A stretch of 64,000 nt of DNA from Geodermatophilaceae bacterium NBWT11. GTDB lineage: Bacteria; Actinomycetota; Actinomycetes; Mycobacteriales; Geodermatophilaceae. Position 1 is the first letter of the stretch. Every line of letters begins with the position of its first letter. This document shows positions 1 to 64,000 of this stretch, piece after piece. Under the pieces are notes generated by a model. That model worked only from the letters and a program-made list of their open reading frames with translations, had not been told where the DNA came from and ran no database searches. The position numbers and the translations under genes are program-made. Location: contig CP043652.1 in the NCBI GenBank assembly GCA_014218215.1, positions 1,488,001-1,552,000 on the forward strand. Direction: 5' to 3'.

Positions 1-1082
<1,082 letters not shown>

Positions 1083-1144
1083 GGTCGGGGTGGGGTCCTC
1101 TCGGGTGGGGTGCGCGGGTGACTCGTCGGGACAACGGGCGGTGG

Positions 1145-1165
1145 GTTGAGTCTGTTCCGCTCAAC
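1145..1165 (-). promoter_or_regulatory. HspR operator (HAIR-like) of clpB
   Basis: GTTGAGT-N7-GCTCAAC matches the actinobacterial HAIR consensus CTTGAGT-N7-ACTCAAG at 11 of 14 arm positions with the correct 7-base spacer. It lies just upstream of clpB. hspR is in this window at 11810-12241. Confidence 0.8.
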
Positions 1166-1247
1166 TCTGCGCGTCCAGTCGGGCACGACCCGGTCGCGTG
1201 TCGGAACCGACAGTCCCGCGCACCGCCCAACCCGGTCGGGCACCACC

Positions 1248-1253
1248 TAGGCT
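1248..1253 (+). promoter_or_regulatory. -10 element of a leaderless ohrR-like gene
   Basis: TAGGCT ends 6 bases before the ATG at 1260 and no ribosome binding site is present, so transcription should begin at or next to the start codon. Confidence 0.65.
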
Positions 1254-1259
1254 GACCCG

Positions 1260-1721
1260 ATGACGGACACCCCGTCGCCGAGCGTGGCTCTCGACGACCA
1301 GCTCTGCTTCGCCCTGTACGCCGCCTCGCGGGCGGTGACCGCGCGCTACCGCCCGATGCTGGACCGGATGGGCCTCACCTACCCCCAGTACCTGGTGATG
1401 ATGCTGCTCTGGGAGACCGACGGGCAGACCGTGGGCCAGCTCGGCGCCCGGCTCTCCCTGGACTCCGGCACGCTGTCGCCCCTGCTCAAGCGGCTGACCG
1501 CCGCCGGGCTGGTCAGCCGGCACCGCCGGGTGGACGACGAGCGGTCGGTCTCGATCCTGCTCACCGACGCCGGTCGCGCCCTGCAGACCCAGGCGATGGA
1601 CGTGTCGAGCGAGATGATCGGGGCACTGGGCCTGGAGATGGCCGAGTTCGACCACCTCAAGGACGAGCTGCGGGCCCTCACCGAACGCGTCGCGGAGGAC
1701 GGGAACACTCTCCGCGGCTGA
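1260..1721 (+). CDS. ohrR: MarR/OhrR-family organic-hydroperoxide-sensing repressor
   Basis: 153-residue winged-helix MarR protein. The N-terminal segment LDDQLCFALYAASR carries Cys16 at the position of the redox-active Cys of OhrR repressors, and the wing sequence RRVDDERSVSILLTDAGR is typical. In OhrR proteins, oxidation of this Cys by organic peroxides releases the operator. The next gene is an OsmC-type peroxidase 62 bases downstream in the same direction, which fits the usual ohrR-ohr/osmC pairing. A near-palindrome sits immediately after the stop codon, between the two genes. The ATG start is supported by TAGGCT six bases upstream. Confidence 0.88.
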   Translation: MTDTPSPSVALDDQLCFALYAASRAVTARYRPMLDRMGLTYPQYLVMMLLWETDGQTVGQLGARLSLDSGTLSPLLKRLTAAGLVSRHRRVDDERSVSILLTDAGRALQTQAMDVSSEMIGALGLEMAEFDHLKDELRALTERVAEDGNTLRG

Positions 1722-1739
1722 TCGGTTGTGCACGACCGA
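1722..1739. promoter_or_regulatory. Candidate OhrR operator before osmC
   Basis: TCGGTTGTGCACGACCGA differs from a perfect palindrome at one symmetric pair only. It lies between the repressor stop codon and the peroxidase start, where an operator for the OhrR-like protein is expected. The assignment is by position. Confidence 0.5.
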
Positions 1740-1783
1740 ACGGGGTCACCAGGCGGTGGCCCCTCGTCGACAGAGGAGTCAGC

Positions 1784-2227
1784 ATGCCCACTCGCACCGC
1801 ACGCACCGCCTGGAACGGCACCCTGGAAGAGGGCTCGGGCCAGGTCGAGCTCAGCAGCTCGAAGGTCGGCACCTACGAGGTCTCCTTCCCCAAGCGGGCG
1901 GCGGACGAGGCCGGCGGCACCACCTCCCCCGAGGAGCTCATCGCCGCGGCCCACTCGTCCTGCTACGCCATGCAGCTCTCGGCCCTGATCGCCCAGGCCG
2001 GCGGCACCCCGCAGTCCCTGGACGTCTCCGCTGACGTCTCCCTGGGCCCGGACTCCGCCAACGGCGGCTTCAAGCTCACCGGCATCAAGCTGACCGTCCG
2101 CGGCGAGGTCGACGGCCTCGACGCCGCCGGCTTCGACAAGGCCGCCCAGGACGCCAAGGCCGGCTGCCCGGTCAGCAAGGCCCTCACCGGCGTCGAGATC
2201 ACCCTGGACGCCGCGCTCGAGTCCTGA
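1784..2227 (+). CDS. osmC: OsmC-family thiol peroxidase
   Basis: 147-residue OsmC/Ohr-fold protein that reduces organic hydroperoxides. The two catalytic cysteines are visible: Cys60 in AAAHSSCYAMQLS and Cys128 in AKAGCPVSKAL. The N-terminal WNGTLEEGSGQVELSS and the PEELIAAAHSSC block are closer to OsmC than to Ohr, so the OsmC subgroup is preferred. The ATG has GAGGAG about 7 bases upstream. The gene follows the OhrR-like repressor and ends at a strong hairpin. Confidence 0.9.
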   Translation: MPTRTARTAWNGTLEEGSGQVELSSSKVGTYEVSFPKRAADEAGGTTSPEELIAAAHSSCYAMQLSALIAQAGGTPQSLDVSADVSLGPDSANGGFKLTGIKLTVRGEVDGLDAAGFDKAAQDAKAGCPVSKALTGVEITLDAALES

Positions 2228-2238
2228 TCGACCACGCC

Positions 2239-2269
2239 ACGGCCCGCCCCCGCACCGGGGGCGGGCCGT
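2239..2269 (+). terminator. Hairpin terminator after osmC
   Basis: A 13-bp perfect stem, ACGGCCCGCCCCC with GGGGGCGGGCCGT, encloses a 5-base loop 12 bases after the osmC stop. No U-tract is present, as is usual at this G+C. Confidence 0.7.
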
Positions 2270-2321
2270 CGTGCTGTCCGGACCCTGGGTGCGTGCACAG
2301 CGGGTGCACGGGGGACGACGG

Positions 2322-2327
2322 CACCGT
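2322..2327 (+). promoter_or_regulatory. -10-like element, leaderless start of the Ser/Thr-rich protein
   Basis: CACCGT ends 7 bases before the ATG at 2335 and no convincing ribosome binding site is present. Confidence 0.45.
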
Positions 2328-2334
2328 GGGGGGC

Positions 2335-2655
2335 ATGACACCTCCCGCCGAGCACCTCCTGGAGACCCGTCGCCGCGGCACGCTGCGGCTGCGGCTGGCC
2401 ACCGCCGGCGTCGCCACCGCCGCGCTGCTCGCCACCGGGGCGGCGACGGTCGCCCTCGCCGACACCGGGACGACGGCCACCGCTGAGTCGGGCAGCACCG
2501 AGTCGAGCAGCACCGCGTCCACCACCGCCGGGTCCACCACCACCGGGTCCACCACCGCCGGGTCGAGCAGCAGCACCGACGACGGCATCTCGTCGTCCGC
2601 CGGCGTGGGCCCGTCGTCCTCGAGCACCGCCGACGCCTCCTCCGGCGGCAGCTGA
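2335..2655 (+). CDS. Small exported Ser/Thr-rich protein
   Basis: 106 residues, family not recognised. An Arg-rich start (ETRRRGTLRLRLA) is followed by a hydrophobic Ala/Leu/Val segment at about 22-38 ending ALA, which reads as a signal peptide. The mature part is a disordered run of Ser, Thr and Gly with tandem SSSTASTT/GSTTTGSTTAG units, suggesting a glycosylated or wall-associated linker. The ATG at 2335 is preferred to the GTG-rich sequence upstream because it places the Arg cluster at the N-terminus. It is convergent with the response regulator that ends 4 bases downstream. Its G+C matches its neighbours. Confidence 0.55.
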   Translation: MTPPAEHLLETRRRGTLRLRLATAGVATAALLATGAATVALADTGTTATAESGSTESSSTASTTAGSTTTGSTTAGSSSSTDDGISSSAGVGPSSSSTADASSGGS

Positions 2656-2659
2656 GCCC

Positions 2660-3340
2660 TCAGGTCCGCCAGGTGTAGCGCCGCTCGGGCCGCCCGGTCG
2701 TGCCGTACCGCAGGTGCACGACCGCCTGCCCGGTCGACAGGTGGTGCTCCAGGTAGCGCCGGGCGCTGACCCGGGAGGCCCCCAGCGCCTCGGCGCACTC
2801 CGAGGCCGACAGCCCCGGCTCCCCCGCCGCCCGCAGTACCTGCTCCACCCGCTGGGCGGTCTCCCGGGACAACCCCTTGGGCAGACCCCGGGCCAACTGC
2901 GCCTCGCGCGGCCCGGTGAAGGCCCGGTCGACGTCGGACTGCTCCGCCGCCCCGACGGAGGACAGGTGCTCGCGCACCTCCCGGTAGTGCAGCAGCCGCA
3001 CCCGCAGGTCCTCGGCGGTGAACGGCTTGAGCAGGTAGGACACCGCCCCACCGCGGACGGCGGCCTGCACGGTGTCCACCTCGCGGGCCGCGGTGACCAT
3101 GAGGACGTCGACGTCCGGGCTGGACTCCCGCAGCCGGCGCAGCACCTCGGTGCCCACCAGGTCGGGGAGGTGGACGTCGAGCAGCACCAGGTCCACCCCG
3201 CCCAGGTCCACCCGGTCCAGCGCGTCCTGACCAGTGGCGGCCACGCCGACCACGGTGAACCCGTCGACCCGGCCGACGAACCCGCGGTTCACGGCGGCCA
3301 CCATCGGGTCGTCATCGACCACGAGCACCCGCACGCTCAC
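2660..3340 (-). CDS. CitB/DcuR-type response regulator
   Basis: 226 residues. The receiver domain occupies about 1-120, with the acidic pocket DDD at 9-11, phospho-acceptor Asp55 in LVLLDVHLPD and Lys105 in YLLKPF. The C-terminal part (about 160-226) has the helix-turn-helix typical of the CitB/DcuR/DpiA family: SASECAEALGASRVSARRYLEHH and a winged end. The GTG start overlaps the kinase stop as GTGA, so the pair is translationally coupled. Such pairs sense citrate or C4-dicarboxylates and activate transport genes. The divergent TctC-like gene and the nearby DASS transporter are plausible targets. Confidence 0.88.
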   Translation of the reverse strand: MSVRVLVVDDDPMVAAVNRGFVGRVDGFTVVGVAATGQDALDRVDLGGVDLVLLDVHLPDLVGTEVLRRLRESSPDVDVLMVTAAREVDTVQAAVRGGAVSYLLKPFTAEDLRVRLLHYREVREHLSSVGAAEQSDVDRAFTGPREAQLARGLPKGLSRETAQRVEQVLRAAGEPGLSASECAEALGASRVSARRYLEHHLSTGQAVVHLRYGTTGRPERRYTWRT

Positions 3341-4959
3341 GCCGCACCCACCGTCGAGGACGCCAGCTCCGCGGCGCCCACCGGCAGCCGGGCGGTGAAC
3401 ACCGCTCCCCCGCCGGCCGGGGAGTCCACCCGCACGTCCCCGCCGCGGCGGCCGGCGACCAGCTGCACCAGGGCCAGGCCCTGACCGCGCCCCTCCCCGG
3501 GCTTGGTCGACACCCCGCGGCGGAACACCGAGTGCAGCACGGCGTCGTCCACACCCGGGCCGTCGTCGGCCACCCGGACCACGACCTCGTCGCCGGCCAC
3601 CCGCACGTCGACCTGCACCCGGGCGCCGGGCCGGTCGGCGACGGCGTCCAGCGCGTTGTCCACCAGGTTGCCCAGCACGGTGACCAGGTCGGCGGCCAGG
3701 CCGGGAGCGACCCGGGGCAGCGCGCTGCCGTCGGTCACGACCACGGTCGCGCCGCGTTCCCGGGCCAGGCTGGACTTCGCCGCCACCAGGGCGCCGACCG
3801 CCGGGTCGGCCAGCCGCCGGGTCACCGCGTCGTCCAGCACCGCACCGTCCCGCCCGAGCGCCTCGATGAAGTCGACCACCTCCTCGTGCAGGCCGAGCTG
3901 CACCAGGCCCGAGATGGTGTGCAGCCGGTTGGCGAACTCGTGGGTCTGGGCGCGCAGGGTGTCCCCGACGTCGCGGCTGGCGACCAGCTGCTGCTGCAGC
4001 GCGACCAGCTCGGTGTGGTCGCGCAGGGTCGTGACCGAGCCGAGCACCCGGCCGGCGCGGTGCAGGTCGGTGCGGGTGAGCACGAGCAGCCGACCGCTGC
4101 GGACGACCATCCGGTCGGGGTCGGGGGTGCCGGTGGCCCCGGTCAGCAGGCCGAGCAGCGGCTGCTCGGTGACGTGGTCGGCCAACGGGGCCCCCACGCA
4201 GTCCTCGGGCAGGTCCAGCAGCTCGACCGCGGCCTCGTTGACCAGCGTGACGCGCCCGTCGGCGTCCAGGCCGAGCACGCCCTCGCGGATGCCGTGCAGC
4301 ATCGCCTCGCGGTGCTCGGTGAGCGCGGCGATCTCGGTCGGCTCCAGGCCGAGGGTCTGCCGCTTGACCCGCCGGGCCAGCAGCACCGAGCCGGCCACCC
4401 CGAGGACGCCGGCGACCAGCAGGTAGGTGAGCAGGTCGGGCAGCGCGGTGACCAGCAGCGCGGCGGTGCTGGGGTCGTCCTGGGCGACGACGACGGTGCC
4501 CAGCAGCGTGCCGTCGTCGGCCAGCACCGGGGCGCGGGCGGCCCGGACGTCCCGGTCGCCCAGCGTCGTCCCCCCGCTCCACCCGGCGCCCAGGGACACC
4601 GCGCCGTCGTCGGCGCCGGGGGTGAGCACGGTGCGCAGCAGCCGCGGGTCGTCGGGGGCGGCGAGCACGGTGCCCTCGGCGTCGGTGACGACGATCGAGT
4701 CGACCGCGTTGGTGGTGCGCAGGTCCTCCACCACCGGGGCGAGCTGGGCGCCGTCGGCCACCCGGGCCAGCTCGTAGCGCAGCACCGGCAGGCTCGCGGC
4801 GTACTCGGCGACCGCCCGCACCCGCCGGTCGGCGCCGGTCTCGCTGGTGAACCGGCTCTGCGCGACCGACACCGCGGCGACGCCGAGCACCACGACGGCG
4901 ACCAACCCGAGCTGGAAGGCCAGCAGCCGGCCGGCCAGCGAGGTGGGACGTCGGTTCAC
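3337..4959 (-). CDS. CitA/DcuS-type sensor histidine kinase
   Basis: 540 residues. A first membrane segment at about 12-33 (FQLGLVAVVVLGVAAVSVA) is followed by an extracytoplasmic sensor of roughly 130 residues with the PASTA-like fold of CitA sensors. A second membrane segment lies near 170-190. A PAS domain begins after the family motif LEPTEIAALTEHREAM. The dimerisation segment is RAQTHEFANRLHTISGLVQLG with the phospho-His in HEFANRLH, and the ATPase domain has NLVDNALDAV and DDGPGV. The GTG start at 4959 puts the first membrane helix at the N-terminus and has CATCAT six bases upstream, so the transcript is probably leaderless. Ligand specificity cannot be read from sequence. Confidence 0.9.
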   Translation of the reverse strand: MNRRPTSLAGRLLAFQLGLVAVVVLGVAAVSVAQSRFTSETGADRRVRAVAEYAASLPVLRYELARVADGAQLAPVVEDLRTTNAVDSIVVTDAEGTVLAAPDDPRLLRTVLTPGADDGAVSLGAGWSGGTTLGDRDVRAARAPVLADDGTLLGTVVVAQDDPSTAALLVTALPDLLTYLLVAGVLGVAGSVLLARRVKRQTLGLEPTEIAALTEHREAMLHGIREGVLGLDADGRVTLVNEAAVELLDLPEDCVGAPLADHVTEQPLLGLLTGATGTPDPDRMVVRSGRLLVLTRTDLHRAGRVLGSVTTLRDHTELVALQQQLVASRDVGDTLRAQTHEFANRLHTISGLVQLGLHEEVVDFIEALGRDGAVLDDAVTRRLADPAVGALVAAKSSLARERGATVVVTDGSALPRVAPGLAADLVTVLGNLVDNALDAVADRPGARVQVDVRVAGDEVVVRVADDGPGVDDAVLHSVFRRGVSTKPGEGRGQGLALVQLVAGRRGGDVRVDSPAGGGAVFTARLPVGAAELASSTVGAA

Positions 4960-4965
4960 GGGCCC

Positions 4966-4971
4966 ATGATG
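4966..4971 (-). promoter_or_regulatory. -10-like element of the sensor kinase gene
   Basis: On the minus strand CATCAT ends 6 bases before the GTG at 4959. It is divergent from the promoter at 4992-4997. Confidence 0.5.
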
Positions 4972-4991
4972 GCCCGCCCCGTGGCGTGCCC

Positions 4992-4997
4992 CACCAT
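4992..4997 (+). promoter_or_regulatory. -10-like element of the TctC-like gene
   Basis: CACCAT ends 6 bases before the ATG at 5004 and no ribosome binding site is present. Confidence 0.5.
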
Positions 4998-5003
4998 GGG
5001 CGG

Positions 5004-5948
5004 ATGCGCAGCCGGGCCGGACTCGTCGCGGTCGCACTGCTGCTCGCCGGCTGCGGCGGGGGGCCCGCACCGGTCGAGGACCTGCGGGTCATGGTGCCCA
5101 ACACGGTGGGCGGTGGCTACGACGTCACCGGCCGGACGGCGGCCCGGGTGCTCGAGGAGACCGGCCTGGCGCCCGGGGTGGAGGTCTTCCAGCTGCCCGG
5201 TGCCGGCGGCGCGGTGGGGTTGGCCCGGCTGGCCGGGGAGGCCGGCAACGGGGACCTGCTGATGAGCATGGGGCTGGGCCTGCTGGCGGCGTCCCGGGCC
5301 AGCGACGTCACCACCACGGTCGCCGACGTCACCCCGGTGGCCCGGCTCATCGAGGAGCCCGCCGCCGTCCTGGTCACCGCCGACGCCCCGTACGACACGG
5401 TCGCCGAGCTGACCGACGCCTGGGCGGCCGACCCGGCCGCGTTCCCGGTCGGCGGCGGGTCGGCGCCGGCCGGGCCGGACAGCCTGCTCGCCCTCCAGCT
5501 GGCCGCCGCGGTCGGGATCCCGCAGGACGGGGTGGACTACGTGGCCTTCGACGGCGGCGGCGACCTGGTGCCCGCGCTGCTGTCCGGTCAGGTCGAGGTC
5601 GCGTTGTCCAGCACGGCGGAGTTCGCCGACCTGCTGGCCTCGGGCGAGGTGCGGGCACTGGCGACGACGGGGGCGCAGCGGGTGCCCACCGTCGACGCAC
5701 CCACCCTCACCGAGCTCGGCGTCGACGTCGTCTTCACCAACTGGCGCGGGCTGGTCGCCCCGCCGGGGCTGAGCGCCGAGCAGGTGGACCGGCTGACCGG
5801 GCTGGTCGTGGCGATGCACGACTCCCCGCAGTGGCGGGCCGCGCTGGCGACGAACTCCTGGACCGACGCCCTGCTCACCGGCCCCGCGGCCGCGGAGTTC
5901 TTCACCGAGCAGCAGCAGGTGGTCGACGACGCGCTGGACCGCGGCTAG
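5004..5948 (+). CDS. Orphan TctC-family tricarboxylate-binding lipoprotein
   Basis: 314 residues. A lipoprotein signal with lipobox LLAGC lies at about 14-18, followed by a periplasmic-binding fold of the TctC/Bug family: VMVPNTVGGGYDVTGR near the N-terminus, LPGAGGAVGLARLA, and the C-terminal NWRGLVAPPGLSAEQV block. TctC proteins normally deliver carboxylates to TctA/TctB membrane subunits, but neither is present here. The gene is divergent, 44 bases away, from a CitA/CitB-type two-component system. In Bordetella, a TctC-type protein acts as a signal partner of such a kinase, so a sensing role is a reasonable inference. The ATG at 5004 is chosen over 4986 because it gives a proper signal peptide. 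Confidence 0.85.
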   Translation: MRSRAGLVAVALLLAGCGGGPAPVEDLRVMVPNTVGGGYDVTGRTAARVLEETGLAPGVEVFQLPGAGGAVGLARLAGEAGNGDLLMSMGLGLLAASRASDVTTTVADVTPVARLIEEPAAVLVTADAPYDTVAELTDAWAADPAAFPVGGGSAPAGPDSLLALQLAAAVGIPQDGVDYVAFDGGGDLVPALLSGQVEVALSSTAEFADLLASGEVRALATTGAQRVPTVDAPTLTELGVDVVFTNWRGLVAPPGLSAEQVDRLTGLVVAMHDSPQWRAALATNSWTDALLTGPAAAEFFTEQQQVVDDALDRG

Positions 5949-7120
5949 GCGGCCTCGCGGACCGCCATCCCGACCAGCACGGTGCGCACCAGCGACTCCG
6001 CGGCGTCGGCGACCAGCGCGGCCGCCTCGTCCATGGCCCGCTGCAGCGACATCGGCCCGGGCACGATGCTGCTCACCGCGGCCAGCCCCATCGCGTAGAC
6101 GGCCTCCCAGCCCTCCCCCAGCGTGCCGGCCAGCGCCACGACCGGGGTCTGCGCGGCGCGGCAGCGGCGGGCCACCTCCGCCGGGACCTTGCCGTGCGGG
6201 GTCTGGGCGTCCAGCTGCCCCTCGGCGGTGATCACCAGGTCGGCGACCGCGATCAGCTCGTCCAGGCCCTGCCCGGTCAGCGCCCGGTCGAGGAAGACGT
6301 CGAACCGGCAGGCCAGGGTGGCACCGACGGCCATCAGCCCGGCACCCAGACCACCGGAGGCACCGCCGCCGGGGACGACGGCGAGCTCCCGACCGCACGC
6401 CCGGGAGAGCGCCGCCGCCCACCGGTCGAGTCCGGCGGCGAGCAGCTCGACCTGCGCCGGGGTGGCGCCCTTCTGCGGTCCGAACACCCGGGCCACCCCG
6501 TGCGGGCCGGTCAGCACGTTGCTGGTGTTGCCGGCCACGACCAGCTCGACCTCGGACAGTCGCGGGTCGAGTCCGGACAGGTCGACCTCGGCGACGTCGG
6601 CCAGCGCGGCCGCACCCCGGCCCAGCTCGCGACCGTGCGCGTCGAGCACCCGGGCGCCCAGGGCCTGCAGCGCGCCGGCCCCGCCGTCGCTGGTGCCGGA
6701 GTCCCCGCAGCCGACCACGACCCGCCGGCACCCGGTGTCCAGTGCCGCCCGCAGCAGCTCGCCCACCCCGGCGGTGGTCGTGCGGGTGGGGTCCCGCCGG
6801 TCGGCCGGGACCAGGGACAGCCCGGCGGCCGAGGCCATGTCGATGACCGCCGTGCCGGTGGCGGCCCCGCCCAGGACGGCGACGTGCGCCCGCACGGGGT
6901 CACCGACCGGGCCGGTCACCTCGACCGGCACGACCGAGCCGCCGGTGGTCGCGGCCAGCGCCGCGGCCGACCCCTCGCCGCCGTCGACCAGCGGCATGCG
7001 GTCGATCACGGCGTCCGGCAGCACCCGGCGGACGCCGACGGCGATGGCGGCGGCCACCTCGCCGGTGTCCAGGCTCTCCTTGAAGCCGCTGGGGGCGATC
7101 AGCACGCGGGTGAGGGTCAT
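5945..7120 (-). CDS. glxK: Glycerate kinase (GarK/GlxK family)
   Basis: 391 residues, full length for the glycerate 2-kinase family, which phosphorylates D-glycerate with ATP for entry into glycolysis. Family blocks are present: IAPSGFKESLDTGEVAAAI at the N-terminus, MPLVDGGEGS, GCGDSGTSDGGAGALQ near 135, NVLTGPHGVARVFGPQKGA, VPGGGASGGLGAG and TAEGQLDAQTPHGKVP. The ATG at 7120 has AGAAGGA about 8 bases upstream. It is second in an operon, 32 bases after the DASS transporter gene, which suggests uptake and use of glycerate or a related organic acid. The stop codon overlaps the TctC-like gene tail-to-tail. Confidence 0.92.
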   Translation of the reverse strand: MTLTRVLIAPSGFKESLDTGEVAAAIAVGVRRVLPDAVIDRMPLVDGGEGSAAALAATTGGSVVPVEVTGPVGDPVRAHVAVLGGAATGTAVIDMASAAGLSLVPADRRDPTRTTTAGVGELLRAALDTGCRRVVVGCGDSGTSDGGAGALQALGARVLDAHGRELGRGAAALADVAEVDLSGLDPRLSEVELVVAGNTSNVLTGPHGVARVFGPQKGATPAQVELLAAGLDRWAAALSRACGRELAVVPGGGASGGLGAGLMAVGATLACRFDVFLDRALTGQGLDELIAVADLVITAEGQLDAQTPHGKVPAEVARRCRAAQTPVVALAGTLGEGWEAVYAMGLAAVSSIVPGPMSLQRAMDEAAALVADAAESLVRTVLVGMAVREAA

Positions 7121-7152
7121 GAGGGGTCCTTCTCTCGGTCGAGGGGTGGGGG

Positions 7153-8685
7153 TCAGGAGCTGTGGGGCAGGCCGAGGAGCGGCCAGACGACGAGGGCGAA
7201 GACGAGGACCAGGACGGCGGTGAGCGGGCCGAGCACCGCGGACAGCCGGCGCAGCTCGCGCGGTCCGTACGTGGGGGCGCCCTCGATGCGGGCGAAGACC
7301 GCGACCGGCTTGGCCGAGGCGGGCAGCGTGTGGCAGAAGCCGGCGGCGGCGGTCGAGGCCAGCGCGGCGGCGACCGGGTCGACGCCGGCCACCGGGGCCA
7401 GCGCCACGACCAGCGGGACCAATACGGCCGAACGGGCGGTGCGGGAGGCGATGACGAGGTGCGCGGCCGTGCTCACCACGACGACGACGGCGAGGAAGGC
7501 GACCGGGGAGCCGGTGACCGGCCCGCCGAGGGCCAGCCCGGCCAGCGCGGCCGCCGCGCCGGAGTCGACCAGCGCCGAGCCGAGCGCCAGGGTGGCGGCG
7601 AGGAACAGCAGCAGGGACCAGGGCACCCGCGCGAGCGCCTCGGACAGCGTCGTCCCGGTGACCCCGGGCGCGGTCACCACGAGGGCGGCACCGAGCGCGA
7701 CCAGCGCGGGGCTGACCCCGTGCAGGGCCTCGGTGCACCAGAGGGTGACGACGACGCCCAGCAGCACCAGCACCCGCCGCTCCTCGGGCCGGAGCCCGCG
7801 CGGGGTGCCGACCTCGGCGGCCAGCCGCTCGGCCGACACGTGCAGCGGGGTGCGCCGCTCGGCGCGGTCCACGGTCTGCCGCAGCACCAGCTCGGCCGCG
7901 GTGTGCGAGCTGACCAGCGCCAGCGGCAGGCCGAGCAGCGCCCAGCGCAGGAACGACACGCCCTCCCCGGTGGCCTCGGTGAGCACCGCGCTGGTGACCA
8001 GGTGTGCACCGGCGCCGAGCAGCGACCCGACCGCCGACAGCAGCACGACGGTCGGCACGAGCAGGGCCAGTCCGCGGACCAGCTGCGGCCGGTCGGCCAG
8101 CACCCGGGCCAGCGCCAGGAACACCGGCAGCGCCAGGGCGGCGCGGCCCGACGTCGAGGGCACCATGAAGGTGGTGGCCACCAGGGCGAGGGTGGTGAGC
8201 TGGAACAGCGTGCGCGGCGTGCGGGCCCGGGCCAGCAGCCAGCCGGCGGCCCGGTCGGCCAGCCCGGAGCCGGCGACGGCCACCCCGACCACGAAGGCCG
8301 CGACCAGCAGCCAGACCACGTCGGAACCCAGCGTGCCGAAGAGCTCCTCGACCGGGAGCACCCCGGTCACCGCGAGCACCAGGGCCGCGGCCAGCGCGAC
8401 GGCGGTGTCGTCGAGGTCGGTGGCCACCCAGGCCCAGGTGGCGACGGCGAAGACCGCCAGCGTCAGTCCCCCGGCCGGGTCCAGCCCCCCGACCAGGACG
8501 GCGCAGAGCACGGCGAGCAGCACCCCGGCCAGCAGGGCCAGTCCGGCCAGCCGGCCACGGCTCGCGCCGGCCACCGCGTCCCGCACCCGCTCACGCGCGG
8601 CCACCCGGAGCCGGTCGCGCCGGCCGGGCGCGGTGGGCAGCGGCCGGGTGACGTCGTCGCGCTGGAGCGTCGGGGAGGTGGGCAC
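7153..8685 (-). CDS. DASS/SLC13-type anion transporter
   Basis: 510-residue integral membrane protein with about 11-12 hydrophobic segments beginning near residue 45. The duplicated core has TTFMVPSTSGRAALALPVF in the first half and STAHLV-like and FCHTLPASAKPVAVF segments in the second, typical of divalent-anion:Na+ symporters that carry dicarboxylates, citrate or sulfate. The hydrophilic N-terminus of 40 residues is rich in Arg. The first gene of an operon with glycerate kinase. The GTG start has no ribosome binding site but has CACGGT 7 bases upstream. Substrate is inferred from the neighbours only. Confidence 0.82.
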   Translation of the reverse strand: MPTSPTLQRDDVTRPLPTAPGRRDRLRVAARERVRDAVAGASRGRLAGLALLAGVLLAVLCAVLVGGLDPAGGLTLAVFAVATWAWVATDLDDTAVALAAALVLAVTGVLPVEELFGTLGSDVVWLLVAAFVVGVAVAGSGLADRAAGWLLARARTPRTLFQLTTLALVATTFMVPSTSGRAALALPVFLALARVLADRPQLVRGLALLVPTVVLLSAVGSLLGAGAHLVTSAVLTEATGEGVSFLRWALLGLPLALVSSHTAAELVLRQTVDRAERRTPLHVSAERLAAEVGTPRGLRPEERRVLVLLGVVVTLWCTEALHGVSPALVALGAALVVTAPGVTGTTLSEALARVPWSLLLFLAATLALGSALVDSGAAAALAGLALGGPVTGSPVAFLAVVVVVSTAAHLVIASRTARSAVLVPLVVALAPVAGVDPVAAALASTAAAGFCHTLPASAKPVAVFARIEGAPTYGPRELRRLSAVLGPLTAVLVLVFALVVWPLLGLPHSS

Positions 8686-8692
8686 GGGATGA

Positions 8693-8698
8693 ACCGTG
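8693..8698 (-). promoter_or_regulatory. -10-like element of the DASS-glycerate kinase operon
   Basis: On the minus strand CACGGT ends 7 bases before the GTG at 8685. Confidence 0.4.
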
Positions 8699-8755
8699 GT
8701 CGTCGTCCCGGTGACCGGCGTGAGACGACGGTGGCAGACCTCTCATGACGCACGC

Positions 8756-8785
8756 GAGGCCCGCCCCCGGGTGGGGACGGGCCTC
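8756..8785 (-). terminator. Hairpin terminator after the DHA2 exporter gene
   Basis: GAGGCCCG pairs with CGGGCCTC, extended by CCCC/GGGG across a one-base bulge. It lies 22 bases beyond the exporter stop. Confidence 0.6.
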
Positions 8786-8807
8786 GAGCGGTGTCTCTGC
8801 GGTGGGG

Positions 8808-10565
8808 TCAGCGGCGGGCGTCGACCGGCTCGTGCCGCCCGCCCTGGTCCAGCTCGGTGCCGGTGAAGACGGTGACCCGCACCGGCTCCTCGGGGGCGTC
8901 CGGACCGGCCACGGCGTGCCGGCCGGCCAGCTGGTCGTCCACCGCGGCCGTGCTGTCGGCCGGGGTCGCGCCGGCCTGCTCGCCGGCCACCCGCTCGTCG
9001 CCGCTCTCGGTGCGCAGGGCCACCTCGTGGATGAAGACCACGGCCGCCACCGTGATCACCGACAGGAGCGCGGCGATCAGGAAGATCCGGCCGGTGGCGT
9101 CGCCGTAGGAGACCCGGATGAGGTCCTGGATCTCGGGCGGGGCGGTGGTCAGCGTCGCGAGGCCGATGTCGCCGGACCCCGCCTGGCCGGCCGCGCCGGC
9201 CGGGAGGCCGTCGGTGATCAGGCTGGCGACCCGGGCGCTGAGCACCGCACCCAGCACCGAGACGCCGATCGTGCCGCCGAGGCTGCGGAAGAACGCGACC
9301 GCGGAGCTGGCCGCCCCGAGGTCGGTGGCCGCCACGGTGTTCTGCACGGCCAGCACCAGGTTCTGCATCGTCATGCCGATGCCCAGGCCGAGGACGGCGA
9401 GGAAGACGCCGAGCACGACCATGTTCGTGGTGTGGTCGATGGTGGCGAGCAGGCCGAAGCCGGTGGCCACCAGGACCGAGCCGCTGACCAGGTAGGCCTT
9501 CCACTTCCCGTAGCGGGAGATCAGGATCCCGGACGCGGTGGAGGAGACCAGCAGGCCGCCGACCATCGGGATGGTGAGCAGGCCGGCCGCCGTCGGCGAG
9601 TAGCCGCGGGAGATCTGCAGGTACTGGCCGAGGAAGACCGTCGAGCCGAAGAGCGCGACACCGACGGCGACGCTGGCGATGATCGCCAGGCTGGTCGTGC
9701 GGTCCCTGAACAGCCGCAGCGGGACGATGGGCTCCTTGGCCCGCATCTCGGTGACGATGAACGCGGCCACGGCGAGCAGGCCGCCACCGACCATCAGCAG
9801 CGTCTCGACCGACATCCAGGCGAACGTGTCGCCGGCCAGGGTGACCCAGATGAGCAGCGAGGAGACACCCGCGGTGAGGAAGGCCGCACCCAGGTAGTCG
9901 ATCGACACGTCGCGCTTGATCGTGGGCAGGTGCAGCGTGCGCTGCAGCAGCACCAGGGCCACGACGGCGAAGGGGACGCCGACGAAGAAGCACCAGCGCC
10001 AGCCCAACCAGCTCGTGTCGACCAGCAGGCCACCGATGAGCGGGCCGCCGACGGTCGCCACGGCCATCACGCCACCCAGCAGGCCGGAGTACCGACCACG
10101 CTCCCGGGGGCTGATCATGGCCGCCATCGCGATCTGCACCAGCGCCTGCAGGCCACCCAGGCCCAGGCCCTGCAGCACCCGCCAGCCGATCAGCGTGGGC
10201 ACCGACTGGGCGAGCCCGGCCAGCATCGAGCCGACCACGAAGACCACGATCGCGATCTGGATGAGCAGCTTCTTGCTCATCAGGTCGGCGAGCTTGCCCC
10301 AGATCGGGGTGGACGCGGTGCTGGCCAGCAGGGTGGCGGTGACCACCCAGGTGTACTGGCTCTGACTGCCGCGCAGGTCGGTGATGATCGTGGGCAGGGC
10401 GTTCGAGACCACGGTCGAGGACAGGAACGCCACGAAGAGCGCGAGCAGCAGCCCGGACAGCGCCTCGAGGATCTGCCGGTGGGTCATCCGGCCCTGCTGT
10501 TCGACCGGGGCGGTGGCCGCCGGTGCTGACCGGGCGTCGGACCGCTCGGTGGTGGTGCTGGCCAT
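8808..10565 (-). CDS. DHA2-family MFS multidrug exporter
   Basis: 585 residues with about 14 membrane segments, the DHA2/EmrB topology. Motif A-like GKLADLMSKK lies in the loop after helix 2, and SALPTII-type, WRWCFFVGVPFAV and GRYSGLLGGVMAVATVGGPLIGG segments match QacA/EmrB-type drug:H+ antiporters. The first 27 residues and the last 60 are hydrophilic and acidic. The ATG at 10565 has AGGAGA about 7 bases upstream. It lies 65 bases downstream of a MarR gene on the same strand, the usual arrangement for a repressor and its exporter. Substrate unknown. Confidence 0.9.
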   Translation of the reverse strand: MASTTTERSDARSAPAATAPVEQQGRMTHRQILEALSGLLLALFVAFLSSTVVSNALPTIITDLRGSQSQYTWVVTATLLASTASTPIWGKLADLMSKKLLIQIAIVVFVVGSMLAGLAQSVPTLIGWRVLQGLGLGGLQALVQIAMAAMISPRERGRYSGLLGGVMAVATVGGPLIGGLLVDTSWLGWRWCFFVGVPFAVVALVLLQRTLHLPTIKRDVSIDYLGAAFLTAGVSSLLIWVTLAGDTFAWMSVETLLMVGGGLLAVAAFIVTEMRAKEPIVPLRLFRDRTTSLAIIASVAVGVALFGSTVFLGQYLQISRGYSPTAAGLLTIPMVGGLLVSSTASGILISRYGKWKAYLVSGSVLVATGFGLLATIDHTTNMVVLGVFLAVLGLGIGMTMQNLVLAVQNTVAATDLGAASSAVAFFRSLGGTIGVSVLGAVLSARVASLITDGLPAGAAGQAGSGDIGLATLTTAPPEIQDLIRVSYGDATGRIFLIAALLSVITVAAVVFIHEVALRTESGDERVAGEQAGATPADSTAAVDDQLAGRHAVAGPDAPEEPVRVTVFTGTELDQGGRHEPVDARR

Positions 10566-10630
10566 GCTGGTTCTCCTGGTGCGCTTCGGTGTCGCGGTGG
10601 GGCGGGCTGCGGGCCGGGTGGTGGGCCCGG

Positions 10631-11107
10631 TCAGCCGGGGACGGGGTGCAGGGCGCGGTCGACGCCAGCGGCGGCCAGGTCGGCGCTGAGCCGTTCGATG
10701 AGCCGGCCCAGCAGCTCGGCCTCGTCGTCGGTCCAGTCGGCCAGGGCGGCCACGGCCCACTCGCTGCGGACCTGGCGGGTGTGGGCGAGCACGGCGCGGC
10801 CGGCCTCGGACAGCCCGAGCAGGCTGGCGCGGCCGTCCTGCGGGTCGGGACGGCGGGTGATCAGGCCCGAGCGCTCGAGGACGGCGACCTGACGGCTGGC
10901 CACCGAGCCGTCGACCCCGAGCTGGAGGGCCAGGGCACTCAGGCGCTGCTCGCCACCGGACTCCAGCGGCACGAGCACGGCCCATCCGTAGGAGGGCAGG
11001 TCGCCGTAGAGCTCGTGCGCGGCGCGGTGGGAGAGCTGGCGGCCGACCCGGAGCAGCTGACCGATGCCGACGGTGAGCCGGTCGGTGGTGTCACGGGTGA
11101 TCCGCAC
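10631..11107 (-). CDS. MarR-family repressor upstream of the exporter
   Basis: 158 residues with a winged helix: ALALQLGVDGSVASRQVAVLERSGLI and the wing RRPDPQDGRASLLGLSEAGR. It is cotranscribed with the DHA2 exporter. The GTG start has AGGAGG about 6 bases upstream, and that ribosome binding site lies inside one arm of a large inverted repeat at 11114-11169, which suggests autoregulation. The inducer is likely an exported drug-like compound, by analogy with MarR-EmrB pairs. Confidence 0.88.
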   Translation of the reverse strand: MRITRDTTDRLTVGIGQLLRVGRQLSHRAAHELYGDLPSYGWAVLVPLESGGEQRLSALALQLGVDGSVASRQVAVLERSGLITRRPDPQDGRASLLGLSEAGRAVLAHTRQVRSEWAVAALADWTDDEAELLGRLIERLSADLAAAGVDRALHPVPG

Positions 11108-11113
11108 GGTCGC

Positions 11114-11169
11114 CTCCTGTTGTAGACCTCAACCATCCTCGGTCAGATGGTTGCTGTCTGCAACAGGAG
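11114..11169. promoter_or_regulatory. Long composite inverted repeat upstream of marR-exporter operon
   Basis: Arms of 24 bases match at 21 positions around an 8-base centre. The outer block CTCCTGTTGTAGAC pairs with GTCTGCAACAGGAG, and the inner block CAACCATC pairs with GATGGTTG. The left arm overlaps the ribosome binding site of the MarR gene. It looks like a double MarR operator. Confidence 0.7.
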
Positions 11170-11180
11170 TGCGCTGTGAA

Positions 11181-11198
11181 CCCGCCCACCCGGGCGGG
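11181..11198 (-). terminator. Short hairpin after the second marR gene
   Basis: CCCGCCC and GGGCGGG form a 7-bp stem with a 4-base loop, 16 bases beyond the stop codon at 11214. Confidence 0.45.
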
Positions 11199-11213
11199 GA
11201 TGGACCCGGGAGG

Positions 11214-11753
11214 TCAGTCCTGGGCGGCGCGGACCTGGGCCTCGCGGGCCTCGCCCAGCCGGTTCAGCCGGCCCAGCAGCTCGGCCAGGGTGGAGACGTC
11301 GCGGGTCGGCCACTCCTGCAGGTCGGCCTCCCAGCGGGCGCGCCGGGCGTCCCGGATCTCGGAGAGCCGGCGGTGCCCCTCGACCGACGTGCTCAGCACC
11401 TGGGCGCGCCCGTCGTCGGGGTCGGCGGCCCGGTCGACCAGGCCGGCGTCGACCAGGGAGGCGACCTGCCGGCTGACGGTGCTCTTGTCCAGGCCGAGGC
11501 GGGCGACGACGTCACTGGCCCGCAGCGGGCCGGCGTCGTCGAGCAGCACGAGCAGCCCGTAGGCCGCGCCGTCGAGCCCGCTGGCGAGCTCCCCGGCCAG
11601 GCGGCCCTGGATCGCCCGGGCCCGGCGCAGCAGCAGGGCCACCTCGCGTTCGAGCTTCACGTGGGCCCCGTGCGCGTCCAGGTCGTCCCCGGGACGGGCG
11701 TCGAGGGCCCCGTCCTGGGTGGCCGGGGACGAGAGCTGCTCGGTCACGGTCAT
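11214..11753 (-). CDS. Second MarR-family regulator
   Basis: 179 residues. The recognition segment is ASDVVARLGLDKSTVSRQVASLVDAGLV and the wing RAADPDDGRAQVLSTSVEG. The ATG at 11753 is chosen because GGAGG lies 5 bases upstream; an in-frame upstream ATG at 11813 would overlap hspR tightly and has no such site. It lies between hspR and the MarR-exporter operon on the same strand. It resembles the neighbouring MarR protein in architecture, so the two may be paralogs acting on the inverted repeat between them. Target unknown. Confidence 0.8.
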   Translation of the reverse strand: MTVTEQLSSPATQDGALDARPGDDLDAHGAHVKLEREVALLLRRARAIQGRLAGELASGLDGAAYGLLVLLDDAGPLRASDVVARLGLDKSTVSRQVASLVDAGLVDRAADPDDGRAQVLSTSVEGHRRLSEIRDARRARWEADLQEWPTRDVSTLAELLGRLNRLGEAREAQVRAAQD

Positions 11754-11809
11754 GTCGTCCTCCACGTACACGCCCTCCGATCCGTTCCCGGCCGGCCGCT
11801 CGGGCCCGG

Positions 11810-12241
11810 TCACCGGCTGCCCCGCGGGCCGCGCGGCCGCCAGACCACGAGCGCCGTCCCGGGGTCGGGGTGACCCAGGTCGGGCCGGAAGCCGGAGCGG
11901 ACCGCGGACTCCGCCGCCATCGCCCGGCGCTGGGCACCGTCGAGCTCGGCGAGCAGCTCGTGCACCCGCAGCTGCAGGGCCTCCACCTGGGACTCCAGCT
12001 CGATGATCCGCTTGATGCCGGCCAGGTTGACGCCGTCCTCCTGGCTCAACCGCTGGACCTCGCGCAGCAGGGCGACGTCGCGCGGGCTGTACCGGCGGCC
12101 GCCCCCGGGGGTGCGGCCGGGCCGGACCAGCCCGAGGCGGTCGTACTGGCGCAGGGTCTGGGCGTGCATGCCGGCGAGCTCCGCCGCGACGGAGATCACG
12201 AAGACCGGGGCGTCCTCGGCGACCGGGCGCGGGTCGCTCAC
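11810..12241 (-). CDS. hspR: HspR heat-shock repressor
   Basis: 143-residue MerR-family protein. The N-terminal part has VFVISVAAELAGMHAQTLRQYDRLGLV followed by the wing GGGRRYSPRDVALLREVQRL. A coiled coil covers about 80-110 (ELESQVEALQLRVHELLAEL), and the C-terminus ends TALVVWRPR, typical of actinobacterial HspR. HspR represses dnaK and clpB by binding HAIR sites with DnaK as co-repressor. The last gene of the dnaK-grpE-dnaJ-hspR operon, 13 bases after dnaJ. The GTG at 12241 is preferred over 12271 because it follows the dnaJ stop. HAIR-like repeats are present upstream of dnaK and clpB in this window. Confidence 0.93.
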   Translation of the reverse strand: MSDPRPVAEDAPVFVISVAAELAGMHAQTLRQYDRLGLVRPGRTPGGGRRYSPRDVALLREVQRLSQEDGVNLAGIKRIIELESQVEALQLRVHELLAELDGAQRRAMAAESAVRSGFRPDLGHPDPGTALVVWRPRGPRGSR

Positions 12242-12254
12242 CGGACCCACCCGC

Positions 12255-13487
12255 TCACGACCCGCTCCCACCCCGGACCGCCGCGGTCACGTGCGGGCGG
12301 GGGTCCTCGTGGAGCTCGGTGGCCAGGGCCTCGACGGCCTCCCGGGCCGCCGGGCTGAGCGTGTCGGGCACGGTGACGACGACGGTGACCAGCAGGTCAC
12401 CGGCCACCCCCTTGGTCTGCACGCCGCGACCGCGCACCCGGAAGGTGCGGCCGCTCGCGGTGCCCGGGGGGACCCGCAGCGACACGTTGGTGTCCAGGGT
12501 CGGCACGGTGAGGGTGGTGCCGAGCGTCGCCTCGGCGAAGGTGACCGGCACCTCGAGGGTGAGGTCGTTGCCCTTGCGCCCGAAGAGGTCGCTTCCGCTG
12601 ACGTGCACGACGACGAACAGGTCACCGGCCGGGCCGCCACGGCGGCCGGGGGCGCCCTTGCCGGCCAGCCGGATGCGCTGGCCGTCCTTCACCCCGGCGG
12701 GGATCCGGACGGTGATGGTGCGGGTCTGGTCGGTGATCCCGCTGCCCTTGCAGGTGCTGCACGGGTCGTCGACGACCGAGCCGCTGCCCCGGCACTGCCG
12801 GCAGGGCTCGGAGAAGGCGAACGCGCCCTGGCTGCGGCTGGTGACACCGGCCCCGTGGCACACCGGGCAGGCGTGCGGGCTGGTGCCGGGCTTGGCGCCG
12901 GAACCGTGACAGGTCGGACAGGAGCCCGGGCTCTGCATCCGCAGCGGGACGGTCACCCCGAGCACGGCCTCGTCGAAGGCCAGCGTCGCCTCGGTCTCCA
13001 CGTCCTGCCCGCGCGCGGGTCCGGACGCGGCCTGCTGCCGGCTGCGGGTGCCACCGGGGGCCCCGCCCCCGCCGAACAGCCCGCCGAAGATGTCGCCGAG
13101 CCCACCGGCCCCGCCGGCGTTCCCACGGGAGCCGCCGGCCTGACCGAACAGGTCACCGAGGTCGAAGGCCTGACCGCCCTGGCCGGCCCCGGGGAACCCG
13201 GAGCCGGAGAAGCCGCCGCCGGAGCCGCCCCCGGCGCGGAAGCCGCCGGAGCCGAACAACCGGCGTGCCTCGTCGTACTCGCTGCGGCGGGTGGGGTCCG
13301 AGAGCACGTCGTAGGCCTCGGAGACCTCCTTGAACCGGGCCTCGGCGGCGTCGTTGCCCGGGTTCTTGTCCGGGTGGAGGTCGCGGGCCAGCGCCCGGTA
13401 GGCCTTCTTGATCGCGGCCGGATCGGCGTCCTTGGCGACGCCCAGCGCGGCGTAGTAGTCCTTCTCGATGAAGTCCCGGGTGCTCAT
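12255..13487 (-). CDS. dnaJ: DnaJ co-chaperone
   Basis: 410 residues. The J domain at 1-75 has the HPD motif at 38-40. A Gly/Phe-rich linker covers about 78-150. The zinc domain has four CxxCxGxG repeats ([32 protein letters not shown]). Two C-terminal substrate-binding domains follow. It stimulates DnaK ATPase and delivers clients. The ATG at 13487 has AGGAGG about 10 bases upstream. It is third in the dnaK operon, separated from grpE by 118 bases that contain two strong hairpins, unlike the tight spacing elsewhere in the operon. Its N-terminus fits the DnaJ1 type linked to dnaK in actinobacteria. Confidence 0.95.
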
Positions 13488-13540
13488 CGGGCGCCCCCCT
13501 CCTGCTCGGTCTGCCCGCGCGCGGCGGGCGGTGTCTGGTG

Positions 13541-13558
13541 CCGGTGCGTCTGCACCGG
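13541..13558 (-). other. Small intercistronic hairpin grpE-dnaJ
   Basis: CCGGTGC and GCACCGG form a perfect 7-bp stem with a 4-base loop, directly downstream of the larger hairpin in the same intercistronic gap. Confidence 0.5.
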
Positions 13559-13560
13559 TG

Positions 13561-13595
13561 GGTGTCCGGGACGGCGCGAGGCCGTCCCGGACACC
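13561..13595 (-). other. Large intercistronic hairpin grpE-dnaJ
   Basis: GGTGTCCGGGACGGC and GCCGTCCCGGACACC form a perfect 15-bp stem with a 5-base loop, 10 bases after the grpE stop. It could attenuate transcription into dnaJ-hspR or act as an mRNA processing and stability element. Confidence 0.7.
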
Positions 13596-13605
13596 GGGGC
13601 CGGGC

Positions 13606-14309
13606 TCAGCCGGTGGGCTGCTCGCCCTGCTCCGGCTCGGCCGTCGGGGCCGCTGCGGCGGGGCTCTCGGGGTCGGAGACCCCGACCATCGCCGTGCGCA
13701 GCACCCGCTCACCGCGCCGGAAGCCCGGGCGCAGCACCGTGGTCGCGGTGGGGACCGCGACGTCGGGGGAGGTGTCGTGCAGGACCGCCTCGTGCAGGGC
13801 CGGGTCGAACGGGTCGCCCGGGGTGCCGAAGGTGGTCACCCCGAGCCCGTCGAGGAGGCCGAGGACCCGGTCGGCCACGACCTTGAAGGCGCCGGTGAGG
13901 TCGCCGTGCTCGCGGGCCCGCTCGATGTCGTCGACGACCGGGATCAGCTGGCCGGCGAACCGCTCGGCCGCCTGGTCGACGACCACGACCCGGTCGCGGT
14001 CGACCCGCCGCCGGTAGTTCGCGTACTCCGCGCTGACGCGCTGCAGGTCCTCGGTCCGCTCGGCCAGCTGCCGGGCGGTCTCGTCCTGCGGCTCCTCGGT
14101 GGACGGGAGGTCGGTGACCTCGCCGCTCACCGCCTCGCCGGTGGTGGCATCGGGCTGGTCGACCTCGGGGGTCGATCCGGTCTGCTCGCTCATCTGCTCC
14201 CCTGGGGTGGCCGGTGGTGCCTGCCCTGCTGGTGACCCGGCGACGGGTCCGGGGGTGCCGGCCGACGCGTCCTGCTCGGACGCGTCGACCGGCACCCCGG
14301 CCTGGTCGG

Positions 14310-14313
<4 letters not shown>
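13606..14313 (-). CDS. grpE: GrpE nucleotide-exchange factor
   Basis: 235 residues. An acidic disordered N-terminus of about 80 residues precedes a coiled coil ([27 protein letters not shown]). The C-terminal beta domain has [25 protein letters not shown] and [22 protein letters not shown]. It releases ADP from DnaK. The GTG at 14313 overlaps the dnaK stop as GTGA, supporting coupling. An internal ATG at 14193 with GGGGAG upstream would give a 195-residue form and cannot be excluded. Confidence 0.92.
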
Positions 14314-16184
<1,871 letters not shown>

Positions 16185-16272
16185 GGGTGTCTTGGCCCTT
16201 CTCGTGCGGTGTCAGGTGTGGTGCGGGTCCGGTGGGTGTCACGTGCCCGGGCCGGCGGTGTCGTACACACGC

Positions 16273-16293
16273 CTTGCGCCGAGGCCGCTCAAC
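16273..16293 (-). promoter_or_regulatory. HspR operator (HAIR-like) of the dnaK operon
   Basis: Read on the gene strand: GTTGAGC-N7-GCGCAAG, matching 9 of 14 arm bases of the HAIR consensus with the exact 7-base spacer. It lies about 90 bases upstream of dnaK. Confidence 0.7.
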
Positions 16294-16342
16294 TTTCCTG
16301 CCCACCCTAACGGCAGACCCCCGTGCGGTGTTCCCGGGGAGG

Positions 16343-17518
16343 TCAGCGGGCCGGTGAGGGGTCGGACAGGTCGTCCGCGCCGGCCCGGGGCACCGGGAGG
16401 CGGCTCACCACGGCGTCCCGCCCGTTCTCCTTGGCCACGTAGAGCAGCCGGTCGGCGCGCAGCACGACCGCCTCGACCGAGTCGGCGTCGGTGACCACGC
16501 TGACCCCGAAGCTGGCCGTCATCGACAGCCCGCCCGGGAAGGCGTGGGCGGCGATGTCCGCGCGCAGCCGCTCGGCGATCGCCGACCCCGCGGCGAGGTC
16601 GGCCCGCGGGACCAGGACCAGGAACTCCTCCCCGCCCCACCGACCGACGACGGCGTCGGGCCGCAGCGCGGCGGCGGCGACCACGGCGACCTCCTGGAGC
16701 ACCAGGTCCCCGACGTCGTGGCCGTACCGGTCGTTGACCGCCTTGAACCTGTCGAGGTCGAACAGCACCACCACGGTCGGTCCGTCGTCGCGGCGGCCGT
16801 GCACCGCCAGCTGCAGCCGGTCGACCAGGCTGCGTCGGTTGGGCAGGCCGGTGAGCACGTCGGTGTCGGCGAGCTCGCGCAGTCGGGCCGCCTCGGCCCG
16901 GGTGACGGCGAGGGCCTCCTTGCTGCGGGCCATGAGGAAGGCCAGCATCGACAGCACCACCACGTAGCCCAGCGCGCCGACGAACTCCGCGGCGAGGTCG
17001 CGCGAGCTCTGCGACGGGAGGAACCGGACCAGTCCGATCACCAGGGCCGCGACCGGTCCGATCAGCGAGGCCGGCAGCGCCCAGCGGGTGTCGAACCACA
17101 GGTAGGCCAGCAGGATGAGCAGGCACAGGTTGGCGAAGACCCCCGGGTAGAGGGAGGCGTAGGCCGCGTCGTCGTCGGCGATCGTGCCCAGCTGGACGGC
17201 CATCGTGGTCAGCCAGACCACCGCGACGGTCAGGTAGCCGCCCAGCTCGACGTAGCGGATGCGCGCGGGGCGGAAGAGCAGGACCGCCACGGCGGAGAGC
17301 AGGAAGACCGCCAGCAGCGGGAAGCTGAACCGGGTCTCGACGGTCGTGCCCGCCCCGGTGCCCACCTGCCAGGCGCACCCGACCAGACCCACGACCGCGA
17401 TGGCCAGGTAGACCCGGCGACGCACCTCTCCCTGCACGGTCACCCACCCCTGGCCGGCCGCGGTCGCTGGGGCCAGCGACTCCGACGGCGGCGACAGGCT
17501 GACACGCGGGTCCGACAC
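16343..17518 (-). CDS. Membrane-bound diguanylate cyclase (GGDEF)
   Basis: 391 residues. Five to six membrane segments lie between about 35 and 200. A short coiled coil (ALAVTRAEAARLRELADTD) leads into a GGDEF domain at about 215-385. The active site is intact: RWGGEEFLVL near 292-301, with NRRSLVDRL and DLDRFKAVNDRYGHDVGD for substrate and metal binding. It should make c-di-GMP from two GTP. The inhibitory I-site RxxD is degraded to RPDA, so product inhibition may be weak. No EAL domain is present. The GTG at 17518 has no clear ribosome binding site; an internal GTG about 26 codons in is an alternative. Divergent from the EtfD-like gene. Confidence 0.88.
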   Translation of the reverse strand: MSDPRVSLSPPSESLAPATAAGQGWVTVQGEVRRRVYLAIAVVGLVGCAWQVGTGAGTTVETRFSFPLLAVFLLSAVAVLLFRPARIRYVELGGYLTVAVVWLTTMAVQLGTIADDDAAYASLYPGVFANLCLLILLAYLWFDTRWALPASLIGPVAALVIGLVRFLPSQSSRDLAAEFVGALGYVVVLSMLAFLMARSKEALAVTRAEAARLRELADTDVLTGLPNRRSLVDRLQLAVHGRRDDGPTVVVLFDLDRFKAVNDRYGHDVGDLVLQEVAVVAAAALRPDAVVGRWGGEEFLVLVPRADLAAGSAIAERLRADIAAHAFPGGLSMTASFGVSVVTDADSVEAVVLRADRLLYVAKENGRDAVVSRLPVPRAGADDLSDPSPAR

Positions 17519-17575
17519 CCGGCAACGTCCCCGACCCCCGGGCGGGGGTGCCGGGCGGTCAACGCCGGTGTGGAC

Positions 17576-17587
17576 TACTGGCCAGTA
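17576..17587. promoter_or_regulatory. Perfect palindrome upstream of the EtfD-like gene
   Basis: TACTGGCCAGTA is a 12-bp perfect palindrome about 20 bases upstream of the -10-like TATCGT at 17609-17614. A regulator site for the EtfD-like gene or the divergent GGDEF gene is likely. Confidence 0.5.
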
Positions 17588-17662
17588 CGGACCGTCGGTG
17601 CCCTCGGCTATCGTGCGACGGGAGTCACCGTGGTCGCTCGACGCACGGGGAGAGGGATTCTC

Positions 17663-20017
17663 GTGGGCCCGTTGCAGATCGTCCTGGGCACGTTGTGCGT
17701 GCTGCTCCTCGTCGTCGCGGTGGTGCTCGCGACGCAGGCCGTGCGGAAGATGCTGGCGGTCATCAAGACCGGCCAGCCCGACGGCACCCGGTTCGGCCCC
17801 GTGGGCCCCCGGTTGAAGAACCTCGCCGTGGAGTCCCTGGGCCACACCCGGATGCTCAAGTGGTCCACGATCGGTGCGGCGCACTGGTTCGTGATGGTCG
17901 GCTTCTACGGGCTGTTCCTCACCCTGGTCGAGGCCTTCGGCGAGGTCTTCTCCCCCACGTTCCACCTCCCGCTCATCGGGAACTGGGGCGTGTGGAACCT
18001 GTTCGTCGACGTGATCGGCCTGGGCACCGTGCTCGGCATCCTGGTGCTGATCGTGATCCGGCAGAAGGACCACCCGCGCCGCACCGGCCGCAACGGCCGC
18101 TTCACCGGGTCCAACGAGGGCCGGGGCTACTTCGTCGAGGCCGTCGTCCTGGTCATCGGCATCTGCATCCTGTCGATCCGCGCCGCCAAGATCGCCTCGG
18201 GCATCGACGACGCCCCCGGCTGGTCGCACCCGGTCAGCTCCGCGCTGTCGAACCTCTTCCCGGACAACGCCGACCTGGTCAGCGTCATCGCCTTCGTCAA
18301 GATCGTGGTCAGCCTCGTCTGGCTGATCGTGATCGCCCGCAACCTGACGATGGGCGTGGCCTGGCACCGGTTCAGCGCGTTCTTCAACATCTACTTCAAG
18401 CGCGAGGACGATGGCGCGGTCGCCCTGGGCGCCCTGCAGCCGATGACCTCCGGCGGGGTGCCGATCGACTTCGAGGACCCCGACGAGGACGCCACCTTCG
18501 GCCGCGGCAAGATCGAGGACTTCACCTGGAAGGGGATGCTGGACTTCACCACCTGCACCGAGTGCGGGCGGTGCCAGAGCCAGTGCCCGGCCTGGAACAC
18601 CGGCAAGCCGCTGTCGCCGAAGATGCTGGTGATGGACCTGCGGGACCACCTCTACGCCAAGGCCCCCTACCTGGTCGGCGCCCGCACGGTCGGCGACGGC
18701 AAGGGCGGGTCCGACGGCGGCGAGTCAACGATGACGCCCGAGGCCCCGTCGGCCGAGCAGACCTGGTACTCCGGCTTCGCCCGGATCGAGGGCACCAACG
18801 ACGCCCAGGCCGAGCGGCCGCTGGTGGGCACGCTGGAGGAGGGCGGGGTCATCGACCCCGACGTCCTCTGGAGCTGCACCAGCTGCGGTGCCTGCGTCGA
18901 GCAGTGCCCGGTCGACATCGAGCACGTCGACCACATCATGGACATGCGGCGCTACCAGACCCTGATCGAGTCCAGCTTCCCCTCCGAGGCCGGCGTGATG
19001 CTGCGCAACCTGGAGAACCGCGGCAACCCGTGGGGCGTCAGCCCGGCCACCCGGGACGAGTGGATGAAGGACATGGACTTCGAGGTCCGTCAGGTCGACG
19101 GGGCGATCGACGACGACGTCGAGTACCTGTTCTGGGTCGGCTGCGCCGGGGCCATCGACGACCGGGCCAAGAAGGTCACCAAGGCCGTCGCCGAGCTGCT
19201 GCACACCGCGGGCGTGGAGTTCGCCGTGCTGGGCTCGGGCGAGACCTGCACCGGTGACCCGGCCCGCCGGATGGGCAACGAGTTCGTCTTCCAGCAGCTG
19301 GCCGCGGAGAACGTCGAGACGCTGAACACCGTCTTCGAGGGCCGCAGCGAGGGGCGCCGCAAGATCGTGGCGACCTGCCCGCACTGCTTCAACTCGATCA
19401 ACAAGGAGTACCCGCAGCTCGGCGGCGACTACGACGTCGTGCACCACACCCAGCTGCTGGGCCAGCTCGTCGAAGAGGGCCGGCTCGTGCCGGTCACCCC
19501 GATCGACCGCAAGGTGACCTACCACGACCCCTGCTTCCTGGGCCGGCACAACAAGGTCTACACCCCGCCGCGGGAGATCCTGGACAGCGTGCAGGGCCTG
19601 CGCACCCAGGAGATGCACCGTTGCAAGGACCGCGGCTTCTGCTGCGGGGCCGGCGGCGCCCGCATGTGGATGGAGGAGAAGATCGGCTCGCGGATCAACA
19701 TGAACCGCACCGAGGAGGCCCTCGAGCTCGAGCCCGACGTCATCTCCACCGCCTGCCCGTTCTGCATCACGATGCTCAGCGACGCGGTGAACAGCAAGAA
19801 GGAGAAGGGCGAGGCGGCCGAGCACGTCGAGGTCCTCGACGTCAGCCAGATCCTGCTGCGCGCCATGGCCCCGGTCGGCGCGGCCGCCGCGGGTGCGGAG
19901 TCCGGGCCCACCCCGGGGTCCGAGGGCCCCGGCGACCGGGGCACCGCCCCGCAGGGCACCGAGCACGGTGAGACCCAGCAGGGCCAGTCCGGCCCGGGCT
20001 CGGCCCCGGCCGAGTAG
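17663..20017 (+). CDS. etfD: EtfD/Rv0338c-type membrane Fe-S oxidoreductase
   Basis: 784 residues. The first 250 residues hold about five membrane helices resembling nitrate-reductase gamma/HdrE cytochrome subunits. Two ferredoxin motifs follow: CTECGRCQSQCP at about 298-309 and CTSCGACVEQCP at about 405-416. The C-terminal half has two CCG domains (CPHCFN with DPCFLGRHN, and GFCCGAGGARMW with CPFCITMLSDAV). In Mycobacterium tuberculosis Rv0338c (EtfD) passes electrons from ETF to the membrane during fatty-acid oxidation; the same role is inferred. The last 50 residues are a disordered Gly/Pro/Glu tail. The GTG at 17663 has GAGAGGGA about 6 bases upstream. etfAB genes are not in this window. 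Confidence 0.87.
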   Translation: MGPLQIVLGTLCVLLLVVAVVLATQAVRKMLAVIKTGQPDGTRFGPVGPRLKNLAVESLGHTRMLKWSTIGAAHWFVMVGFYGLFLTLVEAFGEVFSPTFHLPLIGNWGVWNLFVDVIGLGTVLGILVLIVIRQKDHPRRTGRNGRFTGSNEGRGYFVEAVVLVIGICILSIRAAKIASGIDDAPGWSHPVSSALSNLFPDNADLVSVIAFVKIVVSLVWLIVIARNLTMGVAWHRFSAFFNIYFKREDDGAVALGALQPMTSGGVPIDFEDPDEDATFGRGKIEDFTWKGMLDFTTCTECGRCQSQCPAWNTGKPLSPKMLVMDLRDHLYAKAPYLVGARTVGDGKGGSDGGESTMTPEAPSAEQTWYSGFARIEGTNDAQAERPLVGTLEEGGVIDPDVLWSCTSCGACVEQCPVDIEHVDHIMDMRRYQTLIESSFPSEAGVMLRNLENRGNPWGVSPATRDEWMKDMDFEVRQVDGAIDDDVEYLFWVGCAGAIDDRAKKVTKAVAELLHTAGVEFAVLGSGETCTGDPARRMGNEFVFQQLAAENVETLNTVFEGRSEGRRKIVATCPHCFNSINKEYPQLGGDYDVVHHTQLLGQLVEEGRLVPVTPIDRKVTYHDPCFLGRHNKVYTPPREILDSVQGLRTQEMHRCKDRGFCCGAGGARMWMEEKIGSRINMNRTEEALELEPDVISTACPFCITMLSDAVNSKKEKGEAAEHVEVLDVSQILLRAMAPVGAAAAGAESGPTPGSEGPGDRGTAPQGTEHGETQQGQSGPGSAPAE

Positions 20018-20032
20018 CAGTCCCGCACGACC

Positions 20033-20062
20033 GGGCCCTGGGAGCACACGCTCCCGGGGCCC
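20033..20062 (+). terminator. Hairpin terminator after the EtfD-like gene
   Basis: GGGCCCTGGGAG pairs with CTCCCGGGGCCC (12 bp with one T-G wobble) around a 6-base loop, 16 bases after the stop. Confidence 0.7.
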
Positions 20063-20076
20063 TCGTGCGTCCGGGG

Positions 20077-20082
20077 GACACT
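20077..20082 (+). promoter_or_regulatory. -10-like element of the membrane-anchored protein gene
   Basis: GACACT ends 6 bases before the GTG at 20089, with no ribosome binding site. Confidence 0.4.
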
Positions 20083-20088
20083 GGGGCC

Positions 20089-20649
20089 GTGAGCTTCATC
20101 TTCGGCGGGGTGCGCGGGCGCGAGGACCCCGAGCTGGCCGCCGGCAACCGGCGGTCGGCGATGCACTACGCCCGGGACGTCAACGACGAGCGGGTGCTCG
20201 CCGACGACCGGCCGACGATCCGGCGGGGCAACCACTGGGCCTGGCTGGCCGTGGCCGTCGTGGTGCTGGCGGTGCTCGGGTTCGCCGGTGCCCGCGGCGA
20301 GGACGAGGTGCCGCTGACCGCGTCCTGCGACGCCCCGGCCATCGGGGTGTCCTCCAGCGAGCTCACCGCGGGGCAGACCTTCTACTACCGGCTCACCGGC
20401 GCCGACGGCACCGCCTACGTGGTCACCGTCGACGGCGAGCCGGTGCGCGGGGACGCAGGGTCCACGGTCTCCTACACCGAGACCGACGCCGGCCCGTCCC
20501 TGGAGCTGGCGCAGTGCCTGTCCCCCAGCCTGGCGCTGGCCGCACCGGCCGGCGACGGCCCGCACGACCTCGCGCTCCTCGAGCTGGCGGCCGACGGGAC
20601 GACGACGACCGTCGCCCGGGTCACCGTCCAGGTGTCGGGGACCCGCTGA
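20089..20649 (+). CDS. Single-pass membrane-anchored protein of unknown function
   Basis: 186 residues, family not recognised. A 50-residue cytoplasmic N-terminus (FIFGGVRGREDPELAAGNRR and more) precedes one membrane helix at about 57-75 (WAWLAVAVVVLAVLGFAGA). The extracytoplasmic part has two cysteines about 60 residues apart that could pair, and a beta-rich pattern reminiscent of a small Ig-like domain. The GTG at 20089 is preferred over the upstream ATG because it has GACACT six bases before it. It is followed 26 bases later by the DUF389 gene, possibly in the same unit. Confidence 0.6.
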   Translation: MSFIFGGVRGREDPELAAGNRRSAMHYARDVNDERVLADDRPTIRRGNHWAWLAVAVVVLAVLGFAGARGEDEVPLTASCDAPAIGVSSSELTAGQTFYYRLTGADGTAYVVTVDGEPVRGDAGSTVSYTETDAGPSLELAQCLSPSLALAAPAGDGPHDLALLELAADGTTTTVARVTVQVSGTR

Positions 20650-20675
20650 GGAGCTGACGGGGTACAACACTCCCC

Positions 20676-21632
20676 GTGCTCCTCCACCTGCGCCTCACCG
20701 TGCCCGCCGACCGGTGCGGTGAGGTCCTCGCCGTCCTCGGCGCCCACGTGGGGGTGACCCACCTGGTGCACCTGCCCGGCGTCGTCCGCCGTCCCGACGG
20801 CGACCTGGTGATGTGCGACGTGGCCCGGGAGTCGGTGGACGAGCTGGTCGACGAGCTGCAGCGACACGGCGTGGAGCGCGACGGCGGCATCGCGATCGAG
20901 TCGATCGACACCTCGTTGTCCGAGACCACCGACCGGTCGGTCCGGGACGCCCCCGGCGACGGTGCCGACGCCGTGGTCTGGGACCAGGTCGTGCAGACCG
21001 CCGACGAGGAGTCCCGGCTCACCCTGACCTTCTGCGCCTTCCTGACCATCGCCACGCTGCTGGCCGCGCTGGCGATCGTCACCGACTCGGCGGTGCTGCT
21101 GATCGGCGGCATGGTGATGGGCCCGGAGTTCAGCCCGCTGGCGGGCATCGCGCTGGGCCTGGTGCACCGGCACCGGGCGGTCATCCAGCACTCGGTCCGC
21201 TCGCTGACCGTGGGCTTCGCGATCGCGACGGTGCTCACCATCGGCTTCTGCCTGGCGCTGCGCGGGCTGGGCTGGGCCGACGTCGGTGACCTGCTCGCCG
21301 AACGCCCGGCCACCGGGTTCATCACCCGACCCGACCGCTGGTCCTTCCCCGTCGCGTTCATCGCCGGGGTGGCCGGGATGCTGGCCCTGACCAGCTCGAA
21401 GTCCGCCAGCCTGGTCGGGGTGTTCATCTCGGTCACCACCGTGCCGGCGGTGGCGGCCTTCAGCCTCGGCGTGGCGTTCGGCGACTGGGCCGACGCCGGC
21501 CGCTCGGTGCTGCAGCTGGGCATCAACGTGGTCGGCATCCTGCTCGCCGCGGTCCTCACCCTGCTGGTGCTCAAGGCGGTGTGGCGCCGGGTGCCGCGCG
21601 CGGTGCCGCGGCTGGTGCGCGACCCCCTCTGA
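20676..21632 (+). CDS. DUF389 membrane protein
   Basis: 318 residues. The soluble N-terminal region of about 110 residues (LHLRLTVPADRCGEVLAVLG) resembles a ferredoxin-like fold. Six or so membrane segments follow, with the family signature SAVLLIGGMVMGPEFSPLAGIALGL near 140-165 and LALTSSKSASLVGVFISVTTVPA near 235-257. DUF389 proteins are widespread in actinobacteria and have no established function. The GTG start has TACAAC seven bases upstream. It ends 41 bases before the ROK gene. Confidence 0.82.
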   Translation: MLLHLRLTVPADRCGEVLAVLGAHVGVTHLVHLPGVVRRPDGDLVMCDVARESVDELVDELQRHGVERDGGIAIESIDTSLSETTDRSVRDAPGDGADAVVWDQVVQTADEESRLTLTFCAFLTIATLLAALAIVTDSAVLLIGGMVMGPEFSPLAGIALGLVHRHRAVIQHSVRSLTVGFAIATVLTIGFCLALRGLGWADVGDLLAERPATGFITRPDRWSFPVAFIAGVAGMLALTSSKSASLVGVFISVTTVPAVAAFSLGVAFGDWADAGRSVLQLGINVVGILLAAVLTLLVLKAVWRRVPRAVPRLVRDPL

Positions 21633-21673
21633 CGGGGGTCGCCGACACGGGCCCACGGCCTGGACGTGCCACG

Positions 21674-22858
21674 ATGGCCCGCGTGGCGCACTCGTCAGCC
21701 TCGCCCGGGGCGTTGTTGCACCACGTGCGCACCGGCCGGGCCCGCAGCCGCGCCGAGCTGGTGGCGCTGACCGGGGCCGCCCGCAACACCGTCAGCGGCC
21801 GGGTGGACCAGCTGATCGCGGCGAACCTGCTCGCCGAGGTCGGCCGCGGGTGGAGCACCGGAGGCCGGCCCCCCACGATCCTGGAGTTCAACAGCGGGGC
21901 CGGCTGCGTGCTGGCCGTCGACCTCGGGGTGACCAGCGTCGACGTCGCGGTCACCGACCTGTCCGCCCGGGTGCTCGCCACCCTGGGGCACCCGATCGAC
22001 ATCTCCGACGGGCCCGTCCCGGTGCTCGCCGAGGTCGACCGCCTGTGCCGGGCCGCACTGGCCGAGGCAGGGCTGGGTCCGGACGACGTCCGCGCGGTGG
22101 GGGTGGGCGTGCCCGGTCCGGTGGAGTTCTCCACCGGACGGCCCTCGCACCCGCCGATCATGCCGGGCTGGCACGACCACCCGATCCCCGACGCGTTCGC
22201 CGCCTACGACTGTCCGGTGTTCGTGGACAACGACGTGAACGTGATGGCGCTGGGCGAGATGGGCGTCGGCGGCTCCGACCAGGACGTCCTCGTGGTCAAG
22301 GTGGGCACCGGCATCGGGTGCGGGGTGGTGGTCGAGGGCCGGGTGTACCGGGGGGCGCAGGGCAGCGCCGGGGACATCGGGCACATCCACGTCCCGGTCG
22401 CCGACGGTCGCACGGTGCTGTGCCGCTGCGGGAACGTGAACTGCCTCGAGGCCCTGGCCGGCGGCGCCTCGCTGCTGCGGGACGCGCTGGCTGCGGGGAT
22501 GGCCGTCTCCACCACCCGGGACGTCGTCGAGCTCGCCCGGCACGGGGACGGTCCCGCGCTGGAACTGGTGCGTGGCACCGGCCGGACGATCGGCACGGTG
22601 CTGGCCGCCCTGGTCAACTTCTTCAACCCGCACCGGATCGTGGTCACCGGCGGCGTGGCCCAGGCCGGGCTCCCGCTGCTGGCCGGCATCCGGGAGGCCG
22701 TCTACGGCCGGTCGATGCCGCTGGCCGCGCGCACGCTGGACATCAGCGTCAGCCAGGCACCGGAGATGTCCGGGCGGGTCGGGGCCGCGCTGATGGCCAT
22801 CGAGGGCTGGCTGGACGAGGACTCGGTCCGCGACGTGCTGGACGCCGCCACCTCCTGA
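21674..22858 (+). CDS. ROK-family transcriptional regulator
   Basis: 394 residues. The N-terminal winged helix (LLHHVRTGRARSRAELVALTGAARNTVSGRVDQL) is at about 12-60. The sugar-kinase-like ROK domain follows, with VLAVDLGVTSVDVAVTDL and the zinc motif GHIHVPVADG...CRCGNVNCLEALAGG near 235-265. ROK regulators repress carbohydrate transport genes until the sugar binds. It directly precedes a ribose-type ABC operon on the same strand with a 12-bp-arm inverted repeat between them, so that operon is the obvious target. The ATG at 21674 is preferred to 21581, which lies inside the DUF389 gene. Confidence 0.88.
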   Translation: MARVAHSSASPGALLHHVRTGRARSRAELVALTGAARNTVSGRVDQLIAANLLAEVGRGWSTGGRPPTILEFNSGAGCVLAVDLGVTSVDVAVTDLSARVLATLGHPIDISDGPVPVLAEVDRLCRAALAEAGLGPDDVRAVGVGVPGPVEFSTGRPSHPPIMPGWHDHPIPDAFAAYDCPVFVDNDVNVMALGEMGVGGSDQDVLVVKVGTGIGCGVVVEGRVYRGAQGSAGDIGHIHVPVADGRTVLCRCGNVNCLEALAGGASLLRDALAAGMAVSTTRDVVELARHGDGPALELVRGTGRTIGTVLAALVNFFNPHRIVVTGGVAQAGLPLLAGIREAVYGRSMPLAARTLDISVSQAPEMSGRVGAALMAIEGWLDEDSVRDVLDAATS

Positions 22859-22873
22859 AACCCAGGAGTCGGT

Positions 22874-22890
22874 GTCGTTTCGATAACGAC
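22874..22890. promoter_or_regulatory. Inverted repeat upstream of the ABC operon promoter
   Basis: GTCGTT-N5-AACGAC is a perfect 6-bp-arm repeat 11 bases upstream of the -35 box. It may be an upstream operator or activator site. Confidence 0.45.
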
Positions 22891-22901
22891 GCCCGAGCTG
22901 C

Positions 22902-22931
22902 TTGACCGTGCTCTGCGCCACCCCATAGGTT
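22902..22931 (+). promoter_or_regulatory. Sigma-A-type promoter of the sugar ABC operon
   Basis: TTGACC at 22902-22907 and TAGGTT at 22926-22931 are separated by 18 bases. Transcription should start near 22938, just before the inverted repeat. Confidence 0.7.
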
Positions 22932-22943
22932 CACGCCTGCACA

Positions 22944-22971
22944 CACTTGTGCTCATTGGTGAGCACAAGTG
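22944..22971. promoter_or_regulatory. Operator of the sugar ABC operon
   Basis: CACTTGTGCTCA and TGAGCACAAGTG form perfect 12-base arms around TTGG, placed just downstream of the predicted transcription start. The roadblock position and the adjacent ROK gene suggest a ROK repressor operator. Confidence 0.75.
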
Positions 22972-22989
22972 GAGTCGAGAGGTGGCACC

Positions 22990-24555
22990 GTGGCCCAGGT
23001 CGACCCCGCGTCCGGCGGGTCCGCTCCCCTGCTGCAGGTCGAGGGGATCGTCAAGACGTTCCCCGGTGTCCGTGCGCTCGGCGGCGTGGACCTCGACGTC
23101 CGGGCCGGTGAGGTGCACTGCCTGCTCGGCCAGAACGGCGCCGGCAAGTCCACCCTGATCAAGGTCCTCGCCGGGGCGCACCAGCCCGACGAGGGCGTCA
23201 TCCGGTGGCGTGGCGAGGAGACCCGGCTCGCCGACCCGCAGGCCGCGTTGAGCCTGGGCATCGCCACCATCTACCAGGAGCTCGACCTCGTCGCGGGGCT
23301 GTCGGTCGCCGACAACGTCTTCCTCGGTCGCGAGCGCTCCCGGTTCGGCCTCAGCCGCCCGGCCGCCCAGCGGGCCGCCACGACCGAGCTGCTCACCCGG
23401 CTCGGGCACCCGGAGATCCGTCCCGGCACCGAGGTCGGCCAGCTGTCCGCGGCCTCCCAGCAGATGGTGAGCATCGCCCGGGCACTGAGCCAGGACGCGC
23501 GGCTGATCGTGATGGACGAGCCCTCGGCGGTGCTCGACGGCGAGGAGGTGGACCGGCTCTTCGACGTCGTCCGGGACCTCACCGCCGACGGCGTCGCGGT
23601 CGTCTACATCTCCCACCGCCTGGAGGAGATCCGCCAGATCGGCGACCGGATCACCGTGATCAAGGACGGCCGGACCGTGGCCACCGGCCTCCCGGCCCGG
23701 GACACCTCGACCCGCGACGTGATCACGCTGATGACCGGCCGGGACATCGAGTACGTCTTCCCCGAGCGCCGCGCCCTCGCCCCCGGCGGGGAGCCGCTGC
23801 TGGAGGTCACCGACCTCTCGGTGCCCGGCCGCTTCGAGGGCGTCTCCTTCACCGTCGCCCCCGGCGAGGTCCTCGGCCTGGCCGGGCTCGTCGGGTCCGG
23901 ACGCTCGGAGATCCTCGAGGCCGTCTACGGCGCCCGCCGGCCCAGCAGCGGCGAGGTCCGGGTGGGCGGGAAGCGGCTGCGCGCCGGGGACGTCGCCGCG
24001 GCCGTCGGCGCCGGGGTCGGGCTGGCCCCCGAGGAGCGCAAGAGCCAGGCCCTGCTGCTCGGCGAGCCGATCTACCGCAACATCACCCTCTCCAGCCTGG
24101 CCCGGTTCTCCCGCGGCGGGTTCCTCTCCGCAGCCGCCGAGCGCACCGCGGCCCGCGAGCAGACCGAGGCGCTGGACCTGCGGCCGGTGGACGTCGACCG
24201 CGAGGTGCGCACCCTGTCCGGCGGCAACCAGCAGAAGGTCGTGCTGGCCCGCTGGCTGCTGCGCGAGTGCCGGGTGCTGCTGCTCGACGAGCCCACCCGC
24301 GGCGTCGACGTCGGCGCCCGTGCCGAGATCTACGGCCTGATCCGGGCCCTGGCCGACCGCGGCGTCGCCGTGGTCGTCGTGTCCAGCGAGATCCCCGAGG
24401 TGCTCGGTCTCGCCGACCGCGTGCTGGTGCTCGCCGACGGCCACGTGCTGGCCGACGAACCCGCCACCGCCCTGGACGAACACCGGGTCCTCGACCTGGT
24501 CATGCAGGGCACCACCCACCCGAACACCACCCTGACCGAGGGACACGTGGCATGA
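22990..24555 (+). CDS. Ribose-type sugar ABC transporter ATPase (duplicated NBD)
   Basis: 521 residues, the RbsA/XylG/MglA architecture with two fused nucleotide-binding domains. The first has Walker A GQNGAGKST at 47-55, an atypical signature LSAASQQMVSIARAL and DEPSAVLDG. The second has a degenerate Walker A (GLVGSGRSE), a full signature LSGGNQQKVVLARWL and DEPTRGVDVGARAE, as is usual for this family. It powers import of a monosaccharide or cyclitol through the next gene product. The GTG at 22990 has GAGAGG upstream. The stop overlaps the permease start as ATGA. Confidence 0.93.
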   Translation: MAQVDPASGGSAPLLQVEGIVKTFPGVRALGGVDLDVRAGEVHCLLGQNGAGKSTLIKVLAGAHQPDEGVIRWRGEETRLADPQAALSLGIATIYQELDLVAGLSVADNVFLGRERSRFGLSRPAAQRAATTELLTRLGHPEIRPGTEVGQLSAASQQMVSIARALSQDARLIVMDEPSAVLDGEEVDRLFDVVRDLTADGVAVVYISHRLEEIRQIGDRITVIKDGRTVATGLPARDTSTRDVITLMTGRDIEYVFPERRALAPGGEPLLEVTDLSVPGRFEGVSFTVAPGEVLGLAGLVGSGRSEILEAVYGARRPSSGEVRVGGKRLRAGDVAAAVGAGVGLAPEERKSQALLLGEPIYRNITLSSLARFSRGGFLSAAAERTAAREQTEALDLRPVDVDREVRTLSGGNQQKVVLARWLLRECRVLLLDEPTRGVDVGARAEIYGLIRALADRGVAVVVVSSEIPEVLGLADRVLVLADGHVLADEPATALDEHRVLDLVMQGTTHPNTTLTEGHVA

Positions 24556-25667
24556 CCGAGGACACCCGCACACCCGTCGCCGCTCCGGAGACCCCGACCG
24601 GCGCCAGCCCACGGACGACGTCCTCGTCGGCCGGCCTGCTGGCCGGTCCGGTGGGCCGCAACCTGGGGCTGGTGGTCGCCTTCGCCCTGCTCTGCATCGT
24701 CGGCATCATCACCGCCGGCGACCGCTTCGCCAGCACCGACAACGTGCTGACGATCCTGCGGCTGGCCGCGGTCGTCGGCGTCGTCAGCATCGGCATGACG
24801 TTCGTGATCATCGGCGGCGGCATCGACCTCTCCGTCGGCGCGCTGGTCGCGCTGGCCTCGATCTGGGCCACCACGCTGTCCACGCAGGCGATGGCCGCCG
24901 ACACGCACTGGATCCTGATGGTCGGCGCCGCCGTGCTCGTCGGCGCGATCGCCGGGCTGGTCAACGGGGTGGTCATCGCCTACGGCAAGCTCGTGGCCTT
25001 CATCGCCACGCTGGCCATGCTGGCCGCCGCCCGCGGTCTCGCCGAGATCATCGCCAACCGGCGCACCCAGATCGTCCAGGACCAGGACTTCCTCCGGTTC
25101 TTCTCCGGCAGCCCGCTGGGCGTCCCGACCCTGGTCTGGATGTTCGCGCTGGTCGCCGTCGCCGGGTGGGTGCTGCTCAACCGCACCACCTTCGGCCGCC
25201 GCACCTTCGCCGTCGGCGGCAACGCCGAGGCGGCCCGGCTGGCCGGCATCCGGGTGCAGCGGCACACGGTCGCCCTCTACGTGCTCTCCGGGGTCACCTG
25301 CGGCCTGGCCGCGGTCATGCTCATGGCCCGCACGACGACCGGCAGCTCGACCCACGGCACGCTGCTGGAGCTGGACGCGATCGCCGCCGTCGTCATCGGC
25401 GGCACGCTCCTCGTCGGAGGCCGCGGCACCATCGTCGGCACCGTCCTGGGCGTGCTGATCTTCACCACGCTCAGCAACGTCTTCACGCTGAACAACCTCT
25501 CCAGCTCCGCCCAGGCCGTCGCCAAGGGCGTGATCATCGTCGCCGCCGTGCTGCTCCAGCAGCGGGTCGCGGCCGGCCGCCGGCAGCGGCGCTCGTCGAA
25601 GGCGCTCCCGCCCACCGCCGCCGAGGGCGCCCCCGCGGGGGCCAGCCCCGGCGTCCCCGCCCCCTGA
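24552..25667 (+). CDS. Ribose-type sugar ABC transporter permease
   Basis: 371 residues with eight to ten membrane segments, RbsC/BPD_transp_2 family. Typical blocks include GMTFVIIGGGIDLSVGALVAL near 78-98, GLVNGVVIAYGKLVAFIATLAM, AVGGNAEAARLAGI in the cytoplasmic coupling loop, and AIAAVVIGGTLLVGGRGTIVGTVLG near 275-300. N- and C-termini are Ala/Pro-rich and disordered. It overlaps the ATPase gene by 4 bases and forms the homodimeric pore of the importer. Confidence 0.93.
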   Translation: MTEDTRTPVAAPETPTGASPRTTSSSAGLLAGPVGRNLGLVVAFALLCIVGIITAGDRFASTDNVLTILRLAAVVGVVSIGMTFVIIGGGIDLSVGALVALASIWATTLSTQAMAADTHWILMVGAAVLVGAIAGLVNGVVIAYGKLVAFIATLAMLAAARGLAEIIANRRTQIVQDQDFLRFFSGSPLGVPTLVWMFALVAVAGWVLLNRTTFGRRTFAVGGNAEAARLAGIRVQRHTVALYVLSGVTCGLAAVMLMARTTTGSSTHGTLLELDAIAAVVIGGTLLVGGRGTIVGTVLGVLIFTTLSNVFTLNNLSSSAQAVAKGVIIVAAVLLQQRVAAGRRQRRSSKALPPTAAEGAPAGASPGVPAP

Positions 25668-25719
25668 CCTCCCCTCCCCAGCCCCACCCCGGCACCACCC
25701 ACCCTCCCGAGGAGAACCC

Positions 25720-26763
25720 ATGTCCGCACGGCACCGTCGCCTGCTGACCAGCACCGTCGCCCTGCTCGGCGCCGGCGTCATGGTCACCGGCTGCACCGGC
25801 AACACCCCCGAGGCCACCGGCTCCGGCGGGGGCGGCAACAACGCCGCCAGCTCCAACGACGACACCGGTGACACCGTCACCATCGGCTTCTCCGCCCCCG
25901 CGGCCGACCACGGCTGGATGGCCCAGATCACCGCGGCCGCCCGCGCCGAGGCCGACGGCTACGAGGACGTCGACCTCGTCGTCGCCGAGGGCACCAACGA
26001 CGTGTCCGCGCAGATCGCCCAGGTCGAGACGTTCATCAACGACGGCGTCGACGCGATCGTGCTGCTGCCCTTCGACGGCGCCGCGCTCACCCCGATCGCG
26101 CTGGAGGCCATGCAGGCCGGCATCCCGGTGATCAACGTCGACCGCGAGTTCGACGACCCGGATGCCGCCCGCGTGACGATCCTGGGCGACAACTACGGCA
26201 TGGGCGTCTCCGCCGGTGCCTACGTCTGCTCGCAGCTGGGCGACCAGCCCGACGCCGTCGTCGCCGAGGTGGCCGGGATCGACTCCCTCCCGCTGACCCA
26301 GGAGCGCAGCCAGGGCTTCTCCGACGCCCTCGCCGACTGCGGCCTGGACGTCGACAACCGGGTCGCCGCGGAGTTCACCGTGGAGTCCGGCGAGGAGGTC
26401 ACGGCGAACCTGCTGCAGGCCGCCCCGCAGATCGACGCCCTCTGGAACCACGACGACGACCAGGGCATCGGCGTGCTGGCCGCGATCACCAACGCCGGCC
26501 GCGACGAGTTCTTCATGGTCGGCGGCGCCGGCTCGGCCAACGCCATGCGCTCCATCGAGGCCGGCGACTCGGTCCTGCAGGCCACCGTCATCTACCCGGC
26601 CAGCCAGGCCGCGGACGGCGTCCGGCTGGCCCGGCTCATCGCCCAGGGCAAGGCGCTCTCGGACCTCATCGACGTCGAGGTGCCCCGGCAGATCACCCTG
26701 TCGGCCCCGGTCGTGACCGCCGACAACGTCGACCAGTACATCGACAGCGCGTTCGAGTCCTGA
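25720..26763 (+). CDS. Sugar ABC transporter substrate-binding lipoprotein
   Basis: 347 residues. The lipoprotein signal has lipobox VTGC at about 21-24, followed by a Gly/Asn-rich linker. The Peripla_BP_4 fold matches RbsB/MglB-type proteins: TIGFSAPAADHGWMAQI near 52-68, DGVDAIVLLPFDGAALTPIA, GIPVINVDREFD and DALWNHDDDQGIGVLAAI. It captures the sugar outside the membrane. GAGGAG lies 5 bases before the ATG. A 15-bp hairpin follows the stop codon, which may protect the upstream mRNA and raise its amount relative to the downstream enzymes. Confidence 0.92.
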   Translation: MSARHRRLLTSTVALLGAGVMVTGCTGNTPEATGSGGGGNNAASSNDDTGDTVTIGFSAPAADHGWMAQITAAARAEADGYEDVDLVVAEGTNDVSAQIAQVETFINDGVDAIVLLPFDGAALTPIALEAMQAGIPVINVDREFDDPDAARVTILGDNYGMGVSAGAYVCSQLGDQPDAVVAEVAGIDSLPLTQERSQGFSDALADCGLDVDNRVAAEFTVESGEEVTANLLQAAPQIDALWNHDDDQGIGVLAAITNAGRDEFFMVGGAGSANAMRSIEAGDSVLQATVIYPASQAADGVRLARLIAQGKALSDLIDVEVPRQITLSAPVVTADNVDQYIDSAFES

Positions 26764-26769
26764 CCCAGC

Positions 26770-26804
26770 GGTGGGGTGCGCGGGTCACGCCCGCGCACCC
26801 CACC
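26770..26804 (+). terminator. Intra-operon hairpin after the binding-protein gene
   Basis: GGTGGGGTGCGCGGG and CCCGCGCACCCCACC form a perfect 15-bp stem with a 5-base loop between the binding-protein stop and the dehydrogenase start. It is probably a partial terminator or stabilising hairpin. Confidence 0.7.
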
Positions 26805-26827
26805 TCCCCCCTCCGAGAGGACTCGAG

Positions 26828-28012
26828 ATGAGCACCCCCCTGCGCGTCGCGATGATCGGGCACGCCTTCATGGGCGCCGCCCACTCGCAGGCCTGGCGCA
26901 CCGCCCCCCACTTCTTCGACCTGCCGCTGCACCCCGAGACGGCCCTGCTGGTCGGCCGGGACGCCGCCCGCACCGCGGCCGCCGCGGACCGCCTGGGCTG
27001 GGCGGCCACCAGCACCGACTGGCAGGACGCCGTGCAGCGCCCGGACGTCGACCTGGTCGACGTCTGCACCCCCGGCGACACCCACGCCGAGATCGCCATC
27101 GCCGCCCTCGAGGCCGGCAAGCACGTGCTGTGCGAGAAGCCGCTGGCCAACTCCGTCGCCGAGGCCGAGGCCATGGTGGCCGCCGCCGACCGGGCCGCCG
27201 AGCGCGGCGTCCGGGCCATGGTCGGGTTCACCTACCGCCGCGTCCCCGCGATCGCCCTGGCCCGCCGGCTCGTCGCCGAGGGCCGGATCGGGGAGGTGCG
27301 GCACGTCCGCGCGGCCTACCTGCAGGACTGGATCGCCGACCCCGCCGCCCCGATGTCCTGGCGGCTGGAGGCCGACAAGGCCGGCTCCGGCGCGCTGGGC
27401 GACATCGGCGCGCACGTGGTCGACCTGACCCAGCACATCACCGGCGAGCAGGTCACCGGGGTGAGCGCGGCGCTGGAGACCTTCGTCAAGGAGCGTCCGC
27501 TGCCCGCCGCGGCCGGGTCGCTGTCCGGCACGGCCGGGGAGGGCACCGGCTCGGTCACCGTCGACGACGCCGCGGTGTTCCTGGCCCGGTTCTCCGGCGG
27601 CGGACTCGCCACCTTCGAGGCCACCCGCTTCGCCCTGGGTCGCAAGAACGCGATCCGGATCGAGGTCAACGGGTCACTCGGCAGCCTGGCCTTCGACTTC
27701 GAGGACATGAACGTCCTGGAGTTCTTCGACGGCGCCGACCCCGACGAGACCGCCGGCTTCCGACGGATCGTCGTCACCGAGCCCGGGCACCCCTACGTCG
27801 GCGCGTGGTGGCCGGCCGGGCACGGGCTGGGCTACGAGCACGCGTTCACCCACCAGGTCGTCGACCTGGTCGGTGCCCTGGCGGCCGGCGAGCAGCCCAC
27901 GCCGTCCTTCGCCGACGGGCTGGCCGTGCAGCGGGTGCTGGACGCCGTCCAGCGCAGTGCCGCCGACCGCTCCGTCTGGACCCCCGTCCCCTGCTCACCG
28001 AGGAGCTCCTGA
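26828..28012 (+). CDS. Gfo/Idh/MocA-family sugar dehydrogenase
   Basis: 394 residues. The N-terminal Rossmann fold has [18 protein letters not shown] (GxGxxG variant GHAFMG) and the family motif [21 protein letters not shown] with the EKP catalytic Lys near residue 103. The C-terminal domain has [25 protein letters not shown] with the GDIGxH motif. Such enzymes oxidise inositols, glucosides or other sugars with NAD(P)+. GAGAGGA lies about 6 bases before the ATG. The stop overlaps the isomerase start as TGATG. Its substrate is presumably what the upstream ABC transporter imports. Confidence 0.9.
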
Positions 28013-29016
28013 TGCCCCGCCCCGTCACCCTGTTCACCGGCCAGTGGGCCGACCTGCCCTTCACCGAGGTCTGCCGGCTGGCGTCGGGCTGGGGCTACGA
28101 CGGACTGGAGATCGCCTGCTGGGGCGACCACCTCGACGTCGTGCGGGCCACCGAGGACGACGCCTACCTGCGCGGGAAGAAGGACCTGCTCGAGCAGCAC
28201 GGGCTGTCGGTGTTCGCGATCAGCAACCACCTCAACGGCCAGGCGGTCTGCGACGACCCGATCGACGAGCGGCACGCGAACATGGTCGACCCGCGGGTGT
28301 GGGGCGACGGCGACCCCGAGGGCGTCCGCCGCCGGGCCGCCGAGGAGATGAAGGCCACCGCACACGCTGCGTCCGCGCTCGGCGTCCGGACCGTCGTGGG
28401 GTTCACCGGGTCCTCCATCTGGAAGACCGTGGCGATGTTCCCCCCGGTGCCCGAGTCCATGATCGACGCCGGGTACCAGGACTTCGCCGACCGCTGGAAC
28501 CCGGTGCTCGACGAGTTCGACGCCGCCGGCGTCCGGTTCGCCCACGAGGTGCACCCCTCGGAGATCGCCTACGACTACTGGACGACGGTCCGGACGCTGG
28601 AGGCCATCGGCCACCGGGAGGCCTTCGGGCTGAACTGGGACCCCAGCCACTTCGTCTGGCAGGACCTGGACCCGGTCGGCTTCCTCTGGGACTTCAAGGA
28701 CCGGATCTACCACGTGGACTGCAAGGACGCGAAGAAGCAGGTCGGCAACGGCCGCAACGGCCGGATGGGGTCGCACCTGCCCTGGGCCGATCCCCGCCGC
28801 GGCTGGGACTTCGTCTCCACCGGGCACGGCGACGTCCCGTGGGAGGCGTGCTTCCGGATGCTCAACACCATCGGCTACGCCGGCCCGATCTCGGTCGAGT
28901 GGGAGGACGCCGGGATGGACCGGCTGGTGGGTGCCCCGGAGGCGCTGGCCTTCGTGCGCAACCTGGCCTTCGACCCACCCACGGCCTCCTTCGACGCCGC
29001 CTTCTCCCGCAGCTGA
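28012..29016 (+). CDS. Sugar phosphate isomerase/epimerase family protein (TIM barrel)
   Basis: 334 residues of the AP-endonuclease-2/xylose-isomerase-like family. The start [19 protein letters not shown] and [15 protein letters not shown] are typical, and conserved metal-binding positions appear as [32 protein letters not shown] and [10 protein letters not shown] (Glu, Asp, His, Glu). Partner of the dehydrogenase; together they resemble two-step modules in which a keto-sugar from the oxidoreductase is isomerised, epimerised or dehydrated. Start by ATG overlapping the preceding stop. Exact substrate unknown. Confidence 0.87.
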
Positions 29017-29060
29017 CCCCGCCACCCGGCGCCGCGGCCCCGGGTGGAACATGGCCTCTC

Positions 29061-30356
29061 GTGAGCAGCACAGCACCAGCCCCCGCCGGAATCCCCCGAC
29101 GGGGGCTGGTGCTCGTCGCGGTGGCCATCGTGCTGACCGGGTTCAACCTGCGGACGGCGGTCAACGGCGTCGGCCCGGTGCTGCAGGAGATCGAGGCCGG
29201 CCTGGGCATCTCCTCCGGTGCCGCCGGGCTGATCACCACCATGCCGCTGCTGTGCTTCGCGGTGATCGGGTTCGCCGGACCGCCGCTGGCCGCCCGGTTC
29301 CGCGACGGGCACGTGCTGGCCGCCGCCCTGCTGGTGATGGCCCTGGGCGTGCTCGGCCGGGCCGCGGCGCCGTCGTTCTGGCTGTTCCTGCTGGGCACCG
29401 TGGCCACCATGGTCGGCGGGGCGCTGGGCAACGTGCTGCTGCCGGGCATCGTCAAGCACTGGTTCCCGCACCGCACCGGGCTGCTGGTCGGCGCCTACAG
29501 CACCACGATGGCGATCGGCGGCGCCGTGGCCAGCGTCTCGACAGCGCCGATCGCCGAGTCCGTGGGTGCCGACGGGTGGCGTTGGGCGCTCGGGGTCTGG
29601 GCGGTGTTCGCCGTCCTCGCCGTCGTCCCGTGGCTGCTGGTGCCGCGGCGGACCGCGGCGACCGGCACGCCCCGCGGCGCCGTCCGCCTGCGGGTGCTGG
29701 TGCGCTCGTCGCTGGCCTGGCAGCTCGCGGTGTTCTTCGGGCTGCAGGCCATGCAGGCCTACGTGATCGTGGGCTGGACGGCGCAGTACCTGCGCGACGA
29801 GGGCATGTCGGCCGCAGCGGCAGGGGTGCTGGTGGGCGTGAACGCGCTGATCGTCATCCCGCTGAACGCGCTGGTGCCCTCGGGGGCGGTCCGGCAGTCC
29901 TGGCAGCGCCCCATGCTGGTCGGCTTCATGGCCTGCTACCTGGTCGGCTGGACCGGGCTGCTGCTCTCCCCGCTCACCCTGACCTGGCTGTGGATGTCGA
30001 TGCTCGGCATCGGGATGGGCACGTTCGCGATGGTGCTGTCGCTGCTCGGGTTGCGGGCCCGGACGCCGGAGACGGTGAACGCGCTGTCCACCGTGGTGCA
30101 GGGCTGGGGCTACGCGATCGCCGCCGTCGGCCCGCTGCTGGTGGGCCTGCTGCGCGGGCTCACCGGCGGGTACACCGGCATGTTCGTGCTGGTCTACCTC
30201 GGGGTCGCCGGGCTGTTCGTCACCGGTTGGCTGGTCTGCGCCGACCGGCAGGTGGACGACGAGGTGCCCGAGCTGCGCGCGGACCCCGACACCCGCGAGG
30301 ACGTCGAGGTCGAGGCGGCCGGCGTGGAGTCCCCGGTCGTGGTGGAGCCCCGCTGA
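29061..30356 (+). CDS. CynX/NimT-type MFS transporter
   Basis: 431 residues with 12 membrane helices. The start [32 protein letters not shown] is the signature of the cyanate permease/CP family, whose members move cyanate, nitroimidazoles or other small molecules. The C-terminal 40 residues are acidic and cytoplasmic. The GTG at 29061 is chosen because the sequence before it belongs to the previous intergenic region. It ends with a tandem TGATGA double stop. Convergent with dcd, whose reading frame continues antisense through this gene. Confidence 0.86.
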
Positions 30357-30944
30357 TGAGTCGCGGACGCTGGTGTCCGTGATGGAGAAGTTGCGGTACG
30401 AGCGGGACGGCGTCGGCCCCCGCTGGTCCTGGTAGCGCGAGCCGTAGACCGAGCTGCCGTAGGGGTGCTCGGACGGGCTAGACAGCGTGAACAGGCACAG
30501 CTGGCCGATCTTCATCCCCGGCCACAGCGTGATCGGCAGGTTCGCCACGTTCGACAGCTCCAGGGTGATCGAGCCGGAGAACCCCGGGTCGACGAAGCCA
30601 GCCGTGGAGTGGGTGAGCAGGCCGAGCCGGCCCAGGGAGCTCTTCCCCTCCAGCCGCGCCGCCAGGTCGTCGGGCAGCGTCACGACCTCCAGCGTCGAGC
30701 CGAGCACGAACTCCCCCGGGTGCAGCACGAAGGGCTCACCGGCCGCCGGCTCGACCAGCGTGGTCAGGTCGTCCTGCTGCTGGGCGGGGTCGATGTGGGT
30801 GTACCGGGCGTTGTTGAACACCCGGAAGAACCGGTCCAGCCGGACGTCGATGCTGGAGGGCTGCACCAGTCCCGCGTCGTGGGGCTCGATGCCCAGGCGG
30901 CCGTCGGCCAGGGCCGCGGTGATGTCGCGGTCGGACAGCAGCAT
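30357..30944 (-). CDS. dcd: dCTP deaminase with no stop codon at the expected end
   Basis: The first 190 residues are a canonical actinobacterial dCTP deaminase, which makes dUMP or dUTP from dCTP for thymidylate synthesis. Visible blocks: [27 protein letters not shown]-type [49 protein letters not shown] with the catalytic Glu region, and [13 protein letters not shown] near the usual C-terminus. No stop follows. The frame reads through TCATCA, which is the complement of the MFS double stop, and continues antisense to 28875, for 690 residues in all. I mark the end at the last codon before that point. The ATG has TACGGT seven bases upstream. Confidence 0.85.
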
Positions 30945-30951
30945 GGCGCGA

Positions 30952-30957
30952 ACCGTA
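30952..30957 (-). promoter_or_regulatory. -10 element of leaderless dcd
   Basis: On the minus strand TACGGT ends 7 bases before the ATG at 30944. Confidence 0.55.
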
Positions 30958-31020
30958 ACCGACGCCGTGCGCATGAGAACTAGCTCATCCACCGCTCACC
31001 GGCCCGTCACCGGGCTCGCC

Positions 31021-31026
31021 CAGGGT
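31021..31026 (+). promoter_or_regulatory. -10-like element of the phosphotransferase-like gene
   Basis: CAGGGT ends 6 bases before the GTG at 31033. Confidence 0.4.
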
Positions 31027-31032
31027 CGGTGG

Positions 31033-32226
31033 GTGACCACTCCGCTCCTCGTGCCCGCCGCCGGCCCGGTGCTCACCGACCGCTGGCCCCGCTCGCTGCA
31101 GCTGCTGCTCGGGGACGCCGCGGTCGACCTGTGGTCGGCGGCGCTGGCCCCCACCGGCGCCACGCTGCGCTCGCTGCGGGCCACCTCGGTGTCGCTGCGC
31201 GCCGACGGCGCCGCCACCGTGCAGTACGCCGCGGCCCTGGTCGACGCCGCCGGCACCCCCACCCGGGACACCCTGGCCGCGGTCACCGGCAGCCGGATCC
31301 CCGACGGCGCCGCGGTCCTGGCCGGGGAGGTCGACGGGGGCACGGTGCACGTCGGGCTCTGGCGCTGGCCGCTGGACCCCGCCCTCCCGGCACTGGCCTG
31401 GGCCACCTCGGCGGCTGCCGTCCGCCGGCGGCTCCCCGCCCTGGGCGTCCCGGCCGAGGAGGCCGTGCTGCGGCTGCGGGCCTACCGGCCCGGCCGCCGC
31501 GCCGTGGTCGAGGTGGTCGCCCCGGGCGGATGCTGGTTCCTCAAGGTGGTGCCCCCCGCGGCGGTCGCCGGGCTCGCCGGCCGGCACGACCTCCTGGTCG
31601 GCGCCGTCCCCGCCCCGCCGGTGCTGGCCCGCACCGACGACGGCGTGCTGGTGCTGCCCGCGCTCCCCGGCACCCCGCTCAGGGACCTCCTGGACGACCT
31701 CCCCGCCCTCGTCCCGGCCCTGGACGGCGTGCTCGACGCGTTGCCCGCGTCGCTGGCCACGCTCCCCCGGGTGCGCACCCCGCTGGACCGTGCCGCGGGG
31801 CACGGCGCCGTCCTCGGCCTGGTCACCCCGCACCTGCGGCCCCGGCTCGACCGGCTGACCGTGGCGCTGGCCGCCGTCGACCCCGGGGACCACCCGCTCG
31901 TCCCGGTGCACGGGGACTTCTACGAGGCCCAGCTGCTGCTCGCCGACGGCGCGGTCTCCGGTCTGCTCGACGTGGACGGCGCCGGTGCCGGACACCGGAT
32001 CGACGACTGGGCCACGCTGCTCGGGCACCTCGTCGTCCTGGGTCGGGACGACGTCCGCCGTGCCGTGGCCGCCGCCCTCCCCTGGCCCGCCGGGCAGCTG
32101 GCCGCCCGGGTGTCGGCGGTGGTGCTGGGCCTGGCCACCGGGCCGTTCCGGGTGCAGCTGGCGGGCTGGCCGCGGCGCACCGAGGCCCGGCTCGCGCTGG
32201 CCGAGCAGGTGCTCGCCGGGGGATGA
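31033..32226 (+). CDS. APH-family phosphotransferase-like protein
   Basis: 397 residues. The C-terminal half has the aminoglycoside-phosphotransferase/choline-kinase pattern: the catalytic loop VPVHGDFYEAQLLL near 293-306 (HGDFYxxQ instead of the usual HGDxxxxN) and the metal-binding SGLLDVDGAGAGHRIDDWA near 312-330. A glycine-rich N-lobe is less evident. The N-terminal 100 residues are Ala/Leu-rich and not recognised. Substrate unknown; homologs act on sugars, antibiotics or maltose. The GTG has CAGGGT six bases upstream and no strong ribosome binding site. Confidence 0.72.
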   Translation: MTTPLLVPAAGPVLTDRWPRSLQLLLGDAAVDLWSAALAPTGATLRSLRATSVSLRADGAATVQYAAALVDAAGTPTRDTLAAVTGSRIPDGAAVLAGEVDGGTVHVGLWRWPLDPALPALAWATSAAAVRRRLPALGVPAEEAVLRLRAYRPGRRAVVEVVAPGGCWFLKVVPPAAVAGLAGRHDLLVGAVPAPPVLARTDDGVLVLPALPGTPLRDLLDDLPALVPALDGVLDALPASLATLPRVRTPLDRAAGHGAVLGLVTPHLRPRLDRLTVALAAVDPGDHPLVPVHGDFYEAQLLLADGAVSGLLDVDGAGAGHRIDDWATLLGHLVVLGRDDVRRAVAAALPWPAGQLAARVSAVVLGLATGPFRVQLAGWPRRTEARLALAEQVLAGG

Positions 32227-32316
32227 GAGAGCGCTCATCGCGCTCTCCCGGAGGCCTCACCCGGCGCACCGAGAGTGGTCCCTGACAGCGAAGGACCCCC
32301 ACCCGAGGAGCTCACC

Positions 32317-32625
32317 GTGAACCGTCCCGCCACCTGGAAGACCGTCACCTTCGGCGTCGCCCTCACCGGTCTCGGCATCGCCGGCGCCGGCGTCGCGGTC
32401 GCCGACGACGACACGACGCCCGCCCCCACCAGCTCCGTCACCGCCGTGGACACCGACGGCGACGGCACCCCCGACACCACCCCGGACGACGCCACCCCCG
32501 ACACCGCGACCCCGGACGACACCACGCCGGACGACGCGACCCCCGACACCGCGACGCCGGACGACGCGACCCCGGACGCCACCCCGGACGACGTCGACTC
32601 CCCGGACGACACCCCCGACGCCTGA
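32317..32625 (+). CDS. Small exported Asp/Thr/Pro-repeat protein
   Basis: 102 residues, not assigned to a family. A signal peptide covers about 1-29 (FGVALTGLGIAGAGVAVA then DDD). The mature protein is a low-complexity run of TPDD, ATPD and TPDT units with an early DTDGDGTPD stretch that resembles a calcium-binding type 3 repeat. The net charge is strongly negative. The GTG has GAGGAG about 6 bases upstream. It lies convergent to the OmpR-type two-component operon, which begins on the far side with another Asp-rich exported protein. Confidence 0.7.
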   Translation: MNRPATWKTVTFGVALTGLGIAGAGVAVADDDTTPAPTSSVTAVDTDGDGTPDTTPDDATPDTATPDDTTPDDATPDTATPDDATPDATPDDVDSPDDTPDA

Positions 32626-32637
32626 CCGTCCACCCCA

Positions 32638-32698
32638 GGCAGGGGAAGCCCTGCACCCCCTCGCGAGTCCCGGAGGTGGGTGCAGGGCTTCCCCTGCC
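32638..32698. terminator. Bidirectional terminator with 21-bp perfect stem
   Basis: Arms at 32638-32658 and 32678-32698 are perfectly complementary over 21 bases around a 19-base loop. It separates the convergent Asp-rich gene and response regulator. Confidence 0.8.
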
Positions 32699-32713
32699 GG
32701 AGGTCGGGGCGGA

Positions 32714-33376
32714 TCACGCCGCCAGGCGGTAGCCCATCCCCCGGACGGTCTCGATGCGGGCGGCACCCAGCTTCTTGCGCAGGTAGCGCACGTAGACGTC
32801 GACGACGTTGGAGCCGGGGTCGAAGTCGTAGCCCCAGACGTGCGAGAGCAGCTGCTCGCGGGCCAGCACCTGGCCGGGGTGGCGCAGGAACGTCTCGGTG
32901 AGCGCGAACTCCCGGGCGGAGAGGTCCACGGTCCGGCCGGCGACGTGAGCGCGGCGGGTGCGCAGGTCCAGCGACAGGTCGCCGACGGTGAGCACGGTCA
33001 GCTCGGCATCCTGCCCGCGCGGGGCCAGCCGCAGCCGCACCCGGGCCAGCAGCTCCTCGAACCGGAACGGCTTGGGCATGTAGTCGTCGGCCCCGCCCTC
33101 CAGGCCCGCGACGGTGTCGGTGACGGAGTCCCGCGCGGTGAGCACGATGACCGGGATGGTGCAGCGCTCGGCCCGCAGCGCCCGGAGGACGGCGAACCCG
33201 TCGAGCACCGGCAGCCCGATGTCGAGCACCATCAGGTCGTGCTCGCCGCTGCGGGCGGCGTCCCGGGCGGCGAGCCCGTCCCCGACCACGGTCACGGTGA
33301 ACCCGTTGGCCTTGAGGCCCTTCTCCACGAACGACGCGATGCGCGGTTCGTCCTCGGCGATCAGCACACGGCTCAC
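32714..33376 (-). CDS. OmpR/PhoB-type response regulator
   Basis: 220 residues. Receiver domain at 1-120 with EDE at 8-10, phospho-acceptor Asp52 in DLMVLDIGLP and Lys near 101 in YMPKPF. The C-terminal winged helix has LSAREFALTETFLRHPGQVLAREQLLSHVWGYDFDPGSNVVDVYVRYLRKKLG, cut here to its landmark segments LSAREFALTE and GSNVVDVYVRYLRKKLG. The GTG start overlaps the kinase stop as GTGA. Regulon unknown; the flanking Asp-rich genes are candidates. Confidence 0.93.
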   Translation of the reverse strand: MSRVLIAEDEPRIASFVEKGLKANGFTVTVVGDGLAARDAARSGEHDLMVLDIGLPVLDGFAVLRALRAERCTIPVIVLTARDSVTDTVAGLEGGADDYMPKPFRFEELLARVRLRLAPRGQDAELTVLTVGDLSLDLRTRRAHVAGRTVDLSAREFALTETFLRHPGQVLAREQLLSHVWGYDFDPGSNVVDVYVRYLRKKLGAARIETVRGMGYRLAA

Positions 33377-34890
33377 GGGTGGTCTCCAACAGGTTCGGGG
33401 ACGTCGGCGGTCGCCGTCGACTCGTCGACGGTGGTGTCGGGGGACGGCGGGGCCAGCTGCGCGGGCAGCACGAGGGTGAAGGTGGCGCCGTGGCCGGGGA
33501 CGGAGTCCAGGGCGACCCGGCCGCCGTGCGCGACCGCGATCGCGCTGACGATCGACAGCCCCAGCCCCGCGCCGTCGGTGCGCCGGGCACCGGCCTGCCC
33601 GCGGCCGAAGCGCTCGAACACCCGCTCCCGGTCCTCGACGGCGACGCCGGGGCCGCTGTCGGCGACCCAGAAGCGCAGTTCGTCTCCGATGAGCCGGCTG
33701 CCGATGCCGATCCGGTCGCCGGGTGACGTCACGTGCACCGCGTTGTCGGCCAGCGCCACGACGGCCTGGGTGACCCGTTGCGGGTCGAGCACGGCGTCGA
33801 GGTCGGCGACGTGCTCGAGCACCCACTGCCGGTCGCCCAGCCCGCCGACCTTGGACACCACCTCGGTGGTGAGCGCGGCGACGTCGACCGGACGGGGCTG
33901 CACGAAGGCCGGCTGCTCGGCCTTGGCCAGCAGCAGCAGGTCCGAGACGATCCGGTTCATCCGGTCCAGCTCGTCGTCGACCAGCGCCACGGTCTCGCGC
34001 ACGTCGGCCGGGTCGGTGGGGTCGAGCACCTCGAGGTGGCCGCGCACGATGGTGATCGGCGTCCGCAGCTCGTGCCCGGCGTCGTCGACGAACCGGCGCT
34101 GGGCGGCGACCCCGGTCTCGACCCGGTCCAGCATCGCGTTCACCGAGCGGGACAGGTCGGCGAGCTCGTCCCCGGGCCCGTCGGGCACGTCGATCCGGCC
34201 GGACAGGTCGGTCTCGGTGATCCCCTGCGCGGTGGCGGCGACATCGGCGACCGGCCGCAGGATCCGGCCCGCCACCACCCAGGCGCCGCCCGCGGCGGCC
34301 AGGGAGGTCAGCAGGCCGACCAGCAGCATGAGGCGGGCGGTCTCGTCGGCGGGCTGGCGTTCGGCGTCGGCGAAGAACGCCGCGACGACGACGCCGGTCT
34401 CCGGGCTGCCGGTCAGCGCCACCGGGACGGCGACGTACAGCACCTCGCCGGCCCCGGAGGCGTAGCTGCCCGACCGGACGTCGGTGACCGAGCCGACCAG
34501 CCCGGTGAACGCGGCGTCCTGGGACAGCAGCACCGGCGCCTCGATGCGGCTCTGGAAGCGGTACACGCCCTCGACGTAGCCGAGGAACTTCTCGTTCGGC
34601 CGGGCCTGGTTGTAGCTGATCACCGTCTGCAGCACGTCGGCCACCGAGGCGAAGGGCTGCCCGGTGCGCGGGTCGAGGCCGGTGTCGACCAGGGCCCGGA
34701 ACTCGGTCACCTCGGCCCGCAGCGACGCCGCCATCCGCTCGTCGGTCTCCCGCACCAGGATCCGCCAGGTCAGCAGGGTGACCGTGGCCAGGGAGAGCAG
34801 CACCAGCAGCAGGACCCAGCCGATGATCCGGGTGCGGGCAGCACGGGGCGCCCACCGTCGCCGGCCCCGGCTGCTGCGCTCAGTCCTCAC
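33373..34890 (-). CDS. Sensor histidine kinase partner of the OmpR-type regulator
   Basis: 505 residues from the GTG at 34890. Membrane helices lie near 22-42 and 186-207, enclosing an extracytoplasmic sensor of about 140 residues. HAMP (ILRPVADVAATAQGITETDLSGRI) is followed by the HisKA segment RRFVDDAGHELRTPITIVRGHLE with the phospho-His, then the ATPase domain with ADNAVHVTSPGD, DSGPGV and GAGLGLSIVSAIAVAHGG. An in-frame ATG at 34938 is possible but overlaps the upstream gene by 59 bases. Neither start has a clear ribosome binding site, so coupling to the upstream gene is likely. Confidence 0.88.
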   Translation of the reverse strand: MRTERSSRGRRRWAPRAARTRIIGWVLLLVLLSLATVTLLTWRILVRETDERMAASLRAEVTEFRALVDTGLDPRTGQPFASVADVLQTVISYNQARPNEKFLGYVEGVYRFQSRIEAPVLLSQDAAFTGLVGSVTDVRSGSYASGAGEVLYVAVPVALTGSPETGVVVAAFFADAERQPADETARLMLLVGLLTSLAAAGGAWVVAGRILRPVADVAATAQGITETDLSGRIDVPDGPGDELADLSRSVNAMLDRVETGVAAQRRFVDDAGHELRTPITIVRGHLEVLDPTDPADVRETVALVDDELDRMNRIVSDLLLLAKAEQPAFVQPRPVDVAALTTEVVSKVGGLGDRQWVLEHVADLDAVLDPQRVTQAVVALADNAVHVTSPGDRIGIGSRLIGDELRFWVADSGPGVAVEDRERVFERFGRGQAGARRTDGAGLGLSIVSAIAVAHGGRVALDSVPGHGATFTLVLPAQLAPPSPDTTVDESTATADVPEPVGDHP

Positions 34891-35221
34891 CGTCGTCGTC
34901 AACGTCGTCGGCGTCGTCGGTGTCCCCGTCGTCGTCATCGTCGCCGCCGTCGTCGTCGCCGTCGTCGTCCACCGGCGGGGGCGGGACGACGTCGGTGGGG
35001 GTCACCGGGGTGTCCGGCGGGGGCGGCTCGACCGTGGGCGTGGGCTCCGGCGTCGGGACGACGGAGGGCAGCGGGACGGTGATCGGGGCCGGCTCGGGGC
35101 CGGGGTCACCGGCGGCCGGCCGCAGCGCCACCCAGCCCAGCCCGAGGACGGCGACGAGGACCAGGGCCCCCGCCACCAGCCACAGGACCGACCGGGTGCG
35201 CACGGTCCGACGGTGGAGCAG
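34880..35221 (-). CDS. Membrane-anchored Asp-rich protein, first gene of the two-component operon
   Basis: About 113 residues. A single membrane helix (VLWLVAGALVLVAVLGLGWVA) is followed by a Pro/Thr-rich stretch (TPEPTPTVEPPPPDTPVTP) and a C-terminal tail of about 30 residues that is almost all Asp and Gly. The start is uncertain: CTG at 35221 has AGGAGG 8 bases upstream, GTG at 35203 is the next choice, and ATG at 35263 would overlap the divergent hydrolase start. The gene overlaps the kinase start. The poly-Asp tail could bind cations outside the membrane. No family recognised. Confidence 0.6.
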   Translation of the reverse strand: MLHRRTVRTRSVLWLVAGALVLVAVLGLGWVALRPAAGDPGPEPAPITVPLPSVVPTPEPTPTVEPPPPDTPVTPTDVVPPPPVDDDGDDDGGDDDDDGDTDDADDVDDDGED

Positions 35222-35261
35222 GGTGGTGACCTCCTGGTGAGAACCCGATGAGAGGACTCTC

Positions 35262-35999
35262 ATGTCCGCAGCACCGCAGCAGGTCTCCGTCCCGCTGAGC
35301 GACGGGCGGTCCATGCGCGCGCTGGTGGTGCGCCCCGACGGGGAGGCCCCCGCGGGCGGCTGGCCGGGGGTCCTCGTCGTGCACGAGGCCTTCGGGCTGA
35401 CCCCGGAGATCACCGAGGTGGGCCGCACCTTCGCCGACCGGGGCTGGGTGGCCGTCGTCCCCGACGTCTTCAGTGCCGGGAACAAGCTGGGCTGCCTGGT
35501 CCGGTCGATGCGGGAGATGGTCGGCGGCCGACCCGGCGCGGTGGTCGACGACCTCGTCGCCGTCCAGCAGTGGCTCGGGGCCCGCGACGACGTGGACGGC
35601 GACCGGACGACGGCGATCGGCTTCTGCATGGGCGGTGCCTTCGCCCTGCTCATCGGCTCGCTGGCGCCCGCCGGACTGCGCGCGGTGAGCGCCAACTACG
35701 GCCAGCCGCCGGCCGAGGACCTCGACCTGACCCGCTGCCCGCCGGTGATCGCCAGCTACGGCGAGCGGGACAGGACGCTGTCGGGGGCGGGGCCGGCTCT
35801 GGAGGCGCGGTTGACCGCGGCCGGGGTCGAGCACGAGGTGAGCACCTACCCGGGTGCGGCGCACTCGTTCCTGACCGGGGACCACAGGCTGCTGGGGTTC
35901 GTGCCGCTCCCGGGGACGTCGTACGTGACCAGCGCCGCCGAGGAGGCCTGGCCGCGGATCTTCGACTTCCTGGAGCGGCACACCGCGGTCAGGACCTGA
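35262..35999 (+). CDS. Dienelactone hydrolase family protein
   Basis: 245-residue alpha/beta hydrolase. The dienelactone-hydrolase triad is visible: nucleophile Cys122 in IGFCMGGAFALL, Asp170 in SYGERDRTL and His201 in PGAAHSFLT, plus Glu42 in VVHEAFGL, which in this family interacts with the Cys. It would hydrolyse dienelactones from chlorocatechol-type degradation or related esters, but no catechol genes are nearby. GAGAGGA lies 5 bases before the ATG. The 3' end overlaps the convergent methyltransferase by 11 bases. Confidence 0.9.
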   Translation: MSAAPQQVSVPLSDGRSMRALVVRPDGEAPAGGWPGVLVVHEAFGLTPEITEVGRTFADRGWVAVVPDVFSAGNKLGCLVRSMREMVGGRPGAVVDDLVAVQQWLGARDDVDGDRTTAIGFCMGGAFALLIGSLAPAGLRAVSANYGQPPAEDLDLTRCPPVIASYGERDRTLSGAGPALEARLTAAGVEHEVSTYPGAAHSFLTGDHRLLGFVPLPGTSYVTSAAEEAWPRIFDFLERHTAVRT

Positions 36000-36615
36000 C
36001 CGCGGTCACCGCCCACAGCGGGTCCCCGCGCCGTCCGGGCGGGGTGCGCAGCGCGACCGTGGCCTCGCCGAACCCGCCGGCCCGGCGGACGAGCTCGGCG
36101 ACCAGCGGCCCGTGCTGCTCGTCGGGGGTGCCGAGCCAGCCGCGCACCGCCTTGGACGGGAAGCACCGGTTGGAGAAGGTGACCGCCAGCGTGCCGCCGG
36201 GCCGCAGCACCCGGGCGGCCTCGGCGAGCACCTCGATCGGCCGGGTCAGGTAGTCGACCGAGACGCAGCAGACGACGGCGTCGACGTCGGCGTCGGGCAG
36301 CGGGATGCGCGGGTCGACGTTGAGGTCGTGCACCACCCGCTCGGTGGCCACCGGGTTGGCCTCCAGCTCGGCGGCGTTCATGCCGAGCACCACCAGCTCG
36401 GCCGGCGGGTGCTCGAAGTGCGAGACCCAGGAGCTCATCAGGTCCAGCACCCGGCCGGTCAGCCCGAGCTCGGTGTACAGCGCGCCGACCGCGGCGATCG
36501 CCCGGTCGTCGATGTGGGTGACCAGCCGCGGCGGGGCGTAGAAGACGCCGTCCGGGCTGTCGTCGGCGCGGTCGAAGAAGCCGGGCGGGAAGCCGTCGTA
36601 CGGGTCGGGGATCAC
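35989..36615 (-). CDS. SAM-dependent methyltransferase
   Basis: 208 residues. A class I fold is suggested by GRVLDLMSSWVSHFE (motif I is atypical: DLMSSWVSH, not DxGxGxG), DAVVCCVSVDYLTRPIEVLAEAARVLRPGGTLAVTFSNRC for motifs IV-VI, which is cut here to VSVDYLTRP and VLRPGGTLAVTFSNR. The family is common in bacteria and substrate is unknown. The GTG at 36615 is chosen because CACACT lies six bases upstream and the longer frame would run into the tRNA-Gly gene. Confidence 0.78.
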   Translation of the reverse strand: MIPDPYDGFPPGFFDRADDSPDGVFYAPPRLVTHIDDRAIAAVGALYTELGLTGRVLDLMSSWVSHFEHPPAELVVLGMNAAELEANPVATERVVHDLNVDPRIPLPDADVDAVVCCVSVDYLTRPIEVLAEAARVLRPGGTLAVTFSNRCFPSKAVRGWLGTPDEQHGPLVAELVRRAGGFGEATVALRTPPGRRGDPLWAVTAVRS

Positions 36616-36621
36616 CTGCCG

Positions 36622-36627
36622 AGTGTG
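36622..36627 (-). promoter_or_regulatory. -10-like element of the methyltransferase gene
   Basis: On the minus strand CACACT ends 6 bases before the GTG at 36615. Confidence 0.4.
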
Positions 36628-36634
36628 CGTCCGG

Positions 36635-36640
36635 TACTGT
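36635..36640 (+). promoter_or_regulatory. -10 element of tRNA-Gly
   Basis: TACTGT lies 11 bases upstream of the mature tRNA 5' end. Confidence 0.5.
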
Positions 36641-36651
36641 CTGGAGCGCGC

Positions 36652-36722
36652 GCGGGTGTAGTTCAATGGTAGAACATCAGCTTCCCAAGCTGACAGTGCG
36701 AGTTCGATTCTCGTCACCCGCT
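36652..36722 (+). tRNA. tRNA-Gly (anticodon CCC)
   Basis: 71 bases folding as a cloverleaf: acceptor GCGGGTG pairs with CACCCGC, anticodon stem TCAGC/GCTGA holds the loop TTCCCAA with anticodon CCC, and the T arm contains GTTCGATTC. It reads GGG codons. CCA is not encoded. A hairpin terminator follows. Confidence 0.95.
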
Positions 36723-36730
36723 CTCCCCAT

Positions 36731-36759
36731 CAGGCCCCGGTCCCACGGACCGGGGCCTG
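36731..36759 (+). terminator. Hairpin terminator after tRNA-Gly
   Basis: A 13-bp perfect stem, CAGGCCCCGGTCC with GGACCGGGGCCTG, and a 3-base loop follow the tRNA by 8 bases. Confidence 0.75.
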
Positions 36760-36786
36760 TGTCGTGTCCGGGCTCCCCGGGCGTAC

Positions 36787-36800
36787 GTTGAGAGCTCAAC
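36787..36800. promoter_or_regulatory. Operator-like repeat over the flavin reductase promoter
   Basis: GTTGAG-AG-CTCAAC overlaps the end of the -10-like TACGTT at 36784-36789 and the expected start site, a repressor position. Confidence 0.5.
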
Positions 36801-36822
36801 CAGCACCTCGAGGAGCCCCGCC

Positions 36823-37392
36823 GTGTCCCGTCCCGTCCTGCAGGTCGTCGCCGCCAGCACCCGCCCCGGCCGCAAGGGCATCGCGGTCGCCCGCTGGGTC
36901 GCCGCCCGTGCCGAGGCCCACGGCGACTTCGACGTCGAGCTGGTCGACCTGGCCGAGGCCGGGCTCCCGGTGCTCGACGAGCCCAACCACCCCCGCCTGC
37001 GCCAGTACACGAAGGACCACACGAAGGCCTGGTCGGCGACGATCAGCCGCGCCGACGCCTTCGTGTTCGTCTTCCCCGAGTACAACCACTCGATCCCCGG
37101 CGCGCTGAAGAACGCCCTGGACTTCCTCTTCCACGAGTGGGCCGACAAGGCCGCGGGGCTCGTCTCCTACGGCGGGGTCTCGGCCGGCACCCGGGCGGCC
37201 GCGGCCCTGAAGCCGGTGCTGGGCGCCCTGCGGATGGTCCCGGTCGTCGAGGCCGCGACCATCCCGTTCTTCACCCAGTTCATCGACGAGGACGGGGAGT
37301 TCGTCGGCAACGCCGAGCTCGAGGCCGGCGCGACCGCGATGCTCGACGAGATCGCCCGGCTCACGCGCGGCCTGCAAAGCGTGCGTCGCTGA
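36823..37392 (+). CDS. NADPH-dependent FMN reductase
   Basis: 189-residue flavodoxin-like protein. The phosphate-binding loop ASTRPGRKGIAVARWV is at about 9-24 and the family motif PEYNHSIPGALKNALDFLF near 86-104. It transfers electrons from NAD(P)H to FMN or to quinones, nitro or azo compounds. The GTG has GAGGAG about 7 bases upstream. The promoter carries an inverted repeat, so it may respond to a small-molecule stress. Followed 14 bases later by the AAC(2')-like gene. Confidence 0.9.
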   Translation: MSRPVLQVVAASTRPGRKGIAVARWVAARAEAHGDFDVELVDLAEAGLPVLDEPNHPRLRQYTKDHTKAWSATISRADAFVFVFPEYNHSIPGALKNALDFLFHEWADKAAGLVSYGGVSAGTRAAAALKPVLGALRMVPVVEAATIPFFTQFIDEDGEFVGNAELEAGATAMLDEIARLTRGLQSVRR

Positions 37393-37394
37393 CC

Positions 37395-37400
37395 GAGGCT
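37395..37400 (+). promoter_or_regulatory. -10-like element of the AAC(2')-like gene
   Basis: GAGGCT ends 6 bases before the GTG at 37407; it lies just after the stop of the previous gene. Confidence 0.35.
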
Positions 37401-37406
37401 GTCGGG

Positions 37407-37964
37407 GTGAGCAGCCCGTCGGACACCGGCCTCGTCGTCACCACCCTGCCCTCGGCGGACCTCGGCACCGCCGGACGCGCAGAGCTGCGCCGGTTCCTGG
37501 AGGCGACCTTCACCGACGGGTTCCGGGACGACCACTGGAGCCACGCCCTGGGTGGCCTGCACGTGCTGGCCCGCCGGGACGGCGAGCTGGTCGGGCACGG
37601 GGCGGTCGTCGGTCGCCAGCTGCTGCTCGGTGACCGCGCGCTGCGCACCGGCTACGTCGAGGCCGTCGGGGTCGCCGCGTCGGCCCGCCGGCAGGGCGTG
37701 GCCGGCGCGGTGATGGCCGAGGTCGAGCGGTTGGTCACCGGCGGCAGCGAGCTGGGTGCGCTGGCCGCCAGCACCGACGGCGCCGGGCTCTACGAGTCCC
37801 GCGGCTGGACCCGCTGGGAGGGCCCGCTCTGTGCGCTCACCCCGGACGGCATCACCGCCGGGGACGCCTCCCGGGTCTTCGTGCTGCCCACCCCGGAGAC
37901 ACCGGTCCAGCTGGACCCCACGCTGCGGCTGGTCTGCGACTGGCGGCGGGGCAGCGCCTGGTGA
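37407..37964 (+). CDS. AAC(2')-I-like aminoglycoside 2'-N-acetyltransferase
   Basis: 185-residue GNAT protein. It matches the mycobacterial and Providencia AAC(2')-I family along its whole length: ATFTDGFRDDHWSHALGG near 31-48, HVLARRDGELVGHGAVV, the acetyl-CoA loop GYVEAVGVAASARRQGVAG, GALAASTDGAGLYESRGWTRWEGP and the C-terminal VFVLPTPETP and LVCDWRRGSAW. Members acetylate the 2'-amino group of gentamicin-type aminoglycosides, but chromosomal copies may have other native substrates. Composition matches the neighbours, so it looks intrinsic, not acquired. Confidence 0.85.
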   Translation: MSSPSDTGLVVTTLPSADLGTAGRAELRRFLEATFTDGFRDDHWSHALGGLHVLARRDGELVGHGAVVGRQLLLGDRALRTGYVEAVGVAASARRQGVAGAVMAEVERLVTGGSELGALAASTDGAGLYESRGWTRWEGPLCALTPDGITAGDASRVFVLPTPETPVQLDPTLRLVCDWRRGSAW

Positions 37965-38016
37965 TCATCCCGCTGCGTTGAGTCCCGGCGCGCCGTGGCG
38001 GTCCCGGACGGTACGA

Positions 38017-38032
38017 CTGTGAGCGCTCACAG
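38017..38032. promoter_or_regulatory. LacI-type perfect palindrome
   Basis: CTGTGAGCGCTCACAG is a perfect 16-bp palindrome containing the symmetric core bound by LacI/GalR regulators. It lies 60 bases upstream of the UspA-like gene. No LacI-family gene is in this window. Confidence 0.6.
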
Positions 38033-38065
38033 ACGCTGACCCCGGCGTGCCGGGTCTCGCATCCC

Positions 38066-38083
38066 GGTGACGGACCGGTCACC
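38066..38083. promoter_or_regulatory. GGTGAC-N6-GTCACC repeat overlapping the UspA-like promoter
   Basis: Perfect 6-bp arms overlap the -10-like CACCAT at 38080-38085. The same GTGACGGACCGG-GTCAC core recurs at 48541-48557. Confidence 0.5.
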
Positions 38084-38085
38084 AT
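38080..38085 (+). promoter_or_regulatory. -10-like element of the UspA-like gene
   Basis: CACCAT ends 6 bases before the ATG at 38092. Confidence 0.45.
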
Positions 38086-38091
38086 CACGGC

Positions 38092-38523
38092 ATGAGCGGT
38101 ACTGATGCGTTCCCGTCGTCCGGGGTGACCGCCCCCGTCGGCGACGTCGGGCCCCGCGTGGCCCGGCGGGAACGCCCCACCCTGCTCGTCGTCACCGACG
38201 GGTCCCCCGCCGCACACGACGCCCTCGTCTGGTCGCTGCGCGAAGCCGCGCGGCGCGACGGGACCGTGCTCGCCGTGGGCGTGCTGGCGCCCGGGCTCGG
38301 CTCCGACCAGGTCACGGCCGTCGCCGCCGCGGCGCTGGTGCGCGCCGAGGACGAGACCGGGGTGCGCGGCCGGTCCCGCACCTCGGTCGTGGACGCCGCA
38401 CTGCTGGGAGCCCTCACCGGAGCGGCCCGCGGCGCGGACCTGGTGCTGGTCGGCGCCCGCGGCAAGGCCCTGCTGCGCCGGCCGGCCGGCCGGCCGAGCC
38501 CCCGACTGGTGCACCGGGTCTGA
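38092..38523 (+). CDS. UspA-like universal stress protein
   Basis: 143 residues. After a 28-residue disordered leader, TLLVVTDGSPAAHDALVWSLREAARR starts a UspA fold. The ATP-binding end is reduced to DLVLVGARGKALLRRPAG, where the usual G-2x-G-9x-G(S/T) loop is partly retained. Universal stress proteins bind nucleotides and help under starvation or hypoxia. The two palindromes upstream suggest tight regulation. Confidence 0.7.
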   Translation: MSGTDAFPSSGVTAPVGDVGPRVARRERPTLLVVTDGSPAAHDALVWSLREAARRDGTVLAVGVLAPGLGSDQVTAVAAAALVRAEDETGVRGRSRTSVVDAALLGALTGAARGADLVLVGARGKALLRRPAGRPSPRLVHRV

Positions 38524-38593
38524 CCCGGCACCACCCCCGACCACCTGTCCGACCGGGCCCTGCCCCCGCCCGGTCACCACGGTCCCGTCCGGG

Positions 38594-39622
38594 TCAGACG
38601 GGCAGCAGCAGCGTCGCGTAGAGCGTCAGTCCCGGCCCGAAGGCCATCGCCACGACCGGACCGTCGACGTCGCCCAGTTCCTCGAGCACCAGCAGGACGG
38701 TCGCCGAGGAGCAGTTGCCGTGCTCGGCGAGCACCCGACGGGACGGCGCGATCTGCTCCTCGGTGAGGCCCAGCTGGTCGCGGGCGACGTCCAGGATCCG
38801 CGGCCCGCCGGGGTGCACGGCCCAGCCGGCGACATCGGCGACCTGCAGTCCGGCGGTGTCCAGCAGCTCCTGGACGACGTCGCCCACGTGCCGGGCGAGG
38901 ACGTCGGGCACGCGTGGGGAGAGGCCCATCTTGAAGCCCAGGTCGGTGACGTCCCAGGTCATGTGGTCGGCCGTGGCGTGGTCGGTGCGGGCCACGACCC
39001 CGGCGACCCGCATGCCGCGCCGGGCCCCGGGCTCGAGGACGACCGCGGTCGCCGCGTCGCTGAACAGCGCGTGCGCGACGACCTGGGAGAGGTCGTTGCG
39101 GGCCGGCTGCACGTGCAGGCTGGTGAGCTCGCAGCAGAGCAGGACGGCGGGGCGTGAGCGCGCAGCGACGTAGTCGCTGACCGCGGCCAGACCGGGCAGG
39201 GCGGCGTAGCAGCCCATGTGCCCGACCAGCAGGCGCTCCAGGCCGGCCGGCATGCCCAGGTCGCTGGCCAGCCGGATGTCCAGGCCGGGGGTGGCGTACC
39301 CGGTGCAGGTGGCGACGGCGAACAGCCCCACGTCGCCGGGCGCGAGCCCCGCGGAGTCCAGGGCGCCGGCCACGGCCTGCTTGCCCAGCGGCAGCGCCTC
39401 GGTGATGAAGCGCTCCATCCGGGCTCCGGTGCCCCACCGGGAGAGGTCCTCGTGCACCGGGTTGGCCACCGCGTGCCGGGTGGTGACCCCGGAGCCGGCG
39501 AAGACCCGGCGGGCCGAGCGCAGGTCGGCGTAGTGCTCGGCGAAGAAGCCGTCCCAGACGTCGTCCTGGGTGTAGGCGGCCGGCAGCGCGTGGCCGGCGC
39601 CGGTGAGCACCGCGTCGGTCAT
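38594..39622 (-). CDS. Type III polyketide synthase
   Basis: 342 residues, chalcone-synthase fold. The catalytic triad is intact: Cys138 in GHMGCYAALPGL, His270 in AVHPGGPRILD and Asn303 in EHGNCSSATVLL. VATCTGYATPGLD near 103-115 and FGPGLT near 328-333 also match the family. It condenses malonyl-CoA units on an acyl starter to give pyrones, resorcinols or related phenolics. It follows a UbiG-like methyltransferase by 22 bases on the same strand, so the product is probably methylated. Product not predictable from sequence. Confidence 0.93.
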   Translation of the reverse strand: MTDAVLTGAGHALPAAYTQDDVWDGFFAEHYADLRSARRVFAGSGVTTRHAVANPVHEDLSRWGTGARMERFITEALPLGKQAVAGALDSAGLAPGDVGLFAVATCTGYATPGLDIRLASDLGMPAGLERLLVGHMGCYAALPGLAAVSDYVAARSRPAVLLCCELTSLHVQPARNDLSQVVAHALFSDAATAVVLEPGARRGMRVAGVVARTDHATADHMTWDVTDLGFKMGLSPRVPDVLARHVGDVVQELLDTAGLQVADVAGWAVHPGGPRILDVARDQLGLTEEQIAPSRRVLAEHGNCSSATVLLVLEELGDVDGPVVAMAFGPGLTLYATLLLPV

Positions 39623-39644
39623 CGCGCGGGGACCAGGCGGGAGA

Positions 39645-40382
39645 TCACCCGGTCGACGGTACGTGCGCAGCCGGGGCCGCGCCGGGTCGCTTGCGGCCGT
39701 AGCCGGCGAAGAGGATCCCGGTCCACCGCATCTGCCGCATCTCCACCACCGCCGCCCGGCCCCGCTTCCACGCGACCAGCCCTCGCACCGAGGGCCGCAG
39801 CCCGACCAGCCGGAGCTCCAGGCCCAGCCGGTCGGCGGCGGCCAGCAGCCGCCGCCGGTCGACGAACAACGCCGGGTCGTGGATGCCGGGGGGCGGCCCG
39901 CCGGGGATGCGCTCACCGATGCCGACCGCGACCGGACCGGCCAGCCGGGAGTCGGCGATCGCGTCGATGACCAGCACCCCGCCCGGTCGCAGCAACCGGG
40001 CGCACTCACCCAGCACCGTGACGTCGTCGGCCACGTGCTCGAGCACCTCGCCGCACACCACGACGTCGGCGCACCCGTCGGCCAGCGGCACCTCGAGCAC
40101 CGAGCCGCGGACGGCGGAGACCCCGTGCTCACGGGCCGTCGCGAGCCCGGCGGCGCCGATGTCCACGCCCACGTGCCGGTAGCCCAGCCGCCGCACGTGC
40201 GGGGCCATCAGCCCACCGCCACAGGCCAGGTCGACCAGGACGGCGTCGGGGTGCCCGGCCGGGGGCACGTGGTGGGCCCGCGAGGCGGCCAGCCAGTGCA
40301 GCATCGCGAACCCGCCGGCGGGCTGCCACCAGGTGTCGGCGAGCTCGTCGTACTGGGCGGGGTCGTTGCGGGCCAGCGGCAC
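39645..40382 (-). CDS. UbiG-like SAM methyltransferase of the PKS operon
   Basis: 245 residues. Motif I VDLACGGGLMAPHVRRLG near 54-71, acidic motif VGVDIGAAGL, VVVCGEVLEHVADD and LLRPGGVLVIDAIADSR define a UbiG/Coq3-type O-methyltransferase. The upstream-most gene of a two-gene operon with the type III PKS, suggesting it methylates a phenolic product. The GTG at 40382 is chosen because the -10-like TAGCGT lies seven bases upstream; the frame stays open further upstream but without conserved sequence. Confidence 0.85.
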   Translation of the reverse strand: MPLARNDPAQYDELADTWWQPAGGFAMLHWLAASRAHHVPPAGHPDAVLVDLACGGGLMAPHVRRLGYRHVGVDIGAAGLATAREHGVSAVRGSVLEVPLADGCADVVVCGEVLEHVADDVTVLGECARLLRPGGVLVIDAIADSRLAGPVAVGIGERIPGGPPPGIHDPALFVDRRRLLAAADRLGLELRLVGLRPSVRGLVAWKRGRAAVVEMRQMRWTGILFAGYGRKRPGAAPAAHVPSTG

Positions 40383-40389
40383 GTCCACG

Positions 40390-40395
40390 ACGCTA
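40390..40395 (-). promoter_or_regulatory. -10 element of the methyltransferase-PKS operon
   Basis: On the minus strand TAGCGT ends 7 bases before the GTG at 40382. Confidence 0.5.
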
Positions 40396-40504
40396 CGGCC
40401 CCGCGGGCAGTACGCCCTGTTGCGGAACGCAGTGCTCCGGAACCCCCAGGAGCCCCAACCGCCCCACGAACGGGTGTCGTTCGTCGTGGCGCACGTGAGA
40501 TGTG

Positions 40505-40526
40505 GCCCACGTCGGTCATCGTGGGC
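40505..40526. promoter_or_regulatory. Inverted repeat in the divergent PKS/surface-protein region
   Basis: GCCCACG-N8-CGTGGGC has perfect 7-bp arms. It lies 48 bases before the surface-protein start in the 191-base divergent gap, which otherwise holds no gene. Confidence 0.35.
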
Positions 40527-40573
40527 GCGATCCGCCGAACCGATCGGCGCCGAGGCCCGCTGGAGGGTCCCCC

Positions 40574-41836
40574 GTGAACACAAACCGACGAGGTCTGCTG
40601 CTGTCGGGCCGCAGGTCCTGCCAAGCCGCGGCCCTCACCCTGGGCGCCCTCGCGTTGGGTGGCGTCTGCGCGCCCGCCGCACTGGCCATGCAGGGCACCA
40701 CCGATGCCGCCGTGCCGGCCGTCCCCGCGGACGCCTCCGCCCCGCGGATCCTGACCGGCTCCCCGGTGCTGGGGCTGGGATCTCCGGACGACCGGGTGCA
40801 GTTCGGTGTCGGGAAGGCGCAGCTGGCCATCCGGGCGGACGGGAGCAACCTGCCTGCCGACGTCGACCCTGACGAACTGGACCTGTCCGGGGCGACCATC
40901 CGCTTCACCTACGAGACCGTCAACGGGGGCCCACCCGACGAGTTCTTCGGCGAGGACGTGCCCGCGAGCGAGGTCTGCACCACCGACGTCGACGGCGTGT
41001 GCGTCTTCCCCGTCCCCGAGGGCGAGGACCCGGATGACGCCGACTACTCCCAGGTCGGTCTCTTCCCCCGGTCCACGTTCACCATCGAGCAGCTGACCGC
41101 TCCCACCTCCGGACAGCTGCTGCTGCCCGAGAACGGCGACGAGGTCGTCTACGGCGAGACCGACGGGCAAGGTCTGCCCAGCGCCACCGCCACCGGGGTC
41201 GACCCCTTCGACCCGTCCTCCCAGGACCAGGTCGCGGACGGGATCGACCCGACCGTGGACGCACCCCAGAACGTCGCCCCCGAGGTCGAGGAGGCGCCCG
41301 ACGGCCCCTTCACCGAATCCTCCGTCACCTTCCAGGACCCCGGCGCCTACCGGACCATCGCGGTGGCCACGTCCACCCCGGCCGGCGCACCCGTCGCCGG
41401 CGCGACCTACACGCTGTGCACGGTCCCCGACGCCCCTTGCACCGACCCGGCGCAGCTCGTCTCGGCCACCACGGACGCCCAGGGCCGGCTGGTGTTCCCC
41501 GGTCTGTACCTGCCCGGTACGTACACGATCACGCAGACCACCACGGCGTCCGGCCTGCAGTTCTCCGGCACCCCGGTGTCCTTCACGGTCACCGCCGCCC
41601 AGTCCGTCGCCGACACCCAGGCCGCCCTCGTGCTGCCCGTGGTGAACGGCGCACCGGCCGCGCCGGCACCGACCGGACCGACCCTCACCCCGGTGGTCAC
41701 CCCGGTCGCCACCGCCGGCCCCCAGCTGGCCCGGACCGGCACCGACACCGTCCCGATGGCACTGGCCGGTGCCGGCCTGCTCGCGGTCGGGGCCGGTGCG
41801 GTCGCGGCCGGCCGCCGTCGCAGCCGCGCGAACTGA
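40574..41836 (+). CDS. LAxTG-anchored surface protein with SpaA-like domain
   Basis: 420 residues. A long signal peptide (about 1-38) ends ALA. The mature part is acidic with a C-terminal prealbumin/SpaA-like beta domain (PVAGATYTLCTVPDAPC and PGTYTITQTT) near 265-345. The end has LARTG followed by a hydrophobic helix and GRRRSRAN, a sorting signal of the LAxTG class used by class E sortases. It should be covalently attached to peptidoglycan. The GTG has GGAGGG 6 bases upstream. No sortase gene is in the window. Function could be adhesion or a pilus-like structure. Confidence 0.82.
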   Translation: MNTNRRGLLLSGRRSCQAAALTLGALALGGVCAPAALAMQGTTDAAVPAVPADASAPRILTGSPVLGLGSPDDRVQFGVGKAQLAIRADGSNLPADVDPDELDLSGATIRFTYETVNGGPPDEFFGEDVPASEVCTTDVDGVCVFPVPEGEDPDDADYSQVGLFPRSTFTIEQLTAPTSGQLLLPENGDEVVYGETDGQGLPSATATGVDPFDPSSQDQVADGIDPTVDAPQNVAPEVEEAPDGPFTESSVTFQDPGAYRTIAVATSTPAGAPVAGATYTLCTVPDAPCTDPAQLVSATTDAQGRLVFPGLYLPGTYTITQTTTASGLQFSGTPVSFTVTAAQSVADTQAALVLPVVNGAPAAPAPTGPTLTPVVTPVATAGPQLARTGTDTVPMALAGAGLLAVGAGAVAAGRRRSRAN

Positions 41837-41846
41837 CCCACCGGCG

Positions 41847-42491
41847 ATGACCCGTCCCGGTGGCGCGTTCTGGTACGCGCGCCACCGGGACGGCGACTCC
41901 CCCGGCCACACGCTCACCGGCATGGCCACCGACGAGTTCCCGGACGGGACCGTCGTGGACCTGCCCGGCCCGCCGCAGCGACCGGCCGGTTGGGCGCTCC
42001 AGGCCCGGGTGCCCGTCCCCGGGCGGGTGCCGTCGTCGGTCGTCGTCGCCCGCGCCGTCGCACCCGAGGCGCCGCACCTGTGGTGCGTGCTGGTGCCCGC
42101 GTCCCCCGACCGTCCGGGCCGCCTGGACCTCATCGGCTTCTCCACCGCACACCACCCCGACGGCGCCGTGATGGGCGCCGACACCTTCACCGCCCTGGAC
42201 ATCGCCTGGTCCAACCAGGTCTGCGCGCTGCGCTGGGACCCGCCCACCGGGGTCGTCGAGCAGGTCTACGTCGCCCCCGAGCACCGCCGCCTCGGCCTGG
42301 CCACCAAGCAGACGATGGTGGCCGCCGGCATCCGCACCGCCATGGGCTGGGCCTCGCTGCGCAGCGACGGCCGGCTCACCGACCTCGGTGACACCTGGCT
42401 GTCCGAGGCCCCGGACTGGTGGCGGCACCGGGTGCCCACCCGGACGGCCCACCTCCCACCGATGACCCCCGGGGACGGCGGCCCCACCTAG
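41847..42491 (+). CDS. Protein of unknown function with a GNAT-like segment
   Basis: 214 residues. The centre-right segment VVEQVYVAPEHRRLGLATKQTMVAAGI resembles the acetyl-CoA-binding turn of GNAT proteins (R-x-x-G-L-A), with aromatic residues on either side. The first 100 residues are not recognised. The ATG at 41847 lies 10 bases after the previous stop and has no good ribosome binding site. It could be a divergent acetyltransferase, but confidence is low. Confidence 0.6.
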   Translation: MTRPGGAFWYARHRDGDSPGHTLTGMATDEFPDGTVVDLPGPPQRPAGWALQARVPVPGRVPSSVVVARAVAPEAPHLWCVLVPASPDRPGRLDLIGFSTAHHPDGAVMGADTFTALDIAWSNQVCALRWDPPTGVVEQVYVAPEHRRLGLATKQTMVAAGIRTAMGWASLRSDGRLTDLGDTWLSEAPDWWRHRVPTRTAHLPPMTPGDGGPT

Positions 42492-42494
42492 GCT
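42489..42494 (+). promoter_or_regulatory. -10 element before the ribokinase gene
   Basis: TAGGCT ends 7 bases before a GTG at 42502 that opens a four-codon reading frame, and 18 bases before the ribokinase start. Confidence 0.55.
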
Positions 42495-42501
42495 CCCCCG
42501 C

Positions 42502-42516
42502 GTGATCGCAGCGTGA
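42502..42516 (+). CDS. Four-codon leader ORF overlapping ribokinase
   Basis: GTG ATC GCA GCG TGA would be the first codons of a leaderless transcript, and its stop overlaps the ribokinase GTG as GTGA. Termination-reinitiation could couple it to the kinase. This rests on the promoter assignment. Confidence 0.35.
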   Translation: MIAA

Positions 42517-43427
42517 GCGTGACCGTCGTCGGCAGCCTGAACGAGGACGTCGTGGTGACCGTCCGCCGGCTCCCCGGGCGCGGGGAGACCGTGATCGGCA
42601 GTGCGGTCGAGGTGCTGCCCGGCGGCAAGGGCGCGAACCAGGCCGCGGCGGCCGGGCGGCTGGGCCGCGGGGTGCACATGGTCGGGCGGGTCGGCTCGGA
42701 CGACGCCGCCGATCGTCAGCTGGCAGCGCTGGCCGAGGCCGGGGTGAACGTGGGCCGGGTGCTGCGCACCCCGGGCGTGCCGACCGGCAGCGCCACGATC
42801 CCGGTCGAGGCCGAGGGCGGGGAGAACCTGATCGTCGTCGTCCCCGGCGCGAACGCCGAGCTGAGCGCGGCCGACGTGACCGTCGAGAGCGTGCACCGCG
42901 CCGACGTGCTGCTGCTGCAGCTGGAGACCCCGCTGGACACCGTGCTCGCCGCCGCCCGGGCCACCACCGGCACCGTGGTGCTCAACCCGGCGCCGGCACA
43001 GCCACTGCCGGCCGAGCTGCTCGCCGCCGTCGACGTGCTGGTGCCCAACGAGCACGAGCTGGCGGAGCTCGCCGGCTCCGACGCCGCCGACCTCGCCGGG
43101 CTGGTCGACCTGGCCCGCGGACTGGCGTCACCGGCGGTCGTGGTCACCCTGGGCGGCAACGGCGCCCTCGTCGTCCCGGCCGACGGTCCGGCGCTGCACC
43201 AGCCCCCGCTGGCGGTGCAGCCGGTCGACACCACCGGCGCGGGCGACTGCTTCTGCGGCGCGCTCTGCCAGGCACTCTCGGCCGGCGCCGACCTGCCCAC
43301 CGCCGTCGCCTACGCAGCCACCGCGGCCGCGCTGTCGACCACCGGCGCCGGGGCCCGCGGCGGGCTGCCCGACGACGACGCGGTCCGCGCCGCACTGCCC
43401 CGGCTCCCGGCGGCCCGCCCGGTCTGA
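42513..43427 (+). CDS. rbsK: Ribokinase (PfkB family)
   Basis: 304 residues. The N-terminal VVGSLNEDVVVTVRRLPGRGET and the di-Gly motif LPGGKGANQAAAAGRLG are ribokinase hallmarks. The C-terminal anion hole is VDTTGAGDCFCGALCQAL with the catalytic Asp near 247. It phosphorylates D-ribose or a related sugar at O5. It stands alone, 19 kb from the ribose-type ABC operon. The GTG at 42513 is supported by the MSVTVVGSLN start. Confidence 0.92.
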   Translation: MSVTVVGSLNEDVVVTVRRLPGRGETVIGSAVEVLPGGKGANQAAAAGRLGRGVHMVGRVGSDDAADRQLAALAEAGVNVGRVLRTPGVPTGSATIPVEAEGGENLIVVVPGANAELSAADVTVESVHRADVLLLQLETPLDTVLAAARATTGTVVLNPAPAQPLPAELLAAVDVLVPNEHELAELAGSDAADLAGLVDLARGLASPAVVVTLGGNGALVVPADGPALHQPPLAVQPVDTTGAGDCFCGALCQALSAGADLPTAVAYAATAAALSTTGAGARGGLPDDDAVRAALPRLPAARPV

Positions 43428-43451
43428 CGGTTGGCCCGCACACCCATCGGG

Positions 43452-43457
43452 CACGGT
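43452..43457 (+). promoter_or_regulatory. -10-like element of the small acidic gene
   Basis: CACGGT ends 6 bases before the ATG at 43464. Confidence 0.4.
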
Positions 43458-43463
43458 CGGGGC

Positions 43464-43637
43464 ATGACCGAGACCACGCCCACCCACTCCGAGGACCCCG
43501 CCGAGGGCTCCGACACCACCACCCCGACCGAGAGCGCCGGCCGCACCCCGCACACCGAGGACGCCGCCGAGGGCGACCGCGACACCGCCGACGCCGAGTC
43601 CGGCGTCGACCCGGCGAACCGGATCAGCGAGGCCTGA
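43464..43637 (+). CDS. Small acidic disordered protein (57 residues)
   Basis: Rich in Thr, Glu, Asp and Ser with no hydrophobic core (ETTPTHSEDPAEGSDTTTP at the start). Similar tiny acidic frames occur at 49685 and 48364. A -10-like hexamer at the standard 6-base distance supports it. It overlaps the convergent mycothiol-type gene by 14 bases. Function unknown. Confidence 0.5.
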   Translation: MTETTPTHSEDPAEGSDTTTPTESAGRTPHTEDAAEGDRDTADAESGVDPANRISEA

Positions 43638-44490
43638 CCCCGGGCTGCCGGCCCGCGCCGCCGGCGCGCGGCGGGGCGGTCGGCTTCCGGTACGACGTGG
43701 GGTCCCGCGGCAGGGAACGGTGCGCCGAGCCTGCGCCCGGGGGTCCGGCGTAGGCCTGGGCCACGTCCATCCACCGGGCTGCGGCGACCCCGGTGGTCTG
43801 CAGCTGCAGCCCACCGGGTGCTCGGCGCTGGGTCACCCGCAGGCAGAAGTCCAGCGCGGGGCCGGTGACCCGGTCGGCAGCGGAGGGCTCGCCCCAGGTC
43901 CACAGCGCGCCGGACGGGGCGGTCAGCTCGACACGGACGTCCCCGGTCGGGGCGGGCAGCCCGTGCTGGGTGTGCGCGAACGCCCGGGTGCGGACGCCGA
44001 GGTGCGCGACGGCCTTCAGCCGGTCCGTGGACGAGGGAGGCAGCCCCAGGGCGTCGGTGACGTCGACGCCGTGCGCCCAGGTCTCCATGAGCCGGGCGGT
44101 GGCCATCGAGGCCGCGCTCATCGGCGGGCCGTACCAGGGCAGCGACGTGCCGGCGGGCACGGCCACCAGCGCGTCGGCCAGCGCCCGCCGACCGCTCCGC
44201 CAGCGGTCCAGCAGCTCGGACGGGGGCACCGCCGCACCCGCTGCAGCAGCGTCGTCGACCATCCCGTGGGTGTCGGGCAGCGCGCGGAAGGCGTCCGGGT
44301 CGGTGGCGGCGAGCAGGGCCACGTCGTCGGTCCAGGCCAGGTGGGCGACCTGGTGCGCGACGGTCCAGCCGGCGGCCGGGGTGGGGGTCGCCCAGCCGGC
44401 CGGGTCGAGGTCGGCGACGACGGCGTCCAGCGCGGCACCCTCGGCGGCGAGGTCGGCCAGCAGACCGGTCAGCAGGGTGCTCGTGGTCAT
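43624..44490 (-). CDS. TIGR03084/maleylpyruvate-isomerase-fold protein
   Basis: 288 residues with the DinB-like mycothiol-dependent isomerase N-domain: LLADLAAEGAALDAVVADLD, GWTVAHQVAHLAWTD with two His metal ligands near 50-56, and METWAHGVDVTDALGL carrying the third. The C-terminal half has the SCP2-like segment FCLRVTQRRAPGGLQL. Related enzymes use mycothiol as cofactor. The ATG at 44490 has TACCGT six bases upstream. Divergent from the LLM oxidoreductase with 66 bases between. Substrate unknown. Confidence 0.82.
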   Translation of the reverse strand: MTTSTLLTGLLADLAAEGAALDAVVADLDPAGWATPTPAAGWTVAHQVAHLAWTDDVALLAATDPDAFRALPDTHGMVDDAAAAGAAVPPSELLDRWRSGRRALADALVAVPAGTSLPWYGPPMSAASMATARLMETWAHGVDVTDALGLPPSSTDRLKAVAHLGVRTRAFAHTQHGLPAPTGDVRVELTAPSGALWTWGEPSAADRVTGPALDFCLRVTQRRAPGGLQLQTTGVAAARWMDVAQAYAGPPGAGSAHRSLPRDPTSYRKPTAPPRAGGAGRQPGVRPR

Positions 44491-44496
44491 CGCCGC

Positions 44497-44502
44497 ACGG
44501 TA
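44497..44502 (-). promoter_or_regulatory. -10 element of the TIGR03084-like gene
   Basis: On the minus strand TACCGT ends 6 bases before the ATG at 44490. Confidence 0.55.
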
Positions 44503-44544
44503 GTGAGGACGGCCGGACGCTGGCCACCCCGCTGTGGCCTGCGG

Positions 44545-44550
44545 CACCAT
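44545..44550 (+). promoter_or_regulatory. -10-like element of the LLM oxidoreductase gene
   Basis: CACCAT ends 6 bases before the ATG at 44557. Confidence 0.45.
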
Positions 44551-44556
44551 CCGGGC

Positions 44557-45576
44557 ATGCTGCTCGACGCGTCACTGCTCACCGCCGGGACCGACGACGT
44601 CGCCGGCACCGCCCGCCTGCTCGAGGACCGCGGCTACGCCGGGGTCTGGGCCTCCGAGGTCGCCCACGACCCCTTCCTGCTGCTGCACGCCGCGGCGCTG
44701 GCCACCGAGCGGGTCCAGGTCGGCTCGGCCATCGCGGTGGCCTTCGCCCGCTCTCCCATGACGCTGGCGTACACCGCGTGGGACCTGCAGCGGACCAGCA
44801 GGGGCCGGTTCGTGCTGGGGCTGGGCACGCAGGTGAAGGCGCACGTCGAGCGCCGGTTCTCCATGCCGTGGTCGGCCCCGGCGGCCCGGATGCGGGAGTA
44901 CGTCGGTGCGCTGCGGGCGATCTGGGCGACCTGGTCGGCCGACGACGTCCCGCTCCGGTTCCGCGGCGAGCACTACCGGCACACGTTGATGACGCCGACG
45001 TTCACCCCACCCCGGCACGAGTGGGGCGCACCCCCGGTCCACCTGGCCGCGGTCGGGCCGCTGATGACCCGGCTGGCCGGCGAGCTGTGCGACGGCCTGC
45101 TCGCGCACGGCTTCACCACCGAGCGCTACCTGCGCGAGCGCACCCTCCCCGCCCTGCAGGAGGGCCTGGAGCTCTCCGGGCGCACCCGTGAGCAGGTCCA
45201 GGTCAGCCTGCCGGGGTTCGTCGTCGCCGGCCGGGACGACGCCGAACGGGCCGACGCCCGCACCGCGGTGCGCGCCCAGATCGCCTTCTACGGCAGCACC
45301 CCGGCCTACCGCCCGGTGCTCGAGCTGCACGGCTGGGAGGACCTGGGCGACGAGCTCAACGCGCTGTCCACCTCCCGGCGGGAGGACAAGTGGGAGGCGA
45401 TGGCCGAGCTCGTGGACGACGAGGTGCTGGGCACGTTCGCCGTCGTCGCCGACCCCGAGGACGTGGCCCCGGAGGTGCTGCGCCGCTACGAGGGCGTGGT
45501 CGACCGGTTCAGCGTCTACAGCGGCGCCGGTCTCCCGCCGGAGGTGTGGGACCCGCTGGTGCGCGCCCTGGCCTGA
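44557..45576 (+). CDS. LLM-class, probably F420-dependent oxidoreductase
   Basis: 339-residue luciferase-like TIM barrel, resembling the TIGR03617 subgroup. Typical blocks: EDRGYAGVWASEVAHDPFL near 23-41, ERVQVGSAIAVAFARSPMT, RGRFVLGLGTQVKAHVERR near 83-101 and GAPPVHLAAVGPLMTRLAGE near 155-174. In actinobacteria these usually use coenzyme F420 to oxidise or reduce small organic molecules. It is followed by the Zur-controlled zinc operon but lies upstream of its promoter. Confidence 0.87.
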   Translation: MLLDASLLTAGTDDVAGTARLLEDRGYAGVWASEVAHDPFLLLHAAALATERVQVGSAIAVAFARSPMTLAYTAWDLQRTSRGRFVLGLGTQVKAHVERRFSMPWSAPAARMREYVGALRAIWATWSADDVPLRFRGEHYRHTLMTPTFTPPRHEWGAPPVHLAAVGPLMTRLAGELCDGLLAHGFTTERYLRERTLPALQEGLELSGRTREQVQVSLPGFVVAGRDDAERADARTAVRAQIAFYGSTPAYRPVLELHGWEDLGDELNALSTSRREDKWEAMAELVDDEVLGTFAVVADPEDVAPEVLRRYEGVVDRFSVYSGAGLPPEVWDPLVRALA

Positions 45577-45582
45577 GGGGGT

Positions 45583-45605
45583 TATGGTTCTGACAATCAT
45601 TCCCA
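45583..45605 (+). promoter_or_regulatory. Promoter with Zur box of the zinc ABC operon
   Basis: TATGGT at 45583-45588 is the -10 and TGACAATCATTCCCA at 45591-45605 matches the actinobacterial Zur box TGAnAATnATTTTCA at most positions, covering the start site. Confidence 0.75.
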
Positions 45606-45629
45606 CCAGTCGTTCCCTGGAGTGCCATC

Positions 45630-46610
45630 GTGTCCCCCCGCACCACCGTCCTCGCCGTCCTGACCGCCGGTTCCCTGGGCCTGGCCGCCTGCTCCTCCGG
45701 TGCGGCCGGGGGCACCGACACGACCGAGGCGGACTCCGCGAACTGCCCGGGCGACGTCCTCGACGTCGTCGTGTCCGTGGACCAGTGGGGCGACGTCGTC
45801 CGCTCCCTGGCCGGGGACTGCGCGAACGTGACCACGGTGATCAACTCCACCGCGGTCGACCCGCACGACTACGAGCCCAGCACCGGGGACGTCGCGGGCT
45901 TCGAGGACGCCGACCTCGTGGTCGTCAACGGCGCGGACTACGACCACTGGGCCTCGGACGCGGTGGCCAACCTGGACCCCGCCCCCGTCGTGGTGGACGC
46001 TGCCGAGGTGGTCGGCATCGAGGAGGAGGGGCACGCCGAGGACGACGGCCACGCCGAGGGCGAGGAGGGCCACGGCTCGGTGAACCCGCACCTCTGGTAC
46101 TCCCCGGACTACGTGCAGCAGACCGCCGAGGCCGTCACCGACGCCCTCAGCGACCTCTCCCCCGACGCCGCCGACTACTTCGCCGAGCAGGCCACCGCCT
46201 GGACGACCTCGATGCAGCCCTACACCGACGAGCTCGCCGGCCTCGAGCAGCTGGCCGCCGGGAAGAGCTACGCGGCCACCGAGACGGTCTTCGACTACAC
46301 CGCCACGGCCGTCGGGCTCACCGACGCCACCCCCGAGGGCTACCGGGACGCCGCCAGCAACGAGAGCGACCCGGCTGCCGGCGACGTGGCCGCCTTCGAG
46401 GCCGCCCTGGCCGACGGCAGCATCGACGTGCTGGTGTTCAACACCCAGACCGAGGGCGCCGTCCCCGACCAGCTGCGCGCCGCCGCCGAGTCGGCCGGCG
46501 TGCCGGTCGTCGAGGTCACGGAATCGGTCCCGGAGGATGCTGGTTCCTTCGAGGAGTGGCAGCTGGCCCAGCTGCAGCAGCTCGCAGACGCACTCGGTGG
46601 GGGTCAGTGA
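45630..46610 (+). CDS. znuA: Zinc ABC transporter substrate-binding lipoprotein (ZnuA-like)
   Basis: 326 residues. The lipobox LAAC is at about 18-21. The cluster A-I metal-binding fold has NSTAVDPHDYEPSTGDV near 71-87, and a His/Glu-rich loop (EEEGHAEDDGHAEGEEGHG) near 132-150 followed by NPHLWYSPDYV, characteristic of zinc-specific binding proteins. It binds Zn2+ outside the membrane. The Zur box at its promoter supports zinc over manganese. The stop overlaps the ATPase start as GTGA. Confidence 0.92.
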   Translation: MSPRTTVLAVLTAGSLGLAACSSGAAGGTDTTEADSANCPGDVLDVVVSVDQWGDVVRSLAGDCANVTTVINSTAVDPHDYEPSTGDVAGFEDADLVVVNGADYDHWASDAVANLDPAPVVVDAAEVVGIEEEGHAEDDGHAEGEEGHGSVNPHLWYSPDYVQQTAEAVTDALSDLSPDAADYFAEQATAWTTSMQPYTDELAGLEQLAAGKSYAATETVFDYTATAVGLTDATPEGYRDAASNESDPAAGDVAAFEAALADGSIDVLVFNTQTEGAVPDQLRAAAESAGVPVVEVTESVPEDAGSFEEWQLAQLQQLADALGGGQ

Positions 46611-47407
46611 CACAGAGCTCCTCGACGCAGACCCCGTCCAGCTCCCCGGCTCCGGCCCTGGTGCTGGACGGGGTCTCCGTCGTCCGCGGTGGCCGGCAGG
46701 TCTGGTCCGACGGCTCGCTGACCGTGCCGGCCGGCGCGGTCGTCGGCGTCATCGGGCCCAACGGGGCCGGGAAGACCACCCTCTTCCAGCTCGCACTGGG
46801 TCTGCTGCCGGCCGCGACCGGCCGGATCGAGGTGCTGGGCCGCACGCCCCGCGCCGGGGACCGCCGGATCGGCTACGTGCCGCAGAACTACACCGCCGCG
46901 CTCGGTGAGGCCGTGCGGGCCCGTGACCTGGTCGCCCTCGGCGTCACCGGCACCCGCTTCGGCATCCGGCGCACCACCGCGGCCGAGCACGCCCGGGTGG
47001 ACGACGCGCTGCGCCGGGTCGGGGCCGCCGGGTACGCCGACCGCCGGATGAGCGAGCTGTCCGGTGGCCAGCAGCAGCGGGTCGCGATCGCCCAGGCCAT
47101 CGTGGACGACGCCGAGCTGCTCCTGCTGGACGAGCCGCTGGCCAACCTGGACCTGCGCAACTCCCACGAGATCGTCACCCTGCTCGGCGAGCTCCGCCGC
47201 GAGCGGGCCGTGACGATCATGGTCGTGGCGCACGACCTGAACCCCCTGCTGCCGGTCCTCACCGACGCGGTCTACCTGCTCGACGGCCACCCGCACCACG
47301 CCTCGATCGGCGAGGTCGTCACCGAGGACCTGCTGACCCACCTCTACGGCACCCGCGTGCGTGTCGTCCGGACCGCGCAGGGTGACCTCTTCACCCGCAG
47401 CGGCTGA
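46607..47407 (+). CDS. znuC: Zinc ABC transporter ATPase (ZnuC-like)
   Basis: 266 residues. Walker A GPNGAGKTT near 46-54, Q-loop VPQNYTAALGE, signature LSGGQQQRVAIAQAI, Walker B LLLLDEPLANLD and His switch VVAHDLNPL. An 18-residue Ser/Pro/Thr-rich leader precedes the domain. The GTG overlaps the znuA stop; the znuB gene follows 9 bases later with AAGGAG. Confidence 0.92.
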   Translation: MTQSSSTQTPSSSPAPALVLDGVSVVRGGRQVWSDGSLTVPAGAVVGVIGPNGAGKTTLFQLALGLLPAATGRIEVLGRTPRAGDRRIGYVPQNYTAALGEAVRARDLVALGVTGTRFGIRRTTAAEHARVDDALRRVGAAGYADRRMSELSGGQQQRVAIAQAIVDDAELLLLDEPLANLDLRNSHEIVTLLGELRRERAVTIMVVAHDLNPLLPVLTDAVYLLDGHPHHASIGEVVTEDLLTHLYGTRVRVVRTAQGDLFTRSG

Positions 47408-47416
47408 AGGAGCCCC

Positions 47417-48298
47417 GTGCGTTTCCAGGAGAACTGGCTGCAGGTCCTGCAGACGACCTTCATGCAGCACGCCTTCATCGGCGGCACCATGGTCGCGCTC
47501 ACCGCCGGGCTGATGGGCTACTTCGTCATCACCCGGCAGAACGCCTTCGCCGCGCACGCGCTGGCGCACATCGGCTTCCCCGGCGCCACCGGCGCGATCC
47601 TCGTCGGCGCCCCGGTCACCCTGGGCCTGGCGGTCTTCTGCGTCGGCGGCGGTCTGCTGATCGGGCTGTTCGGCAAGCGGGTGGCCGAACGCGAGATCGC
47701 CACCGGCACCATCCTGGCCGGGGCGACCGGGCTGGGCGTGCTGTTCGCCTCGCTGGCCACGGCCAACGCCAGCACCACCACCAACGTGCTCTTCGGCAAC
47801 CTGCTGGCGATCAGCCGGGACCAGCTGTGGCTGTTCGGGCTGTTCACCGTGGTGGTCGTCGTCGCCCTGGCCGTCATCGCCCGCCCGCTGGTGTTCGCCT
47901 CGGTCGACCCCGCCGTCGCCGAGGCCCGCGGGGTGCCGGTGCGGGCGCTGGGGGTGGCCTTCGTCGTCCTGCTCGCCCTGACCATCACGATGGCCGTCCA
48001 GGTCGTCGGCACGCTGCTGCTGTTCGCGCTGGTGGTCACCCCTGCTGCCGCAGCGCTGCGGCTGACCGCACGCCCGGGCCGGGTGGCCGGGCTCGCGGTG
48101 GCGTTCGCGCTGGCCTCGGTCTGGGTCGGGCTGCTGCTCTCGGCGATGATCGACCTGCCGCCGAGCTTCTTCGTCGTCTCGATCGCGGTGCTGATCTGGG
48201 CCGTGGTGCTGGTGGCCACCCGCGACCGGCACACCGCCGTCCGGCCCGAGCCCAGCGCGCACGGCGCCGTCCCGCGGGTCCCCGAACACACCGCCTGA
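47417..48298 (+). CDS. znuB: Zinc ABC transporter permease (ZnuB-like)
   Basis: 293 residues of the ABC-3 family with about 8-9 membrane helices. FMQHAFIGGTMVALTAGLMGYFV near 15-37 and AAHALAHIGFPGATGAIL are the conserved entrance, and TITMAVQVVGTLLLFALVVTPAAAALRL near 195-222 is the family signature, here in parts. It forms the membrane channel for Zn2+. The GTG has AAGGAG 6 bases upstream. Last gene of the operon. Confidence 0.92.
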   Translation: MRFQENWLQVLQTTFMQHAFIGGTMVALTAGLMGYFVITRQNAFAAHALAHIGFPGATGAILVGAPVTLGLAVFCVGGGLLIGLFGKRVAEREIATGTILAGATGLGVLFASLATANASTTTNVLFGNLLAISRDQLWLFGLFTVVVVVALAVIARPLVFASVDPAVAEARGVPVRALGVAFVVLLALTITMAVQVVGTLLLFALVVTPAAAALRLTARPGRVAGLAVAFALASVWVGLLLSAMIDLPPSFFVVSIAVLIWAVVLVATRDRHTAVRPEPSAHGAVPRVPEHTA

Positions 48299-48351
48299 CC
48301 CGCCGGGGTGCCCCACCGGGCGTTCCCTGGCCGGGGCTTGCCCCCCGGGGG

Positions 48352-48357
48352 CATCCT
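48352..48357 (+). promoter_or_regulatory. -10-like element of a 46-codon gene
   Basis: CATCCT ends 6 bases before the ATG at 48364. Confidence 0.35.
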
Positions 48358-48363
48358 GGGGGG

Positions 48364-48504
48364 ATGACGCCAGACGAACAGCAGCACCGGGCCGACGACG
48401 ACGTCCCCACCGCGCGGGGCACCCAGAGCGAGGAGCCGCCCCCGTCACCGGCTGCCCCGATCGCCCGGATGCTGGCCAACCCCCGCCGCACCCGCCGGGC
48501 CTGA
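48364..48504 (+). CDS. Small protein of 46 residues
   Basis: MTPDEQQHRADDDVPTARG, then Pro-rich and a basic end (RMLANPRRTRRA). Acidic at the N-terminus, basic at the C-terminus, predicted disordered. No family recognised. The -10-like hexamer at the standard distance supports it weakly. It could be spurious. Confidence 0.4.
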   Translation: MTPDEQQHRADDDVPTARGTQSEEPPPSPAAPIARMLANPRRTRRA

Positions 48505-48537
48505 CCCTCGGCAGGCCCACTCGGCAGTGCCCGGCGC

Positions 48538-48560
48538 GGTGTGACGGACCGGGTCACACC
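48538..48560. promoter_or_regulatory. Inverted repeat upstream of the TetR gene
   Basis: GGTGTGAC-N7-GTCACACC has perfect 8-bp arms. It shares GTGACGGACCGG-GTCAC with the site at 38066-38083. Confidence 0.5.
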
Positions 48561-48666
48561 GGCCCCACCGACCACCTCGAACCCGGCCACCACATGCGTG
48601 TTCGTGACCCTGGGTCGTGATGCCGACACACCGGCGTGCCGTGAACTGCTCCGTCACGCAGCCGTG

Positions 48667-48672
48667 CACCAT
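48667..48672 (+). promoter_or_regulatory. -10-like element of the TetR gene
   Basis: CACCAT ends 7 bases before the GTG at 48680. Confidence 0.4.
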
Positions 48673-48679
48673 CCCTGAC

Positions 48680-49351
48680 GTGACCGCCGCCCTCGCCCTC
48701 GACCACGCGTCATCCACGGCCGACGACCTCCACCGGGGCGTCGACTCACAGGGCAGCCCGCTGCCCGTGCGGCGCAGCCGCGAGGAGCGTCAGGCGATCG
48801 TCCTGGACACCGCCGACCGGCTCTTCGCCGGCCGCAGCTCGCGCAGCGTCGGCATGGACGAGCTGGTCCGGGAGACCGGGCTGGGCAAGATGACGGTCTA
48901 CCGGCTCTTCAAGAGCAAGGACGACCTGGTGGGCGCCTACCTGGCGCGCAAGGCCGCCACCGTCCTGGGCTACCTCGACGCCGAGACCCACCGGTTCGCC
49001 GACGACCCGCGGGGCGCGCTGCTGGCCGTCGTCGACGTGGTGGAGAAGGACGTCACCCGCACCGGCTTCCGCGGCTGCCCGTTCACCAACGTCAGCAGCG
49101 AGTACGACGACCCGCAGCACCCGGCCCGCTCGGCGGCCGCGGACTACAAGTACGAGCTGCACCTGCGGCTGGTGAACCTGTCCGAGGAGCTGGTCCCCGG
49201 CCACGGCGACGACCTCGCCGCCCAGGTGCACCTGATCATCGACGGCATGTACCTCTCCGGCGGCCTGCTGGGCCCCGACGGGCCGGCCAGCCACGGCCGC
49301 CAGCTGGCCGAGCGGCTCGTCGACGCCGCCGTCGCGGCCGCCGCGCGCTGA
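48680..49351 (+). CDS. TetR-family regulator
   Basis: 223 residues. The helix-turn-helix VLDTADRLFAGRSSRSVGMDELVRETGLGKMTVYRLFKSKDDLVGAYL, in part here as RETGLGKMTVYRLFKSKDDL, is at about 40-88. The C-terminal ligand domain has GFRGCPFTNVSSEYDDPQHP near 137-156 with a Cys that could be redox-sensitive. The GTG at 48680 is chosen over 48617 because of the CACCAT seven bases upstream. Target and ligand unknown. Confidence 0.85.
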   Translation: MTAALALDHASSTADDLHRGVDSQGSPLPVRRSREERQAIVLDTADRLFAGRSSRSVGMDELVRETGLGKMTVYRLFKSKDDLVGAYLARKAATVLGYLDAETHRFADDPRGALLAVVDVVEKDVTRTGFRGCPFTNVSSEYDDPQHPARSAAADYKYELHLRLVNLSEELVPGHGDDLAAQVHLIIDGMYLSGGLLGPDGPASHGRQLAERLVDAAVAAAAR

Positions 49352-49365
49352 GCCCCCGGCTCCCC

Positions 49366-49371
49366 TACCGT
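49366..49371 (+). promoter_or_regulatory. -10 element of the LapA-like gene
   Basis: TACCGT ends 6 bases before the GTG at 49378. Confidence 0.55.
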
Positions 49372-49377
49372 TCTCCC

Positions 49378-49647
49378 GTGACCAGCGCACCCCTCTCCGG
49401 CGACCCCGCGACAACCCCCGCACCGAAGAAGCGGGGCAGCAGCGCCGGGCGGACCGTCAGCGCCGTGCTGCTGGTCGCGCTGACCGTGGTCCTGGTGCTG
49501 TTCGTCGTCTTCAACACCCAGTCGGTGCGGGTCAGCCTGGTCTTCGGCGTGGTCGACCTGCCGCTGGTGATCGCCCTCGTCGCCGCCGCGGTGCTCGGCG
49601 GTCTGATCGTCGCGCTGCTGAGCCTGCGCGCCCGCCGGCACCGCTGA
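49378..49647 (+). CDS. LapA-domain (DUF1049) membrane protein
   Basis: 89 residues. Two membrane helices (about 28-46 and 58-80) are joined by FNTQSVRVSLVFGVVDLPL, the LapA-domain hallmark (NxxxVxVxFxFxxxxxPL). LapA proteins assist lipopolysaccharide assembly in Gram-negatives, but in actinobacteria their role is unknown. The start is Pro/Ala-rich and cytoplasmic. Confidence 0.85.
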   Translation: MTSAPLSGDPATTPAPKKRGSSAGRTVSAVLLVALTVVLVLFVVFNTQSVRVSLVFGVVDLPLVIALVAAAVLGGLIVALLSLRARRHR

Positions 49648-49684
49648 CGTGTCGGGGGCCGGCCCCGCGGGCAGGGCACCGGAC

Positions 49685-49852
49685 ATGACCGACCCCACGA
49701 CCGACCCGGCCGACTCCCCCAGCAACCCCGACAACCTGGTCGACGGCCGCCCCGGCGACGACGCCCCCGACCAGGGCGCGCAGGACACCACGCTGACCAC
49801 CGACGACGCCGCGCAGGACGACGACGCGGTGGCCGAGCCCGACAACAGCTGA
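49685..49852 (+). CDS. Small acidic disordered protein (55 residues)
   Basis: MTDPTTDPADSPSNPDN start, about one third Asp/Glu, no hydrophobic residues to speak of. Similar in character to the 57-residue frame at 43464. It ends 4 bases before the convergent response regulator. No clear promoter or ribosome binding site. Function unknown. Confidence 0.45.
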   Translation: MTDPTTDPADSPSNPDNLVDGRPGDDAPDQGAQDTTLTTDDAAQDDDAVAEPDNS

Positions 49853-49856
49853 GCGG

Positions 49857-50465
49857 CTAGATCCAGCCGTGCCGGCGCGCGGCGTCCACCGCCGCGTGCC
49901 GGTTCGGCGCCCCCAGCTTCGTCGCCGCGGCCGACAGGTGGTTGCGCACCGTGCCCGGGGAAAGGTGCGCCCGCGCGGCGATCTCCTCGACCGGGGCGCC
50001 ACCGGCGGCCAGCTCGAGCACGTCGGCCTCCCGCGGGGTCAGCGGTGAGTCCCCGGCGCTGATCGCCTCCGCGGCCAGCTCGGGGTCGACGTAGCGGCCC
50101 CCGCCGTGCACGGTGCGCACGACGTCGGCCAGCACCGCCGCGTTGACCGTCTTGGGCAGGAACCCGCGCACCCCGGCCTCCAGCGCCCGCTTGAGGTGCC
50201 CGGGCCGGCCGTGCCCGGTGACGATGACGACCCGGCAGGCCGGGAGGACCGTCCGCAGCTCCGCGGCCACCGAGATGCCGTCCTGACCGGGCATCTGCAG
50301 GTCCAGCACGCACACGTCGGGGCCGTGCGCCCGGGCCATCGCCAGCGCCTCCGGGCCCGAGGCGGCCTGGGCGACCACCTCGACGTCGTCCTCCAGGCCC
50401 AGCAGGGCGGCCAGCGCGGAGCGGATGAGGTTCTCGTCGTCGGCCAGCAACACCCGGACGGTCAC
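49857..50465 (-). CDS. NarL/DesR-type response regulator
   Basis: 202 residues. Receiver at 1-120 with DDE at 9-11, phospho-acceptor Asp55 in VCVLDLQMPG and Lys near 105 in FLPKTV. LuxR-type helix-turn-helix at about 137-200: LTPREADVLELAAGGAPVEEIA and LSPGTVRNHLSAAATKLG. The GTG overlaps the kinase stop as GTGA. It likely controls the ABC exporter genes just upstream in the same operon. Confidence 0.93.
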   Translation of the reverse strand: MTVRVLLADDENLIRSALAALLGLEDDVEVVAQAASGPEALAMARAHGPDVCVLDLQMPGQDGISVAAELRTVLPACRVVIVTGHGRPGHLKRALEAGVRGFLPKTVNAAVLADVVRTVHGGGRYVDPELAAEAISAGDSPLTPREADVLELAAGGAPVEEIAARAHLSPGTVRNHLSAAATKLGAPNRHAAVDAARRHGWI

Positions 50466-51664
50466 GCCGGCACCTCCGCCCGGACGACGAAGCCGCCGTC
50501 CGCGAGCCCGGCCTGCAGGCGGCCACCCCTGGCGGTGAGCCGCTCGGAGAGCCCGGTGAGCCCGTTGCCCCAGGTCGCGGGTGCACCGGCCCCGTCGTCG
50601 CGCACGGTCAACGTCGTCCCCTCGTGGTCGGTGGTCAGGCCGATGTCGCAGCGTCCGGCCGAGGAGTGCCGGAGCACGTTGGTGACCGACTCGCGGACCA
50701 CCCAGCCGAGCAGCTCCTGGACCGGGGCCGGCACGGCGGCGACGTCGTCCTCACCGGTGACGGTGGTGGCGACCCCGGCCGAGCGCAGCACCGACCGGGC
50801 CCCGGCGAGCTCGGAGGCGAGGTCGGTGGCCCGGTAGCCGCGGACGACCTCGCGCACCTCGCGCAGCGAGGACTCGGCCAACGAGCCCACGCCGTCCATC
50901 TCGTCGGCGGCGCCGTCCCGGCCACGGCGGGCGAGCTCGGCGGCCAGCTGGCTCTTCACCGCGATGGCCGACAGGTTGCGGCCCATCACGTCGTGCAGGT
51001 CGCGGGCGAAGCGCAGCCGCTCCTCGGCGACGGCGAGCTGCAGCGCGACCCCGCGGGTGCGCTCCATCTCCTGGACGACGTCGAGGATCCACACGGTGAA
51101 GCGGAAGGCCGCGGCGACCGCCCACAGCGCGATCCCGATGGCCACCCCCGCGACCACCCCGGAGACCAGCGGGTTGCCCTCGGCCACCGAGACCGCCCCG
51201 GCGACCGCCCCGGTCACCGCCGAGGCCCAGGTGAGCCGGCGCATCGCCCAGCTGACCGACAGCACGAGCACCACCGCGCCGCCGAGCATGCCCACCGCGC
51301 CCGGGGCCGACGGGGAGGGCGGCCCGCCGTCGACGGCGGCGACCGCGGCGGCCGCGGTCAGCGCGGCCGGGACGAGCAGGAGGGCCAGCTGCGCGCGGTC
51401 CGGGCCCGGGGCGCCGGGCCGGTGCCGGGCGTCCAGCAGGGCGCGGACCACCCAGAGGCAGGCCGCCGCGGTGCCCACCGTGCCGACGAGCAGCAGCACC
51501 GGCAGCACGGTCCCGGCCGCGGACCAGCCCGGGGCCACGGCGAACAGCAGCAGCGGGGGCAGTCCGAGCAGCGCCGAGTAGTAGGACCACCGGGTGTACA
51601 GCTCGATCCGCTGCGGGTCGGTGCGGCTGCGCCACCAGCGCGAGACGGTCGGCACGGCAGCCAT
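50462..51664 (-). CDS. DesK-type sensor histidine kinase
   Basis: 400 residues. Five to six membrane helices between about 30 and 190 form the sensor, with no large extracellular loop. A coiled linker leads to HisKA_3: RLRFARDLHDVMGRNLSAI with the phospho-His near 211. The ATPase domain has RESVTNVLRHSSAGRCDI and DDGAGAP. The intramembrane sensor design matches DesK and LnrJ/LiaS kinases that detect membrane or antibiotic stress. The ATG at 51664 lies 32 bases after the ABC permease stop. Confidence 0.9.
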   Translation of the reverse strand: MAAVPTVSRWWRSRTDPQRIELYTRWSYYSALLGLPPLLLFAVAPGWSAAGTVLPVLLLVGTVGTAAACLWVVRALLDARHRPGAPGPDRAQLALLLVPAALTAAAAVAAVDGGPPSPSAPGAVGMLGGAVVLVLSVSWAMRRLTWASAVTGAVAGAVSVAEGNPLVSGVVAGVAIGIALWAVAAAFRFTVWILDVVQEMERTRGVALQLAVAEERLRFARDLHDVMGRNLSAIAVKSQLAAELARRGRDGAADEMDGVGSLAESSLREVREVVRGYRATDLASELAGARSVLRSAGVATTVTGEDDVAAVPAPVQELLGWVVRESVTNVLRHSSAGRCDIGLTTDHEGTTLTVRDDGAGAPATWGNGLTGLSERLTARGGRLQAGLADGGFVVRAEVPA

Positions 51665-51696
51665 GCTGCCGTACCGACCGTGCCGCGGCGGCGCCG

Positions 51697-52512
51697 TCAG
51701 CGGCGGGGTGCCCACCGGAAGCCCTTCGCCGCGACCACGGCGCCCACGACGATCCAGGCGGCGAGGACGGCCAGGGGCTGCAGGGCGGAGCTCCACAGCT
51801 CACCGCCGGAGACGACCTCGCCGTCCCAGGTGGTGCCGGCCAGGCCCAGCTGCAGCAGCTCGATGACCGGGGTGACCGGCAGGAAGCGGGCGACGGTGGC
51901 CAGCGCCTCGGGGAAGATGCTCAGCGGGTAGAGGATGCCCGACAGCGCGGTGTTGACCAGCACGATCGGCAGCGTGGTGATCTGCGCGGCCTCCGGGGTG
52001 CGGGTGAACGACGTGCTGGCCGCGGCCAGCAGCACCATCAGCACGACCCCGCCGAGGACGGCGACCAGCGGCAGCACGACGTCGGCCGGCGCGGTCCACT
52101 CGCCCAGGACCAGCACGCCCGCGGCGACGACCAGGATCTGCCCGATGCTGACCAGCAGCGTGGGCGCGGCGGTCGCGGCGAGCACCTCGGTGCCGGTCAG
52201 CTCACCGGTGCGCATCCGCTGCAGCACCAGGTCCTCGCGGCGGGCCACGTACGTGGTGACCAGGTTGTAGTAGGTCAGGTAGATCAGCGTGATGCCGACC
52301 GAGGCCTGCACCAGCAGCGGGCCCAGCGGGGTGTCGCCGTCGCCCAGGCCCAGGACCGGGACGACCGCGACGAGCAGCAGCGGCAGGACGACGGAGTTGA
52401 CCAGCGCCGTGCGGTTGCGCAGCAGCAGCCGGGTCTCGGCGGTGGCGAGGGACCGGACCCGGGCGATCCGGGACGGGCCGGTGGTCGGGCGCTCGAGCGT
52501 GGCGGTGCTCAT
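51697..52512 (-). CDS. ABC-2-type exporter permease
   Basis: 271 residues with six membrane helices and the ABC-2 pattern: TLIYLTYYNLVTTYVARREDLVLQRMRTGEL, in part YVARREDLVLQRMRTGEL near 90-107, and PLSIFPEALATVARFLPVTP near 205-224. The start overlaps the ATPase stop as ATGA. With the ATPase it forms an exporter of drug/lipid type, as in LnrLMN or DrrAB. Confidence 0.9.
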   Translation of the reverse strand: MSTATLERPTTGPSRIARVRSLATAETRLLLRNRTALVNSVVLPLLLVAVVPVLGLGDGDTPLGPLLVQASVGITLIYLTYYNLVTTYVARREDLVLQRMRTGELTGTEVLAATAAPTLLVSIGQILVVAAGVLVLGEWTAPADVVLPLVAVLGGVVLMVLLAAASTSFTRTPEAAQITTLPIVLVNTALSGILYPLSIFPEALATVARFLPVTPVIELLQLGLAGTTWDGEVVSGGELWSSALQPLAVLAAWIVVGAVVAAKGFRWAPRR

Positions 52513-53489
52513 CGGGTCTCCTCCTGCTGGGTGCGGACTGCGGGGTGGGTGCCGTCGGCGACGGCGAGGAAGGCCTGCTCCAGCGAACCGGCGCGGGCGT
52601 GGAGGGTGCGCAGCACGACGCCGTGCTCGGCGGCCCAGGCCAGCAGCCCGGCGAGCACCGGCTGCAACGCCCCGGTGTGCCACTCGACGCGACGGCCGGC
52701 GCGGGTCACCTCGACGCCGGAGGGCACCGGCGGCTCCGGGGCGTCGTCGTCCAGGGCGAAGCGGATGGTGGCGAGCTGGGTCTCGGCGATCTCGGCCTGG
52801 GTGCCCGCGAGCACGATCCGGCCCTCCCGCATCACGGCGACCCGGTCGGCGAGCTCCTCGGCCTCCTCCAGGTGGTGGGTGGTGAGCAGCACCGCGGCGC
52901 CCTCGGCGACCAGGCCCTGCACCAGCTCCCACACCCGGCGGCGGGACTCGGGGTCCAGCCCGGTGGTCGGCTCGTCGAGGACGACGACGCTGGGCCGGCC
53001 GAGCAGGGCGAGCGCGAGGTCCAGCCGACGCCGCTCACCGCCGGACAGCGAGCGCACCTTGACGTCGGCGCGGCCGGTGAGCCCGACCTGCTCGAGGGCC
53101 TCGGCGACCGGGCGGGGCGCGGTGAGGGTGCCGGCCCAGGTCGTCAGCGTCTCCCCGGCGGTCAGGTCGCCGGGCAGGCCGCTGGTCTGCAGCAGCACCC
53201 CGAGGTGCGGGCGCACCTCCGCCCGGTCGCGGACCGGGTCGGCGCCGAGCACCCGGACGGTGCCCCCGGACGCGGGGCTCAGGCCCTCCAGCACCTCCAG
53301 CGCGGAGGTCTTGCCGGCGCCGTTGACCCCGAGCAGGGCGAGGACCTCGCCGCGGTGCACCTCGAAGGAGATGCCGCGGACGGCCTCGAAGTCGCCGTAG
53401 GAGCGGCGCAGGTCGGCGACCTCGATGACCGGGGCGGTGCCTGTCGGGGTGCCGGTGGCCGTGGTCGGTGGTGCGGTGGCGGGCTGCAT
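52509..53489 (-). CDS. ABC exporter ATPase
   Basis: 326 residues. Walker A GVNGAGKTS (Val and Ser at unusual positions) near 58-66, signature LSGGERRRLDLALALLG, Walker B VVVLDEPTTGLDPESRR, His switch LLTTHHLEEAEELADR. The C-terminal DrrA-like domain covers about 235-320. The ATG at 53489 has GGAGG 6 bases upstream. First gene of ATPase-permease-kinase-regulator. Confidence 0.92.
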   Translation of the reverse strand: MQPATAPPTTATGTPTGTAPVIEVADLRRSYGDFEAVRGISFEVHRGEVLALLGVNGAGKTSALEVLEGLSPASGGTVRVLGADPVRDRAEVRPHLGVLLQTSGLPGDLTAGETLTTWAGTLTAPRPVAEALEQVGLTGRADVKVRSLSGGERRRLDLALALLGRPSVVVLDEPTTGLDPESRRRVWELVQGLVAEGAAVLLTTHHLEEAEELADRVAVMREGRIVLAGTQAEIAETQLATIRFALDDDAPEPPVPSGVEVTRAGRRVEWHTGALQPVLAGLLAWAAEHGVVLRTLHARAGSLEQAFLAVADGTHPAVRTQQEETR

Positions 53490-53636
53490 CGTCGTCCTCC
53501 TGCTGGTGACTCGTTCTCGGTCACCCACGACGTTCCTGCCTCACCGCGCCCGGCACAGGTGCCGTCCCTCACGACCTGCGCCGCCGTCCGCACGGGTCAC
53601 CCGTGACGTTCGTCAGGGGTCGACCGCTCACCGGCG

Positions 53637-53720
53637 TCGATCAGCTCCGACGACGGACGTGCGTCCTCCTCCACCGACGTCGGTGGAGGAGGACGCACGG
53701 TGGTCGTCCCAGCTGATCGA
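53637..53720. repeat. 84-bp inverted repeat with a 40-bp perfect palindrome core
   Basis: The centre (53659-53698) is a spacer-free 20+20 perfect palindrome. Outer arms TCGATCAGCT (53637-53646) and AGCTGATCGA (53711-53720) are also perfect, and the 12-base connecting segments match partly. It lies 6 bases after the ACS transporter stop. As RNA it would be a very strong hairpin on either strand. Confidence 0.85.
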
Positions 53721-53726
53721 AGGGCG

Positions 53727-55073
53727 TCAGCGCGGGAGGCGGTCGGTGTCCGCGGCGCGCAGCCGTCCACGCAGTGCGAGCACGGTGAGCCCGGCGATCA
53801 GCATCATCACGCCGACCACCCAGAGCCCGGCCCGGCTGTTGCCGGTGGCGTCGAGCAGGAAGCCGGTGATGTACGGCGCCCCGAAGCCCGAGCTGTTGCC
53901 CAGGGTGTTGACCAGCGCGATCCCGGCCGCGGCACCGGCGCCGGCCAGGAAGGTCGAGGGCAGGTACCAGAACACCGGCAGGGCGCAGAAGACGCCGATC
54001 GCGGTCACCGTGATCACGGCCATCGTGGCCAGCGGGGACTCCATGTAGAGCGCCACCGGGATGCTCACCGCGCCGAGCAGGGCGGGCAGCGCGACGTGCC
54101 AGACCCGCTCACCGGTGCGGTCGGAGTGCCGGGACCAGAACACCATCGCCACCGCGCCGATCGCGAAGGGGACGGCGACGATCAGCCCGTTCTCCAGGAT
54201 GGAGAAGGTGGTGTCGAAGGACTCGGCGAACCCGGCGACGATGGTCGGCAGGAAGAAGCTCAGCGCGTAGAGGCCGTAGGTGACGCCGAAGTACACCAGG
54301 CCCAGTGCCCACACCCGGGGGTCCTTGAGGGAGTCGCGGACCCGGTGCTTCCCGCCGGCCTGGGTGGCCTGCTGCTCGGCGGCCATCGTGTCGTCGAGCC
54401 ACTGCCGCTCGTCGGCGGCGAGCCAGTCGGCGTCCTTGGGGCGGTCGGTCAGGTAGAACCAGGCCGCGATGCCCAACAGGACGGCGGGCAGGCCGAGCAC
54501 CAGGAACATGACCCGCCAGCCGGCCAGGCCGAGGAAGCCGTCGGCGTACTGCAGGATCGCCCCGGCGATCGGGGCGCCCAGCGCACTGGAGGCCGGCAGG
54601 GCGATCATGAACAGCCCGGTGAGGCGCACCCGGACCGACCGGGGGAACCAGAACGTCAGGTACAGCATGATCCCGGGGAAGAACCCGGCCTCGGCGACGC
54701 CGAGCAGGATGCGCGCGACGTACAGCGTGGTCGCGTTGGGCACGAAGGCCATCGCGGCGGCGATGATGCCCCAGGTGACCAGGATGCGGGCGATCCACCG
54801 GCGGGCGCCGAACCGGTGCAGCGCGATGTTGCTGGGCACCTCGAAGAGCAGGTAGCCGATGAAGAACAGGCCGCTGGCCAGGCCGAACATCGTCTCGGTG
54901 AGCCCGAGGTCGGCGCTCATCGTGAGCTTGGCGAACCCGATGTTGGTGCGGTCGACGTAGTTGAGGAAGTAGGCCAGCCCGAGGAACGGGATGAGCCGGA
55001 TCGCGACCTTGCGGACCACCCGGGCCTGCATGCCCGACGGGTCGGCCTCGGTGCGCACGTCCTGGGTCGCCAC
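53727..55073 (-). CDS. ACS-family MFS transporter
   Basis: 448 residues, 12 membrane helices. Typical anion:cation symporter motifs: FLNYVDRTNIGFAKLTM near 40-56, GLASGLFFIGYLLFEVPSN and FFPGIMLYLTFWFPR near 130-145. Relatives carry galactonate, glucarate, tartrate, phthalate and other organic acids. The GTG at 55073 has GAGGAGG about 6 bases upstream. No catabolic partners adjoin, so the substrate is open. Divergent from the phosphatase. Confidence 0.9.
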   Translation of the reverse strand: MATQDVRTEADPSGMQARVVRKVAIRLIPFLGLAYFLNYVDRTNIGFAKLTMSADLGLTETMFGLASGLFFIGYLLFEVPSNIALHRFGARRWIARILVTWGIIAAAMAFVPNATTLYVARILLGVAEAGFFPGIMLYLTFWFPRSVRVRLTGLFMIALPASSALGAPIAGAILQYADGFLGLAGWRVMFLVLGLPAVLLGIAAWFYLTDRPKDADWLAADERQWLDDTMAAEQQATQAGGKHRVRDSLKDPRVWALGLVYFGVTYGLYALSFFLPTIVAGFAESFDTTFSILENGLIVAVPFAIGAVAMVFWSRHSDRTGERVWHVALPALLGAVSIPVALYMESPLATMAVITVTAIGVFCALPVFWYLPSTFLAGAGAAAGIALVNTLGNSSGFGAPYITGFLLDATGNSRAGLWVVGVMMLIAGLTVLALRGRLRAADTDRLPR

Positions 55074-55184
55074 GGCGGCCTCCTCGCTGGGGTGCCCCGG
55101 GCACGCCTGTGTGTCCGGTGAGCGGGACCACCCTAGGAGCCGGTGCGTTCCGAGGTGCTCCCGACCCGCAACCGACTCCCGCAC

Positions 55185-55190
55185 TAGGTT
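55185..55190 (+). promoter_or_regulatory. -10 element of the phosphatase gene
   Basis: TAGGTT ends 7 bases before the GTG at 55198, with no ribosome binding site. Confidence 0.6.
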
Positions 55191-55197
55191 CGACCCC

Positions 55198-56022
55198 GTG
55201 CCCGACGACGCCCGCTGGCTGCCCCTGCAGGGGACGACGAACACCCGCGACCTGGGCGGCCTGCCGCTGACCGACGGCGGCACCACGGTGCCCGGGCGGG
55301 TGCTGCGCAGCGACGACCTGCAGGAGCTCACCGACCACGACGTCGTGGTGCTCGTCGACGACCTGGGCGTGACCGACGTGGTCGACCTGCGCAGCAGCGC
55401 CGAGGTGCGCCTGGAGGGGCGCGGGCCGCTGCGCGACCAGCCCGAGATCGCCCACCGGCACTTCACCCTGCTGCCCGAGGCAGGCACGTACACCGACGTC
55501 TACGCCGCCGAGGACGACGCCGACGTCGACCTGCCCGAGGGCTGGCTGGAGAGCCTGCTGCCCCGCAGCGTCGCCGCCGAGCACGAGACCGAGACCCCCG
55601 CCGTCCGCTCCTACCTGGGCTACCTGACCGACGGGGCGGACAACGTCGTCGGCGCGCTGCGCGCGATCACCGCGGCGTCCGGCACGGCCCTGGTGCACTG
55701 CGCCGCGGGCAAGGACCGCACCGGCGTCGTGTGCGCGCTGGCCCTGGAGGTCGCCGGGGTCGAGCGGGAGGCCGTCGTGGCCGACTACGCGTTGACCGCC
55801 GAGCGGATCGACGACGTGGTGGGCAAGCTCGCCGCCCGGCCCACCTACGCCCAGGACATGGCGCGCCGCGACGTGGCCAGCCACACCCCGCGGGCGGACT
55901 CGATGCGCCGCCTGCTGGACCTGCTGGACGCCGACCACGGCGGCGCCGCCGGCTGGCTCGCCGAGCGCGGCTTCGGCCCGGAGGAGCAGACCGCCCTCCG
56001 CCTGCGCCTCACCGAGGCCTGA
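55198..56022 (+). CDS. Tyrosine/serine protein phosphatase (PtpB-like family)
   Basis: 274 residues. The active-site loop HCAAGKDRTG is at 167-176 with nucleophile Cys168. The N-terminal GTTNTRDLGGLP and VLRSDDLQELTDHDV are characteristic of the Y_phosphatase3 family that includes Mycobacterium PtpB. Dual protein and phosphoinositide activity is known for that group. The long upstream reading frame belongs to the antisense of the transporter; the leaderless GTG is chosen. A hairpin follows the stop. Confidence 0.9.
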   Translation: MPDDARWLPLQGTTNTRDLGGLPLTDGGTTVPGRVLRSDDLQELTDHDVVVLVDDLGVTDVVDLRSSAEVRLEGRGPLRDQPEIAHRHFTLLPEAGTYTDVYAAEDDADVDLPEGWLESLLPRSVAAEHETETPAVRSYLGYLTDGADNVVGALRAITAASGTALVHCAAGKDRTGVVCALALEVAGVEREAVVADYALTAERIDDVVGKLAARPTYAQDMARRDVASHTPRADSMRRLLDLLDADHGGAAGWLAERGFGPEEQTALRLRLTEA

Positions 56023-56031
56023 GACAGCGAA

Positions 56032-56063
56032 CGACCCCGCACTCCGTGACGGAGTCGGGGTCG
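56032..56063 (+). terminator. Hairpin terminator after the phosphatase gene
   Basis: CGACCCCG and CGGGGTCG pair, continuing with ACTCC/GGAGT across a one-base bulge, 9 bases after the stop. Confidence 0.65.
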
Positions 56064-56130
56064 ATTGCTGTGCGGCCCCCTCGGAGGGGCCCGCGGCGCG
56101 CGGAGCGCGTCGTGGGGAGCGAGGGGGTCC

Positions 56131-56283
56131 TTACCGGACGACGGTGTTGAACTGGCTGTTGGCCAGGGTCAGCAGGTCGTCGCGCATCGCGGGGCTGCTG
56201 CTGCGGGCGAGAGCCTTGTCCAGGGCCCGACGGGTCCGCGACGCCTGACGACGCTGACGCCAGGTGCTGGTGACGCTGCTCAT
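56131..56283 (-). CDS. Small basic conserved-type protein (50 residues)
   Basis: A reading frame starting MSSVTSTWRQRRQASRTRRA and ending SQFNTVVR. The N-terminal half is an Arg-rich helix and the C-terminal half (SPAMRDDLLTLANSQF) amphipathic. AAGGAA lies about 6 bases before the ATG, and the stop is TAA. The upstream region (56284-56430) is unusually A+T-rich for this window, with TTTAAT on the minus strand, and looks like a strong promoter. I believe similar tiny proteins occur across actinobacteria, but the function is unknown. Confidence 0.65.
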   Translation of the reverse strand: MSSVTSTWRQRRQASRTRRALDKALARSSSPAMRDDLLTLANSQFNTVVR

Positions 56284-56319
56284 GGGGTGTTCCTTCTTCC
56301 GTGCTGCTGGGTGGTTGTT

Positions 56320-56372
56320 ACGTCTGTATTAAAGCAAGCATGTGCCGGTTCATTCCAACGGAACGATGGTGA
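56320..56372 (-). promoter_or_regulatory. A+T-rich promoter region of the 50-residue protein
   Basis: On the minus strand TTGGAA is followed 19 bases later by TTTAAT. TTCC-GTT-GGAA forms a short palindrome over the -35. The rest of the gap to 56454 shows no gene. Confidence 0.4.
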
Positions 56373-56454
56373 TGTCGGCCCCTGTCCTACGGATGTTCAC
56401 CCCAAAGCCGTAAAGATCTACGAATGGTGTCCGACGCCACACCCCCCCCAGACG

Positions 56455-56497
56455 CCGCGAGCCCCTGCCGACCGTGGTGGTCGACAGGGGCTCGCGG
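56455..56497 (-). terminator. Hairpin terminator after ptsI
   Basis: Arms of 19 bases with a single mismatch (CCGCGAGCCCCTG at the outer end) and a 5-base loop lie 14 bases beyond the ptsI stop. Confidence 0.75.
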
Positions 56498-56510
56498 AGC
56501 GGTTCCCGGA

Positions 56511-58232
56511 TCAGCCGGCAGCGGCGTCCAGCACCTCGCGGACGGCGGCGCGGGCGGCCTGCGGGTCGTCGGACTCCAGGGCCACCTCGGCGGCGCGCTG
56601 ACAGGTCGCCAGGCTGACCGTGGCGAGCTTGGCGCCGACGCCGGCGACCGAGGACGCCGCGCAGGACAGCGAGGTGATCCCCAGACCCACCAGCACGCAG
56701 GCCAGCAGCGGGTCGGCCGCGGCCTCACCGCACACCCCGACCGGCTTGCCGACCCGCTGGCCGGCCTCGGCGGTGAGCTGCACCATCCGCAGCAGCGCCG
56801 GCTGCCACGGGTCGGTGAGGTCGGCGAGGTCGCCGGAGAGCCGGTCGGCGGCCAGCGTGTACTGCGACAGGTCGTTGGTGCCGATGGACAGGAAGTCCAG
56901 GTGCTGCAGGAACCGGTCGGCCAGCAGTGCCACCGAGGGCACCTCGACCATCACGCCGGGCACCATCCCGCGCTCGCGCACCAGCGCCGCGAACTCGGCG
57001 GCCTCGCTGACCGTGGACACCATCGGCGCCATGACCCAGGGGGTCGAGTCGGTCTGCGCGGCGGCCTGGGCCACGGCGTCGAGCTGGCGGGTCAGGATGC
57101 CCGGGTCCAGCCGCGAGGTGCGCAGGCCGCGGACGCCGAGGGCCGGGTTGGCCTCGTCCGGCGGGGTGGCGAAGGCCAGCGGCTTGTCCGACCCGGCGTC
57201 CAGGGTGCGCAGCACGACCTTGCGGCCGGCGAAGGCCTCGAACACCGCCGCGTAGCCCTGGGCCTGCTCCTCGACGGTGGGCTCCTCGGCGTGGCCGAGG
57301 AAGGCGAGCTCGGTGCGCAGCAGGCCCACGCCCTCGGCGTGCGCGGCGGCCGCGGCCCGGGCCCCGGCGCCGTCCTGCACGTTGGCCAGCACCTGGACGG
57401 CGTGCCCGTCCGACGTCGTCGCCGGGCCCTCGTAGCCCGACAGCGCCTCGGCGGCGACGCGCGCGGCCTCGACCCGGGCGCGGGCCTCGTCCTGGTCGGG
57501 ATCGACGGTGACGGTGCCCTGCTCGCCGTCGACCAGGACGAGCGCACCCTCGGCGACGTCGTTGAGCCCACCGACGGCGACGACGCAGGGCAGCCCGAGC
57601 TGGCGGGCGATGATCGCGGTGTGGCTGGTCGAGCCACCCAGCCGGGTGGCCAGCGCGACGATCCGGGTCGGGTCCAGACCCGCGGTGTCGGCCGGGGCCA
57701 GGTCGTCGGCCAGCAGCACCGACGGGGTGTCCGGGTTGGTCACGCCGGGCTCGGACTGCCCGGTCAGCTCGGCCACGATCCGGTCCCGGACGTCGTTGAC
57801 GTCGGTGACCCGCTCGGCCATCAGCCCGCCCAGGCTGGCGAACAGCTCGGCGAACTGCTGCGCGGCGCCCACCGTGGCCACCGCGGCCGAGGCGCCGCCG
57901 TCGATCCGCTGCTCCACCGTGGACAGCAGCCCGCGGTCCCGGGCGAGCCCGGCCGTCGTCCCCAGCACCGCGGCACTGACGCCGCTGGCGGCCGCGGCCC
58001 GCTCGGACAGTCGGCCGGCGACCACCTCGGCGGCGGCGGTGAAGCGCTCCTTCTCCCCGGCGCGGTCGGCCTCGGCCACCGGCTGGGCGTCCTCACCGGG
58101 CAGCTGCACCGCCCCGTGCGGCTTGACGACCGGGCCCAGGGCGACCCCGGGCACCACCGGTGTCCCGGTCAGCACCGTCGGGCCGGTGACGCTGGAGGAG
58201 GTGACCTCGGGGCCGGTGGAGGTGGTCGTCAT
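56511..58232 (-). CDS. ptsI: PTS Enzyme I
   Basis: 573 residues. The phospho-His domain has GGSTSHTAIIARQLG with His204. The C-terminal PEP-binding barrel has VLRTLDAGSDKPLAFA, MVEVPSVALLADRFL, DFLSIGTNDLSQYTLAADR and VGVCGEAAADPL with the catalytic Cys near 510. It transfers phosphate from PEP to HPr. The ATG at 58232 is the first with a full N-terminus, and an AGAGAGG lies somewhat far upstream. Divergent from the fruR-fruK-fruA-ptsH genes on the other strand. Confidence 0.94.
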   Translation of the reverse strand: MTTTSTGPEVTSSSVTGPTVLTGTPVVPGVALGPVVKPHGAVQLPGEDAQPVAEADRAGEKERFTAAAEVVAGRLSERAAAASGVSAAVLGTTAGLARDRGLLSTVEQRIDGGASAAVATVGAAQQFAELFASLGGLMAERVTDVNDVRDRIVAELTGQSEPGVTNPDTPSVLLADDLAPADTAGLDPTRIVALATRLGGSTSHTAIIARQLGLPCVVAVGGLNDVAEGALVLVDGEQGTVTVDPDQDEARARVEAARVAAEALSGYEGPATTSDGHAVQVLANVQDGAGARAAAAAHAEGVGLLRTELAFLGHAEEPTVEEQAQGYAAVFEAFAGRKVVLRTLDAGSDKPLAFATPPDEANPALGVRGLRTSRLDPGILTRQLDAVAQAAAQTDSTPWVMAPMVSTVSEAAEFAALVRERGMVPGVMVEVPSVALLADRFLQHLDFLSIGTNDLSQYTLAADRLSGDLADLTDPWQPALLRMVQLTAEAGQRVGKPVGVCGEAAADPLLACVLVGLGITSLSCAASSVAGVGAKLATVSLATCQRAAEVALESDDPQAARAAVREVLDAAAG

Positions 58233-58316
58233 CGCAGGAGGTGCCTCTCTGTCGGGCGGGTCGCGAGGGTGCGGGTGGGGCTGACGAGGAGGCTGGCGCG
58301 CCCAGCGTCGTCCCCG

Positions 58317-58330
58317 GTGACAAGAGTCAC
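58317..58330. promoter_or_regulatory. Crp/GlxR-like site between ptsI and fruR
   Basis: GTGA-N6-TCAC has the half-site spacing of Crp-family operators (TGTGA-N6-TCACA) and sits in the divergent promoter region. Confidence 0.5.
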
Positions 58331-58339
58331 GACTCGGTC

Positions 58340-58368
58340 TTGACTTGTCAACGTAACGGAAGTAAAAC
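58340..58368 (+). promoter_or_regulatory. Promoter of the fruR-fruK-fruA operon
   Basis: TTGACT at 58340-58345 and TAAAAC at 58363-58368 are 17 bases apart. TTGAC-TT-GTCAA at 58340-58351 is a perfect dyad over the -35 and may be the FruR operator. The same dyad gives TTGACA on the minus strand toward ptsI. Confidence 0.6.
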
Positions 58369-58442
58369 AACACCAACACAGCGGCGAACCCACACAAACG
58401 GGCAGCGTCGCGTGACGCGGACGACGCTACGAGGAGGTGCGG

Positions 58443-59210
58443 GTGTACGCCGAGGAACGCCAGCAGGCCATCGCCGGCCTCGTCGCCCAGCGCGGCCGGC
58501 TCGCCGTCACCGCGGTCGCCGAGCGGTTCGGTGTCACCACCGAGACCGTCCGCCGCGACCTCGCCCTGCTCGAGCGGGCCGGGATGCTGCGCCGGGTGCA
58601 CGGCGGTGCCGTCCCCACCAACGCCCTCACCGTCGTCGAGCCCGGGCTGGGCGAGCGCCGGAGCACCCGCACCGACCAGAAGCGCCGGATCGCCACGGCC
58701 GCCCTCGCCCTGGTCCCCGACGTCGACGGGTCGTTGATCCTCGACGGCGGCAGCTCCACCGCCTCGCTGGCCGAGGTGCTGCCCGCCGACCGCCGGCTGC
58801 TGGTGGTCACCAACTCGGTGCCCATCTCCCACCGGCTCACCGTCGCCCCCGGCGTCAGCCTGCACGTGCTCGGCGGCCGCGTCCGCGGGATCACCCAGAC
58901 CGCGGTCGGGGAGTCCACCGTCGCCGCGCTGGCCGACCTCCGGGTCGACGTGGCCTTCCTCGGCGCCAACGGGGTCAGCGCCGCGCACGGCTTCTCCACC
59001 CCCGACGAGACCGAGGCCGCCAGCAAGCGGGCCATGGTCCGGTCCGCCCAGCGGGTGGTGGTGCTGGCCGACAGCAGCAAGCTCGGCCGGGAACACCTGG
59101 TCCGCTTCGCCAGCGTCGACGACGTCGACGTCCTGGTCACCGACGACGAAGCCGACCCGGACGTCGTCACCGAGATCGAGTCGCACGGGATCGAGGTCCT
59201 CACCGCATGA
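58443..59210 (+). CDS. fruR: DeoR-family fructose operon regulator
   Basis: 255 residues. The DeoR helix-turn-helix lies at about 3-57: YAEERQQAIAGLVAQRGRLAV and RFGVTTETVRRDLALLERAG. The sugar-phosphate-binding domain has ILDGGSSTASLAEVLP and the C-terminal VVVLADSSKLGREHLVRFA. It senses a fructose phosphate and represses the fru genes. The GTG at 58443 has GAGGAGG 5 bases upstream and is preferred to 58437. The stop overlaps fruK as ATGA. Confidence 0.9.
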   Translation: MYAEERQQAIAGLVAQRGRLAVTAVAERFGVTTETVRRDLALLERAGMLRRVHGGAVPTNALTVVEPGLGERRSTRTDQKRRIATAALALVPDVDGSLILDGGSSTASLAEVLPADRRLLVVTNSVPISHRLTVAPGVSLHVLGGRVRGITQTAVGESTVAALADLRVDVAFLGANGVSAAHGFSTPDETEAASKRAMVRSAQRVVVLADSSKLGREHLVRFASVDDVDVLVTDDEADPDVVTEIESHGIEVLTA

Positions 59211-60232
59211 GCATCGTGACCCTGACCGCCAACCCCAGCCTGGACCGCACGCTGGCCCTGCCGGGTGCCCTGGAGCGTGGGGCCGTGGCGCGGCTGGGAG
59301 CAAGCCACACCGAGCCCGGGGGCAAGGGCGTGAACGTCTCCCGCGCGGTCGCCGCCGCCGGTGCCGACGTCGTCTCGGTCCTCCCGGCCGCCGACGACGA
59401 CCCGATCGTGCGCGCCCTGCAGGCCCTGGGCCTGCGGCTGGCCACGGTGCCGGTGACCGACGCGGTGCGCACCAACTACACCCTCACCGAGCCCGACGGG
59501 ACGACGACCAAGCTCAACGAGCCCGGCGCCCGGCTGGACGACGACGTCTGCGCCGCGCTGCTGGCCGCGGTCGTCGAGCACAGCGTCTCCGCCCGCTGGG
59601 TCGCGCTGTGCGGCTCGCTGCCCCCGGGCACCCCGCTGGACTGGTACGCCGACCTCGTCCGGGCGGTGCGCAGCAGCGGCGCGAAGATCGCGGTGGACAC
59701 CTCCGAGGCCCCGCTGCTGGCCCTGCTGGCCGCCGGTCCCGACGCCGCCCCCGACCTCCTCAAGCCCAACACCGACGAGCTCGCGCAGCTGGCCGGGGTG
59801 CCCGAGGAGGTCGTGGTCAGCGACCCCGAGGCCGCACTGGCCGCCGTCGCCACGCTGCACGCGCGTGGCGTCGACGCGGTGCTGCTGACCCTCGGTGCCG
59901 ACGGCGCCCTGCTGTCCACCGCCGACGGCGGGCTCTTCTCCGCCCGGCCGCCGCGGATCACCGTCCGCAGCACGGTCGGCGCCGGCGACTGCAGCCTGGC
60001 CGGCTACCTGCTGGCCGACCTCGCCGGCGCCTCGCCGGCCGACCGGCTGCGCTCCGCGGTCGCCTACGGCTCGGCGTCTGCGTCGCTGCCCGGCTCCGCC
60101 GTCCCGACCCCCGACCAGGTGGACCTCACCGCCGTCCAGGTGACCCCCGGGTACCCCCGCTCCACCGCACCGCAGCAGGACCCCACCCCGCACGCCACCC
60201 CTGTCGCGGCCGCCGGCCGCGATGCCCGCTGA
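59207..60232 (+). CDS. fruK: 1-phosphofructokinase
   Basis: 341 residues, PfkB family. TLTANPSLDRTLALPGALERG at the N-terminus, EPGGKGVNVSRAVAAAGADV near 35-54, LCGSLPPGTPLDWYADL near 128-144 and the anion hole VRSTVGAGDCSLAGYLLADL near 251-270 with the catalytic Asp. It converts fructose-1-phosphate, made by FruA, to fructose-1,6-bisphosphate. The last 25 residues are Pro/Ala-rich and dispensable-looking. Overlaps fruR by 4 bases. Confidence 0.93.
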   Translation: MSIVTLTANPSLDRTLALPGALERGAVARLGASHTEPGGKGVNVSRAVAAAGADVVSVLPAADDDPIVRALQALGLRLATVPVTDAVRTNYTLTEPDGTTTKLNEPGARLDDDVCAALLAAVVEHSVSARWVALCGSLPPGTPLDWYADLVRAVRSSGAKIAVDTSEAPLLALLAAGPDAAPDLLKPNTDELAQLAGVPEEVVVSDPEAALAAVATLHARGVDAVLLTLGADGALLSTADGGLFSARPPRITVRSTVGAGDCSLAGYLLADLAGASPADRLRSAVAYGSASASLPGSAVPTPDQVDLTAVQVTPGYPRSTAPQQDPTPHATPVAAAGRDAR

Positions 60233-60248
60233 GACCAGGAGCCCCTCC

Positions 60249-62378
60249 GTGTCCGCACTCATCACCACCGAGTTGGTGGCCCTCGACGCCGGTCCGTCCG
60301 ACGTCGGTGGCACCGACAAGACAGCCGTGATCCGCACGCTCGCGGGCCGGGTCGCCGCCGCCGGGCGGGCCACCTCCGCCGACGGGCTCTTCGACGACGC
60401 CATGGACCGTGAGTCCAAGGTCGCCACCGGCCTCCCCGGCGGCATCGCGATCCCGCACTGCCGCTCCGCCGCGGTCACCGAGGCCTCGCTGGCCTTCGCC
60501 CGGCTCACCCCGGCCGTCGACTTCGGCGCCCCGGACGGCCCGGCCGACCTGGTCTTCCTCATCGCCGCCCCGGCCGAGGGCGACGCCGACCACCTGACGC
60601 TGCTCACCGCGCTGGCCCGCGCGCTGGTCCGGCCCGAGTTCGTCGCCTCGCTGCGCGCGGCCTCCACCGAGGCCGAGGTCGTCACCCTCGTCCAGGACGT
60701 CGTCGCCCCCGCGGAGACCCCGGCCACGGCCGGTGCGACCGCCGCCGCCCCGGCCGCTGCTGCCCCCGCCGCCGCAGCCCCCGCGGCCGACCGCCCGACG
60801 ATCGTCGCCGTGAGCGCCTGCCCGACCGGCATCGCGCACACCTACATGGCAGCCGACAAGCTCGCCGCCGCCGCCCGCGAGATGGGCGTGGACCTGCACG
60901 TGGAGACCCAGGGCTCCTCGGGCGCCACCCCGATCGACCCCTCGGTGGTCAGCAAGGCCGCCGCGGTGATCTTCGCCGTCGACGTGGGCGTCCGGGACCG
61001 GGACCGGTTCGCCGGCAAGCCGGTGATCCAGTCGGGCACCAAGCGGGCCATCCAGGAGCCCGAGGTGATGATCCGCGAGGCGCTGGCCGCCGCGCAGGAC
61101 CCGAACGCCCGGCGCGTGCCCGGCGGCTCCGGCTCCTCCGACACCCCCGCCACCAGCGGTGGCCGCCCCAGCACCGGCTCGGAGATCCGCCGCTGGCTGC
61201 TCACCGGCGTCAGCTACATGATCCCGTTCGTCGCCGCCGGTGGTCTGCTCATCGCGCTGGGCTTCCTGTTCGGCGGGTACCAGATCGTCAACGGCAACCC
61301 CGACGTCGAGGGCCAGAGCTACGGCCTGAGCTGGCTGCTCAACAACAACGTGTTCGACCTCCCCGTCGCACCGGGCATCGAGGGCCTCAACGACGGCCTC
61401 CTCGGCTACCTGGGCGCCCTCTTCGTCGTCCTCGGGCAGGCAGCGTTCGGCTTCCTCGTCCCGGCACTGGCCGGCTACATCGCCTTCGCCATCGCCGACC
61501 GCCCGGGCATCGTCCCCGGCTTCGTCGTCGGTGCGGTCTCCCTGACCGTCGGCGCCGGCTTCCTCGGCGGCCTGGTCGGCGGCATCATCGCCGGCTTCGC
61601 GGCCAAGTGGATCGCCGGCTGGAAGCTCCCCGCCGGCGTGCGCGGTCTGCAGCCGGTCGTGATCATCCCGCTGCTGGCCACGGTGATCTCCAGCGGCATC
61701 ATGGCCCTGGTCCTCGGCCGCCCGCTGGCCCTCGCACTGACCGGCCTGAGCGACTTCCTCACCGGCCTGTCCGGCTCCTCGGCCATCCTGCTGGGGGTCA
61801 TCCTCGGCCTGATGATGTGCTTCGACCTCGGTGGCCCGGTCAACAAGGCCGCCTACGTCTTCGCCACCACGGGCATCGGCGTGGCCGACCCCAGCCCCGC
61901 GTCGCTGCGCATCATGGCGATCGTCATGGGTGCGGGCATGGTCCCGCCGCTGGCGATGGCGATCTCGACCTTCATCCGCAAGCAGCTCTACACCCAGGCC
62001 GAGCGCGAGAACGGCAAGGCCGGCGTGCTGCTCGGACTCTCCTTCATCTCCGAGGGCGCCATCCCGTTCGCCGCGGCCGACCCGCTGCGGGTCATCCCCT
62101 CGATGATGCTCGGCGGGGCCACCTCCGGCGCCCTCATCGCGGCCTTCGGCACCGAGCTGCGGGCTCCGCACGGCGGCGTGTTCGTCTTCTTCGCGATGAC
62201 GAACTTCTTCCTCTTCCTGCTGGCGGTCCTCATCGGTGCCGTGGTCGGCGGCGTGGCCGTCACGCTCGCCAAGAGCGTCGGCCGCACCCCGGAGGCGGCC
62301 CCCCCGGCCGCCACCGAGGACGCGATGGTCGGCGCCTCCGCCGGGACCACCCGGAGTGACGCCGTCCGCGCCAGCTGA
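60249..62378 (+). CDS. fruA: Fructose-specific PTS enzyme IIABC
   Basis: 709 residues with domains in the order IIA-IIB-IIC. IIA (about 1-152) has phospho-His70 in GGIAIPHCRS. An Ala/Pro-rich linker of about 30 residues follows. IIB (about 183-280) has phospho-Cys191 in VSACPTGIAHTYMAA. IIC (about 310-690) has some nine membrane segments, with GVSYMIPFVAAGGLLIALGFL and FDLGGPVNKAAYVFA, and ISEGAIPFAAADP near 606-618. It imports fructose and phosphorylates it at C1. The GTG at 60249 has AGGAG about 6 bases upstream. Confidence 0.95.
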   Translation: MSALITTELVALDAGPSDVGGTDKTAVIRTLAGRVAAAGRATSADGLFDDAMDRESKVATGLPGGIAIPHCRSAAVTEASLAFARLTPAVDFGAPDGPADLVFLIAAPAEGDADHLTLLTALARALVRPEFVASLRAASTEAEVVTLVQDVVAPAETPATAGATAAAPAAAAPAAAAPAADRPTIVAVSACPTGIAHTYMAADKLAAAAREMGVDLHVETQGSSGATPIDPSVVSKAAAVIFAVDVGVRDRDRFAGKPVIQSGTKRAIQEPEVMIREALAAAQDPNARRVPGGSGSSDTPATSGGRPSTGSEIRRWLLTGVSYMIPFVAAGGLLIALGFLFGGYQIVNGNPDVEGQSYGLSWLLNNNVFDLPVAPGIEGLNDGLLGYLGALFVVLGQAAFGFLVPALAGYIAFAIADRPGIVPGFVVGAVSLTVGAGFLGGLVGGIIAGFAAKWIAGWKLPAGVRGLQPVVIIPLLATVISSGIMALVLGRPLALALTGLSDFLTGLSGSSAILLGVILGLMMCFDLGGPVNKAAYVFATTGIGVADPSPASLRIMAIVMGAGMVPPLAMAISTFIRKQLYTQAERENGKAGVLLGLSFISEGAIPFAAADPLRVIPSMMLGGATSGALIAAFGTELRAPHGGVFVFFAMTNFFLFLLAVLIGAVVGGVAVTLAKSVGRTPEAAPPAATEDAMVGASAGTTRSDAVRAS

Positions 62379-62418
62379 CACGATCACCGACAGAACTCGA
62401 CGCAGAGGAGCGCACCGC

Positions 62419-62679
62419 ATGCCCAGCCAGACCGTGACCGTCGGATCCGCCGTAGGCCTGCACGCCCGTCCGGCCGCCCTGATCGCCGAGGCCGTCGGCA
62501 AGGCCGGGGTGCCCGTCACCCTGGCCACCGCGGGGGGCAACCCCGTGGACGCCGGCTCGCCCCTGATGATCATGACGCTCGGTGCGAAGAAGGGCGCCGA
62601 GGTCACCGTGACCAGCGACGACGAGGCCGTCCTGGCCGACATCGCCGCGATGGTAGAGCGCGACCTCGACGCCGAGTAG
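62419..62679 (+). CDS. ptsH: PTS phosphocarrier HPr
   Basis: 86 residues. The phosphorylation motif is VGLHARPAAL with His15. MTLGAKKGAEVTV and the C-terminal helix are typical. It relays phosphate from Enzyme I (56511-58232) to FruA. Ser47 stands near the regulatory Ser position but no HPr kinase gene is in the window. GAGGAG lies about 7 bases before the ATG. Last gene of the fru operon. Confidence 0.94.
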   Translation: MPSQTVTVGSAVGLHARPAALIAEAVGKAGVPVTLATAGGNPVDAGSPLMIMTLGAKKGAEVTVTSDDEAVLADIAAMVERDLDAE

Positions 62680-62690
62680 CAACGCGCAGC

Positions 62691-62727
62691 GAACGCCCCG
62701 TCCCTCTCCTCGAGGGGCGGGGCGTTC
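62691..62727 (+). terminator. Hairpin terminator after ptsH
   Basis: GAACGCCCCGTCCC and GGGGCGGGGCGTTC pair over 14 bases with one wobble, 11 bases after the ptsH stop. Confidence 0.75.
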
Positions 62728-62746
62728 TGCATTCCCGGCCTGGCAG

Positions 62747-62796
62747 AGGAACCTCCACACCCCCTGGGACGCCCGATGGGGGGTGTAGAGGTTCCT
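62747..62796 (-). terminator. Second hairpin, between ptsH and the AGE-family gene
   Basis: 18-base arms with one mismatch (62747-62764 and 62779-62796) end 7 bases from the convergent gene's stop. On the minus strand it terminates that gene. Confidence 0.75.
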
Positions 62797-62803
62797 TCGT
62801 CGG

Positions 62804-63979
62804 TCAGGGGAGCAGCGCGGCCGCGAGGCTGCCGCGGACGGGGCGCTCGCGCAGCAGGAGCATCTGGGCCAGGTGGTAGGCGTCGGGCTGGCCGGTCCAG
62901 GTGCCGGTGCCGACCTCGCCGGTCGGGGTCAGCTCGTGGTGCCAGGAGCCGGTGGAGCGGTCCAGGAAGTGCGCGTCGCCGTGCGCCTCCCAGGCGTGCT
63001 GCAGGCCGGCGGCCCGCGGGTCACCGGTGACCTCGTGCCGGACGGCGGCCGCCGCCACCGCCTCGCACAGCACCCAGTGCATCCGGGCGGCGACGACGGG
63101 CCGGTCGGACCAGTCCAGCGTGTACGGGAACCCGGGGTGCCCGTCGGCGGCCCAGCCCCGCTCGGTGGCCGCGGTGAACAGCGCATCGGCGTCGGCGCGC
63201 AACCAGCCCGGGGCCCGGTCCCCGAGGACGGCGTCCAGGTGCAGGCACAGCCGGGACCACTCGAACTGGTGCCCGACGGTCACGCCGTAGGGCCGGAACG
63301 GGTCGGCGGGGGCGTCGGCGTTGTACTCCGGCAGCGGGGTCCAGAGGTGCGTGAAGTGCTCGGGCAGCCGCCAGTCGGCGTCCCGGGCGAAGCCGTGCAC
63401 GACCCGTTCGGTGGCCCGCAGCGCGTGGGTGCGCAGCCGGGCGGTGGCCTCCGGGTGGGTGCGGGCCAGCGCGTCGGCCGCGGCGAGCACCGCCTCCACG
63501 CCGTGCATGTTCGCGTTGGCCCCGCGGTAGTCCTCGACCTCGGTCCAATCGGCCGAGAACGACTCCCGGGCCAGGCCGGCGGCGTCGTCCCAGAACCGGT
63601 CCTCCCAGACCGCGAGCGCCTCGGTGAGCAGGGCGCCGGCCCCCGGCACCTCCGCGGTCACCGCGCTGGAGGCGGCCAGCAGCACGAACGCGTGCACGTA
63701 GGCGGCCTTGCCCCGCTCGGCGGTCGAGTCCCCCCACCCGCCGTGCTCGGCGTCGCGCAGCGGGCCGGCCGTCAGCGCCCGCACCCCGTGCTCGGCCAGG
63801 TCGAGGGCCTCGGTCGACCCCAGCAGGGCGGCGAGGGAGAACACGTGGGTCATCCGGGCGCTGATCCACGTCTCGGTGGGGCGCTGCTCGACCTCGCCGT
63901 CGGCCCCCAGGTACCCGAACCCGTCGGGCACCCGGGAGCGCGCGGCGAAGGTGAGCAGCGGCCCGAGCTCGGTCTCCAT
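62804..63979 (-). CDS. AGE-family sugar isomerase/epimerase
   Basis: 391 residues, an (alpha/alpha)6 barrel of the N-acylglucosamine 2-epimerase/YihS family. Landmarks: RPTETWISARMTHVFSLAALL near 33-53, GGWGDSTAERGKAAYVHAFVL near 80-100, NANMHGVEAVLAAADAL near 154-170, and the catalytic His positions in GHQFEWSRLCLHL and ARMHWVLCEAVAAA. Relatives interconvert mannose and fructose or glucose. Next to a fructose PTS, a mannose-fructose isomerase role is a sensible inference. The ATG has TAGGGT seven bases upstream. Confidence 0.87.
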   Translation of the reverse strand: METELGPLLTFAARSRVPDGFGYLGADGEVEQRPTETWISARMTHVFSLAALLGSTEALDLAEHGVRALTAGPLRDAEHGGWGDSTAERGKAAYVHAFVLLAASSAVTAEVPGAGALLTEALAVWEDRFWDDAAGLARESFSADWTEVEDYRGANANMHGVEAVLAAADALARTHPEATARLRTHALRATERVVHGFARDADWRLPEHFTHLWTPLPEYNADAPADPFRPYGVTVGHQFEWSRLCLHLDAVLGDRAPGWLRADADALFTAATERGWAADGHPGFPYTLDWSDRPVVAARMHWVLCEAVAAAAVRHEVTGDPRAAGLQHAWEAHGDAHFLDRSTGSWHHELTPTGEVGTGTWTGQPDAYHLAQMLLLRERPVRGSLAAALLP

Positions 63980-63986
63980 CGCACCG

Positions 63987-63992
63987 ACCCTA
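63987..63992 (-). promoter_or_regulatory. -10 element of the AGE-family gene
   Basis: On the minus strand TAGGGT ends 7 bases before the ATG at 63979. Confidence 0.55.
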
Positions 63993-64000
63993 GAAGGCCA

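Follow-up and report, generated by a model that had tools for sequence, protein, structure and literature searches.

In Geodermatophilaceae bacterium NBWT11, about a fifth of the sampled genes look as if they are of leaderless type, with an xAxxxT box 6 to 8 bases before the start codon. We give a probability of roughly nine in ten to the reading that these boxes belong to housekeeping-sigma promoters whose -10 element lies so near the start codon that the mRNA lacks a 5' leader. In such promoters (numbered with the start codon at +1 and a spacing of 6, which places the A of the box at -11 and its T at -7), A-11 and T-7 would be required together with, as a rule, either T-12 or G-14. Transcription would begin on the A or G of the ATG or GTG, and ribosomes would initiate directly at the start codon that forms the 5' terminus of the mRNA. 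We infer the identity of the sigma factor, the transcription start and leaderless translation from features of the DNA. Leaderless transcription appears well supported in this genome, and it is the best reading because computation established a motif tied to true starts at a spacing of 6-8 nt, conserved in orthologs and concentrated at divergent starts, and because two rules known from mapped mycobacterial starts reappear here: G-14 occurs where T-12 is missing, a trade found within the family, and a pyrimidine tends to occupy -1 at longer spacings.

Starts were picked by codon usage only, blind to the upstream sequence; 765 of 815 were usable, the remainder lying at stretch edges. The earlier note had proposed tabulating the hexamers against controls. 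A tabulation over these starts revealed clear enrichment, with xAxxxT found 105, 53 and 21 times at spacings 6, 7 and 8 versus 12.3 (sd 3.5) per control spacing. The peak was present in both the discovery and hold-out start sets. At 1022 intergenic ATG or GTG codons, xAxxxT reached 2.45% and 2.05% at spacings 6 and 7, like other spacings, and TANNNT alone produced a small bump (0.49, 0.49 and 0.39% at 6, 7 and 8 versus mostly 0-0.3%). Among 7325 internal in-frame codons, the frequency was 0.20% at spacing 6 and 3.21% at 7, the latter being codon-periodic and matched by comparable values at 1, 4 and 10. No peak was seen at 102 annotated E. coli starts (10 and 2 at spacings 6 and 7 versus 7.4, sd 2.3).

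Overall, the box signal exceeded the control at approximately 21.5% of 1103 starts. This excess amounted to 39.1% of 352 divergent starts, whereas the two groups of same-strand starts showed 12.6% (n=327) and 13.8% (n=424). The 13.8% comes from genes whose same-strand neighbour is less than 50 nt away, and exceeds what a pure first-gene model predicts unless internal promoters are common. Divergent genes likewise made up 107 of 179 confident leaderless starts versus 74 of 290 in the Shine-Dalgarno class (p=2e-13). A three-class EM recovered [TCG]A...T at spacings 6 (55%), 7 (33%) and 8 (7%), plus a separate Shine-Dalgarno class; its leaderless fraction of 36% was set aside as inflated, since 15-18% of shuffled upstreams are still labelled leaderless. 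C or G is the first base in close to half (about 90 of 183) of the boxes in excess of background. A search for -35 elements with four hexamers (TTGACA, TTGCGA, GGAACC and GTCACG, at 16-19 nt) yielded nothing clearly above shifted controls in the T-, C- or G-initial classes.

The C- and G-initial boxes mostly carry G-14 and correspond to the GNNANNNT class known from mycobacteria. Across four family sets, G was found at -14 in 85/108 C-initial, 50/80 G-initial and 38/140 T-initial boxes. The association of G-14 with the absence of T-12 held in the discovery (p=6e-10) and hold-out (p=0.013) sets and in relatives near the window (p=2e-4), with p=0.07 in genome G068. It was not seen in the more distant genomes G043, G016 and G034 (p=1, 1 and 0.56), which contributed 12, 10 and 7 C/G-initial boxes. 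T at -15 accompanied 28% of C-initial (n=65) and 43% of G-initial (n=21) boxes against a background of about 13%. A pyrimidine stood at -1 in 95/157 cases at spacing 6 versus 93/118 at 7-8 (p=0.0016), and in 52/81 versus 23/23 for dcd; in the genome of NBWT11 alone the trend is weak (p=0.11). A at -8 was found in 37/134 C/G-initial versus 3/99 T-initial boxes of this genome and was the base most enriched over background in C-initial boxes (7.1-fold versus 2.5-3.4 for G and C). Avoidance of A-8 in T-initial boxes was considered and rejected, as the background is equally poor in such boxes (12.9-fold versus 19.3-fold for G, with three cases).

The boxes were originally noticed by eye in the window, which denotes the whole analysed stretch of 64,000 nucleotides. 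All 21 hexamers named there (20 starts plus a mini-ORF at 42502) are present 6 or 7 nt 5' of their codons, with T as first base in 8, C in 11 and G in 2. Six of the 13 C/G-initial boxes lack G-14, and 6 of the 21 boxes have neither T-12 nor G-14. With a match of at least 4 bases counted as Shine-Dalgarno-like, the described lack of such a site is borne out at 20 of 21 starts and fails at 37407, where GAGG overlaps the box. The assumed composition of about 13% A and 13% T agrees with the actual 12.9% and 12.7%, and the chance expectation, put at a few percent, computes to 3.24% of starts at either spacing, or 1.9 of 58; the 58 window starts picked by codon usage alone included 10 boxes at spacing 6 and 3 at 7. 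This blind caller set four of the listed starts elsewhere, choosing later codons for 1260, 31033 and 38092 and an earlier codon for 40382; it took 2293 in place of 2335 and left 43464, 48364 and 30944 uncalled. Because it disagrees at several listed starts, the earlier reader may partly have picked starts by the box.

Comparison with orthologs of at least 55% identity backed 14 of the 20 listed starts, several of them through one relative only. TAGGCT (1248..1253, +), 6 nt before ATG 1260 of a MarR-family regulator, is kept in 2/2 relatives. Two divergent starts, with 45 bp between the start codons, follow: CATCAT with G-14 (4966..4971, -), 6 nt before GTG 4959 of a sensor histidine kinase, is kept in 1/1 relative, as is CACCAT (4992..4997, +), 6 nt before ATG 5004 of a TctC-type receptor, there with G-14. 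CACGGT (8693..8698, -), 7 nt before GTG 8685 of a CitMHS-type transporter, is kept in one of two relatives, in which the start lies 6 nt further on. GACACT with G-14 (20077..20082, +), 6 nt before GTG 20089 of a gene with no Pfam match, recurs as an identical GGGACACT in 4/4 relatives at spacing 6 or 7. TACGGT (30952..30957, -), 7 nt before ATG 30944 of dcd (dCTP deaminase), is present in 2/2 near relatives. CAGGGT (31021..31026, +) lies 6 nt before GTG 31033, again without a Pfam match, and xAxxxT with C or G as first base occurs in 3/3 relatives. CACACT (36622..36627, -), 6 nt before GTG 36615 of a methyltransferase, is C-initial in 4/4 relatives with varying middle bases.

For several further genes the box is shared while start codons move. 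GAGGCT (37395..37400, +), 6 nt before GTG 37407 of a GNAT acetyltransferase, has an xAxxxT counterpart in 5/5 relatives, three with a shifted start codon. TAGCGT (40390..40395, -), 7 nt before GTG 40382 of a methyltransferase, recurs in 5/5, two with a shifted start; results from orthologs beyond the family were mixed, and these were left out of the counts. CACCAT (48667..48672, +), 7 nt before GTG 48680 of a TetR regulator, corresponds to xAxxxT in 5/5 relatives, three with shifted starts, and the flanking sequence is conserved as well. TACCGT (49366..49371, +), 6 nt before GTG 49378 of a LapA-domain protein, is found in 3/4 relatives, all with a shifted start; in the fourth, the start region contains undetermined bases. 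TAGGTT (55185..55190, +), 7 nt before GTG 55198 of a tyrosine phosphatase, is kept in 4/5 relatives, and TAGGGT (63987..63992, -), 7 nt before ATG 63979 of a GlcNAc 2-epimerase family member, in 1/1.

The remaining listed starts fared less well. CACCAT with G-14 (44545..44550, +), 6 nt before ATG 44557 of a luciferase-like monooxygenase, is weak, being kept in 1/4 relatives. TACCGT (44497..44502, -), 6 nt before ATG 44490 of an MDMPI_N protein, is kept in 0/4; it has an EM leaderless score of 1.00, yet relative G063 has GAGGAGG before its start. CACGGT (43452..43457, +), 6 nt before ATG 43464, is also kept in 0/4, the 57-codon frame being conserved among relatives and the box not. Three starts had no ortholog at the cut-off among the related genomes: 2335 (CACCGT, 2322..2327, +, 7 nt before ATG), 38092 (CACCAT, 38080..38085, +, 6 nt before ATG of a Usp-domain protein), whose only match has 53% identity and falls short of the start, and 48364 (CATCCT, 48352..48357, +, 6 nt before ATG of a 46-codon frame), with matches of 40-54% identity only.

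At the mini-ORF, TAGGCT (42489..42494, +) lies 7 nt before GTG 42502 of a 4-codon frame whose terminal TGA overlaps GTG 42513 of a PfkB kinase gene. By visual inspection, relatives G063, G059 and G061 carry the same box 7 nt ahead of the start of the kinase gene itself. Mini-ORFs of this kind do not recur as a general pattern: 16 out-of-frame candidates overlapping the next start were found versus 20-30 at control spacings, with a weak tendency of candidates to end on the next start (7/16 versus 29/144 in controls). Coupling of genes to a preceding leaderless mini-ORF was accordingly set aside as a general device for lack of enrichment. In-frame leaderless-type candidates upstream of codon-usage-picked starts numbered 47 versus 5-14 at control spacings.

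Over the listed set, the box was kept at 42 of 56 orthologous starts in related genomes versus 2-6 at control spacings, and it was found at 4 of 93 orthologous starts of a comparison set of Shine-Dalgarno-led genes. For dcd, TANNNT lies 5-8 nt before the start in 107 of 109 orthologs examined, versus 0 of 30 for dnaK, the sole comparison gene. A search confined to a collection of open-access PMC papers returned none joining leaderless initiation and dCTP deaminase. Tentatively, leaderless initiation of particular genes might be under long-term selection, not drift, with a partial shift from T-12 to G-14 in very GC-rich lineages. On this view dcd would have retained its leaderless-type promoter across the actinomycetes examined despite changes in its remaining upstream sequence, and its regulation would require initiation directly at the 5' end; the shift to G-14 would swap an AT base for a GC base and retain the promoter. 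The finding for dcd makes this gene well suited to testing cleanly whether leaderless initiation is selected gene by gene.

Taken over the whole set, chance combined with starts chosen by eye was tested and rejected. A reader could pick codons by their box, and relatives fail to keep two of the 20 starts and offer no ortholog at the cut-off for three more, but blind-picked starts peak in both discovery and hold-out sets whereas decoy codons and E. coli show no peak, leaving this explanation next to no probability. It is also highly improbable that the hexamer is a non-Shine-Dalgarno translation signal and no promoter. The constant distance to the start codon and some excess within same-strand gene runs would suit such a signal; the roughly threefold excess at divergent starts, the reliance on a base at -14 that is familiar from promoters and the fit to the -10 consensus argue against it.

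Alternatively, the box might be a promoter element from which transcription starts a few bases off the codon, giving leaders of 1-5 nt, as box spacing ranges from 6 to 8 and start choice can wobble. We consider this very unlikely, because the distances from box to transcription start mapped in M. tuberculosis (5-8 nt) equal the distances from box to start codon here, and the -1 pyrimidine at spacings 7-8 repeats the rule reported there if the start codon is the transcription start (Mitra et al., 2014; PMC4227772). The C/G-initial boxes could belong to an alternative sigma factor instead of a G-14 class of the same factor, consistent with the commoner A-8 in these boxes than in T-initial ones and with the absence of the trade in three more distant genomes. 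This too is unlikely, given that the same T-12/G-14 trade has been reported for mycobacteria and, through a cited source, for E. coli (Dinan et al., 2014; PMC4128351), that neither class showed a distinct -35 and that A-8 in T-initial boxes is equally rare in the background and at starts.

With leaderless promoters of the kind favoured here, the sequence of a genome of 74% GC would reveal both promoter and true start codon for roughly one gene in five, which helps start-codon annotation. Among the matches listed in a search of a collection of open-access PMC papers, none, judged by title and abstract, concerns mRNA starts in Geodermatophilaceae. The phenomenon itself is already known in actinobacteria and is here confirmed, corrected in detail and tied to a known promoter rule. 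That leaderless mRNAs are common in actinobacteria, as the earlier note stated, is well documented (Zheng et al., 2011; Cortes et al., 2013; Dinan et al., 2014). Leaderless genes with TANNNT about 12 bp upstream are reported in 86 of 89 Actinobacteria, at a mean of 19.2% (2.3-29.8) (Zheng et al., 2011; PMC3160421). The motif, position and inference are the same here, with about 21.5% by excess; that report gives TAnnnT for high-GC groups, whereas nearly half of the present boxes in excess of background are C/G-initial. The number of starts with such a box, described as surprising, is confirmed, and C-initial variants do exist; the surprise is smaller than claimed because published figures for Actinobacteria average about 20% leaderless genes and the C-initial boxes fall mostly in the published GNNANNNT class.

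The leaderless transcriptome of M. tuberculosis is reported with TANNNT and no clear -35 (Cortes et al., 2013; PMC3898074), and in its mapped promoters transcription starts 11-14 nt beyond the first T of the box, longer spacings go with a pyrimidine at -1, and one of the architectures has a weak -35 (Mitra et al., 2014; PMC4227772). TANNNT, the 5-8 nt spacing and the -1 pyrimidine at longer spacings are shared with the present genome, although the M. tuberculosis starts were mapped and those here are read from sequence. The extended -10 element TGNNANNNT places G-14 before an ANNNT core (Hubin et al., 2017; PMC5511352); both features are shared, whereas T-15 is only mildly enriched here. In (-14)GNNANNNT(-7) promoters of M. 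marinum and M. bovis, G-14 can replace a missing T-12 (Dinan et al., 2014; PMC4128351). That study concerns transcription starts generally and reports a -35 signal, whereas leaderless-type starts with no -35 found are at issue here; its rule nonetheless fits most of the C/G-initial boxes, extending the mycobacterial G-14/T-12 rule to Geodermatophilaceae.

All 21 xAxxxT hexamers that the earlier note had placed ahead of 20 start codons and a mini-ORF were found at the stated spacing of 6 or 7 nt (counted from box end to start codon), with T, C and G as first base in 8, 11 and 2 of them. That note had seen no Shine-Dalgarno at these starts and had taken the boxes as -10 elements that set leaderless transcription. 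Composition predicts matches at 3.24% of starts, two spacings combined. Among 58 window starts picked blind to upstream sequence, 13 carried a box against 1.9 expected. The source of the window is a single 4.59 Mb contig (bases 1488001-1552000; GC 74%). Among the matches listed for its dCTP deaminase, a MAG labelled Klenkia sp. comes first (98% identity), followed by Modestobacter, Geodermatophilus and Blastococcus. The source organism is therefore probably Klenkia-like, within the Geodermatophilaceae.

A wider tabulation relied on our own gene caller, which scores codon usage only and takes the coding score maximum as the start, so that upstream bases have no influence on start choice. Applied to the window and 40 further stretches from its genome, 864 kb in all, it called 815 genes with 765 usable starts, the rest lying at stretch edges. 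Here xAxxxT occurred 105, 53 and 21 times at spacings 6, 7 and 8, against 12.3 (sd 3.5) at each control spacing. At the same 765 starts and spacings, T-initial boxes numbered 35/29/12 (control 1.4), C-initial 42/13/3 (4.8), G-initial 27/11/6 (5.2) and A-initial 1/0/0 (0.8). No excess was seen for boxes lacking T6 (TANNN[ACG]; 6 at spacing 6, control 3.8; only +2 summed over spacings 5-8) or A2 (T[CGT]NNNT; 17 at spacing 6, control 9.3, sd 3.5; -4 summed over spacings 5-8). The xAxxxT peak was absent at 1022 intergenic ATG/GTG codons, which showed a slight TANNNT bump (0.49/0.49/0.39% at spacings 6/7/8). Internal in-frame codons (n=7325) showed codon periodicity only, with no box peak, and 102 annotated E. 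coli starts gave no peak (10 and 2 at spacings 6 and 7, control 7.4).

Candidate starts were also fitted with a three-class EM that began from a loose A2/T6 motif. For the first position it returned T.42, C.36 and G.22; A reached.85 at position 2 and T.93 at position 6, and spacings 6/7/8 took.55/.33/.07. Its leaderless share of 36% is inflated, because shuffled upstreams still yield 15-18%. A strong box, defined as TANNNT or GN[CG]ANNNT, preceded 284 of 1103 own-genome starts (1.264 Mb) against 46.6 in the control, an excess of 21.5%. Above background, C-, G- and T-initial boxes number about 51, 39 and 93. Upstream of codon-usage starts in the window and stretches L004-L023, L104-L123 and L248-L267, 47 in-frame leaderless-type candidates were present (5-14 at control spacings), so the caller often sets the start too far downstream.

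The EM model left out position -14, two bases upstream of the box (start codon +1, spacing 6), yet in its confident cases G stood there in 80% of C-initial (n=65) and 81% of G-initial boxes (n=21). With starts set by codon usage alone, GNCANNNT had an excess of 41.0 against 2.5 for its counterpart without G-14, and GNGANNNT 22.8 against 5.5; T-initial boxes did not require G-14 (18.0 with, 53.9 without). The dependence was recorded as a prediction before the scan of a hold-out, fresh stretches totalling 400 kb with 338 starts from 369 genes. As predicted, C-initial boxes showed an excess of 7.9 with G-14 and -0.2 without, with less sharp agreement for G-initial boxes (6.9 and 3.5). Counts with and without G-14 were T 6/17, C 11/4 and G 9/8 in the hold-out (p=0.013), and T 6/22, C 15/6 and G 7/3 in stretches of five relatives (p=2e-4), a partly dependent test because orthologs of window genes are included. 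G068, from the same family, leaned in the same direction (p=0.07), and the pooled G-14 figures for four family sets are T 38/140, C 85/108 and G 50/80. Three more distant genomes, with few C/G boxes, showed no such trade: G043 (T 7/9, C 1/3, G 4/4, p=1; C-initial boxes without any excess), G016 (T 5/7, C 4/1, G 0/5, p=1) and G034 (T 2/3, C 4/0, G 1/2, p=0.56).

Within the window, 15 of the 21 boxes have T-12 or G-14; the six that do not (5004, 8685, 31033, 36615, 37407, 48680) are each retained in at least one relative. For the starts listed in the earlier note, orthologs with 55% identity or more in the five relatives' stretches supplied 56 starts, and the box (xAxxxT ending 6-8 nt from an in-frame start codon at most 12 codons from the aligned start) was kept at 42 of them, against 2 to 6 at control spacings. 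For 25 Shine-Dalgarno (SD)-led window genes taken as a comparison, a box stood at 4 of 93 orthologous starts. Relatives support 1260, 4959, 5004, 8685 (1/2), 20089, 30944, 31033, 36615, 37407, 40382, 48680, 49378, 55198 and 63979, through a single relative each at 4959, 5004 and 63979 and mostly via shifted start codons at 37407, 48680 and 49378. The 48680 box is less informative because its flanking sequence is conserved too; by eye, an unusually conserved block CGTGCCGTGAACTGCTCCGTCAC, perhaps an operator, occupies 48630-48680 before this TetR regulator gene. The box at 44557 (luciferase-like monooxygenase) recurs in 1/4 relatives, and those at 43464 (a 57-codon frame) and 44490 (an MDMPI_N protein gene) in 0/4 each, despite an EM probability of 1.00 at 44490. 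At the cut-off, 2335, 38092 (a 53% match stops short of the start) and 48364 (matches of 40-54%) had no ortholog in these stretches.

The divergent interval 44490-44557 varies among the species compared: G063 has an SD-like GAGGAGG before the 44490 ortholog, and three relatives have coding-looking sequence (by eye) before that of 44557. Leaderless and led starts may exchange within short times. Relatives carry, in varying form, a block GGTTGGCCCGCAC...CGGGCA (43410-43464) ahead of the conserved 57-codon frame (by eye), though they do not keep the proposed -10 box. An operator-like inverted repeat, TTGAG...CTCAA (36785-36823), lies upstream of gene 36823, with variant forms in four relatives (by eye).

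The box before dcd, the dCTP deaminase gene starting at 30944 (-), is deeply conserved. TANNNT stood at spacing 5-8 in 107 of 109 orthologs (81 at 6, 23 at 7, 2 at 8, 1 at 5; loci L053 and L145 lack it), and one of the 109 had an SD-like match. The sample comprised the best 80 named loci among the matches listed, many from Mycobacterium and Nocardia, and the 29 best-scoring genomes (18 families) among 58 others, the window's own excluded; 28 of these 29 had the box. By eye, the upstream sequence apart from the box differs among genera; at dnaK, examined for comparison, 30 loci had TANNNT at no tested spacing. At 30357-30359 (-) the window frame has a sense codon where the 98% identical locus L024 stops, after codon 195; the dcd-bearing frame is therefore open for 706 codons from 30992 and runs antisense to gene 29109-30356. 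The stop has been lost, or the sequence contains an error here.

The box of the mini-ORF at 42502 is common to relatives (by eye), but in G063, G059 and G061 the PfkB gene itself starts 7 nt after it, and in the window and G064 that gene starts 11 nt further downstream (by eye). Such uORFs are not enriched, out-of-frame leaderless-type cases numbering 16 against 20-30 at controls (1103 starts). The window's 4-codon frame stops on the PfkB start codon; uORFs stopping on the next start show a weak excess (7/16 vs 29/144 controls). The arrangement could give a short leader or could reflect coupled translation.

A box so close to the start codon could be a promoter or a translation signal. The strong-box excess is 39.1% at divergent starts (n=352), 12.6% at same-strand starts at least 50 nt from the neighbouring gene (n=327) and 13.8% at those nearer than that (n=424), the last exceeding the expectation of a strict first-gene model. 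A pyrimidine precedes the start codon in 95/157 cases at spacing 6 and in 93/118 when the box is 7-8 nt away (p=0.0016). Taken separately, the own genome gives p=0.11, and the relatives together with G068 give p=0.001. For dcd the figures are 52/81 at spacing 6 and 23/23 at spacing 7. The divergent-start excess, the -14 dependence and this pyrimidine favour a promoter over a translation signal. The ribosome would then start on the mRNA 5' end. Both genes look leaderless in 40 of 176 divergent pairs in own-genome stretches (e.g. 4959-5004 in the window), with start codons as near as 27 bp, so the paired promoters would overlap, with mutual exclusion expected between RNA polymerases.

Among the open-access papers listed for Geodermatophilaceae or leaderless dcd, nothing was relevant. 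Box-led starts here are a further instance of a known phenomenon: the same signal is reported in 86 of 89 actinobacterial genomes, at a mean of 19.2% of genes (Zheng et al. 2011, PMC3160421), and leaderless transcripts were mapped in M. tuberculosis (Cortes et al. 2013, PMC3898074). Mapped M. tuberculosis promoters prefer a pyrimidine before the TSS when the box is further off (Mitra et al., PMC4227772), the same trend as at the starts here. The C-initial variants singled out in the earlier note are real by the G-14 tests, but the class is already described: in mycobacterial (-14)GNNANNNT(-7) promoters, G-14 can compensate a missing T-12 (Dinan et al., PMC4128351), the rule found here at C- and G-initial boxes, and TGNNANNNT is given by Mitra et al. 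(PMC4227772) and Hubin et al. (PMC5511352). Against this background, the points worth retaining are the deep conservation at dcd and a large C/G-initial class in a very GC-rich genome.
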